The notes beneath the pieces were generated by a model. The model was not told where the DNA came from and did not search any database. It was given only the letters and a program-made list of their open reading frames with translations. Positions 1 to 56,725 of a DNA stretch of 56,725 nt are shown piece by piece; the stretch's first letter is position 1, and each line of letters opens with the position of its first letter. The DNA is from Pseudomonadota bacterium (lineage in GTDB: Bacteria > Pseudomonadota > Gammaproteobacteria > Burkholderiales > Burkholderiaceae_C). Where the stretch lies: positions 1-56,725 of the forward strand of contig JAFEEH010000207.1 of NCBI GenBank assembly GCA_018241185.1, written 5' to 3'. Made by a program: the position numbers and the translations under genes.

Positions 1-2
1 CC

Positions 3-104
3 CTGGTGGTGCTGGCCCGCAAGCTCGTGCGTGTGGCCTTCAGCCTGTTCAAGAACCGCACAACATTCGATCCGGCTCACCGCCAGGCGAACAAGATCGC
101 TTGA
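3..104 (+). CDS. IS110-type transposase, C-terminal end (partial)
   Basis: The last 33 codons of a gene that enters from the left edge. The residues LARKLVRVAFSLFKNR followed by FDPAH and a short basic tail resemble the extreme C-terminus of IS110/IS116-family transposases (DEDD recombinases that move circular element copies). Only the tail is visible, so the catalytic residues cannot be checked. It could be an intact element or a remnant. The family call rests on one short segment and is moderate. Confidence 0.5.
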   Translation: MVVLARKLVRVAFSLFKNRTTFDPAHRQANKIA

Positions 105-157
105 CGTGGACCATAGAACCTCAGCCCGAACGGGGGCGGGAAAGGCGAAACCCGGGC

Positions 158-1090
158 TCAATCGACCAGCGCCAGCGCCGCGTAGTCGCCCACCTGGTCG
201 GCCAGGCCGGCGCCGACGATCTGAACGCCGTCTGTCAGCGCAGGCAGCTTGCCATTCACCTGCGCCTGCAGGCGCGGCAGCAGCCAGTCGCGGTTGTGCC
301 AGAACACGCTGCCGCCCAGGCTGACGCGCTCGAGGTCGAGCGTGACGATGAGGTTGTAGAGCAGACGGCCCATCACGCGGCACAGCCCCTCGGCGATGTC
401 GAGCGCGCGCTTGTCGCCGGCCTGCACGCCGGCGAAGAGTTGCTGCGCGCTCATGCCGAAGCGGCGCGCGATCGCGTTGCCCGCCACCAGGCCCTCGACG
501 TCGCCCACGTTGCCGCAGCCGCACAGCGCGTCGTGGTTGTCGTCGTCGGCCACGAAGGTGTGGCCTGCATGGCCGGCGTTGCCCTTCTTGCCGCGCAGCG
601 AATGGCCGTCGACGCACAGGCCCACCCCGACGCCGGTGCTCCAGGTCACGTAGGCGCAGTGGTCCAGGCCCTTCAGCGCGCCCCAGCGGCGCTCGGCCTC
701 CAGCGCGGCCACGGCGTCGTTCTCGACCCGCACCTTGCCGAAGCGCTGCCGCAAAGGCGCCTCGATCACGGCGCTGGTCCAGTCGTTGGGCAAGCCACGT
801 GCCGGGCCCGCGAGCCCGCCGCAGATGTTGGGCGTGGCCAGTTCGACGGCCCCTTCGGCATCGAGGATGAAGGGGCCGGCCGCCGACACGCCGACGCCGT
901 CGATGGCATCGGGCGAAACGCCGTGCTCGGCGCAGGCGGCATCGATGAGCCGCATCACCTGCTGCGCGACGGCGTCGTTGGCGCCCTCTTTGGCAGTGGG
1001 CGCATGCTGGCGCGCCAGCAGTTCCTGGCGGCCGTCCTCGGCCAGGCTCACGGCCACCTTGGTGCCGCCGATGTCGACGCAGGCTTTCAT
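158..1090 (-). CDS. ROK-family sugar kinase
   Basis: A 310-aa protein of the ROK (repressor, ORF, kinase) family, which phosphorylates hexoses or amino sugars with ATP. The N-terminal phosphate-binding motif DIGGTK is at residues 6-11. A central TGVGVG segment and the zinc-site-like CGCGNVGDVEG follow; the family norm is CxCGxxGCxE, so the third cysteine position is Asp here. There is no N-terminal helix-turn-helix, so it is an enzyme rather than a NagC-type repressor. Substrate (glucose, fructose, N-acetylglucosamine or N-acetylmannosamine) cannot be fixed from sequence. The start ATG has GGAGG a few bases upstream. The DUF2905 gene lies upstream on the same strand. Confidence 0.85.
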   Translation of the reverse strand: MKACVDIGGTKVAVSLAEDGRQELLARQHAPTAKEGANDAVAQQVMRLIDAACAEHGVSPDAIDGVGVSAAGPFILDAEGAVELATPNICGGLAGPARGLPNDWTSAVIEAPLRQRFGKVRVENDAVAALEAERRWGALKGLDHCAYVTWSTGVGVGLCVDGHSLRGKKGNAGHAGHTFVADDDNHDALCGCGNVGDVEGLVAGNAIARRFGMSAQQLFAGVQAGDKRALDIAEGLCRVMGRLLYNLIVTLDLERVSLGGSVFWHNRDWLLPRLQAQVNGKLPALTDGVQIVGAGLADQVGDYAALALVD

Positions 1091-1109
1091 CGTGGAGGAA
1101 CGCTTTCGA

Positions 1110-1304
1110 TCAGATCCACCGCGCGATCGCCGCGGCGATCATGCTGAGCACCAGCGTGCTCGCGATGGGCAGTTGCCATTCGCGCCCGAAGGCGCGGAAT
1201 TCGAAGTCGCCCGGCAGGCGACCGAAGCCGAAGCGCCGCAGCCACGCCGTGAGCCCGCTCATGAGCACGAGCGCGAGGACGACGACGATGAGCCAGCGGA
1301 GCAT
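1110..1304 (-). CDS. DUF2905 small membrane protein
   Basis: A 64-aa protein with a hydrophobic N-terminal helix (about residues 3-20), the diagnostic GRLPGDFEF segment in the middle and a second hydrophobic helix at the C-terminus (STLVLSMIAAAIARW). This pattern matches the DUF2905 family of two-helix inner-membrane proteins, whose function is unknown. It sits between the HisN-type phosphatase and the ROK kinase on the same strand, separated by only tens of bases, so it is probably co-transcribed. Confidence 0.8.
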   Translation of the reverse strand: MLRWLIVVVLALVLMSGLTAWLRRFGFGRLPGDFEFRAFGREWQLPIASTLVLSMIAAAIARWI

Positions 1305-1339
1305 GCGACCAGTTTAGGGTGGGCCTCGCCGCCGCCGTG

Positions 1340-2101
1340 TCAGCCGGCAAGCACCGAGAGGGCCTGGCGGTGCAGTTCGGGGCTGGCCGCGGCGACCACG
1401 CGGCCGTCGGACTGCAGTCCCAGCGGCTGGCCCGCCCAGTCGGTGATGACGCCGCCCGCAGCTTCGATCAGGCCGGCCGGGCCCAGGTAGTCGTAGGGCT
1501 GCAGCCCGCTCTCGACCACGAGATCGATGCTGCCGCCGGCCAGTTGCGCGTAGCTGTAGCAGTCGCCGCCGAAGCGGCGCATGGCGCACTGGCGGCTCAG
1601 GCGGTCGAAGGCGGCCCAGTCGGCGGCGTCGAAGATGTCGGGCGAGGTGGTGAAGATGCGCGCCTCGGCCAGTTGCGTGCAGTCGCGCACGCGCACCGGC
1701 TGGCCGTTGCGCATCGCCACGCCGCCCTGGCCGATCCAGCGCTCGCCCAGCACCGGCATGTCGACCATGCCGAGCACGACGCGCCCGCCTTCCCTCACGC
1801 CGATGAGCGTGCCCCACAGGGGCGAGCCGGTGATGAAGCTGCGCGTGCCGTCGATGGGGTCGAGCACCCACACGCGCGCGGCGTCGAGCCGCTCCTGGCC
1901 ATGCTCCTCGCCATAGATGCCGTCGTCGGGCAGCTGCGCCGCGAGGATCGCGCGCATGGCCTGCTCGGCCGCGCGGTCGGCCAGCGTGACGGGGCTCTCG
2001 TCGGCCTTGGTGATGATGTCCAGCGGCTGGCGGAAGTGCGCCATCGACTGGGCGGCGGCAGCGTCGGCGAGGGCGTGGGCGGTGCGAAGGAGGTCGGTCA
2101 T
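1340..2101 (-). CDS. hisN: HisN-type histidinol-phosphatase / inositol monophosphatase family
   Basis: A 253-aa Mg2+-dependent phosphatase of the inositol monophosphatase superfamily. Metal-ligand motifs are visible: the EE pair in GIYGEEHG, DPIDGT (about residues 101-106) and, near the C-terminus, a YDYLGPAGLIEAAGG segment corresponding to the family's WD-x-AA-xx-I/L region. In bacteria lacking the HisB-type enzyme this subgroup hydrolyses L-histidinol phosphate in histidine synthesis. Closely similar members dephosphorylate inositol phosphate or PAP, so the substrate is an inference. No his genes lie nearby. Confidence 0.78.
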   Translation of the reverse strand: MTDLLRTAHALADAAAAQSMAHFRQPLDIITKADESPVTLADRAAEQAMRAILAAQLPDDGIYGEEHGQERLDAARVWVLDPIDGTRSFITGSPLWGTLIGVREGGRVVLGMVDMPVLGERWIGQGGVAMRNGQPVRVRDCTQLAEARIFTTSPDIFDAADWAAFDRLSRQCAMRRFGGDCYSYAQLAGGSIDLVVESGLQPYDYLGPAGLIEAAGGVITDWAGQPLGLQSDGRVVAAASPELHRQALSVLAG

Positions 2102-2144
2102 GGCAGGACTCGAAGCAAGAAGGGGGGCGCGGCGGGATGTGCGC

Positions 2145-3281
2145 TCAAAGGGTGTGGCTGCGGTCGCCTTCGCGAAAGCCCAGCGCGTCCCACGGCGGGC
2201 TGCCGGCGGCCGCGAAGCCGATCACCTTGAACAACTCGCCCATCTCGTGTTCATGGATCAAATGGGCCGCCAGCGCCCGCTGGGCGGGCGCGGCCTGCTC
2301 CATTTTCGATAGCAAACCGGCGTTGATGAGGAAACGCGCCTGGCTGGTGTAGCCCAGCACGTGCAGGCCGGCGTCCTGGCCCGCGAGGGCGATGCCGGTG
2401 AAGTCGACGTGCGCGGTGATGTCCTTGTCGCCCACGGCGCTGAGCGGGTCGCTGTCGGCCTGGTGGCCCTGGTGGCACATCACGGTGCCCATGTGGCGCT
2501 GCGGGTGGTAGTACTCCGCTTCCGGGAATCCGTAGTCGAAGAGGAAGACGGCGCCGCGCTGCAGCCGCTCGGCCAGCGTGCCGATCCAGGCCCTGGCCTG
2601 CGGATGGACCTCGGTGAGGTAGTCGTGATCGCTCTCGATCTCGACCGGCGGGCGCAGTTCGGTGGGCCAGTCGATCCAGGCCAACGGCCCCTCGGGCGTG
2701 CGGTAGACGCCGCGCTCGTGCCAGCGGCCGTCCTTGCGCACCAGCAGCTTGACCGGCATGGCGTCGAGCACCTCGTTGCCGACGACCACGCCCTCGAAGC
2801 GCTCGGGCAGCTGGTCGGCCCACTGCACCTTGTCGCCCCAGGCGGCCAGGGCCTCCTGCTGTCGCGCGCGCAGGCTGCCCGACAGGTCGACGATGGTGTA
2901 GCGCTGCACCGCCTGTCCCATGGACGCGAGCGTTTCCAGCAACTGCGCCGCGAGCGCGCCCGAGCCGGCGCCGAACTCCCAGACCTCCTGCGTGCCGGTC
3001 TTCGCCAAGGCTTCGCCTACCTGCGCGGCCACGGTCCGGCCGAAGAGCGGCGTCAGTTCGGGCGCCGTCACGAAGTCGCTGCCCGAGGCGGGCATGTGGC
3101 CGAACTTGCGGCTGCCGTGGGCGTAGTAGCCGGCACCGGGCGCGTACAGGGCCAGCGCCATGAACTGGTCGAAGGGCAGCCAGCCGCCGGCGCGCGCGAG
3201 GGCGGCGTCGATAATCCGGGCCATCCGGTCCGAAGGGCTGGCCGAGGGGGAGGCGCTCGACGCGCCGGGCTCCTGGGTCAT
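2145..3281 (-). CDS. MidA/NDUFAF7-like SAM-dependent methyltransferase (DUF185)
   Basis: A 378-aa protein of the DUF185 family, whose mitochondrial relative NDUFAF7 methylates an arginine of complex I. The family start LPFDQFMALALYAPGAGYY and the SAM-binding EFGAGSGALA are clear. The reading frame stays open further upstream, but the ATG at 3279-3281 is chosen because upstream codons run antisense through the divergent folM gene. The 20-residue N-terminal extension (ASSASPSASPSD) is low complexity and shares a 16-nt stretch, in the same frame, with the insert in dtd. The bacterial substrate is not known from this sequence. Confidence 0.85.
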   Translation of the reverse strand: MTQEPGASSASPSASPSDRMARIIDAALARAGGWLPFDQFMALALYAPGAGYYAHGSRKFGHMPASGSDFVTAPELTPLFGRTVAAQVGEALAKTGTQEVWEFGAGSGALAAQLLETLASMGQAVQRYTIVDLSGSLRARQQEALAAWGDKVQWADQLPERFEGVVVGNEVLDAMPVKLLVRKDGRWHERGVYRTPEGPLAWIDWPTELRPPVEIESDHDYLTEVHPQARAWIGTLAERLQRGAVFLFDYGFPEAEYYHPQRHMGTVMCHQGHQADSDPLSAVGDKDITAHVDFTGIALAGQDAGLHVLGYTSQARFLINAGLLSKMEQAAPAQRALAAHLIHEHEMGELFKVIGFAAAGSPPWDALGFREGDRSHTL

Positions 3282-3318
3282 GCGGCCATTATCGAGACCG
3301 GCCCAGCCCCTGCCTGCC

Positions 3319-4122
3319 ATGCCCGCCACGCCCGCCACCGATCCCCAGCGCCCGGCCGTCCTCGTGACGGGCGGGGCGCGGCGCCTGGGCGCCGCGGTCT
3401 GCGAGGCCTTCGCGCGCGCCGGCTGGCAGGTGTGGTGCCAGTACCGCGCCTCGGCCGCCGAGGCGCACGCGCTGGTCGAGCGGCTGCGTGCCGAAGGGCT
3501 GGCCGTGCAGGCCGTGGCGGGCGACATCACGCACGAGGCCGGCCGCCGCGCTCTGATGGCCGAGGTGACGGCCGGCGCACCGCTGACCTGCGTGGTCAAC
3601 AACGCCTCGTCCTTCGAGCCCGACACCGGCGCCGACTTCGAGGCCGACGCGGCGCTGCGGCAGATCGGCGTCAACCTGATCGCGCCGCTGGACTTCGCGC
3701 GGCTGCTGGGCGCTCAGTCCGGCCAGCACGAATGCAGTGCGATCCACGTGCTGGACCAGAAGGTCCACAACCTCAACCCCGACTACTTCTCGTACACCGT
3801 GTCCAAGCTGGCGCTGGAGCGCGCCGTGGCGCTGCAGGCCCAGTCGCTGGCGCCGCGCGTGCGGGTGTGCGGCGTGGCGCCGGGCATCCTGTACGTGAGC
3901 GGGCCGCAGGGGCAGGCCAACTTCGAGCGGGCCGCCCGCGCCAACCTGCTGCGCCGGCCGATCGACCCGGCCGACGTGGCCAAGACCTGCGTGTTCCTCG
4001 CAGAGACCCCCAGCCTCACCGGCACGACGGTGAACGTCGACAATGGCCAGCACCTCGTGCCGCTGCCGCGCGACATCATGTTCGTCGTCGACGAGCTGCT
4101 CAAGAAGCCTTCCACTCCATGA
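3319..4122 (+). CDS. folM: SDR-family pteridine/dihydromonapterin reductase (FolM-like)
   Basis: A 267-aa short-chain dehydrogenase. The N-terminal nucleotide motif is TGGARRLG; the arginine at that position (TGxxxRxG) is typical of NADPH-dependent pteridine reductases of the FolM/PTR1 type. The catalytic tyrosine and lysine are in YTVSK, preceded by NNASSF. The stop overlaps the folB start (ATGA), which ties it to pterin metabolism, where it would reduce dihydromonapterin or dihydrofolate. Start chosen at the ATG before PATPATDP; the open frame upstream is antisense to the MidA-like gene. Confidence 0.8.
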   Translation: MPATPATDPQRPAVLVTGGARRLGAAVCEAFARAGWQVWCQYRASAAEAHALVERLRAEGLAVQAVAGDITHEAGRRALMAEVTAGAPLTCVVNNASSFEPDTGADFEADAALRQIGVNLIAPLDFARLLGAQSGQHECSAIHVLDQKVHNLNPDYFSYTVSKLALERAVALQAQSLAPRVRVCGVAPGILYVSGPQGQANFERAARANLLRRPIDPADVAKTCVFLAETPSLTGTTVNVDNGQHLVPLPRDIMFVVDELLKKPSTP

Positions 4123-4502
4123 CTGCCCTCGACCCCCTCCTGACGAGCTGCCGCCGCGTGTTCCTGCGCAACTACGAGGTGTGGATCAACATCGGCGTGC
4201 ACGAGTTCGAGAAGCGCGCCGAGCAGCGCGTGATCATCAACGTCGACCTGTACGTGCCGCTGGCCGTGTCGACGCCCCGAGCCGACGAGCTGGACGAGGT
4301 GGTCGACTACGACTTCATCCGCCGCACCGTGGCGCAGCGCCTGTCCAAGGGCCACATCCACCTGCAGGAGACGCTGTGCGACGACCTGCTGGCGCAGATG
4401 CTGGCGCACCCGAAGGTGCAGGCCGCGCGGGTGTCGACGGCCAAGCCCGACGTGTACCCTGATTGCGACGCGGTGGGCGTCGAGGTGTTTGGAGCGAAGT
4501 GA
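4119..4502 (+). CDS. folB: Dihydroneopterin aldolase
   Basis: A 127-aa FolB, which cleaves 7,8-dihydroneopterin to 6-hydroxymethyl-dihydropterin and glycolaldehyde in folate synthesis. It shows the family hallmark of a short N-terminal strand, then [23 protein letters not shown] in the middle and the C-terminal [16 protein letters not shown]. It starts inside the folM stop codon and ends one base before ttcA begins, so the three are one transcription unit. Confidence 0.92.
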
Positions 4503-4503
4503 C

Positions 4504-5439
4504 ATGAGCGCCGTGTGGACCGAAGAAGCCGAAGCGACGGCCGCGCCGAACGCGAAGATCGAGCGCGAGACGCACAAGCTCGAGAAGCGCCTGTGCCGCG
4601 AGGTCGGCCGCGCCATCGGTGACTACAACATGATCGAGGACGGCGACAAGGTCATGGTGTGCGTCTCGGGCGGCAAGGACAGCTACGGCCTGCTCGACAT
4701 CCTCCTCAAGCTCAAGGCACGCGCTCCGATCCACTTCGATCTGGTGGCCGTGAACCTCGACCAGAAGCAGCCGGGCTTCCCCGAGGAGGTGCTGCCCGCC
4801 TACCTGAAGCAGCTGGGCGTGCCCTTCCACATCGAGGAGCAGGACACCTACAGCATCGTCAAGCGCGTGATTCCCGAGGGCAAGACGACCTGCGGCCTGT
4901 GCTCGCGCCTGCGCCGCGGCATCCTTTACCGCGTGGCCGACGAGCTGGGCGCCACCAAGGTCGCGCTGGGCCACCACCGCGACGACATGCTGCAGACCTT
5001 CTTCCTCAACATGTTCTTCGCGGCCAAGCTCAAGTCGATGCCGCCGAAGCTGGTGAGCGACGACGGCCGGCACGTGGTGATCCGACCGCTGGCCTATGTC
5101 GCCGAGAAGGACCTGATCCGCTGGGCGCAGCACCGCCAGTTCCCGATCATTCCCTGCACGCTGTGCGGCAGCCAGGAGAACCTGCAGCGCAAGCAGGTCG
5201 GCGAGATGCTGCGCGAATGGGAGAAGAAGTTTCCCGGCCGCATCGAGAACATGTTCAGCGCGCTGCAGAACGTGGCGCCCTCCCACCTGCTGGACGGAAC
5301 GCTGCACGACTTCAAGGGTCTGAAGGCGACCGGCGTGGCCGACGAAGACGGCGACAAGGCCTTCGACCCGCCGGAGTTGCCGCCCCTGGCGCCGTCGTCC
5401 TCGATGGCGGCTCTGCAAGTGGTGCGGATTTCCAGCTGA
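4504..5439 (+). CDS. ttcA: tRNA 2-thiocytidine(32) synthetase TtcA
   Basis: A 311-aa PP-loop ATPase that thiolates cytidine 32 of certain tRNAs using an iron-sulfur cluster. The PP-loop SGGKDS is at about residues 54-59. The cluster cysteines are in the CGLC pair and in the later IPCTLCGSQ. The conserved [18 protein letters not shown] is present. The last 30 residues (acidic and proline-rich) extend past the usual core. It follows folB by one base. Confidence 0.95.
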
Positions 5440-5500
5440 CCGGCCTGCCGCCTGCCGCGGCGAGGGGCCGGATTTCAGGCGATTTGTGCCTGGAGGCCTT

Positions 5501-6160
5501 ATGCGACGTGCGCTAAGCGCTCCTTTTTTGATAGCAACTTCCCTGGCCCTGGCGGGCTGCGCGACGTCGTGGACGGTCGACAGCCAGGTCCGCAGCTTCT
5601 CCCGATTGGGCGCCCTGCCGCCCGAACCCACCTACCGCTTCGATCGCCTGCCCTCGCAGCAGGCCCAAAGCGCGGCGCAGGACGAGGTGGAGGCGATGGC
5701 TGCGCCCGCCCTGGCGGCGGTTGGCCTCCGGCGGGACGATGCCCAGCCGCGCTATGCCGTCCAGGTGACGGCCCGGGTCGCGCCCGAGCTGTCGCCCTGG
5801 GCCGACCCCTGGATGGGGCCGGGCTGGGGCCCGGGCTGGGGCGGCGGCCTGGGTTATGGCCGCGGCTGGCGCGGCGCCGCGTGGTACGGCGGCTGGGGGT
5901 GGGGTCCCGGCTTCGGCCCGCCGGCCGATCCCTGGTACGGCCGGGAGGTCAGCGTGGTGATGCGCGAGCTGCCGTCGAACCAGGTGGTCTACGAGACCCG
6001 GGCCCGACATGACGGGCCCTACAGCGACAGCCGCGCGGTGCTGCCGGTGATGTTCCAGGCGGCGATGCAGGGTTTTCCAGCGCCGCCCGCGGGCGAGCGG
6101 CGGGTGGACATCACGCTGCCACCCAAGGGCACGCGGGCCGCCGCCGCGGCCCCGCGTTGA
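5501..6160 (+). CDS. DUF4136 lipoprotein
   Basis: A 219-aa predicted outer-membrane lipoprotein. The signal peptide ends in a lipobox (LALAGC, Cys at residue 20). A DUF4136-like body follows (FDRLPSQQAQ near residue 50, conserved REVSVVMRELPSNQVVYETRA after the middle). A Gly/Trp/Tyr-rich spacer (residues about 107-145) is typical of this family. GGAGG lies 5 bases before the ATG. The signal-peptide DNA resembles the dispersed ~60-bp repeat, read in the same frame as two other genic copies. Function is unknown. Confidence 0.8.
   Translation: MRRALSAPFLIATSLALAGCATSWTVDSQVRSFSRLGALPPEPTYRFDRLPSQQAQSAAQDEVEAMAAPALAAVGLRRDDAQPRYAVQVTARVAPELSPWADPWMGPGWGPGWGGGLGYGRGWRGAAWYGGWGWGPGFGPPADPWYGREVSVVMRELPSNQVVYETRARHDGPYSDSRAVLPVMFQAAMQGFPAPPAGERRVDITLPPKGTRAAAAAPR
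5515..5557 (+). repeat. Dispersed ATAGCTGC repeat, partial copy 1 (coding)
   Basis: Encodes APFLIATSLALAG of the DUF4136 signal peptide. It matches the left half of the repeat (GCTC, T-run, GATAGC, then TGGC and GCGGGC) but the middle has diverged, so homology is probable rather than certain. Confidence 0.4.
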
Positions 6161-6218
6161 GTGCGAGCGGCATGCCGCGGCGCAGCATGATCGCGATGGT
6201 CTTCCTAGAATCGACCGG

Positions 6219-6863
6219 ATGGAAGCCACCCGCCTGATCGCCGTGCGCCATGGCGAAACCGCCTGGAACGCCGACACGCGCATCCAGGGCCACATCGACA
6301 TCCCGCTCAACGACACGGGCCTGTGGCAGGCGGCGCGCGCCGGCGAGGCGCTGGCCGACGAGACGGTGGGCGCCATCTACGCCAGCGACCTGCAACGGGC
6401 CTGGCAGACGGCCCAGGCCATTGCGCAGGCCCAGACGAAACCCTTGGAGGTGGTGGCCGACCCGCGCCTGCGCGAGCGCGCCTTCGGCAGCTTCGAGGGC
6501 CGGACCTTCGCCGGCATCGAAGCCGAAACCCCCGAGGATGCCCGCCGCTGGCGCCAACGCGACCCGCACTTCGCGCCTGCCGGCGGGGAGAACCTGGTCG
6601 ACTTCCGACAGCGCATCACCGCCGCCGCCGCCGACATCGCGGCGCGGCACCCCGGCGAGCTGGTGGTGCTGGTCGCGCACGGCGGCGTCATGGATGTCCT
6701 GTACCGCGCGGCCACCGGGCAGGAGATCCAGGCCCCACGGACCTGGGCACTCGGCAACGCCGCCATCAACCGTTTGCTCTGGACGCCGCAGGGCTTTTCG
6801 CTCGTGGGCTGGGGTGACGTGGGGCATCTGACCGACGGCCTGCTCGACGAGACCAGCGCCTGA
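6219..6863 (+). CDS. Histidine phosphatase family protein (phosphoglycerate mutase-like)
   Basis: A 214-aa histidine phosphatase. The catalytic RHGETAWN is at residues 9-16, SDLQRAWQTA carries the second conserved arginine, RERAFGSFEG the glutamate, and LVAHGG the second histidine. Members labelled GpmB or CobC have this architecture and act on small phosphorylated metabolites. Cofactor-independent phosphatase activity is more likely than true mutase activity, but the substrate cannot be deduced. No cobalamin genes are adjacent. Confidence 0.85.
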   Translation: MEATRLIAVRHGETAWNADTRIQGHIDIPLNDTGLWQAARAGEALADETVGAIYASDLQRAWQTAQAIAQAQTKPLEVVADPRLRERAFGSFEGRTFAGIEAETPEDARRWRQRDPHFAPAGGENLVDFRQRITAAAADIAARHPGELVVLVAHGGVMDVLYRAATGQEIQAPRTWALGNAAINRLLWTPQGFSLVGWGDVGHLTDGLLDETSA

Positions 6864-7273
6864 GCGCGCACGCGGCGTCCCGCGATCGACCTTGTTGCTG
6901 CAGTGCAGCAACCCCTGAGGCAGATTTGTAACGTCTCGGACGGTTTTTTGCGCGTCGAAAGTCCACACTTCGTCTACAAAACTCAGTGTTTAGTATTCAT
7001 TTCTTACAGATTTGCGCGCACAATGTGTCCTGACGGGGGCGGTCTGTGAACTTGTCAACACGAAGTGCGCAACCAGTTGCGACGCTGCGTGACAAATTCT
7101 TCGAACGACATATGCCTTTGCTTTGAGCCTCTGGCTGATGGCGCGGCTGTGCAAAACACCGAAGATCGCTCAAAAATGAGTCCTTTGTTATTACAAAATT
7201 CGGACAAAGGCGGAAGGAATGACGACATCGGCAGGCTGGCCTGCTGATCGATAGACGCGAAGGGGCACAGCGG
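6864..7273 (+). promoter_or_regulatory. Leader region of the NRPS-PKS operon
   Basis: A 410-bp gene-free stretch, clearly more AT-rich than its surroundings, ahead of the biosynthetic operon. It contains a possible -10 (TAGTAT near 6993), a 52-bp imperfect dyad (7048-7099) and a short inverted repeat CCTTTGT/ACAAAGG (7182-7188 and 7204-7210). No open frame here looks coding. No regulator gene is adjacent, so control is probably by a distant factor. The promoter position is only a guess. Confidence 0.45.
7048..7099. repeat. 52-bp imperfect dyad upstream of the NRPS-PKS operon
   Basis: The left arm begins GAACTTGTCA (7048-7057) and the right arm ends TGACAAATTC (7090-7099); nine of ten outer bases pair. 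At the centre CGCAAC-CA-GTTGCG (7068-7081) is a perfect 6-bp inverted repeat. No T-run follows, so it looks more like an operator or a leader RNA hairpin than a terminator. Confidence 0.55.
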
Positions 7274-19677
<12,404 letters not shown>

Positions 19678-19679
19678 CG

Positions 19680-20399
19680 GTGACCACAGCACAGCGTCTG
19701 CCCGATCCCTGGCAAGGGTGTGCCCTGTGGCGCATCGACCTGGGCGTCGCGGCCGCGCCTTCGGAGCTGGCCAGCCTCGATGCGCAGGAGCGCGCACGCG
19801 CGGCGCGCTTCGTCTTCGACGACGACCGCCGCCGCTACCAGGCCGCACACGCCGCGATGCGTGCGCTGCTCGCGCAGGCGGCGGGCCTGGGCGAGCCGTC
19901 CATGCTGCGCTTCGTGCACAACGACTTCGGCAAGCCGTCGCTGGCCGACGCACCCGGCTGCCATTTCAGCTTGAGCCACAGCGGCGATGCGGCGCTGCTG
20001 GCCATCGATGCCCACGCCCCTGTGGGCGTGGACGTCGAGATCGAGCGCGCGATGGACGACATCGACGCCATGGCGCAGGCCCACTTTACCCACGCCGAAC
20101 GGGGCGCACTGCAGAACGCCGACCATGGAGCCCGTGCCAGCGTTTTTCTGCGCACCTGGACGCGCAAGGAAGCCTGCCTCAAGGCCATCGGCACGGGCCT
20201 GAGCGTCGATCCGCGGCAGCTCGAGACGGCCCGCGTCGACTCACCCGACGAGGCATGGCTCGACGACGCCACCCACGGCGCACGGGCCCTGTCCCTGCGG
20301 TCGGGCCGGCTGGCACCGGACCTGCTGTACTCGGTGGCGAGCACGCGGGCGCTGCGCCCGGCACGAGGGGTGTCCCGCCCGGCGGAGGCCTTCGCATGA
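19680..20399 (+). CDS. Sfp-type 4'-phosphopantetheinyl transferase
   Basis: A protein of about 239 aa that attaches phosphopantetheine to the carrier-domain serines of the synthases upstream. Motifs are typical: FSLSHSGD, the Mg-binding VGVDVEIE and WTRKEACLKAIG. No ATG is available. The GTG at 19680 or the TTG at 19674, which overlaps the upstream TGA, are both possible; GTG was chosen for its spacing from GGGACGG. The stop overlaps the ATG of the next gene. Its position inside the operon makes the synthases its natural partners. Confidence 0.9.
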   Translation: MTTAQRLPDPWQGCALWRIDLGVAAAPSELASLDAQERARAARFVFDDDRRRYQAAHAAMRALLAQAAGLGEPSMLRFVHNDFGKPSLADAPGCHFSLSHSGDAALLAIDAHAPVGVDVEIERAMDDIDAMAQAHFTHAERGALQNADHGARASVFLRTWTRKEACLKAIGTGLSVDPRQLETARVDSPDEAWLDDATHGARALSLRSGRLAPDLLYSVASTRALRPARGVSRPAEAFA

Positions 20400-21208
20400 C
20401 GCCGCTCGTCTTCGGCCCCCCCGGCCGGCCACTGGTGGGCCTGTATCACCCTGCCGAAAGCCAGCGCGCGGCCAGGGCGGCCGTGCTGATGTGCGCCCCC
20501 TACGGCCACGAGGCCATGCGCAGCCAGCGCTTCTTCCGCGTGCTGGCCGACCGGCTGGCGCGTGCAGGCCTGTCGGTGCTGCGCTTCGACTACCACGCCA
20601 CCGGCGACTCGCCGGGTGACGACACCGACGGCGACCTGGACGGCTGGCAGCGCGACATCGGTGCCGCGCACCAGGAGCTGCGGCGGCTGGCAGACACGCG
20701 GACCATCCTCTGGTTCGGCGCGCGGCTCGGGGCCACCATCGCTTTGATGGCCGCGCAGCACGAGCGCGCCGACCCGACGCGCATCGTGCTGTGGGACCTG
20801 GTGGTCGACGGCCGAGCCTACCTCGACGAGCTGCGCGCCGCCCATGTGGACGCGCTCGAGCAGTCCTTCTGCATCCCCGACCGCACGCTGCGCCAGCAGC
20901 TGGCCCGCGACCCCGACAGCTTCACCGACGGCCCGCTGGGCTTCGCGATGTCGGCGCGGCTGCGTGAGCAGATCCGGGCGATCGCGCCGGTGAACGTCAC
21001 GGTCAGCGCCGGCAGCGATACCACGGTGTTCGCCGACCCCGACGACGAAGCCGTGCGCGAGTGGGTGCAGGCGCAGGTCGCGCGCGAGCTGCCGGTCACC
21101 CTGGCGCCTTTCCGCCATCCGCTGGTCTGGACCACCGACCCGCAACCCAACAACGCCATGGTGCCGGGAGAAGCGCTTCAGCGCCTCCTGGCCGAGTTGC
21201 GCGGCTGA
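20396..21208 (+). CDS. Alpha/beta-hydrolase-fold protein, catalytic serine replaced (exosortase-associated hydrolase 2-like)
   Basis: A 270-aa protein with alpha/beta-hydrolase topology: CAPYGHEAMRSQRFFRVLADRLA, then LRFDYHATGDSPGD, then the elbow strand ILWFGARLGATIAL. The elbow reads G-A-R-L-G rather than G-x-S-x-G, so the usual serine nucleophile is an arginine. The overall pattern resembles the hydrolases found beside exosortase/PEP-CTERM ligase-ACP genes. ATGA overlap with the transferase gene puts it firmly in the biosynthetic operon. It may be a non-hydrolytic partner, a binding protein, or an enzyme with another nucleophile. Confidence 0.72.
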   Translation: MTPLVFGPPGRPLVGLYHPAESQRAARAAVLMCAPYGHEAMRSQRFFRVLADRLARAGLSVLRFDYHATGDSPGDDTDGDLDGWQRDIGAAHQELRRLADTRTILWFGARLGATIALMAAQHERADPTRIVLWDLVVDGRAYLDELRAAHVDALEQSFCIPDRTLRQQLARDPDSFTDGPLGFAMSARLREQIRAIAPVNVTVSAGSDTTVFADPDDEAVREWVQAQVARELPVTLAPFRHPLVWTTDPQPNNAMVPGEALQRLLAELRG

Positions 21209-21246
21209 GACTGGACGCCGCGCCCAAGTCCACGAGGATTCGACGC

Positions 21247-22170
21247 ATGAAAGAGTTCCCGATCCTGTTCGGCCCCGAAGACGCCCCGTTGATGGGGATG
21301 GTGACCACGCCGGCCAGCGGCGACACCGCGCCCGTGGCATGCCTGATGCTCAACATGGGCGCGGGTTACCGCATCGGGCCGCGGCGCATCAACGTCAAGC
21401 TGGCGCGACGCCTGGCGCAGCACGGCATCAGCAGCCTGCGCATGGACCTGTCCGGGCTGGGCGACAGCAGCGCGCCCAAGGGGCAGGAACGATTCACGCA
21501 GCAGGCGGTGCTGGACCTGCAGGCGGCCATGAAGCTGCTGGAGACGACGCTGGGCATCCAGCGTTTCATCGTCATCGGGCTGTGTTCGGGCGGCGGGCGC
21601 GGCCTGTCGCTGGCCGAGGTCGATCCGCGCGTGGTCGGACTCTTCATGTTCGACAGCTACGCCTTTCCCGGCCGCCGTGCGCGCATCGAACGCGACCTGC
21701 GCCGCATGCTGGCGCTGGCGGGCAATGCCTCGGTCTACGGCAAGGTCGGGCGCTGGCTCAAGCGCAAGCTGGGCCCGAAGCAGCCTTCGGCGCAGCTCTT
21801 CGACGACGAACCGATCGAGGAGACCCAGCGTTATTTCGCGACCACCGTGAAACGACTGGTCGAGCGCGGCGTGGCCGTGTTCGTCATGTACACGGGCACG
21901 CTGCATGTGCGCGACCTGGGGCGCGACCAGCTCGGCCCGGTGGCGGCCGAGCCCTTTGCCCAGCAGCTCGAATACCGCTTCATCGGCGAGATCGACCACA
22001 CGCTGACCTCGCTCGAGAGCCAGCAGACCTTCCTCGACGAAGTGAGCCATTGGGTGCGGAGCGTCGCCAGCGGGCGGCCCTCGTCGAAGCCGGCCGCGGG
22101 GGCGCAACCCGTGCAGCGGGCACCCGTCGTCGCCACCAAGGGCGCGTTGCCCGACATGGCCGCCGGGTGA
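21247..22170 (+). CDS. Alpha/beta hydrolase with Cys nucleophile elbow (exosortase-associated hydrolase 1-like)
   Basis: A 307-aa alpha/beta hydrolase. The oxyanion-side segment is LMLNMGAGYRIGPRR, the DLSGLGDS loop follows, and the elbow is VIGLCSGGG, i.e. G-L-C-S-G with a cysteine where serine is usual (as in dienelactone hydrolases). A late FIGEIDHTL supplies the likely catalytic histidine. It begins 38 bp after the preceding hydrolase-like gene and ends the operon. With no TE domain in the synthases, it is the best candidate for trans release or editing of the product; this is inference from context. Confidence 0.72.
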   Translation: MKEFPILFGPEDAPLMGMVTTPASGDTAPVACLMLNMGAGYRIGPRRINVKLARRLAQHGISSLRMDLSGLGDSSAPKGQERFTQQAVLDLQAAMKLLETTLGIQRFIVIGLCSGGGRGLSLAEVDPRVVGLFMFDSYAFPGRRARIERDLRRMLALAGNASVYGKVGRWLKRKLGPKQPSAQLFDDEPIEETQRYFATTVKRLVERGVAVFVMYTGTLHVRDLGRDQLGPVAAEPFAQQLEYRFIGEIDHTLTSLESQQTFLDEVSHWVRSVASGRPSSKPAAGAQPVQRAPVVATKGALPDMAAG

Positions 22171-22244
22171 GCGCGCGCCGGGGCGGCGCGGCGAGAGGTG
22201 CACAAGGGCGGCCCGCCTAGAATTGCCGGCCCGCCAGCCTCTGG

Positions 22245-22706
22245 ATGAACCCCATGAACCGCTGCCTCACCCCGACGATTGCTCTCAAAAAGATAGCTGC
22301 CAGCGCAATACTGGCGGGCGTTTCAGGCCTTTTTGGCTTGAATGCGCTGGCCCAGAACCCGATCCCGCAGACGCAGAACGAAGCCGCCCTGGGCGGGCGC
22401 AACTTCCCGATCAACACCCTGCGCGGAAAGATGGTGGTCACCGGCTTTCCGGAAATGCAGCTGGACGGCATCGCCGAAAGGCTGGCGCCCGGCGCGCGCA
22501 TCCGCAACACGCAGAACATGATCATCCAACCGGCCACCATCACCGGCCAGTACCTGGCGGTGAACTACCGCCGCGATGCGGCCGGGCTGGTGAGTGACGT
22601 GTGGATCCTCACGCCGACCGAGGCCAGCGCCGAACGTGCGCAGTTGAACAAGCCGTTCCTGAACTTCTGGCCCTTCGTCTCCGCCGCCGAGAACGAAGCG
22701 CGCTGA
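22245..22706 (+). CDS. Small exported protein of unknown function
   Basis: A 153-aa protein (150 aa if the second Met is used) with a Sec signal peptide whose likely cleavage follows NALAQ. The mature part has a conserved-looking core (NFPINTLRGKMVVTGFPE, then LAPGARIRNTQNMI and WILTPTEA) rich in beta structure; I do not recognise the family. Nearly the entire hydrophobic stretch of the signal peptide (IALKKIAASAILAGVSGLFG) is encoded by a copy of the dispersed repeat. It stands alone between the biosynthetic operon and miaB. Confidence 0.7.
   Translation: MNPMNRCLTPTIALKKIAASAILAGVSGLFGLNALAQNPIPQTQNEAALGGRNFPINTLRGKMVVTGFPEMQLDGIAERLAPGARIRNTQNMIIQPATITGQYLAVNYRRDAAGLVSDVWILTPTEASAERAQLNKPFLNFWPFVSAAENEAR
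22275..22347 (+). repeat. Dispersed ATAGCTGC repeat, copy 2 (coding, signal peptide)
   Basis: Matches the intergenic copies over almost its full length (GATAGCTGCCAGCGC, GGCGGGCGTTTCAGGC, TTTTTGGCTTGAA) and is translated as the hydrophobic core of the small exported protein's signal peptide. Confidence 0.75.
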
Positions 22707-22726
22707 GCCCGCGCAGTCCGCGCGAC

Positions 22727-22797
22727 CGTTTTTCCAAGCCAAAAGTGGCCGCAGCGCCCGCCAGTCGGGCGCGAGCAGCTATTGATTTCATAGCAAC
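22727..22797 (-). repeat. Dispersed ATAGCTGC repeat, copy 3
   Basis: An intergenic copy between the small exported protein and miaB: CCAAGCCAAAAGTGG at one end, GGGCGCGAGCAGCTAT near the other. It sits just before the miaB ribosome-binding site. Confidence 0.8.
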
Positions 22798-22809
22798 GGG
22801 AGTTGCACC

Positions 22810-24165
22810 ATGACCACCTCCATCCCCCCTTCCCGCAAGGTCTTCATCAAGACCTTCGGCTGCCAGATGAACGAGTACGACTCGGACAAGATGGCCGACC
22901 TGCTCGCCGCCGCCGAGGGCTACACGCCCACGCAGGACGTGGAGGAAGCCGACCTGATCCTCTTCAACACCTGCTCGGTGCGCGAGAAGGCGCAGGAGAA
23001 GGTGTTCTCCGACCTCGGCCGCGTGCAGCACCTGAAGGCCAAGGGCGTGAAGATCGGCGTCGGCGGCTGCGTCGCCAGCCAGGAGGGCGACGCCATCATC
23101 CAGCGCGCGCCCTACGTGGACGTGGTGTTCGGCCCGCAGACGCTGCATCGCCTGCCCGAGATGCTGGCGCGGCGCGACGCCGAGAAACGCCCGCAGGTGG
23201 ACATCTCCTTCCCCGAGATCGAGAAGTTCGACTACCTGCCGCCCGCGCGCGTCGAGGGCGCGACGGCCTACGTGTCGATCATGGAAGGCTGCTCCAAGTA
23301 CTGCAGCTACTGCGTGGTGCCCTACACCCGCGGCGAGGAGGTCAACCGCCCGCTCGACGACGTGCTGGTGGAAGTGGCGGGCCTGGCCGACCAGGGCGTG
23401 CGCGAGATCACGCTGCTGGGCCAGAACGTGAACGCCTACCGCGGCCGGATGGGCCACGGCGTCGCCGGTGAAGGACTGGCCGAGATCGCCGACTTCGCGC
23501 TGCTCATCGAGTACATCGCCGAGATTCCCGGCATCGAGCGCATCCGCTACACGACCAGCCACCCGAACGAGTTCACGCCGCGGCTGATCGACGCCTACGC
23601 CAAGGTGCCGCAGCTGGTGAGCCACCTGCACCTGCCGGTGCAGCACGGCAGCGACCGCATCCTGATGGCGATGAAGCGCGGCTATACGGCCATGGAATAC
23701 AAGAGCACGATCCGCAAGTTGCGCGCGATCCGCCCGCAGCTGGCCCTGTCGAGCGACTTCATCGTCGGCTTTCCGGGCGAGACCGAAGATGATTTCGCCA
23801 GGATGATGAAGCTCATCGAAGACGTCGGCTTCGACGCCAGCTTCAGCTTCATCTTCAGCCCGCGCCCCGGCACGCCGGCCGCGCAACTGCACGACGACAC
23901 GCCGCACGAGGTCAAGCTGCGCCGTCTGCAGCACCTGCAGAAGGCCATCGACGACAACGTGCGCCGCCTGTCGGACGCGCTGGTCGGCACCAGGCAGCGC
24001 ATCCTCGTCGAAGGGCCGTCGAAGAAGAACGCCGCCGAGATGATGGGCCGCACCGACTGCTTCCGCGTCGTCAACTTCGAGGCGCCCTCGCATCTGGTCG
24101 GGCAGATGGTGGACGTGAAGGTCACCCGCTCGCTGTCGCATACGCTGCGGGGCGAGCTGGCATGA
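22810..24165 (+). CDS. miaB: tRNA-2-methylthio-N6-dimethylallyladenosine synthase MiaB
   Basis: A 451-aa radical-SAM methylthiotransferase that adds a methylthio group to i6A37 of tRNAs. The N-terminal cluster cysteines are in TFGCQMN, NTCSVRE and GGCVASQ. The radical-SAM CxxxCxxC is in [15 protein letters not shown]-terminal TRAM domain contains [10 protein letters not shown] and ends at VTRSLSHTL. Full length for the family; start supported by the conserved [12 protein letters not shown]. Confidence 0.97.
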
Positions 24166-24178
24166 GAGACGGGCAGGC

Positions 24179-24265
24179 GAACGCAGAGGGCGCAGAGATT
24201 CCGCAGAGGCCTCAGAAGAAATTCATGAAGGTTTTTTCTGCGCGACCTCTGCGCCCTCTGCGTTC
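24179..24265. repeat. Long palindrome built on GCAGAGGGCGCAGAG
   Basis: A perfect 19-bp inverted repeat (24179-24197 and 24247-24265) whose 49-bp loop contains a further near-complementary pair (CAGAAGAAA and TTTTTTCTG). It lies between miaB and the sensor kinase and could fold as one long hairpin. It may end miaB transcription in either direction, or be a copy of a genome-wide palindromic element. Confidence 0.7.
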
Positions 24266-24301
24266 GGCCGTCCGTCTTTGCATCGAAGAAAGCTGCCGCT
24301 G

Positions 24302-25741
24302 ATGCCCACCCGTCACCGCGCGCGCGGCTCCTTCCAGCAACTGCTGCTCTTCGCCTTCCTGCTCATCACCGCGCTGCTCCTCGGCGTGGTGCTGCGCGCG
24401 GTGTCGCAGTACGACAAGCTGATCGTGCAGAGCCGTGATGCCGCACGCAGCGCGCTGCAGCTGTCGGGCGCGGCGCAGACGCTGGCCGAGCGCAGCGCGG
24501 CCATGGAACGCTCGGGCCGCCAGTCGCTGGTGCTCAACGACGCGGTGCTGCGCCGCCGCTTCAACGATGCCTCACGCGATGCGCAGGCAGTCGTGCAGCG
24601 GCTGGTCGACAACGGACTGCTGCCGCAGTCGGCAGAGCAGTGGCGGGCGCAGCTCGAAGTGATCGAGGGGCTGATGAGCGGGCCGCAGGACACGGCCCTC
24701 TCGCGCGAGGGCTCGATGGCGATCCAGTTCCGGGAGCTGGACACGCTCAACACGCAGATTGCCCAACAGGCGCAGTTCCTGATCGAGACGCAGAACAACG
24801 CCCTGGCCGAGCGGCTGGAGCGCGCGCGGCGACGGCTCATGCAGCAGGTGATCGCCGCCAGCGGACTGGCGATCGCCATGTCGCTGGCCTTCGGCATCTG
24901 GCTGGCCCGGCCCTTCAAGCGGCTGGAACGCGCGATCCACGGCCTGGGCGAGAACCGGCTCGAGGAGCCCATCGACATCCGCGGCCCGTCCGACGTGCGG
25001 CGCGTGTCGCAGGAGCTGGACTGGCTGCGCCTGCGCCTCATGGAGTTGGATGCCGACAAGGCACGCTTCCTGCGACACGTCTCGCATGAACTCAAGACGC
25101 CGCTGGCCGCGCTGCGCGAGGGCGTGTCGCTGCTGGAAGACGGCGTGACGGGCGCCTTGACACCCGCCCAACGCGAGGTGGCGCAGATCCTGAACCAGAA
25201 CACGCTGGCGCTGCAGGGCCAGATCGAGGCGCTGCTGCGCTTCAACGCCGCCGCCTTCGAGGCACGCCAGCTGAGCCGCCAGCGCACGCCGCTGCTGGCC
25301 TTGATCGAGCAGCAGATCGAAGCACAGCGCCTGCAGTGGCAGGCGCAGGGCCTGACGGTGCGCGCCGAGGGCGAGCCGCTCACGGTGGTGGTGGACCCGG
25401 TGAAGATCGGCACCGTGCTGGCCAACCTGCTGTCCAACGCCATCCGCTTCTCGGCGCGCGGCGGCACGATCCAGTTCACCGTGTCCAGCACCGTCGACCT
25501 CGCGATCATCGAGGTCGCCGACGCCGGGCCGGGCATCGCCGCCGACGACCGCGACCGCATCTTCGAGCCTTTCTTCCGCGGCGAGCGCCAGCCCGAACAT
25601 GCCGTCAAAGGCACTGGCATCGGCCTGTCCATCGTGCAGGAGTACATTGCAGCCCATGGCGGGCGGATCGAGCTGCTGCACAACAGCGCATCCGATGGCC
25701 CCGGTGCACGTTTCCGCATCGAGCTGCCGCGCTCCGCCTGA
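24302..25741 (+). CDS. glrK: Sensor histidine kinase, GlrK/QseE type
   Basis: A 479-aa membrane kinase. One TM helix (about residues 16-38), a roughly 150-residue periplasmic domain rich in Glu/Gln helices, a second TM (about 183-203), a HAMP segment, the H-box FLRHVSHELKTPLA, then N (LLSNAIRFS), G1 (DAGPGIA) and G2 (GTGIGLSIV) boxes. Gene order kinase, lipoprotein, sigma54 activator is that of enterobacterial glrK-qseG-glrR, so GlrK is the best name. Start taken at the ATG before PTRHRARG, the more conservative of two in-frame ATGs. Confidence 0.88.
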   Translation: MPTRHRARGSFQQLLLFAFLLITALLLGVVLRAVSQYDKLIVQSRDAARSALQLSGAAQTLAERSAAMERSGRQSLVLNDAVLRRRFNDASRDAQAVVQRLVDNGLLPQSAEQWRAQLEVIEGLMSGPQDTALSREGSMAIQFRELDTLNTQIAQQAQFLIETQNNALAERLERARRRLMQQVIAASGLAIAMSLAFGIWLARPFKRLERAIHGLGENRLEEPIDIRGPSDVRRVSQELDWLRLRLMELDADKARFLRHVSHELKTPLAALREGVSLLEDGVTGALTPAQREVAQILNQNTLALQGQIEALLRFNAAAFEARQLSRQRTPLLALIEQQIEAQRLQWQAQGLTVRAEGEPLTVVVDPVKIGTVLANLLSNAIRFSARGGTIQFTVSSTVDLAIIEVADAGPGIAADDRDRIFEPFFRGERQPEHAVKGTGIGLSIVQEYIAAHGGRIELLHNSASDGPGARFRIELPRSA

Positions 25742-25761
25742 GCCCCCCCATTCCCCACACC

Positions 25762-26412
25762 ATGCTGCATCCGATCGCTCGCAGATCCTCCGCCGCCGTG
25801 GCCCTGGCCGTGCCCTTGCTGCTGCTGGCAGGCTGCGCCACGCCCACTCCGCCCGCGCCGGCTCCGGCGCCCGCGGCAAAGCCGGCCACGCCACCCGCGC
25901 CGGCCGCGCCCCCACCGATCCTGCCCGTGGAGGCAGAGCCGAGGGCCCCCGCCACGCAACTGATGCCGCCCTCTCCCGGCCCCATCGGCGGCATGCTGGC
26001 CTACGCGGACCGCGTTCGCGGGTTGTCCTCCAACGAACTGCAGGCCGAAATCACTCGCCTGGGCGAGCCGGGCGACGTGCCGGCGCTGCAGATGCAGCTG
26101 GGCTTGGCGCTGTCGCAGACGCGCTCCTCGCCGGACCTCGCGCGCGCCCTGGGCCTCATGCAGCGGGTCGCAGCAAACAGCACGGCCGAAGGGCTGGCCC
26201 TGCAGCCGCTGGCCCGGCTGCTCGCCTCGCGCTACCTGGAGCAGCGCCGCGTGGAGGACGACCGCGACCGGCAGGTGCAGCAACTGCGCGAGGCGCAGCG
26301 CCGCATCGACCAGCTCAATGACCGCATCGAGGCACTGCGCGCCATCGAGCGCAGCTTCAGCCGCCCGACCACGCCTGCGCCCGCACCGGCGCCCAACGGC
26401 ACCAAGCCCTGA
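25762..26412 (+). CDS. QseG-like lipoprotein of the glrKR operon
   Basis: A 216-aa lipoprotein: signal peptide ending LLLLAGC (lipobox), a 45-residue Pro/Ala tether, then helical repeats (ARALGLMQRVAAN and LARLLASRYLEQR) and a C-terminal coiled-coil-like QVQQLREAQRRIDQLNDRI. It takes the place that qseG/yfhG occupies between glrK and glrR in enterobacteria, where the outer-membrane protein modulates the kinase. Sequence similarity to QseG cannot be judged by eye; the role is from synteny. Confidence 0.75.
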   Translation: MLHPIARRSSAAVALAVPLLLLAGCATPTPPAPAPAPAAKPATPPAPAAPPPILPVEAEPRAPATQLMPPSPGPIGGMLAYADRVRGLSSNELQAEITRLGEPGDVPALQMQLGLALSQTRSSPDLARALGLMQRVAANSTAEGLALQPLARLLASRYLEQRRVEDDRDRQVQQLREAQRRIDQLNDRIEALRAIERSFSRPTTPAPAPAPNGTKP

Positions 26413-26422
26413 GGACGACCGG

Positions 26423-27829
<1,407 letters not shown>

Positions 27830-27883
27830 CGACAGGGCTAAGTGATTGATTTCATTGGAAATCGACCTGGCGCGAGCTGGACT

Positions 27884-27901
27884 TGTCGGGCTGTGGCGAC
27901 A
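27884..27901. promoter_or_regulatory. Predicted GlrR site (TGTC-N10-GACA)
   Basis: An exact TGTC-N10-GACA centred near -129 from the predicted sigma54 start, in the usual range for an upstream activating sequence. Same motif as the pair overlapping the end of glrR. Confidence 0.65.
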
Positions 27902-27963
27902 GAAACAGGGGTTTTGCGGCCTCTGGCCCGAAAAAGAGCCCGAAACCACCCAAAAAATCGACC

Positions 27964-27976
27964 CAAGTCGTTGATT
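27964..27976 (-). promoter_or_regulatory. Predicted IHF site
   Basis: The minus strand reads AATCAACGACTTG, an exact fit to WATCAANNNNTTR, next to an A-tract. It lies between the activator sites and the sigma54 promoter, where IHF usually bends DNA to bring the activator to polymerase. Confidence 0.55.
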
Positions 27977-27995
27977 TAAAAAGAAAAAAAGGCTC

Positions 27996-28011
27996 TGGCA
28001 CAGGCTTTGCA
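27996..28011 (+). promoter_or_regulatory. Sigma54 promoter (-24/-12)
   Basis: TGGCAC-AGGCT-TTGCA is an exact match to the sigma54 consensus TGGCAC-N5-TTGCW with correct spacing. Counting the last C of TTGC as -12 puts the start at about 28022, one base before the ATG at 28023. It reads toward opgH. Confidence 0.8.
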
Positions 28012-28022
28012 GCCTAGTGGGC

Positions 28023-28226
28023 ATGAGCACTCTCACCAGCCCCTCTTTCGCACTGCGTCCGCAGCGCGATGGCGCGCGTCAGAAATACATTCACGCCGCG
28101 CGGCCCCGCGCCGCCGGCCAGGCCCTCGGCGCGCTGAGCGCGGCCAGCGGCACCGCCCCGGACAGCGTGTTCAAGCGCTTCCCGTCCATCGGCGACACCC
28201 CCTCCTCGTCCAAGCAACGTTGGTAA
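28023..28226 (+). CDS. Possible small protein or small-RNA segment in the opgH leader
   Basis: A 67-codon frame (begins MSTLTSPSFALRPQRD, basic and Ser/Ala-rich, no recognised family) that begins one base after the predicted sigma54 transcription start and ends 14 bp before opgH. It would have to be leaderless, since there is no room for a ribosome-binding site; a GTG two codons upstream falls ahead of the predicted start. The same segment could instead be untranslated leader or a small RNA, the role that GlrR/sigma54 has in enterobacteria (GlmY). Confidence 0.35.
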   Translation: MSTLTSPSFALRPQRDGARQKYIHAARPRAAGQALGALSAASGTAPDSVFKRFPSIGDTPSSSKQRW

Positions 28227-28240
28227 GAAGGACTGCGTCC

Positions 28241-30250
28241 ATGAAGCCGAACGAATTCTCTCAACTGAAGGTCCTGACCCCGGCCGACTTCTCGCACCGC
28301 AGCCCGGTGCGCGAAGAGCGCCACCCGAACTCGGTCACGGCCCCGCCGGTCAACCGGGGCTCGATGACGCCGCGCCCGTGGCGCGGCTTCTGGAACAGCA
28401 TCGGCACCGCCTTGCTGCTCAAGCTCGGCGCGGGCGGCCGTCAGGCGGCGCCCGAAGTCGCCCAATTCCCCAAGCAGCCCTGGGAGCGCGCCGCCAAGCA
28501 GCGCCGCGCGGTCTTCATGCTGCTGGCCGTGCTCAGCACGGTGATGGCCTCGACGCTTTTCGCGCAGGTGCAGCCCGACTACGACAACCTCTGGCTCGAA
28601 TACGGCCAGATCGGGCTGTACGGCCTGCTGTCGGGCTGGGTCGTGACCGGCTTCGTCACGGCGCTGATGGGCTTTTATGTCTCCGTGCGCGGTGACAGGC
28701 ACGCGCTGTCGGCCAAGCAGGTGGCAAACCATCCGATGAACCCCGACGCACGCACGGCGATCATCATGCCGATCTGCAACGAGGACGTCGCCACTGTCTT
28801 CGCCGGGCTGCGCGCCACCTGCGAATCGGTTGCCAACACCGGCCACGCGCAGCAGTTCGACGTCTTCGTGCTGTCGGACAGCTACAACCCCGACATCGCC
28901 AAGGCCGAACGTGCCGCCTGGGAAGAGTTGCGCGCCGCCCTGGCCGAGCATCCGAACCAACCGCAGGTCGAGGTGTACTACCGCCTGCGCACCCGCCGCA
29001 CGCACCGCAAGGCCGGCAACGTGGCCGATTTCTGCCGCCGCTGGGGCAAGGACTACCGCTACATGGTCGTCCTCGACGCCGACTCGGTGATGAGCGGCGA
29101 CTGCCTGACCTCGATGGTCAAGCTGATGGAAGCCAACCCGAGCGCCGGCATCATCCAGACCGCCACGCAGGCCATCGGCCATGTGACGCTGCACGCTCGC
29201 GCCCAGCAATTCGCCAGCCGCGTGACCGGCCGCCTGTTCACCCTGGGCATGCAGTTCTGGCAACTCGGCGAGTCGCACTACTGGGGCCACAACGCGATCA
29301 TCCGCGTCGAGCCCTTCATGAAGCACTGCGCGCTGGCCCCGATCAAGGGCACCGGCGGCATGTCGGGCGGCATCATGTCGCACGATTTCGTCGAGGCTGC
29401 GCTGATGCGCCGTGCCGGCTACCACGTGTGGCTGGTGTCTGACCTGGTCGGCAGCTACGAGCAACAACCGCCGGACCTGCTGGCCGAACTCACCCGCGAC
29501 CGCCGCTGGTGCCAGGGCAACCTGCAGAACGCCCGCCTGATGGCCGAACCCGGCATCGCCCCGGTCCACCGCGCGATGTTCGTCACGGGCACCATGGCGT
29601 ACGTGTCGGCGCCCCTGTGGCTGGCCTTCCTCACCCTGGGCACCGCCCTGTGGCTGACCGGCTCGAGCCTGGTCGAGCACTGGATGGTGATGCCGATGGA
29701 ATTGGCTGGCCTGTGGCTGTGGACGCTGTGCCTGCTGTTCCTGCCCCGCATTCTTGGCCTGACCGCCGTGCTGATGCGCGGCGAGCAGAAGCAGTACGGC
29801 GGCGTGGCCAGCCTGCTCAAGAGCGCCGTGCTCGAGAGCGCCATGGCGATCGTCCAGGCCCCCGTGCGCATGCTGGCGCATTCGCTCTTCGTGGTCGTGG
29901 CGCTGACCGGCATCAAGCTGGAGTGGAAGTCGCCTCCGCGGGAAGCCGCCGCCGTCCCGTGGCGCGAAGCCGCCGCCCGCCTGCTGCCGATGAGCGGCAT
30001 CGTGGCGGCCCTGGGTGTGGCCGTGGCCCTCATCGACGCCAGCGCCCTGGTGTGGCTGATGCCCGTCGCCCTGCCGCTGCTGCTGGCCATCCCGATGGCC
30101 GTCGTGACCAGCCAGATCGCCCTGGGTACCAGCATGCGCGAAGCGAACTTCCTGCTGATTCCGGAAGAGTCGCGTTCGCCGGCCGTGCTGCGCCGCGCCT
30201 GGATGCATGCCGACCGCCTGGCCCAGCCGAAGTCGCTGTTGGCCAGCTGA
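28241..30250 (+). CDS. opgH: Osmoregulated periplasmic glucan glucosyltransferase OpgH
   Basis: A 669-aa inner-membrane family-2 glycosyltransferase that polymerises UDP-glucose into the beta-1,2 backbone of periplasmic glucans. TM helices flank residues 85-150; the catalytic region has IIMPICNEDV, the LDADSV acidic motif and RDRRWCQGN. A cluster of TM helices lies at the C-terminus. It is shorter than the 847-aa E. coli protein, mainly at both ends. AAGAAGGA precedes the ATG. No opgG partner is adjacent. It sits directly downstream of the predicted GlrR/sigma54 promoter. Confidence 0.92.
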   Translation: MKPNEFSQLKVLTPADFSHRSPVREERHPNSVTAPPVNRGSMTPRPWRGFWNSIGTALLLKLGAGGRQAAPEVAQFPKQPWERAAKQRRAVFMLLAVLSTVMASTLFAQVQPDYDNLWLEYGQIGLYGLLSGWVVTGFVTALMGFYVSVRGDRHALSAKQVANHPMNPDARTAIIMPICNEDVATVFAGLRATCESVANTGHAQQFDVFVLSDSYNPDIAKAERAAWEELRAALAEHPNQPQVEVYYRLRTRRTHRKAGNVADFCRRWGKDYRYMVVLDADSVMSGDCLTSMVKLMEANPSAGIIQTATQAIGHVTLHARAQQFASRVTGRLFTLGMQFWQLGESHYWGHNAIIRVEPFMKHCALAPIKGTGGMSGGIMSHDFVEAALMRRAGYHVWLVSDLVGSYEQQPPDLLAELTRDRRWCQGNLQNARLMAEPGIAPVHRAMFVTGTMAYVSAPLWLAFLTLGTALWLTGSSLVEHWMVMPMELAGLWLWTLCLLFLPRILGLTAVLMRGEQKQYGGVASLLKSAVLESAMAIVQAPVRMLAHSLFVVVALTGIKLEWKSPPREAAAVPWREAAARLLPMSGIVAALGVAVALIDASALVWLMPVALPLLLAIPMAVVTSQIALGTSMREANFLLIPEESRSPAVLRRAWMHADRLAQPKSLLAS

Positions 30251-30303
30251 TGCTACGGAATCGATAGCTGCCGGCGCCCGCCTGGCGGGCGTTTCAGCCC
30301 GAT
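30248..30303 (+). repeat. Dispersed ATAGCTGC repeat, copy 4
   Basis: Begins at the opgH stop codon: CGATAGCTGCCGGCGC and GGCGGGCGTTTCAGCCCG. It lies between the end of opgH and the terminator. Confidence 0.75.
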
Positions 30304-30309
30304 TCGGCA

Positions 30310-30349
30310 CCCAAAGAAAAAGCCCGCTTGAGCGGGCTTTTTCTTTGGG
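30310..30349. terminator. Bidirectional terminator between opgH and ruvA
   Basis: A perfect 18-bp stem with loop TTGA. The core AGCCCGC/GCGGGCT is flanked by A-rich and T-rich runs on both sides, so it works for both convergent genes. Confidence 0.9.
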
Positions 30350-30381
30350 GCTCTACGGCGCTCAGTGTGGATGCCGATGCC

Positions 30382-30963
30382 CTATTTGGCCAAGGCCTTG
30401 AGCGCCAGCTTGATGCCCTCGCTCACGCCCACGTCCTTGGGCAGGGTCTTGAGCGTGGCTGCGGCTTCCTTGTCGCTGTAGCCGAGTGCGAGCAGCGCCT
30501 GCAGGATGTCGGCCTGCGCGTCGCTGGCCGGTTGCGCGGAGCCCGAACCGGCACCCAGCGCGTCACCCAGCTTGCCCTTGAGCTCGAGCAGCAGGCGCTC
30601 CGCGGTCTTCTTGCCGATGCCCGGAATCTTGACCAACCGGCCCGCTTCCTGGAGCGACACCGCCTGCGCCAGCTCGTTCACGTTCATGCCCGAGAGCACG
30701 CCCAGCGCCGTACGCGGCCCCACGCCGGCGATCTTGATGAGCTGACGGAACGCCGCCCGCTCGTCGGCCGTGCCGAAGCCGTAGAGGATCTGCGCGTCCT
30801 CTCGCACCACGAAATGCGTGAGCAACGACACCTTCTCGCCCACCTGCGGCAGGTTGTAGAAGGTGCTCATCGGCACGTCGACCTCGTAGCCCACGCCATG
30901 GCAGTCGATGACGACCTGGGGCGGGTTGCGTTCGGAGAGGGTGCCGGTGAGTTTGCCGATCAT
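30382..30963 (-). CDS. ruvA: Holliday junction branch-migration protein RuvA
   Basis: A 193-aa RuvA, which tetramerises on Holliday junctions and recruits the RuvB motor. It begins MIGKLTGTL, has the helix-hairpin-helix segments [11 protein letters not shown] and [14 protein letters not shown], and a C-terminal domain III ([16 protein letters not shown]) that contacts RuvB. It starts 4 bp after the stop of the upstream secreted protease gene, an unusual neighbour. ruvB and ruvC are not in the window. Confidence 0.97.
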
Positions 30964-30967
30964 GGGA

Positions 30968-33016
30968 TCAAGGGGATGTCCACGCGTAGTAGGCGATGCC
31001 TTCGTCGTGGAACTGGGGGTACTTGGCGATCACGTTCGCCCGTTCGGTACCGCTGATCGTATAGAAGTGCGTCTCGGTCTGGACGTTGTAGAAGCGGTAC
31101 ATGGGCGACGCCGTGCCGCCCGCGCCACCGTTGACATACCAGGCCACGCCCTCATAGGAGAACTGCGCATACTTTGCGCGTACCTGATCGCGTTCCTGGG
31201 CACTCACCGTGAAGAAGTGGGCGCCGGTCTTGGTGTTGTAGAAGCGATAGACCGGCGTCGTGCTCGCACTTTGCGAAGCGTCGGCGTAGAAGCCGATGCC
31301 CTCGTACGAGTACTGCGGGTACTTGGCGCGCACGCTGTCGCGCTCGGCTGTGCTCACCGTGTAGAAGTGGGTTCCGGTCTTCGTGTTGTAGAAGCGATAG
31401 ATCGGCACGTGCGAGCCAGGCGTGGTCGGCGTCGTCGGCGTGGTGGTCGGCGTGCCGCCGAGCCATTGGTAGAGTGCGGCGTTGTACGCCACGTCGAAGC
31501 GGCCGAAGTATTCGTTGTCGTTCGGCGCCGAGCAGGACGAGAAGCCGCCGTACAACTGCCCCACGAGGTAGGGCGTGCCGTTGGTGTTCATGAACAGCCC
31601 GCCGCCGCTGCTGCCACCCAACGTGGTACCGACACTCCAGTTCACGCGCAGGAAGTTGGACGGGGTGGAAAAGATGCATGCGCCGGAGGAATTGAATTGA
31701 GGGCAGGCCGAGATCGGTCCGGTGGACACCCCGCTGCTGTACTGCTGCCAGCCCCCGCCCGGGTTGCTGATGCTGAAGACGGTTTGTGTGCCTGACAAGC
31801 CCCCCGGTGCCGAAGCGGCATAGCGAACCCCAGCGGGCGGCATGCCGTAGAGCCGCAGGAAGCTGGTGTCGGTCTGGCTGCTGTTGTACAGCAGCGCCGC
31901 GCCGGTCTTCGTGCGGATCGCCGCAGGCGAGATCACCGGACTGTTGCAACCGGCCGAGCGATAGAACCAGTAGGTCGCCAGGCTGCTGGCGGAGGTCTGG
32001 GACGAGATGCAGTGGTTCGCGGTCAGCAGGTAGGGCGTACCGGACGACCTGTCATCGTTCATCAGCGTCCCGGTGCAGACGTACGTCCCGCTTCCGAGCT
32101 GGAAATCGAGTTGTGCTACAGCCTGCGAGCTGGCACTCACGCCCTGTTCGCCGAGATAGCAGTTCACATCCTTCGTGCACGACCCCGCCGCCTGCTGGAG
32201 GCTGGCAACGTCCTTGGCATCGAGGTAGATGTGCGACAGCGCAGGCACCGCCACCTCGACCGTGTCCGTGGGCACACCGGGCGGCACCTCGAACTCGACC
32301 GTGACGGCATCGCCGCCCAGGTTGGGCGACCACCAGGTGTGCGCGTCCTCGCCGGTGTCGCCGGCGTCCAGGTTGCGCTGGATCGTGGCCTGGATCTCCT
32401 GGGCCGCCACCTGGTAAGCCTCGTTGCTGCCATCGGTGTGGAAACGCACCAGCCCGCCCAGCGGCAGGCTGTAGACCCGCAGGCCGACGCGCACGCCGAG
32501 CGCGCCTTCCGACTGGAAGCGCAACGCCGCCACCTTGCCGCCGCGGCGCGACGGCCGCCAGTCGAGTTGGGCCGCCACGCGCGCCTGATCGGCGGTGTCC
32601 TGCAACTCACGCCCCGTCCCGATGCGCACCGGCACGGGACCGCTCGTGCTCGCCTTCTGAAGCGGCACGTCCGCGGCGGACAGCACGCCGAGCCGGATCT
32701 GGCGCGCCGGCGGGGCGTCCTGGGCGTCACGGCCCACGAAGGGGGTCACGTCCGTGGTCTGGGCACCGTCGCTGATCCGGCCCTCGATGAGTCGGGTCGG
32801 CTGACTGCCGGCGCCGGCGCCCGCCGAGGTGCCCGCGGGCAGCGTCGCGGCGGGCAAGAACTCTGCGGATGCAGGCTGCGTCGCGGTCGCCGTTTCCGGC
32901 GCCGCGGCCGACTGGGCGACTCCGGCCACGCCACCGCCCCCGGATCCTCCGCCGCAGCCCGCCAGCACCAGCACCGCAGCCAGACCGACTGCCACCCATT
33001 CCCTGCTCGTTCGCAT
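30968..33016 (-). CDS. Secreted trypsin-like serine protease lipoprotein with three C-terminal FYN repeats
   Basis: A 682-aa protein. A lipobox signal peptide (LVLAGC) is followed by a Gly-rich linker, then an all-beta N-terminal region. A chymotrypsin-fold protease of the lysyl-endopeptidase type follows, with TANHCI carrying the catalytic His and GGSSGGG the Ser. The last 130 residues are three tandem ~43-aa repeats, each starting Y-R-F-Y-N-x-x-T-x-x-H-F and ending EG-[IV]-x-[FWY]-Y, of the DUF5648 type seen in secreted bacterial proteins. It probably acts at the cell surface. It lies immediately upstream of ruvA and may have inserted there. Confidence 0.85.
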
Positions 33017-33181
33017 GGTTCACTCCCGAAATTCGTCAACCCGGCCGATTCTCGTTCATGAAACAGCTTCTTACATCCTCCATTCGCGGGGATGCGACAG
33101 CGTCGCGCATTGCGTCACACCAACGCGCCGGCCACCGGGTGCCTATCATGCGCAACCTCCAACGCCTGTCTTTGGCCCCCC

Positions 33182-34120
33182 TTGCTCCTCCGCCACACCT
33201 TCACCCCCCCCAACAACACCCGCCTGTCCCACCTGTGCGGCCCGCTGGATGCCCACCTTCGGCAGATCGAGGACGCGCTGGGCGTGAAGATCGCGCACCG
33301 GCACGAGGCTTTCAAGGTCGACGGACCCAAGGCCAAGGCCGAGCGGGCCATGGAAACGCTGCAGGCGCTCTACGAGATCGCGCAGCGGCCGATCGACGCG
33401 GCGGTGGTGCAGCTCACCCTGGCGGGCGACAGCAGCATGGCCGAGGACGAGGACGGCGCGATGACGCTGGCCACCCGGCGCGCCAACCTGCGCGCGCGCA
33501 CGCCCAACCAGAGCGTCTACCTAGACAACATCGCGAACCACGACATCACCTTCGGCATCGGGCCGGCCGGCACGGGCAAGACCTACCTGGCCGTCGCCTG
33601 CGCGGTCGATGCGCTGGAGCGCTCCGCCGTGCAGCGCATTGTGCTCACCCGTCCGGCCGTCGAGGCGGGCGAGCGCCTGGGTTTTCTGCCGGGCGACCTG
33701 ACGCAGAAGGTCGATCCCTACCTGCGCCCGCTGTACGACGCGCTCTACGACTTGATGGGCTTCGAGAAGGTGGCCAAGGCCTTCGAGCGCAACGCGCTGG
33801 AAATCGCGCCGCTGGCCTTCATGCGCGGGCGCACGTTGAACAACGCCTTCGTCATCCTCGACGAGGCGCAGAACACCACGCCCGAGCAGATGAAGATGTT
33901 CCTCACGCGCATCGGCTTCGGCAGCAAGTGCGTGGTCACGGGCGACGTGAGCCAGATCGACCTGCCCAAGACGCAGACCAGCGGCCTGATCGACGCCGAG
34001 CGCGTGCTCAAGCGCGTGCAGGGCCTGGCGTTCACGCACTTCAACAGCGGCGACGTGGTGCGCCACCCGCTGGTGGCGCGGATCGTGGATGCCTACGACG
34101 CCACGCGCAAGCGCCACTGA
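33182..34120 (+). CDS. PhoH-like ATPase
   Basis: About 312 aa. Walker A GPAGTGKT, Walker B VILDEAQN and the arm VLTRPAVEAGERLGFLPGD are all as in the PhoH-like (YbeZ) family, RNA-binding ATPases that work with YbeY in rRNA processing. ybeY follows within 80 bp. The start is uncertain. The family usually begins with LRHTFTPxNNTRLSHLCGP, which favours the TTG at 33182; an in-frame ATG at 33092 would add 30 residues that look non-native. No strong ribosome-binding site is seen at either. Confidence 0.88.
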   Translation: MLLRHTFTPPNNTRLSHLCGPLDAHLRQIEDALGVKIAHRHEAFKVDGPKAKAERAMETLQALYEIAQRPIDAAVVQLTLAGDSSMAEDEDGAMTLATRRANLRARTPNQSVYLDNIANHDITFGIGPAGTGKTYLAVACAVDALERSAVQRIVLTRPAVEAGERLGFLPGDLTQKVDPYLRPLYDALYDLMGFEKVAKAFERNALEIAPLAFMRGRTLNNAFVILDEAQNTTPEQMKMFLTRIGFGSKCVVTGDVSQIDLPKTQTSGLIDAERVLKRVQGLAFTHFNSGDVVRHPLVARIVDAYDATRKRH

Positions 34121-34130
34121 GGCTGCGGTT

Positions 34131-34182
34131 GCTATGCAATTGATAGCTACCCGCGCAGGCAGGACGGGCGCTGGCGCCCTTT
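34131..34182 (+). repeat. Dispersed ATAGCTGC repeat, copy 5
   Basis: TTGATAGCTACCCGCGC followed by GGACGGGCGCTGGCG, in the gap between the phoH-like gene and ybeY. Confidence 0.7.
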
Positions 34183-34198
34183 TCTCTTCGAAAGTGCC

Positions 34199-34666
34199 TT
34201 GACCGTGGCGTTGCCCGACCTGTCCCTGTCGCTGCAGTTCGGCCGCTTCGACGGTGTCGCCCGGCACCGCGCCGCGCTGCCGCGGCACCGCGTGGCGCGC
34301 TGCATCCGCCATGCGCTGGCGCTGCCCGGCGAGCTGACGGTGCGCATCGTCGATGCGGAGGAAGGCCAGCGCCTGAACCGCGAGTTTCGCGGCAAGGACT
34401 ACGCCACCAACGTTCTGACCTTCGACTACGCGCAGTCACCGATGGTCATGGCCGATCTGGTGCTGTGCGCGCCCGTCGTCGCGCGCGAAGCCAGCGAACT
34501 GCGGATCACGCTCGCCAACCATTACGCCCACCTGCTGGTGCACGGCACGCTGCACGCGCAAGGCTGGGACCACGAGACCGGCGAGGCCGACGCCGAAGCC
34601 ATGGAAGCGCGCGAGATCGAGATCCTGGCCGGCCTCGGCGTGCGCAACCCCTACCGACAGCGCTGA
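34199..34666 (+). CDS. ybeY: Endoribonuclease YbeY
   Basis: A 155-aa metalloprotein needed for 16S rRNA 3'-end maturation and ribosome quality control. The zinc signature H-x3-H-x5-H is in [12 protein letters not shown], with [18 protein letters not shown] upstream as usual. There is no ATG; a TTG at 34199 or a GTG at 34205 are the possible starts. Pairing with the phoH-like gene upstream is standard. Confidence 0.93.
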
Positions 34667-34672
34667 GACGCC

Positions 34673-35299
34673 GTGGCCGACGACCCGGGCGACGGCCCCG
34701 ACGACTGGCTGCCGCGCTGGCTCCCCTTGCTGAAGGCCAGCGCCGCCGACGCCGCCGGCGCCCCGGTGCTCGAGCTGGGCTGCGGACCCGGCCGCGACAC
34801 GGCCATGCTGGTCGGCGCCGGGCTGTCGGTCGTCGCCCTCGAACTCTCGACCGCACGGCTGGACGAAGCCCGGCAACGCGTGCCCGCCGGTGCGAGCTTC
34901 CACACGCAGGACATCCGCGCCCCCTTCCCGCTCGACGCGTCGTCGGGCCGTGCCGGTGCGGTGCTGGCGAGCCTGTCCCTGCACTACTTCGACTGGCCCG
35001 AGAAGCTGCGGCTGGTGGCGCGCATCCGCCAGACGCTGCAGCCCGGCGGCCTGCTGGTGTGCCGGCTGAACTCGGTGCATGACCTGCACCACGGCGCGCA
35101 GGCCGGCACGCCCATCGACGCGGCGGACCCGCTCTTCGTGCATGTCGACGGCTGGGACAAGCGCTTCTTCGACCGGCCGCAGGTCGAGGCGCTGTTCGCC
35201 CGCGGCTGGCATTGGCATCACCTCGAAGAACGCACGGTGATGCGCTACCGCCTGCCCAAGGTCCTGTGGGAGGCCGTGCTCACGCGCGACGGCGACTAG
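34673..35299 (+). CDS. Class I SAM-dependent methyltransferase
   Basis: A 208-aa methyltransferase starting at GTG. Motif I is LELGCGPGRDTAML, motif II is VALELS, and TQDIRAPFP and ASLSLHYFDW follow at the expected positions. The substrate is unknown. It begins 6 bp after ybeY and probably shares its transcript. The stop codon lies immediately at the edge of a 263-bp inverted-repeat element. Confidence 0.82.
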   Translation: MADDPGDGPDDWLPRWLPLLKASAADAAGAPVLELGCGPGRDTAMLVGAGLSVVALELSTARLDEARQRVPAGASFHTQDIRAPFPLDASSGRAGAVLASLSLHYFDWPEKLRLVARIRQTLQPGGLLVCRLNSVHDLHHGAQAGTPIDAADPLFVHVDGWDKRFFDRPQVEALFARGWHWHHLEERTVMRYRLPKVLWEAVLTRDGD

Positions 35300-35561
35300 G
35301 GCCAGTTAACGCTATGCAAGGGGATCGCGTTGCCTCGCCCAGGGGCTGGATGCAAGGCGCCTGCGCGCAGCAAGGCCGAGGCCTTGCAAGCGCGGGCAAC
35401 GCCGCAGACGGCCCCTGGGCGCAGCAACCCGAAGGGAAGCTCATCACAGCCCGCCCCTCGGCGTTGCGCTCCTTGTGCGTGTGCACACACGCACGGCGTC
35501 GCGCGCCTTGATGGGCGGCTGTGATGAGCTTCGCGACCCCTTGCATAGCGTCAACAGGCCC
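35299..35561. repeat. 263-bp non-coding element with 25-bp terminal inverted repeats (MITE-like)
   Basis: The ends are nearly perfect inverted repeats (35299-35323 and 35537-35561; core CGCTATGCAAGGGG; two mismatches). Inside is a second inverted pair around AGCTCATCACAGC (35436-35456 and 35513-35532) and a GTGCGTGTGCACACACGCAC near-palindrome. No credible gene is present. It fills the gap between the methyltransferase and dtd. Confidence 0.65.
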
Positions 35562-35571
35562 TAAGCCCCGA

Positions 35572-35625
35572 ACCGGGCTGCAGCGCCCGTCCCGCTTGCG
35601 CGAGCAGCTATGAAATCTGTAGCGG
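35572..35625 (-). repeat. Dispersed ATAGCTGC repeat, copy 6 (overlaps the dtd stop)
   Basis: GGGCTGCAGCGCCCGTCC then TTGCGCGAGCAGCTATGAAAT. The last codons and stop of dtd lie inside it. Confidence 0.75.
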
Positions 35626-36138
35626 GATGGTGACCGGCCCGTCGTTCACCAGATGCACCTTCATGTCGGCCGCGAAGATGCCGGTCGCCACGTCGGGATG
35701 CGCGGCGCGGGCCTGCGCCACGAACAGGTCGTAGAGCCGGCGCGCGTCGTCGGGCGGCGCCGCGCCGGTGAAGCTGGGCCGGTTGCCGCCGCTCACGTCG
35801 GCGGCCAGCGTGAACTGGCTCACCAGCAGCAGGCCGCCGCCCACGTCCTGCACGCTGCGGTTCATCTTGCCCGAACTGACAGCCCCCCGGCTCGCCACTG
35901 CGTGTGCTTCGCCACCCCCCGAGGGGGAGGCGCTGCCGCCTTGGGGCGGCCCGGCGGCGACAGCCTCATCACTGAAGATCCGCAGCCTCAGGATCTTGCC
36001 CAGCAGGCGCTCGCCGGCGGCCTCGGTGTCGCCCCGCTCGGCGCACACCAGCACCAGCAGGCCATGGCCGATGCGCCCGACCACCTCGCCGTCGACCTCC
36101 ACGCGCGCCTCGCTCACGCGCTGCAGCACGGCCTTCAT
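35608..36138 (-). CDS. dtd: D-aminoacyl-tRNA deacylase with a ~30-residue insert
   Basis: A 176-aa Dtd, which removes D-amino acids mischarged onto tRNA. Start [18 protein letters not shown], the active-site VSQFTLAAD and NRPSF, and the late GPVTIPLQ are canonical. The family is usually about 145 aa. The excess lies between LRIFSDEA and [11 protein letters not shown], where about 30 residues rich in Gly, Ser, Ala and Pro have been added in frame. The inserted DNA (about 35878-35968) is a GC-rich, palindromic-looking segment. Start overlaps the CDF transporter stop (ATGA). Confidence 0.93.
35878..35968 (-). repeat. In-frame GC-rich insert within dtd
   Basis: Encodes the extra ~30 residues of Dtd. 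It contains CCCCCCGAGGGGG and CCGCCTTGGGGCGG, both self-complementary. A 16-nt part (AGCGCCTCCCCCTCGG) also occurs, in the same frame, in the N-terminal extension of the MidA-like gene, suggesting a mobile or repeated sequence. Confidence 0.55.
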
Positions 36139-37070
36139 GCCGCACCTCCGCCACCCGCCTCGGTCCGCGCATGGCCGTCGAGCTGCACCGCGCGCGCCTC
36201 CATGGTCAGCGGCAGCAGTTGCAGGGTGACGCGCAGGCCGGGCACGGCGTCCATCAGCGCCTGCTCCACGCCGTCGCGCAGCGCGGCCGCGCGCTGCAGC
36301 GACCAGTCGCCCGGCACGTGCATGTGCAGGTCGGCGAAGCGGCGCTGCCCGGCGCGGCGCGTGATGATGTCGTCGAAGCGCAGCTGCGGCCCTTCGGGCA
36401 CGCGGGCGACGAAGCGCGCCAGCGCGGCGTGCAGGGCCTCCTGCGCCTCGGGTTCCAGTGCCTGGTCCATCAGGCCCTGGCTCGAGCGCCACACCAGGTG
36501 CGCGCCCTCGCGCACGATGTTCAGCGCCACGCCCAGCGCCAGCACCGAGTCCAGCCACAGCCACCCCGTGGCCAGCACGGCCAGCAGCCCGACGACCACG
36601 GCGGCCGAGGTCCACACGTCCGCCATCAGGTGGCGACCGTCGGCCTCCAGCGCGATCGAGCGATGCTCCTTGGCGGCGCGGAACAGCAGGAAGGCCAGGC
36701 CGGCGTTGAAGGCCGAGCTCACGATCGACAGCGCCAGGCCCCAGCCCAGTTGCTCCAGCGGGTGCGGGTGGATCAGGCGGTCGATGGCGGCCCAGCCGAT
36801 CGCCACCGCGGCGCCGATGATCAGGATGCCTTCGAAGCCGGAGGAGAAGTACTCCGCCTTGTGGTGGCCGTAAGGATGCTCGTCGTCGGCCGGTCGGGTG
36901 GCGATGGTCACCATGCCGAGCGCGAACACCGCGCTCGCCAGGTTGACGAAGGACTCCATCGCGTCGGAGATCAGGCCCATCGAATGCGTGATGTACCCGG
37001 CCCAGCCCTTGAGCACGATGGTGACGAGCGCCACGACCACCGACAGGCGCAGCAGCGCCTTCGGGCTCAT
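36135..37070 (-). CDS. Cation diffusion facilitator family transporter
   Basis: A 311-aa CDF antiporter that exports divalent metals (Zn, Fe, Co, Mn or Cd) against protons. Six TM helices; metal-site motifs [12 protein letters not shown] in TM2 and HLMADVWTS in TM5, [13 protein letters not shown] in the loop. A C-terminal cytosolic domain ([16 protein letters not shown]) is typical. Metal specificity is not evident. It is coupled to dtd by an ATGA overlap. Confidence 0.92.
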
Positions 37071-37217
37071 GGAAGTGCGCGGAGCGGATGAAGGAACGGA
37101 CGGCACGGCAGCCTGTGGTGCGGGAGGGGACGGGCCGCGGATTATCCGGCCCCCGCCGCGCCGCCAGGGCGCCTCGCGTACCATTGCGCCCCTCTCGGCT
37201 TCCCCTGGAGACACCGC

Positions 37218-37745
37218 ATGTCTTTCCGCCTGTTGCCTGGCCTCGCCGTCTGCGCGCTGCTCCTGGCCAGCGCGGCGGCCGGGGCGCAGACCGCGCCCGC
37301 CGCTGCCACCACGCCCCCCGCGGTCGCCACGCCTGCACCTGCAGCCGCACCGGCCGCCGATGTGCACGCCGGCTTCATCAAGTCCGTGCAGGGAGAAGTC
37401 CACGTGCTCAGCGCCGGCGGCGACACGCGGCTGGCCAAGCCGGGCGACCGCGTCTCGCCCATCGACCGCATCTCCACCGGCCCCGCCAGCGCCGCCAGCC
37501 TGGTGCTGCGCGACGGCACGGCACTGGTCCTCGGCCCCGATTCGCGGCTGGATCTCAAGCAGTTCCATTTCGACTCGACCACGCAGGACGGCGGGCTGCT
37601 CGTCTCGCTGCTGCGCGGCTCGCTGCGCATGGTCAGCGGCCTGATCGGCAAGACCAACCCCGACGCGGTGCGCGTGGACACGCAGACCGCCACCATCGGC
37701 ATCCGCGGCACGGACTTCATCGTCACGGCCGACGCCCAGCCGTGA
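37218..37745 (+). CDS. FecR-domain periplasmic protein
   Basis: A 175-aa secreted protein: Sec signal peptide ending AAGAQ, a 30-residue Ala/Pro linker, then a FecR-type beta domain ([51 protein letters not shown]). Stand-alone proteins like this usually accompany OmpA-like or adenylate/guanylate-cyclase genes. It overlaps the next gene (TGATG) and so probably forms a unit with the OmpA-like lipoprotein. Confidence 0.82.
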
Positions 37746-38356
37746 TGACGATGCGCCGCCGAATCGCCCTGGCCGCAGGCTGCGCCCTCGCCGTGCTGCT
37801 GGGTGCCTGTTCGACGCCGGCCACGCGGGTGGTGCTGCTGCCGCAGGCCGACGGCCGGCCGTCGGCCGTGGTGGTGCGGGCCAAGGGCGGCGAGCAGACG
37901 CTCGACAAGCCCTACCAGCGCGCCACTGCGGCTGTCGGCGCCACCGGTGCGCCGGTGGTCGATGCAGCCGACCCGGCCCAGGTCCGCAGGGACAACGCCA
38001 CCCTGTTCGACCTGATGCCGCCGGGGCCGCAGCGCTACACCGTCTACTTCGACGCCGGCGGCACGGTCCTGACCGAAGCCTCGCAGCGCACGCTGCAGGA
38101 AATGCTGGCGGCGGCGGCCGCCCGGCCGGGGGCCGACATCGTGGTCACCGGCCACACCGACACGGTCGGCACCGGGCCGCAGAACGACCTGCTCTCGCGG
38201 CGCCGCGCTGAGGAGCTGCGGCAGCTCCTGATCCAGCGCGGTTTTCCGGGCCAGCGCATCGAGGCGGCGGGCCGCGGCGAGCGCGACCTGGCCGTGCCGA
38301 CGGCCGACGAGGTCGACGAACCGCGCAACCGCCGCGTGACGATCGAGGTGCGCTGA
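37745..38356 (+). CDS. OmpA-family lipoprotein
   Basis: A 203-aa outer-membrane lipoprotein. Lipobox LLGAC, a short N-terminal region, then a C-terminal OmpA/Pal peptidoglycan-binding domain (YTVYFDAGGTVLTE, VTGHTDTVGT, LSRRRAEELR, GRGERD, NRRVTIEV). It should link the outer membrane to the cell wall. Start at the ATG overlapping the FecR-protein stop; an ATG two codons later is also possible. Confidence 0.88.
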   Translation: MTMRRRIALAAGCALAVLLGACSTPATRVVLLPQADGRPSAVVVRAKGGEQTLDKPYQRATAAVGATGAPVVDAADPAQVRRDNATLFDLMPPGPQRYTVYFDAGGTVLTEASQRTLQEMLAAAAARPGADIVVTGHTDTVGTGPQNDLLSRRRAEELRQLLIQRGFPGQRIEAAGRGERDLAVPTADEVDEPRNRRVTIEVR

Positions 38357-38378
38357 GCACGTCCGTGGCACGCGCCGC

Positions 38379-38412
38379 ATGACAGAAGGGGCCCGAGGGC
38401 CCCTTTTGTCAT
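38379..38412. terminator. Bidirectional terminator
   Basis: A 16-bp stem with one mismatch (ACAGAAGGGGCCC/GGGCCCCTTTTGT) between the convergent OmpA-like gene and tyrS. Confidence 0.8.
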
Positions 38413-38423
38413 TCACGCCGAAT

Positions 38424-38488
38424 TTTTTGAATGAAATCGGGCTCCAGCGCCCGTCCTGCCTGCGCGAGCAGCTATCAAAAGATGAGCA
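38424..38488 (-). repeat. Dispersed ATAGCTGC repeat, copy 7
   Basis: CGGGCTCCAGCGCCCGTCC then TGCGCGAGCAGCTATCAAAA, between the terminator and the end of tyrS. Confidence 0.8.
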
Positions 38489-38509
38489 ACTCGCGCGGTT
38501 CGCCAGAAA

Positions 38510-39742
38510 TCATGCGAGGTGCACGCGCGCGAACTTGCGCTTGCCCACCTGCACCACGTAGCTGCCGGCGCCCAGCTTCAGGCCTTTGTCGCTCACCACG
38601 GCCGAATCGATGCGCACCCCGCCGCCGTCGATCAGGCGGTTGCCCTCCGAGGTCGAGGGCGCGAGATTGGCTTGCTTGAGCAGCTGTGCAATGCCCAGCG
38701 GCGCGCCCGACAGCGTCACTTCGGGAATCTCGTCCGGCACGCCGCCCTTGCTGCGGTGGATGAAGTCCTGCTCGGCCGCTTCGGCTGCCTGCGCGCTGTG
38801 GAAGCGCGCCGTCAGCTCCTTGGCCAGCAGCACCTTGGCGTCCTTGGGGTTGCGCCCGCCCGCCACCTCGGCCTTCAGCGCGGCGATCTCCTCCAGCGAG
38901 CGGAAGGACAGCAGCGTGTACCACTTCCACATCAGCTCGTCGGAGATCGACAGCGTCTTGGCGAACATGGTGTTCGCGTCCTCGCCGATGCCGATGTAGT
39001 TGTTCTTGCTCTTCGACATCTTCTCGACGCCGTCAAGGCCCTCCAGCAGCGGCATGGTCAGGATGCACTGCGGCTCCTGGCCGTACTCCTGCTGCAGGTG
39101 CCGGCCCACCAGCAGGTTGAACTTCTGGTCGGTGCCGCCGAGCTCGAGGTCGCTCTTGAGCGCCACCGAGTCGTAGCCCTGCATCAGCGGGTAGAGGAAT
39201 TCGTGGACGGAGATCGACTGGCCGGCCTTGAAGCGCTTGTTGAAGTCGTCGCGCTCCATCATGCGGGCCACCGTGTACTTGGCGGCCAGCTGGATCATGC
39301 CGCGCGCGCCCAGCGGGTCGCTCCATTCGGAGTTGTAGCGGATCTCGGTCTTGGATTCGTCCAGCACCAGCTTGGCCTGGGCGAAGTAGGTTTCGGCGTT
39401 GGCGCGGATCTGCTCGGCCGTGAGCGGCGGCCGGGTGGTGTTGCGGCCCGACGGATCGCCGATCAGGCTGGTGAAGTCGCCGATCAGGAAGATCACCGTG
39501 TGCCCCAGGTCCTGGAGCTGGCGCATCTTGTTCAGGACCACGGTGTGGCCGAAGTGGATGTCCGGCGCCGTCGGGTCCAGGCCCAGCTTGATGCGCAGCG
39601 GCTGGCCGGTGGCCTCCGCGCGCTGGAGCTTCTTCACCCACTCGTCCTGCGGAAGCAGTTCGTCAGCGCCGCGGAGAGAAATTTCTAGCGCGCGTCCTAC
39701 ACCATCCGACGGCGGCCGACCAGTAACAAACTCGGGATTCAT
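38510..39742 (-). CDS. tyrS: Tyrosyl-tRNA synthetase
   Basis: A 410-aa class I aminoacyl-tRNA synthetase. HIGH-type motif [19 protein letters not shown] near residue 240, and a C-terminal S4 RNA-binding domain ([15 protein letters not shown]). The HFGH plus KMSKS form marks the TyrZ-like branch. The gene reads toward the OmpA-like gene and shares an upstream region with the M23 peptidase gene. Confidence 0.96.
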
Positions 39743-39903
39743 TTGGATTTTTGTGGGGAAAGCAACGACCGAAAGCTATACTCCGGCCGGTTTCTTGAGC
39801 GCTGCATTCTAAGCGCCGCTCCTTTTTCGCCCCGCCTGAAGACCTTCGTTGGCCCGCAACTTGCTGGCACAGGCGGTCGCCGAACCCGAGCTGGATTTCT
39901 GAG

Positions 39904-41262
39904 TTGTCCAAACTGATCAACGGCATCCTGGCCGCCGAGGAGCTTGTCGCTTCTCGCATTGCCACCACCGTCAAGACCTATCCGCGCCATCTGACAGCAG
40001 CCATCGCCGCAATGCTGCTGTGCGCCGGCGGTGGCGCCTTCGCGGTCGCCTCGCTGGGCCCGGACGCGTCCGACCTCCCCATCCACCAGGTGCTCGAGAC
40101 CGTGGCCCCGTTGCCGGTCGCGAGCCAGGGCGAAGCGCTCGACGCGCTCAGCTTCACGCTGTTCCGCAGCGAGCAGAGCCGCTCGGGCGACACGGCCGAG
40201 GCGCTGCTCAGGCGCCTGGGCGTGAGCGACCCGGCCGCCGCCGCTTTCGTGCGCGGCAATGCCGAGGCCCGCGCCGCCTTCTTCAACCGCGTCGGCCGCA
40301 CCCTCAACGCCGAGGTCGGGCAGGACAGCAGCCTGCGCAAGCTCACGGCGCGCTGGATTCCCGATGGTGACGGCGGCTTCAAGCGCTTCGTGGTCGAACG
40401 GCTCCCGGCCGGTTTCGTCGCCCGCACCGAGACCGACACGCTGACCCCGGGCACGCGCCTGGCCAGCGGCATCGTGCGCAGTTCGCTCTTCGCTGCCACC
40501 GACGTGGCCCGCATCCCCGACGCGGTCGCCAGCCAGCTGGCCGACATCTTCCAGGGCGACGTGGACTTCCGCCAGCTGCGCAAGGGCGACCGCTTCGCCG
40601 TGGTCTACGAGACCTTCGAGGCCGACGGCCAGACGATGCGCACGGGCCGCGTGCTCTCGGCCGAGTTCGAGAACAACGGCAAGACCTGGCAGGCCATGTG
40701 GTACCAGGAGCCCGGCCAGAAGGGGGGCTACTACCGCCCCAACGGCGACAGCCTGCGCAAGGCCTACCTGAGCTCCCCCGTGGAGTTCACCCGCGTGTCC
40801 AGCGGCTTCGCGATGCGCATGCATCCCATCCTGAACAGCTGGCGCCAGCACAACGGCATCGACTTCGCGGCGCCCACCGGCACGCCGGTGCGCACGGTGG
40901 GCGACGGTACCGTCGACTTCGCCGGCCAGCAGAACGGCTACGGCAACATCGTCATCATCGGCCACCGCAATGGGCAGCAGACGGCCTATGCGCACCTGTC
41001 GCGCATCGACGTCAAGGAAGGCCAGTCGGTGAGCCAGGGCCAGTCGATCGGCGCGGTGGGCATGACGGGCTGGGCGACCGGGCCGCACCTGCACTTCGAG
41101 TTCCGGATCAACGGCGAGTACCACGACCCGGCCACCATCGCCCAGCAGGATGGCGGCGTGCCGATCTCGGCCGCGGCGCGTCCCGCCTTCGAAAAGGTGG
41201 CCAAGGCCACGCGCACCGAGCTGGCGGCCGCCTTCTCGGTCGTGCAGGCCAGCGCCGACTGA
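39904..41262 (+). CDS. M23-family peptidoglycan endopeptidase
   Basis: A 452-aa membrane-anchored MepM-like peptidase. N-terminal TM helix (about residues 31-50), a LysM/OapA-like middle region, then a C-terminal LytM domain with HNGIDFAAP (zinc His and Asp), GHRNGQQTAYAHL and GPHLHFEF. It should cut peptide crosslinks during wall growth. The start is TTG, with no in-frame ATG nearby. It is followed by a terminator and then anmK, a recycling enzyme for the same polymer. Confidence 0.92.
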   Translation: MSKLINGILAAEELVASRIATTVKTYPRHLTAAIAAMLLCAGGGAFAVASLGPDASDLPIHQVLETVAPLPVASQGEALDALSFTLFRSEQSRSGDTAEALLRRLGVSDPAAAAFVRGNAEARAAFFNRVGRTLNAEVGQDSSLRKLTARWIPDGDGGFKRFVVERLPAGFVARTETDTLTPGTRLASGIVRSSLFAATDVARIPDAVASQLADIFQGDVDFRQLRKGDRFAVVYETFEADGQTMRTGRVLSAEFENNGKTWQAMWYQEPGQKGGYYRPNGDSLRKAYLSSPVEFTRVSSGFAMRMHPILNSWRQHNGIDFAAPTGTPVRTVGDGTVDFAGQQNGYGNIVIIGHRNGQQTAYAHLSRIDVKEGQSVSQGQSIGAVGMTGWATGPHLHFEFRINGEYHDPATIAQQDGGVPISAAARPAFEKVAKATRTELAAAFSVVQASAD

Positions 41263-41287
41263 GCGCCCCGGGGGCAGCCACAATCCG

Positions 41288-41313
41288 AAGCGCCGCTGTT
41301 GCGGCGCTTTTTT
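41288..41313 (+). terminator. Terminator after the M23 peptidase gene
   Basis: AAGCGCCGC-TGTT-GCGGCGCTT followed by a T-run, a clear rho-independent hairpin 23 bp before the anmK start. Confidence 0.85.
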
Positions 41314-41335
41314 CTTTCCGGAGGACCTCGCCGTC

Positions 41336-42469
41336 ATGGCCGCAGAACTCTTCATCGGGCTGATGTCCGGCACCTCGCTCGACGGTGTGGACGGTGTGCT
41401 GGCCGACCTTGCCGAAGGCCGCATCGCCGTGCGGGCACATGCGAACGCGCCCTTTCCCGCTGCACTGCGCGAAGAGCTGCTGGCGCTCAACCGCCCCGAA
41501 GGCGCCAACGAACTGCACCGCGCAGCGCTCGCCGGCAACGGGCTCGCCCACGTCTACGCGGACGTCGTGCGCACGCTGCTGGCAGAGGGCGGGCGGCCGG
41601 CCACCGAGATCGTCGCCATCGGCGCCCATGGCCAGACGGTGCGCCACCGTCCTGGCGAGTTCGACGGCATCGGCTACACGCTGCAGCTGAACAATCCGGC
41701 GCTGCTGGCCGAGCTGACGGGCATCGACGTGGTGGCCGACTTCCGCACGCGCGACCTCGCGGCTGGCGGCCAGGGCGCGCCGCTGGTGCCGGCCTTCCAC
41801 GCGGCGCTGTTCGGGCGGACCGACGAGACCGTGGGGGTGCTGAACCTCGGCGGCATCGCCAATCTGAGCGTGCTGCCACCCAGCGCCCACTCCGAGAGCC
41901 GTGCGGTGCTCGGCTTCGATTGCGGACCCGCCAATGCGCTGATGGACCACTGGTGCCAACACCACCGCGGCGCGCCCTTCGATGCCGGGGGCGCCTGGGC
42001 CGCCAGCGGCCGGGTGCACGCCGGCCTGCTCGCGCGCCTGCTGGCCGAGCCCTACTTCGCGCGCCCAGCGCCCAAGAGCACTGGCCGCGACCTGTTCCAT
42101 CCCGAATGGCTGGCCGCGGCGCTCGAGCAGGAGGCGCCGCCGCTCGCACCCCAGGACGTGCAGGCGACCCTGGCCGAGCTCACGGCGGAAAGTGCGGCGC
42201 AGGCCGTGCGCGGTGCGGCCACCGAGGCGCGCACGCTGATCGTGTGCGGCGGCGGCGCGCTCAACGCCCACCTGATGGCCAGGCTCGCGGCCCTGCTGCC
42301 CGGGGTGGCCGTCCTGTCGTCTGAAGCCCGCGGCCTGCCGCCGCAGCAGGTGGAGGCCACGGCCTTCGCCTGGCTGGCGCGCCGTGCCGTGCGGCGCGAA
42401 CCGGGCAACCTGGCCAGCGTGACGGGCGCCCGCGGCCCGCGCGTGCTGGGCGCCCTCTACCCGGCCTGA
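41336..42469 (+). CDS. anmK: Anhydro-N-acetylmuramic acid kinase AnmK
   Basis: A 377-aa kinase that opens and phosphorylates 1,6-anhydro-MurNAc during peptidoglycan recycling. GLMSGTSLDGVDGV at the N-terminus, GAHGQTVRH, VLNLGGIANL and a C-terminal CGGGALN are all family hallmarks. GGAGG precedes the start. tyrS, M23 peptidase and anmK are commonly neighbours in beta-proteobacteria. Confidence 0.95.
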   Translation: MAAELFIGLMSGTSLDGVDGVLADLAEGRIAVRAHANAPFPAALREELLALNRPEGANELHRAALAGNGLAHVYADVVRTLLAEGGRPATEIVAIGAHGQTVRHRPGEFDGIGYTLQLNNPALLAELTGIDVVADFRTRDLAAGGQGAPLVPAFHAALFGRTDETVGVLNLGGIANLSVLPPSAHSESRAVLGFDCGPANALMDHWCQHHRGAPFDAGGAWAASGRVHAGLLARLLAEPYFARPAPKSTGRDLFHPEWLAAALEQEAPPLAPQDVQATLAELTAESAAQAVRGAATEARTLIVCGGGALNAHLMARLAALLPGVAVLSSEARGLPPQQVEATAFAWLARRAVRREPGNLASVTGARGPRVLGALYPA

Positions 42470-42536
42470 ATTTTTCAAGCCAAACAGGGCTGAAACGCGC
42501 GCTGGACGGGCGCGAGCAGCTATCAAAAAAAGAGCG
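42470..42536 (-). repeat. Dispersed ATAGCTGC repeat, copy 8 (reference copy)
   Basis: The most complete copy: TTTTTCAAGCCAAACAGGGC, TGAAACGCGCGCTGGACGG, GCGCGAGCAGCTATCAAAAA. It fills the gap between the convergent anmK and DHA2 exporter genes. Confidence 0.85.
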
Positions 42537-42538
42537 AC

Positions 42539-43990
42539 TCAGCCGTGTCCGGACACTTCCGGGCCGTCGAGCTGGGGCGCCCGCGCCTCGGCAGGCAGCT
42601 GCCAGAACACGGCCGCCGAGGCCAGCGTGATCAGCCCCACCGTCACGAAGGTGGCCTGGAAGGCTTCGAGCGCAGCGCCCGGCGTGCCGGTGCCGCCGAA
42701 GGCCGCACCGAAACCCGACAGCACCGCGCCCGCCACGGCCACACCCAGGCTCATCGCCAGCATCTGCACCATCGACAGCAGGCTGTTGCCGCTGCTGGCG
42801 CTCGCGCCGTCCAGGTCCTTGAGCGTGATGGTGTTCATGGCCGTGAACTGCAGCGAATTGAAGGCGCCGAAGGCCGCGAGTTGCAGCACGCGCAGCCACA
42901 ACGGCTCACCCGGTGTCGCCAGGGCAAAGCTGGCCATCAGCAGGCCGATGATCGCCGTGTTGCCGACCAGCACGTTGCGATAGCCGAAGCGCAGGATCAG
43001 CGGCGTCGCCACCCGCTTCATCGCCATGCCGGCCAGCGCCGTGGGCAGCATCATCAGGCCCGCGTGCAGCGGCGAGTAGCCCAGCGAGATTTGCAGCGAG
43101 ATCGGGATCAGGAAAGGCATCGCCCCGCTGCCCAACCGGCAGAACAGGTTGCCCAGCAGCCCCACCGACAGCGTGCGCACGCGGAACAGCTGGGTCGAGA
43201 ACAGCGGCTGCGGATGCCGCACCGCGTGCAGCCAGTACACCACCAGCGCCGCGAAACCGAACACCCCCAACACCAGCGTGCCGGCCTGCCGCAGGCCCAG
43301 GTCGGAGCCGCCCTCGATGGCCAGCGAAATCGCGACCATGCCGAAGGCCAGCAGCGCGTAACCCCAGAGGTCGAAGCGCCCGGACTGCTCGGCCCGCGCA
43401 TCGGGCATGAAACGCTGCGTGGCGACAAGGCCGACGAGGCCGACCGGCAGGTTGATGAGGAAGATCCAGTGCCACGACGCGTACTGCACCAGCCAGCCGC
43501 CCAGCGTCGGGCCCAGCAGCGGCCCGATGAGGCCCGGAATCGCGACGAAGCTCATCGCCTGCAGGAACTCGCCGCGCGGGAAGGTGCGCAGCACGGACAG
43601 TCGCCCGACCGGCAGCAACAGCGCACCGCCCAGCCCCTGCAGCACGCGCGCCGCCACCAGCTCGCCCAGCCCGCGCGAGGCCGCACAGGCCAGCGAGCCG
43701 AGCGAGAACAGTGCGATCGCCAGCATGAACACGCGCCGTGTTCCGAAGCGGTCGGCCAGCCAGCCCGAGGCCGGGATCAGCATCGCCATCGTCAGCGAAT
43801 AGGCCACGATCACCGACTGCATGCGCAGCGGGCTCTCGCCCAGGCTGGCGGCCATCGCCGGCAGCGCCGTATTGATGATGGTGGCGTCCAGCGTCTGCAT
43901 GAAGAAGCCGATGGCGACCAGCCACAGCAGCACGCGGCGGTCGGCGGACGAGGTCGGTGAGGCGGCGGCGCCGGGCGTCTGTGCGCTCAT
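42539..43990 (-). CDS. DHA2-family multidrug efflux MFS transporter
   Basis: A 483-aa transporter with 14 predicted TM helices, typical of the drug:H+ antiporter 2 family (MdtD/EmrB-like). Signatures: LDATIINTALPAMAASLG in TM1, WLADRFGTRRVF (motif A) and RVLQGLGGALLLPVGR in TM4. No membrane-fusion partner is adjacent, so it likely works alone in the inner membrane. Substrate unknown. Confidence 0.9.
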   Translation of the reverse strand: MSAQTPGAAASPTSSADRRVLLWLVAIGFFMQTLDATIINTALPAMAASLGESPLRMQSVIVAYSLTMAMLIPASGWLADRFGTRRVFMLAIALFSLGSLACAASRGLGELVAARVLQGLGGALLLPVGRLSVLRTFPRGEFLQAMSFVAIPGLIGPLLGPTLGGWLVQYASWHWIFLINLPVGLVGLVATQRFMPDARAEQSGRFDLWGYALLAFGMVAISLAIEGGSDLGLRQAGTLVLGVFGFAALVVYWLHAVRHPQPLFSTQLFRVRTLSVGLLGNLFCRLGSGAMPFLIPISLQISLGYSPLHAGLMMLPTALAGMAMKRVATPLILRFGYRNVLVGNTAIIGLLMASFALATPGEPLWLRVLQLAAFGAFNSLQFTAMNTITLKDLDGASASSGNSLLSMVQMLAMSLGVAVAGAVLSGFGAAFGGTGTPGAALEAFQATFVTVGLITLASAAVFWQLPAEARAPQLDGPEVSGHG

Positions 43991-44038
43991 GGTCTGCGGA
44001 TTCCCTGGGGCACGCCGCGACGTCGGGCCGCGGCAACG

Positions 44039-44060
44039 AAAAAGCCGCCCGGAGGCGGCT
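44039..44060 (-). terminator. Terminator after erpA
   Basis: On the minus strand AGCCGCC-TCCG-GGCGGCT followed by T-rich sequence, 60 bp past the erpA stop. Confidence 0.75.
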
Positions 44061-44122
44061 GGAACGGTGACACGGGGAGCGCGGGGTGGTGGTCGTTGCG
44101 TGCTCGCCCGGTCAAGATGGGA

Positions 44123-44494
44123 TCAGGCCGAGAAGCTCGAACCGCAGCCGCAGGTGCTGGTGGCGTTCGGGTTCTTGATCACGAACTGGGCGCCCTGCAG
44201 GTCTTCCTTGTAGTCGATCTCGGCGCCGACCAGGTACTGGTAGCTCATCGCGTCGATCAGCAGCGACACACCGTTCTTGGTCATGGTCGTGTCGTCTTCG
44301 TTGGTGATCTCGTCGAAGGTGAAGCCGTACTGGAAGCCCGAGCAGCCGCCACCCTGCACGAACACGCGCAGCTTCAGGTCGGGATTGCCCTCTTCGGCGA
44401 TCAGATCCGCCACCTTGGCCGCCGCGCTGTCGGTGAAGACGATCGGCTCGGGCATCTGGCTGGGGGTGCTGATGGTTTCGGCAACTGCGCTCAT
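44123..44494 (-). CDS. erpA: Iron-sulfur cluster insertion protein ErpA
   Basis: A 123-aa A-type carrier that delivers [4Fe-4S] clusters to target enzymes. The three cluster cysteines are in [11 protein letters not shown] and the C-terminal CGCGSSF. A-type features [11 protein letters not shown] and [25 protein letters not shown] are intact. It follows rplM-rpsI as usual in this group, but a terminator separates them. Confidence 0.95.
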
Positions 44495-44562
44495 GGATGG
44501 TTCTCCGTGGGGGCCACCGTACGAAATAGCAGGCGGCCAAGGGAAGGAATGCTACCCCAGAC

Positions 44563-44587
44563 AAAGAAAAACCGCCCCGAGGGCGGT
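44563..44587 (-). terminator. Terminator after rpsI
   Basis: On the minus strand ACCGCCC-TCG-GGGCGGT followed by TTTTCTTTG, 23 bp past the rpsI stop. It ends the rplM-rpsI transcript. Confidence 0.85.
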
Positions 44588-44609
44588 CTTTCCATAGGCA
44601 GCAGCCAGA

Positions 44610-45002
44610 TCAGCGCTTGCTGAACTGTTTGCGGCGACGTGCGGAATGCAGACCGACCTTCTTGCGTTCCACTTCGCGGGCGTCACGGGTGACGAAACCG
44701 GCCTGGCTCAGCACCGGCTTGAGGTTCGCGTCGTAGTCGATCAGGGCACGGGTGATGCCGTGGCGGGTCGCGCCGGCCTGGCCGGATTCGCCGCCGCCGT
44801 GGACGTTGACCTGGATGTCGAAGGTCTCGACGTTCTCGGTCAGCACCAGGGGCTGCTTGGCGATCATGATCGAGGTCTGGCGGCCGAAGAACTCTTCGAT
44901 CGCCTTGCCGTTCACCGTGATCTTGCCGGTGCCCTTCTTGAGAAACACGCGGGCGACGCTGGACTTGCGTCGGCCGGTGCCGTTGTTCCAATCACCAATC
45001 AT
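44610..45002 (-). CDS. rpsI: 30S ribosomal protein S9
   Basis: A 130-aa S9. [19 protein letters not shown] at the start and the C-terminal basic tail ending RRKQFSKR, which reaches the ribosomal P site, are canonical. It lies 11 bp after rplM. Confidence 0.98.
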
Positions 45003-45013
45003 CTCAAGGCTCC

Positions 45014-45442
45014 TTAGATTTCCAGCGCCTTGGGCTGCTGGGCGGTGTGCGGATGCTCTGCACCGCCATACACCTTGAGTTTCTTGATCATCGCGTAACC
45101 GAGCGGGCCCTTGGGCAGCATGCCCTTGACAGCCTTCTCGAGGGCACGGCCGGGGTGCTTGGCCTGCATGTCGCGGAAGTTGGTGGCCGTGATGCCGCCG
45201 GGGAAGCCCGAATGACGGTAGTACACCTTGTCGAGCGACTTGGTGCCGGTGACCTTGAGCTTGGAGGCGTTGACGATGACGATGAAATCGCCGGTGTCGA
45301 CGTGAGGCGTGTAAATGGCCTTGTGCTTGCCGCGCAGTCGGAGGGCCACTTCGCTGGCTACCCGTCCGAGGACCTTGTCGGTCGCGTCAATCACAAACCA
45401 CTCGTGCACGACCTCAGCGGGCTTTGCGCTGAAAGTAGACAT
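45014..45442 (-). CDS. rplM: 50S ribosomal protein L13
   Basis: A 142-aa L13. [49 protein letters not shown] and [19 protein letters not shown] are all characteristic. An in-frame ATG 14 codons upstream exists; the ATG at 45442 fits the family start ([15 protein letters not shown]) and has a purine-rich AGGAAAAC site before it. Confidence 0.98.
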
Positions 45443-45632
45443 GAGTTTTCCTGAAAAGGAGGTTTGCTGAGGGCCCTTTTCCACGGTCGGTCTTCCTCTG
45501 AAGGGAAGCTCTTAGGTGGGAGGAATGCCAGGGATCCGGAGGATCGAAGGCGTCTTTGCCGCGGGGCCCGAAAATCGCTGCAAAGCCAACGATCATAACA
45601 TCCGGGACACCGTGCAACAAGACGTCTCGCTC

Positions 45633-46751
45633 TCAGCGCTGGATTCGCACCAATTCCAGGCTTTCGCGCAATGCAGGGCCGTAGGCCTGCCTCATGGTGG
45701 CATCGAACTTGACCGGCCGTTGCAAGGCCGGCGCATAGCTCACGTCGGCCTGAAACGGCACGCCAGTCAACGATCCCATCGAGAGGCCTGACGGGGTGTA
45801 CACCCACCCCTCATAGCGGAGTCGCAGCACGTCCAATGGCTGTCCGTCCAGCAGTTGCACATCGCGGCCCGTGATCGTGGCCTGCAGCTCGTGACGCCAT
45901 TTGGGCCCGGTCTGGGCGACATAGCTTTCCTGCCACCGCGTACCAGGGCCGCCCTGAGGCGGGACCCAGCCTTCGGGCGGACTGGACGCATCGAACAGTC
46001 CCGCCGTCGGCGACGACAGCGAGATGAGCCGGCCACTCGATGTCTCGACCCGCGCCCCCTGGTTGAAAACCACCTCGTTCCGCTCTGCGCGATCCACGCG
46101 GTAATAGATGCGCGAGCTGTTGCCCGTGAGCCCATCGGTCAGCCGGTACTCGAGAACATCTCCCCGACGCAGTGCCGCGGCGACCGGCGCCGCGGTCGGC
46201 GCGGACGCGGCCAACACCGGGGACGCAGGCGCGGCGACCGGTGCATCGACCTGCGCCGCACGGGCCTCGCTTGCCGGCACGACGCGCAACAGCTCTCCAG
46301 CCGTCGGGCCATCACCGCGATTGCTTTGCCGGTCGAAACGCCGCTCCTGGCCAAACACCAACTGCATCCACGTCGGATAGGTGTAGGCAGCGCCCGTGCC
46401 AACATCGACGGCGGCGCCGATGGCACCGCCCAGCAGAATGTTTCCGGCCAGGCCGGCATTTCCACGCGAGACCGCCTGCCCGAGCGCGGGAACCTGCCCG
46501 TCCAGCTCGCACCGGATCGTCATGTCGCCGCCCGCCCGCCTCACAGGTCCGGCCTTCCCGGATCGCAGTACGGCTCGCCCCTTCTCGTTGACCAGCACGC
46601 ATTCGGCGTCGCTCAGCGCGCGACCGTCCGCAGTGATCGTCTCCACTTTGACGCTTTGCTCCGTGCCCTGCGTCACGGATGCACACCCGGTCAGCAACGA
46701 CAATAGCGCGACACACCCCGGTGCCAGCCAAGCACGACCCACCTCAACCAT
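45633..46751 (-). CDS. Lipoprotein of unknown function
   Basis: A 372-aa lipoprotein: signal peptide ending SLLTGC, then an N-terminal beta domain (ASVTQGTEQSVKVET, ECVLVNEKGR) resembling PEGA-like lipoproteins. A Gly/Ala-rich, possibly membrane-seeking stretch (AGNILLGGAIGAAVDVGTGA) follows, then an Ala/Pro linker. The C-terminal half is beta-rich (GDVLEYRLTDGLTGNSSRIYYRVD, LRLRYEGWVYTPSG). I do not recognise the family. It lies convergent to nothing obvious and divergent from rlmJ. Confidence 0.72.
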   Translation of the reverse strand: MVEVGRAWLAPGCVALLSLLTGCASVTQGTEQSVKVETITADGRALSDAECVLVNEKGRAVLRSGKAGPVRRAGGDMTIRCELDGQVPALGQAVSRGNAGLAGNILLGGAIGAAVDVGTGAAYTYPTWMQLVFGQERRFDRQSNRGDGPTAGELLRVVPASEARAAQVDAPVAAPASPVLAASAPTAAPVAAALRRGDVLEYRLTDGLTGNSSRIYYRVDRAERNEVVFNQGARVETSSGRLISLSSPTAGLFDASSPPEGWVPPQGGPGTRWQESYVAQTGPKWRHELQATITGRDVQLLDGQPLDVLRLRYEGWVYTPSGLSMGSLTGVPFQADVSYAPALQRPVKFDATMRQAYGPALRESLELVRIQR

Positions 46752-46812
46752 GCGCTCACCTCCTCATTTGTTACGACAAGTGTATGAGCGTGCCTTGTGA
46801 GTCCATCTATCC

Positions 46813-47715
46813 GTGTTCAGCTACCGCCACGCCTTTCATGCCGGAAATCATGCCGATGTGCACAAACACACGGTGCTGATCGCCACCCTCGAGCACCTGC
46901 TCGAAAAGCCCGCGCCGATCACGGTGATCGACACCCATGCCGGCGCCGGCCTGTACCGGCTCGACGGCGACTATGCCGGCACCAGCGGCGAGGCGGCCGA
47001 TGGCGTGCTGCGCCTGCTGGGGCCCGCGGCCAGCGACGCGGGGGCGCAACCGCTGCCGCCGGCCCTCGCGCGCTACCTGGAGGTGGTGCGCAGCTTCAAC
47101 CGCGAGGGCCAGGCCCGCGTGTACCCGGGCTCGCCCTTCATCACCCACCACCTGCTGCGCGATGACGACAAGCTCAAGCTCTACGAACTGCACCCGACCG
47201 ACGCGCGCACGCTGGACGCCAACATCGCCCAGCTCGACGCCGGCCGGCAGATCGCCGTGCTGCGCGAGGACGGCTTCGGCAGCGCCACCAAGTTCCTGCC
47301 GCCACCCTCACGACGCGCGCTGGTGCTGGTGGATCCGAGTTATGAACTGAAGACCGACTACGCCCGCACGGCAGCCTTCATCGGCGAAGCGGTCAAGCGC
47401 TTCGCCACGGGCGTGTACGCCGTGTGGTACCCCATCATTCCCAGGCCCGAGGCGCACGACCTGCCGCGCCGGCTCAAGACCCTGGCCAACAAGGCCGGCA
47501 AGCCCTGGCTGCACGCGACGCTCACGGTCAAGTCGAGCAAGCTCACGACCAACGCGGCGGGCGAGACCCAACGGCCGGGCCTGCCCGCCAGCGGCATGTT
47601 TCTGATCAACCCGCCCTACACCCTGGCCGACCAGTTGCGCCCGGCGCTCGCACGCCTGGCCGAGGCGCTGGCGCAGGACCGCCACGCCGGCTACGCCGTG
47701 GAGACGGGCGGCTGA
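46813..47715 (+). CDS. rlmJ: 23S rRNA (adenine2030-N6)-methyltransferase RlmJ
   Basis: A 300-aa methyltransferase of the YhiR/RlmJ family. FSYRHAFHAGNHADVHKH at the N-terminus is diagnostic, with VIDTHAGAGLYRL as SAM motif I and LVDPSYELK as the catalytic D-P-x-Y motif (usually DPPYE). NPPYTLAD lies near the end. GTG start. Confidence 0.94.
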   Translation: MFSYRHAFHAGNHADVHKHTVLIATLEHLLEKPAPITVIDTHAGAGLYRLDGDYAGTSGEAADGVLRLLGPAASDAGAQPLPPALARYLEVVRSFNREGQARVYPGSPFITHHLLRDDDKLKLYELHPTDARTLDANIAQLDAGRQIAVLREDGFGSATKFLPPPSRRALVLVDPSYELKTDYARTAAFIGEAVKRFATGVYAVWYPIIPRPEAHDLPRRLKTLANKAGKPWLHATLTVKSSKLTTNAAGETQRPGLPASGMFLINPPYTLADQLRPALARLAEALAQDRHAGYAVETGG

Positions 47716-48040
47716 CCCACACAGCCGCGGAACCACTGCCCCTTGCGGATTTATTTAGTCACGCGCCCAGGTGCTGCATCGGCCTCTGAGTCGTGCACTG
47801 CTGCACGACCGGCGTGACTGCGCACCGGCACAGCAAAGAAGTGTCGATTTATTACTGTTGTCGCAAGGCGTCTCCTTCTACAGTGCGACGCGTCACACAG
47901 GGGGCGTTAGGGAGAACTGGCGACAGGGAGAAGACGATGGCCGGGCCTGGGATTCGCACGACACGGGTCGGTGCAACCCAGGTCCTGGTGCCACGCCGCC
48001 AGATGCGAGTCGCGCGACCTCGTCGGGCCAGCCGCCGCGC
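47716..48040. other. Gene-free interval between rlmJ and rlpA
   Basis: 325 bp between two convergent genes. It holds a short perfect palindrome (GTCGTGCA-CTGC-TGCACGAC, 47790-47809) and an AT-richer patch around 47840. A clear T-tailed terminator is not visible. Open frames crossing it run antisense through rlpA and look non-coding. Confidence 0.5.
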
Positions 48041-48751
48041 CTATCGGCGACGCCGCCGCGCCGGCACCGTTTTCCTCGGGCGCGCCTCCGGCCGCTGCGC
48101 ATCGGCAAGTGCCACGCTGCTCGCGTCATCGGCTGGCGCCACCGCCACGCCGTTGCAACGCCCACCCGAAGCATCGATGCGCGTCAGCGCCACCTGCTTG
48201 ATGCCCAGGCCGATCATCTGGAGCTGCTCCGCGGCCGCCTGGCTCAGGTCGATGATGCGGCCGGCCGCATAAGGACCGCGATCGTTCACGCGCACCAGCA
48301 CCTCACGGCCATTGACCAGGCTGCGAACGCACAGGCGCGTGCCGAAGGGCAAGGTCTTGTGGGCCGCCGTGAAGCCCCCCATGTCGAAGCGCTCGCCGCT
48401 GGCCGTCTTGCGCTGATGAAACTGCAACCCGTACCAGGATGCACCACCGCGCTGGAACACTTCGCCGGGCGGACCATCGCCGGGCACGCCGTCGTCCGGC
48501 GGCAGATCTCCCTCGGTTCCCACCGCGAGGTCATAGCGAACGGACGCGACACGCGAGCGCGGCGCGTCGGCCGGCGCCCCGCCCTGCCGGGCCAGCGGGC
48601 GCAAGGGCGTGGTCGATGCCGCGCCTTCGCCGGCCTTCGTCGCCGTTCCGGATTCGCCCGGCGGCGTGGTGCAACCGGCGAGCGCCAGCGCCAGGCCGAT
48701 GCAGGCCAACCACGCGCCGCCACGACGCAAGGCGCGGCCCGCTGCCGTCAT
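48041..48751 (-). CDS. rlpA: RlpA-like septal-ring lytic transglycosylase lipoprotein
   Basis: A 236-aa lipoprotein (lipobox LALAGC). The double-psi beta-barrel of RlpA is clear: GGASWYGLQFHQRKTASGERFD, AAHKTLPFGTRLCV, VNDRGPYAAGRIIDLS. The SPOR domain found in some relatives is absent; the C-terminus is a basic Arg-rich tail. Its ATG overlaps the metF stop (ATGA), placing a cell-wall gene at the end of the methyl-cycle operon. Confidence 0.9.
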   Translation of the reverse strand: MTAAGRALRRGGAWLACIGLALALAGCTTPPGESGTATKAGEGAASTTPLRPLARQGGAPADAPRSRVASVRYDLAVGTEGDLPPDDGVPGDGPPGEVFQRGGASWYGLQFHQRKTASGERFDMGGFTAAHKTLPFGTRLCVRSLVNGREVLVRVNDRGPYAAGRIIDLSQAAAEQLQMIGLGIKQVALTRIDASGGRCNGVAVAPADDASSVALADAQRPEARPRKTVPARRRRR

Positions 48752-49593
48752 GCGCGCCAGCCCAGGCCCTGCAGCACACCGAGCGTCGCCGCAGCCTGGT
48801 TCATCGTGTAGAAATGGATCGCCGGGGCGCCGCCCGCCTGCAGCCGCTCGACCAGGCGCGTCACCACCTCCAGCCCGAAGGCCTTGATGGACGCCGTGTC
48901 GTCGCCGAAGCCCTGCAGCCGCAGCCGGATCCAGCGCGGGATCTCGGCACCGCAGGCGTCGGAGAAGCGCATCAGCTGTGTCGAGCTGGTAATGGGCATG
49001 ATGCCCGGCACGATCGGCACGTCGATGCCCGACCGGCGTGCATCGTCGACGAAGCGGAAGTACGCCTCGGGGCTGAAGAAGTACTGCGTGATCGCCGAAT
49101 GCGCGCCCGCTTTCACCTTGGTGGCGAAGGCCTGCAGGTCGGCTTCGGCCGAGCGGGCCTGCGGATGCACCTCGGGGTAGCAGGCGACTTCGACATGAAA
49201 TTCGTCGCCACACTCCTCGCGGATGAAGCGCACGAGGTCGCTCGCATAGTGGAACTCGCCGCCGATGCCGTAGCCGCTCGGCAAGTCGCCGCGCAGGGCC
49301 ACGAGCCGGCGCACGCCCATGCCCTTGAGCTCGGCGAGTTGCAAGCGCACGGTGTCGCGCGTGGCGCCGATGCATGAGAAATGGCTCGCTGCATCCACGC
49401 CCTCGGCCAGGATCTCCTGCACGGCGCCGAAGGTGCCGGCCTGCGTGGAGCCCCCCGCACCATAGGTAACCGAGCAGAACTCGGGCCGGTACGCGTACAG
49501 CTGCTGGCGCACCGCGCGCAGCTTGACCACGCCTTCTGGGGTCTTGGGCGGGAAGAACTCGAAACTCAGGGGCAAACGTTCGGGGGTGGCCAT
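48748..49593 (-). CDS. metF: 5,10-methylenetetrahydrofolate reductase
   Basis: A 281-aa MetF, which makes 5-methyl-THF for methionine synthesis. FEFFPPKTPEG, SVTYGAGGS, LVALRGDLP, GAHSAITQYFF and PGIMPI are canonical FAD/THF-binding segments. It is the third gene of the ahcY operon and so is expected to respond to the SAH riboswitch. Confidence 0.97.
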   Translation of the reverse strand: MATPERLPLSFEFFPPKTPEGVVKLRAVRQQLYAYRPEFCSVTYGAGGSTQAGTFGAVQEILAEGVDAASHFSCIGATRDTVRLQLAELKGMGVRRLVALRGDLPSGYGIGGEFHYASDLVRFIREECGDEFHVEVACYPEVHPQARSAEADLQAFATKVKAGAHSAITQYFFSPEAYFRFVDDARRSGIDVPIVPGIMPITSSTQLMRFSDACGAEIPRWIRLRLQGFGDDTASIKAFGLEVVTRLVERLQAGGAPAIHFYTMNQAAATLGVLQGLGWRA

Positions 49594-49638
49594 CGCCAGG
49601 GGTCCTCTCGGTGTCTTGTCGTTGTGTTGGTCGTCGTC

Positions 49639-50436
49639 TCAGGCACGCGCCGCGTGGACGAAGAACTCGCGGTTGCCGTCGCCTCCCGCGATCGGACTGT
49701 CCAGCCATTGCAGCACACGCAGCCCGGCGCCCTCGCAGGCCGCACGCAGCCGCTCCTCGACCACGGCGTACAGCGCCGGGTCGCGCACGATGCCGCCCTT
49801 GCCGATCTGCGCGGGCTGTAGTTCGAACTGCGGCTTGACCAGCATCAGCAGGTCGCCACCCGGCTTCAGCAGCGGCGCCAACGCCGGCAGCACCAGCGTC
49901 AGCGAGATGAAGGACAGGTCGCCGACGATCAGGTCGAAGACCAGACCGTCTTCAGAGCCAAATCGCGCTCCAACGCCCGCCCAGCCTGCGCCAGCAGCTA
50001 TCAATTCAGGAGCAGTCAGCGTGCGCGCGTTGACGCGCTCCACGGCCGTCACCCGCGTATCGGCGCGCAGCCGCTCGTGCAACTGGCCGTGGCCGACGTC
50101 GACGCCCACCACGTGCGCGGCGCCGCGCTGCAGCAGGCAGTCGGTGAAGCCGCCGGTGGACTGACCGACGTCGAGGCACAGGCGCCCGCTCGCGTCGATG
50201 CCGGTGGCGTCCAGCGCGCCCTCGAGCTTCAGCCCGCCGCGCGAGACATAGCGCGCCTCGGCCGCATCGGCCAGGTCCAGCTCGGCCCCGTCGGGCACCA
50301 CGTCGCCGTTCTTGGCGACGGCCCGCCACGCCTCGCCAGCGTGCAGGCGCCAGCGCAGGCCGCCGGCGATGAGCCGAGCTGCCTGCGAACGGGAGACCGC
50401 GAGTCCGCGGTCGACGAGCAACTGGTCTGCGCGCAT
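49639..50436 (-). CDS. tlyA: TlyA-family rRNA methyltransferase/hemolysin-like protein with a repeat-encoded insert
   Basis: A 265-aa protein: N-terminal S4 domain (MRADQLLVDRGLAVSRSQAARLI), then a methyltransferase domain (CLDVGQSTGGFTDCLLQRGA, FDLIVGDLSFISL, MLVKPQFE). In Mycobacterium TlyA 2'-O-methylates rRNA; the activity of this branch is not established. Between VERVNARTL and FDLIVGDLSF the protein carries about 23 residues (APELIAAGAGWAGVGARFG and neighbours) encoded by a copy of the dispersed repeat. Located between ahcY and metF, as in many beta-proteobacteria. Confidence 0.9.
   Translation of the reverse strand: MRADQLLVDRGLAVSRSQAARLIAGGLRWRLHAGEAWRAVAKNGDVVPDGAELDLADAAEARYVSRGGLKLEGALDATGIDASGRLCLDVGQSTGGFTDCLLQRGAAHVVGVDVGHGQLHERLRADTRVTAVERVNARTLTAPELIAAGAGWAGVGARFGSEDGLVFDLIVGDLSFISLTLVLPALAPLLKPGGDLLMLVKPQFELQPAQIGKGGIVRDPALYAVVEERLRAACEGAGLRVLQWLDSPIAGGDGNREFFVHAARA
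49948..50017 (-). repeat. Dispersed ATAGCTGC repeat, copy 9 (coding, inside tlyA)
   Basis: On the minus strand: GAATTGATAGCTGCTGGCGC, AGGCTGGGCGGGCGTTGG, GCGCGATTTGGCTCTGAA. Read in frame through tlyA, in the same frame as copies 1 and 2. Confidence 0.85.
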
Positions 50437-50455
50437 GGTGCCGCGCTGAACCGCG

Positions 50456-51901
<1,446 letters not shown>

Positions 51902-52230
51902 GCGGACTCCAAAACGGGTTTGAAAGATGCCACTGCGTTCGGGGGAGAGATATGAAACTCACCGCGGGGACAGCGGGTGAGCGTGGTTGCATGGAAATCC
52001 GAGCCTCACGCCTGATGGCGCTGCAACGCTCCTCGGAACTGGTGATTCTAAACGGCCGCCCATAAGTGACGGCGGCGACAGGCCAAACCGCGACCCGCTG
52101 CCCACGGTGTGACGTAATTGGCATCCACAAATAACACTTAGAGTTACATTTATACGAGGAACGAGACGGGGGCTGGGCTCGCTGGCAGGGGGCCAGCGGC
52201 AGGGGCGCCCCGACAAAACGGGAGCGAAAA
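51902..52230. promoter_or_regulatory. Divergent control region of ahcY and the first large lipoprotein gene
   Basis: 329 bp. The ahcY half carries the SAH riboswitch and, just upstream, a minus-strand TAGAAT (52050-52045) that would start RNA right at the riboswitch. The other half is AT-richer (52115-52160, with TTGGCA and TTATAC) and probably holds the promoter for the lipoprotein gene. Those boxes are suggestions only. Confidence 0.5.
51972..52037 (-). ncRNA. SAH riboswitch upstream of ahcY
   Basis: Minus strand. CCGAGGAGCGTTGCA pairs with AGGCTCGG to form P1/P2, and the pseudoknot strand ACGCTCACC follows, in the arrangement known for SAH riboswitches of beta-proteobacterial ahcY genes. 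Just downstream, GCGGTGAG can pair with the same CTCACC(C)GC strand (51958-51981), so the pseudoknot and that hairpin exclude each other. SAH binding should therefore switch the operon on. Confidence 0.9.
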
Positions 52231-54381
<2,151 letters not shown>

Positions 54382-54415
54382 TGTGCATGCGTCGACGCAA
54401 GGGAGATCGAAAACG

Positions 54416-56596
54416 ATGAACACGATCCGGGCAACTCTGGCGGCAGCGGCTGCCTGCGTGCTGTTGGGCTGTGGAGGCGGCGGCAATTCCGGCGGCGGCG
54501 CCGTCCCGCAGTCGGCGGGGACTTCGCCATCGGGGAATTCGCCGACGTCGGCGTCGGCGTCGGCAGGGGCGGCAGCGATGCAGGAGGACGCGGTCGTCGC
54601 CAAGGCGGGCGGCGCCGGCCCGGACGACGCGCTGCGGCCGTTGGTGCAGAGCCCGTTCCAGCGCGAACACACTTACCAGTTCTTTTCGGCCAACGGGACG
54701 CAGCAAGTGCTGCGGCTGGACTTCCAGTCACGTCGGTTCGAACTTCTTGGCGCCTCAGCCTCTGTGTCAGGCACGTTCAGCGAAGACACCGCGGAGCCGG
54801 GCACGTTCCTTTTCGCCAGCGAACGAGACAAGGTGGCGTACAACACGGCAAGATTTCGCATGGCCGGGGGAGCAGTGATCGGCGCATTTCCCGTCGCTCC
54901 TGCCTACGCCATGGGGCCGCCTTTCGAGATCATGCCGTTCATTGCGTTGAACAGCTTTGTGAACGATGCTGCATCGATTGATGGCAGCTACGCGCCCCTG
55001 GAGACCAACCGGACGGCAAGGGCGGACCTTCCAAGTGGCGGCGGCGTCATCTCCACCGAGATCACCGACGGCGGTACCCGCATGACGACGTGCATCGCCA
55101 GCACGCCGTACCCCATCACGTACTGCCCAAGTGGATTGACACGCGGCTACACCGTGCGCCAGAGCGGCGATCTTTGGCGCGCTACCAGCACCAGCGACAA
55201 CCAGGATCAGTTTGAGTTTGCGATCGCGCTGATCGGAGGCGAACGGATCTTTGTCAGTGCAGACACATTCAGAGACTTGAAGAGCTTGGGTGCCCCCGAA
55301 CGCAAAGGATTGCGCATTGGCGTGCCGGCAGGGTCGGACGCGTGGCCATTGAGTTTCGGCGCAGGTGCCACGGTCGGCGGCGCATGGGGACGCTACGCGC
55401 TCGACGGCACGACGTTGCGGGTCGACGCGGTCGACACCACCGGACAGCCAAGGACCATCGACGCGCGGGTCGGCGAATCCATGGCACCTTACTACCTGCC
55501 TGCGGTTCGCGCCCTGACCTTCGGCGCCGGCGCTTACGGGGGCTATGCGATCCAGAACAAGACGCTGTACATCGCATGGGGCGCGCCTGCGGGCATGCCC
55601 GCAGGCCTATCCATCGCAACAGCATCCGGAACCAGTACCGATAGCCGGACAGGCGATTACGTGGCGTTCGGCCTTGATGGTCAGCGCTACGCCATGCATC
55701 TGGACTTCGATGCTCGCAACTATTCTGTGTCGGATAGTGCGGGGGCGATCGTCGGCAGTGGCACAGTCCATGCGGGCGCGGGTTGGGGCTACGAGTTGCG
55801 CGATGCCGCAAGTGCAGGGCGCTCGAGCGCCACACTGAGCGCGTTCAACGGAGCCGTCATCGGGAGCCTGCCGCTCGCCGACCACCCCTCTGGCGCCATC
55901 CGCCAAGTCCCGTTCGTCGCGGCGCGCGAATTCGTTACTGCGCAACAGGCGCTGAGCGCGCTTCCAATGCTGTACGCGTACTGGTTCTCGGCGGGACAAG
56001 GTTCAAGCAACCCGCCCCCTGTCACGCAGACCCTCGGGGCAGCCGGTACGGCGATGTCCGTATGCGCCTGGTTGCCTCCTGACGGCGTGTCTTCGGTACC
56101 CTGTCCAGCTCAGGGCCTGCAGAACCTGATCGTGACCCCGGGTGAACAGGCGGGCGCCTGGAGGGCCAGCGCACCCGGTGCAGCCCCAGGGTCGGGCGAG
56201 GAATTCTTTGTCGCCCGGATCGGCAAGGATCTCGTCTATCTCAGCGCGCAAGGCGGTACCTTCAAGATCGGCCTTGACATTTCTCCCACATCCCGAACGT
56301 GGGGGATGATGAGCACCAGCGGCGTTCAGGCGACGGCGTCACCCGCGATGGACCCCATCGCGCAGCAGTTCGCCTGCATCGGGTACAACGCAGGTAGCCT
56401 GGATTGCATGCGCTTGATGGCTTTTCCGGCCGATGATTTCGGCTTCTTCGAAGCCATTCCGTCGACCCGGCCGGTCCGGCGCGCCACGTTCTTGGACAAG
56501 CCCGGTGTCTACACCTTCCACCAGGGGCGCACGCTGATGGTGATGCAAGGTCGAACCCCGGCGCTGTACCAGCTCGGCATCGGGATGCTGCCCTAG
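54416..56596 (+). CDS. Large lipoprotein of unknown function, paralogue 2
   Basis: A 726-aa lipoprotein: lipobox LLGC, a Gly-rich then Ser/Ala-rich linker, then segments matching paralogue 1 (ALRPLVQSPFQREHTYQFF, VLRLDFQSRRFELL, GTFSEDTAEPGTFLFAS, GAVIGAFPV). The C-terminal half repeats this pattern (YAMHLDFDARNYSV) with more divergence. It starts 34 bp after paralogue 1 and was probably copied in tandem. Its stop codon is immediately followed by the end of an insertion sequence, so the original C-terminus may have been altered. Confidence 0.78.
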   Translation: MNTIRATLAAAAACVLLGCGGGGNSGGGAVPQSAGTSPSGNSPTSASASAGAAAMQEDAVVAKAGGAGPDDALRPLVQSPFQREHTYQFFSANGTQQVLRLDFQSRRFELLGASASVSGTFSEDTAEPGTFLFASERDKVAYNTARFRMAGGAVIGAFPVAPAYAMGPPFEIMPFIALNSFVNDAASIDGSYAPLETNRTARADLPSGGGVISTEITDGGTRMTTCIASTPYPITYCPSGLTRGYTVRQSGDLWRATSTSDNQDQFEFAIALIGGERIFVSADTFRDLKSLGAPERKGLRIGVPAGSDAWPLSFGAGATVGGAWGRYALDGTTLRVDAVDTTGQPRTIDARVGESMAPYYLPAVRALTFGAGAYGGYAIQNKTLYIAWGAPAGMPAGLSIATASGTSTDSRTGDYVAFGLDGQRYAMHLDFDARNYSVSDSAGAIVGSGTVHAGAGWGYELRDAASAGRSSATLSAFNGAVIGSLPLADHPSGAIRQVPFVAAREFVTAQQALSALPMLYAYWFSAGQGSSNPPPVTQTLGAAGTAMSVCAWLPPDGVSSVPCPAQGLQNLIVTPGEQAGAWRASAPGAAPGSGEEFFVARIGKDLVYLSAQGGTFKIGLDISPTSRTWGMMSTSGVQATASPAMDPIAQQFACIGYNAGSLDCMRLMAFPADDFGFFEAIPSTRPVRRATFLDKPGVYTFHQGRTLMVMQGRTPALYQLGIGMLP

Positions 56597-56725
56597 GGAA
56601 CGTCTGAACAAGTCCACCGATCGTGCTCTTGGCCGTTGATCGTGGAGATGAGGACACACACGATGAGCCAGATGAGCTTTTCGGACGCGGAGTACGCAGG
56701 CAAGAGGAAGAAGACGCGGCGCGAG
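56595..56725 (+). mobile_element. IS5-type insertion sequence, left end (partial)
   Basis: The sequence GGGAACGTCTGAACAAGTCC starting next to CTAG (56593-56596) resembles the terminal inverted repeat of IS5-family elements, which often insert at CTAG-like sites. A transposase start follows about 65 bp in. The right end lies beyond the window. Confidence 0.65.
56663..56725 (+). CDS. IS5-family transposase, N-terminus (partial)
   Basis: The first 21 codons, MSQMSFSDAEYAGKRKKTRR and on, match the start of IS5-family transposases common in beta-proteobacteria. The catalytic DDE region is outside the window. Confidence 0.7.
   Translation, partial: MSQMSFSDAEYAGKRKKTRRE

Follow-up and report, generated by a model that had tools for sequence, protein, structure and literature searches.

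A 66-bp repeat linked to a RAYT gene in Comamonadaceae and its copies within protein-coding genes

Described repeat systems and the 66-bp unit

In REP/REPtron systems, hundreds of short repeats accompany a single RAYT (REP-associated tyrosine transposase) gene, with a repeat lying beside that gene; the repeats are mostly intergenic, favour convergent genes, and have a G+C-rich stem with a conserved CT and TAG close by. The repeat described here shares these features, its stem being an imperfect, putative one. It differs in being 66 bp long and asymmetric, in carrying mostly ATAG instead of GTAG, in showing no clear pair covariation, and in that the tested genic copies mostly appear to replace native codons. 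The TAG is nearly invariant across 100 copies, but is preceded by A in 86% and by G in 13%, which sets the repeat apart from the GTAG-tagged REP superfamily with its GTAG at the stem foot. Being asymmetric rather than composed of two inverted REPs, the unit is also distinct from REPINs, in which two such REPs form one unit. Rickettsia palindromic elements are repeats that lie within unrelated genes, in frames compatible with translation as part of the host protein. They resemble the present repeat in their preferred frames within genes (here 29 of 38 copies lie in two frames), whereas here most tested sites show no insertion and an associated RAYT gene has been identified.

REP-type repeats within genes of known function, as found here, are on record as well: in PMC3733652, GTAG-tagged intragenic REPs are described as insertions into genes, in contrast to the present genic copies, most of which, where tested, add little or no length. 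BRE, another short dispersed repeat of Betaproteobacteria including Comamonadaceae, likewise has some genic copies; its description gives a full length of 75-91 bp in Bordetella, at most 29 copies and tandem arrays, and it is by these descriptors (length, copy number, arrays), not by sequence, that BRE is distinguished from the 66-bp repeat (PMC3110155). The DNA uptake sequences of Pasteurellaceae and Neisseria are likewise a genome-wide motif, found within genes and biased there in orientation (PMC2346458). Unlike the present repeat, they are not tied to a transposase gene. To our knowledge, any DNA uptake sequence is far shorter than 66 conserved positions. Within the portion of the literature surveyed, neither the 66-bp repeat nor length-neutral genic REPs are described, and the main text of RepRanger (PMC12306157) contains none of the taxon and coding terms sought.

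Extent, abundance and position of the repeat

The repeat is a 66-bp unit with sharp ends, with conservation spread across the 66 columns of the copy alignment. Its conserved CT lies near the (A/G)TAG motif, beside a putative G+C-rich stem that takes the form of an imperfect GCGC...GCGC. The repeat is dispersed, as originally predicted, and occurs across much of the family. Searching 1.6 of the 5.34 Mb of the own genome by nhmmer with the main profile, built from 106 own copies, yielded 230 matches above 20 bits (117 in 822,225 nt and 113 in 775,380 nt), which extrapolates to about 770 genome-wide. Chance or base composition is ruled out as their source, since the same profile scored at best 9.9 bits on the own sequence reversed (1.6 Mb) and 8.0 bits on 16 loci of element-poor congeners (232,915 nt), a control set from which two loci of G005, a genome with nine repeat matches, had been excluded. 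A structured RNA was likewise rejected: the sole Rfam match in the window (the whole 56,725-nt stretch of DNA analysed) is an unrelated SAH riboswitch, and no clear compensatory base pairing is seen across 104 copies of the repeat. A separate palindromic sibling repeat family also exists.

The window contains nine true copies. Nine places had also been listed originally; eight of these carry the repeat (58-67 bits with the first profile), while the one near 5515 reaches 6.5 bits (E=0.38) and is absent among the nhmmer matches, and the copy at 2249-2314 had been overlooked. The shared motif as originally written (TTTCAGCC-TTTGGCTTGAA) does not occur in the window at up to three mismatches. The overlooked copy, on the minus strand, scores 37 bits with the 106-copy profile and 24 bits over 2257-2299 with the first one; it lies inside the ORF 2145-3281 (minus strand) in the minor sense frame 2. 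Two further copies are coding, both in sense frame 1: 22280-22345 (plus strand) lies in the signal-peptide-like N-terminus of the ORF 22245-22706 (plus strand), and 49949-50014 (minus strand) lies inside a tlyA-like gene (ORF 49639-50436, minus strand; TIGR00478 at 173.8 bits, under the cut-off of 185.8). A single shared coding frame thus holds for the true coding copies originally named, at 22280 and 49949, but not for that at 2249. The copy at about 35559-35624 (minus strand) covers the 3′ end of the ORF 35608-36138 (minus strand), whose stop codon is the TAG of the repeat, and that at 30251-30316 (plus strand) abuts the stop codon of an ORF ending at 30250 and is followed by a terminator-like hairpin. 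The remaining copies are intergenic: 22729-22795 (minus strand), 34130-34196 (plus strand), 38422-38488 (minus strand) and 42470-42535 (minus strand), the last with convergent genes on either side.

For the position counts, 55 of 270 own matches above 12 bits were dropped as falling outside length limits, and genes were called with a model of all six frames that took an assumed codon usage as its seed. The 215 full-length copies comprise 131 intergenic ones, 38 that overlap the 3′ end of a gene, 8 that overlap a 5′ end and 38 inside genes. Intergenic copies favour convergent genes (Fisher tests, uncorrected for spacer length). The fully genic copies are non-random in frame, 29 of the 38 lying in two of six frames (p=7e-8), and two separate samples agree (15/19 and 14/19 in sense-1 or antisense-0). 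The frame bias originally proposed is therefore real, but there are two preferred frames instead of one, and antisense-0 (n=19) is commoner than sense-1 (n=10). Among sense-2 copies over gene 3′ ends, 18 of 19 overlap the gene by 14 or 17 nt, so that the element's own TGA or TAG serves as the stop. Called starts are biased downstream, and N-terminal copies were therefore read from upstream starts; four N-terminal sense-frame copies resemble export signals.

Genic copies compared with their orthologues

The orthologue test covered 24 genic sites, chosen by the author among 46 (38 inside genes and 8 at 5′ ends). For part of these, the DNA of the orthologues was retrieved, and 14 sites were aligned with element-poor congeners. 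None of the 14 shows the 22-residue gap expected of an insertion like that of Rickettsia palindromic elements, which contradicts the original prediction. Gaps inside the element mostly range from 0 to 8 residues, the largest being 14 in MetG, where 12 and 14 element residues are missing in two genomes. Five of the 14 sites, those in RlmI, LpxB, HscA, a glycosyltransferase-3N protein and an outer-membrane efflux protein, are gap-free in every element-poor genome aligned, and seven in at least one. Alignment of RlmI and LpxB with the solved E. coli structures reveals no 22-residue insert either. An ABC transporter site, C128:55479, does fit insertion, the differences in length for three genomes being -21, -21 and -17 residues, and relatives of HemD are short by 11-15 residues; both figures are match lengths, which can run into the neighbouring fragment of the joined query. 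Inside the element, 3-15 of the 22 residues are identical to those of element-poor orthologues, as opposed to 62-95% in the flanks; nucleotide divergence amounts to 0.48-0.50 inside and 0.16-0.18 outside. Where tested, genic copies thus mostly appear not to be insertions: the protein differs at the element with little or no change in length.

Native residue patterns persist within the element. In profile sums, whose weights derive from the 106 own copies, genic ones included, 13 of 21 gap-free segments from element-poor genomes rank at the 97th percentile or higher among windows in the same frame, and all nine segments from four other families (three sites) lie above the null median. In G017, a member of another genus, several of these genic sites carry repeat-like DNA that closer congeners lack, which implies that the genic copies are old and that the state before rewriting is visible only in relatives. 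No conversion event was seen, and a between-species test for switches of state gave no support; the test is confounded, since the other state likewise becomes the common one when the change took place in the own lineage. As to the intergenic copies, that at 34130-34196 can be aligned in five repeat-rich relatives, being most degraded in G008, and the segment carrying it is absent from nine element-poor congeners; G013 and G008 have lost about 145 nt of the 38422 spacer, repeat included. Neither case proves insertion, because the latter loss concerns a segment of about 145 nt and the length of the 34130 spacer varies among element-poor genomes.

The original prediction also held that the peptide encoded by the repeat can be adopted as a signal peptide. 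Several N-terminal sense-frame copies do resemble export signals, but element-poor relatives of DctP, of a SCO1-like protein (a label that reflects the author's own reading of the protein sequence) and of the 22245 protein already have leader-like N-termini as judged by eye, that of the 22245 orthologues being a different one. This comes close to what the prediction itself had named as evidence against it, namely orthologues that lack the repeat and keep the peptide. Judging from these N-termini, signal peptides appear to be rewritten by the repeat, not created.

The RAYT gene and the origin of genic copies

A Y1_Tnp gene occurs once in each of the six repeat-rich genomes of the genus, the own genome included. 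A repeat abuts the stop codon of this RAYT gene in five of the six, again including the own genome, two of the five being near-identical. The own RAYT scores 73 bits against NCBIfam REP_Tyr_transpos, below the curated cut-off of 80, and contains HFH as well as CMAYIDLNPVRAG, the Tyr of which we take to be catalytic. The sixth repeat-rich genome, G008, has no repeat copy at the RAYT end; of the 12 genic copies tested there, 10 have faded (below +20), although the presumed active-site residues are retained in its RAYT. Among element-poor genomes, the RAYT of G005 has lost two residues, the presumed catalytic Tyr and the second histidine of the HUH motif, that of G033 has lost the presumed Tyr, and no RAYT match was found in G003; six element-poor congeners read LHPVRAG or QHPVRAG in place of LNPVRAG. 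Across 70 genera, at least five repeat matches are present in 20 of the 29 genomes whose RAYT scores 380 bits or more and in 5 of the 41 below that score (uncorrected for phylogeny, with at most 74 matches counted per genome); G030, G040 and G045 are repeat-rich representatives of other genera. Repeat abundance hence tracks RAYT similarity, with exceptions: nine of the 29 genomes, including G048, G074 and G091, have fewer than five matches, G004 retains HFH and Tyr with only two matches, and G070 has at least 74 matches with no RAYT found in its 74%-complete assembly.

It seems somewhat probable that the repeat is a RAYT-linked REP-type family of Comamonadaceae whose genic copies overwrote native codons already resembling it. 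The repeat would then be the non-autonomous partner of the single-copy RAYT. Copies would enter genes mainly by taking the place of resident sequence, with other copies as donors in ectopic conversion or single-strand annealing; a RAYT nick at the conserved CT, close to (A/G)TAG, may initiate the process. The places replaced would be native codons already similar to the repeat; selection would afterwards retain frames giving Ala-rich peptides without Cys or Trp, and repeats would fade where the RAYT is lost or altered.

The model originally put forward, in which a mobile element enters genes in frame and supplies them with ready-made signal peptides in the manner of Rickettsia palindromic elements, agrees with the frame bias of genic copies and with the four N-terminal copies resembling export signals; it is nevertheless highly improbable, given the leader-like sequences at the same place in element-poor DctP, SCO1-like and 22245 orthologues and the lack of insertions at most tested sites. 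Ordinary REP insertion in the distant past, with in-frame 66-bp units, later small deletions that restored length, and loss of the signature by drift in repeat-poor relatives, would suit the age of the genic copies suggested by G017, the length gain near 22 codons at C128:55479 and, in two genomes, at MetG, and the 34130 segment missing from element-poor congeners. Such a history is unlikely: the five gap-free sites and the comparison of RlmI and LpxB with the E. coli structures would demand exact compensation in many genes, and native residue patterns survive inside the element. There is little reason to favour a DNA motif that arose in place by point mutation and is maintained through selection or biased uptake, its frames reflecting tolerated peptides, since 66 conserved positions with sharp ends far exceed any uptake sequence known to us, a copy adjoins the RAYT stop, and abundance tracks RAYT similarity. 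The points that such a motif would explain are the in-place origin, the native resemblance and the preferred frames, and an intragenic orientation bias is reported for uptake sequences (PMC2346458).

Replacement by RAYT-linked copies would explain why repeat-derived peptides are tolerated in essential enzymes. With repeat-rich and repeat-poor species, and conserved and altered RAYTs, in one genus, replacement is directly testable. If it is true, REP transposition does not have to proceed by insertion, and protein sequences would be subject to editing by a domesticated transposase. More tentatively, the process may amount to a homing-like sequence drive, in which the RAYT nicks repeat-like places genome-wide, essential genes included, and repair with other copies as templates rewrites them length-neutrally toward the repeat. 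In that case PurL, LpxB, RlmI, HscA, MetG and TlyA, and by extrapolation dozens more housekeeping proteins, would carry residues partly set by the consensus of a selfish DNA.

The repeat unit, its copies and its neighbours

The dispersed repeat has sharp ends: an alignment of 100 own-genome copies delimits a conserved span of ~66 bp, with near-invariant columns at positions 2–3 (CT) and 14–16 (TAG) and an approximate consensus, read from alignments of copies, of TGCTATCGAATTGATAGCTGCTCGCGCCCGCCNGGCGGGCGCTGCAGGCCGATTTGGCTTGAAAAC. Eight of the nine places listed as copies in the original prediction match the repeat at 58–67 bits, while the one at 5515 was rejected (6.5 bits, E=0.38). A ninth copy, at 2249–2314 (− strand), had been overlooked. 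Adjoining the copy at 35559 is a MITE-like unit of 270 bp with 34-nt inverted ends (35296–35566); it has a second copy (96%) on contig C28 of the same genome and more in the compared genomes G001 and G007, and is missing from this site in G010 and G014. The window also holds an SAH riboswitch (51972–52040, − strand, 51.9 bits), three direct repeats of 128 nt each, spaced at 150 nt within one ORF (30979–31406), and an intergenic long imperfect hairpin with 41-nt arms (24167–24277). The repeat also has a palindromic sibling family, CTGCAGCGCCCG..CGGGCGCTGCAG ending in CCGATTG or GAATTCGTCA tails, which matches on both strands, among others at the loci L050:12443–12484, L077:5138–5178 and L086:45–93.

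The window is contig C119 of its 5,337,302-base genome. Two sample sets, together 1,597,605 bases including the window, gave 117 and 113 profile matches above 20 bits; the second set played no part in building the profile. Extrapolation yields ~770 copies for the whole genome. In the two controls, the top profile score was 8.0 bits (232,915 bases from element-poor congeners) and 9.9 bits (our own sequence reversed), and the first profile found a match in none of 16 genomes of other families. On home-made gene calls, 215 full-length copies fall into 131 intergenic, 38 across a gene 3′ end, 8 across a 5′ end and 38 within a gene. Intergenic copies with both neighbours visible lie between convergent genes in 41/124 cases and between divergent genes in 11/124, as against 113/760 and 191/760, respectively, for background gaps of at least 66 nt. 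Where the repeat crosses a gene 3′ end in the sense-2 frame, the stop codon is the element's own TGA or TAG in 18 of 19 copies.

Genic copies: reading frames and added length

Relative to the host gene, the 38 intragenic copies are read as antisense-0 (19), sense-1 (10), antisense-2 (4), sense-2 (3), antisense-1 (2) and sense-0 (0), such that sense-1 and antisense-0 account for 29/38 (p=7e-8), or for 29/33 if only the four frames with a stop-free consensus are considered (p=5e-6); the favoured share is similar in both sample sets (15/19 and 14/19). Translation of the consensus in the favoured frames gives the Ala-rich peptides AIELIAARARPAGAAGRFGLK and VFKPNRPAAPAGRARAAINSIA; the remaining two open frames contain Cys, and one of them Trp as well. 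The proposal that the repeat supplies signal peptides was not supported. Export-signal-like N-termini do contain four sense-frame copies; the proteins are DctP, the 22245 protein, one that is SCO1-like and a fourth. Judged by eye, however, the first three are also leader-like in element-poor orthologues, so the repeat appears to have rewritten existing signals there rather than created them.

The expectation that genic copies are inserted elements found little support. Orthologues were sought for 24 of 46 genic or 5′-end copies in four element-poor and four repeat-rich congeners, and a 22-residue shortfall in element-poor orthologues was seen at none of the 14 aligned sites, the biggest gap within the element being 14 (MetG linker). 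Five sites (RlmI, a glycosyltransferase-3N protein, an outer-membrane efflux protein, LpxB and HscA) show no gap in any genome aligned, and DctP and one PurL site are gap-free in at least one aligned element-poor genome. E. coli RlmI (3c0k) and LpxB (5w8n), aligned across the element, have no 22-residue insert; of the two PurL sites, one is seven residues longer than the corresponding stretch of 1t3t. Outside the 14 sites, match lengths differ by −21, −21 and −17 residues for an ABC transporter at C128:55479, where the repeat looks like an insertion, and HemD is 11–15 residues shorter in three genomes. Identity to element-poor orthologues is 3–15 of 22 residues within the element and 62–95% in the flanks, and nucleotide divergence 0.48–0.50 versus 0.16–0.18 outside. 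Hence, at most of the tested sites the repeat lies on native codons, which are unlike those of relatives, and genic copies are probably for the most part not insertions.

Age of the genic copies

Wherever orthologues align without gaps, the same genic sites bear the repeat in three repeat-rich congeners, G002, G010 and G013 (profile sums of +1 to +79). In element-poor genomes, gap-free orthologues range from −34 to −99, against a null median of about −100, and G008 falls in between (−22 to +60, 10/12 below +20). Copies in G008 show about twice the divergence of the others (genic 0.24 vs 0.11), with flanks at 0.080 versus about 0.07. In G017, from another genus, repeat-like DNA occurs at one PurL site (+37) and at the HscA site (+25), with fainter traces at two further sites (−2, −17) and nothing clear at a fifth (−65). 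These genic copies are accordingly old; in element-poor congeners they have been lost or were never kept. Resemblance of element-poor segments to the repeat still exceeds chance, with 13/21 at or above the 97th percentile, and in four other families all nine gap-free segments, taken from three sites, score higher than the null median. This pattern suggests that native codons resembled the repeat before rewriting; alternatively, the congeners' resemblance could be the leftover of a lost copy.

The RAYT transposase and a possible route into genes

All six genomes of the genus that are rich in the repeat, ours among them, carry a single Y1_Tnp (RAYT) gene; our protein scores 73 bits against NCBIfam REP_Tyr_transpos, below the cut-off of 80. 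A copy of the repeat, in inverted orientation, adjoins the RAYT stop codon in five of the six (the near-identical G010 and G014 both counted), G008 being the exception. Among element-poor congeners, the LNPVRAG motif is altered in six; G005 has HFR in place of HFH and alanine for the presumed catalytic tyrosine, G004 keeps HFH and the tyrosine but reads PVHAG, and a search of G003 for RAYT gave no match. Outside the genus, this tyrosine is serine in G033, and G032 retains the RAYT residues with a modest 16 repeat matches. In a family-wide comparison of 70 genera, 25 genomes reach five or more repeat matches, and a RAYT relative occurs in 68; repeats are present in 20/29 genomes with a RAYT of at least 380 bits versus 5/41 below, phylogeny being left uncorrected. 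Nine genomes with such a RAYT run against the association, and G070 is the opposite exception, no RAYT having been found in its 74% complete assembly. Among the family loci L101, L104 and L121–L200, a conserved palindrome, ATGTCCCC...AATTGGAATCTGACCCC, lies 3′ of the RAYT gene at most of those inspected, element-poor ones included.

PMC8266576 describes known RAYTs as binding a GTAG-tagged stem and cleaving single-stranded DNA at CT. The repeat resembles their targets in its conserved CT and (A/G)TAG but has mainly ATAG where theirs have GTAG. Within genes, resident sequence may have been replaced by annealing or conversion from other repeat copies; we favour such replacement over insertion because genic copies, where tested, mostly leave length unchanged or nearly so.
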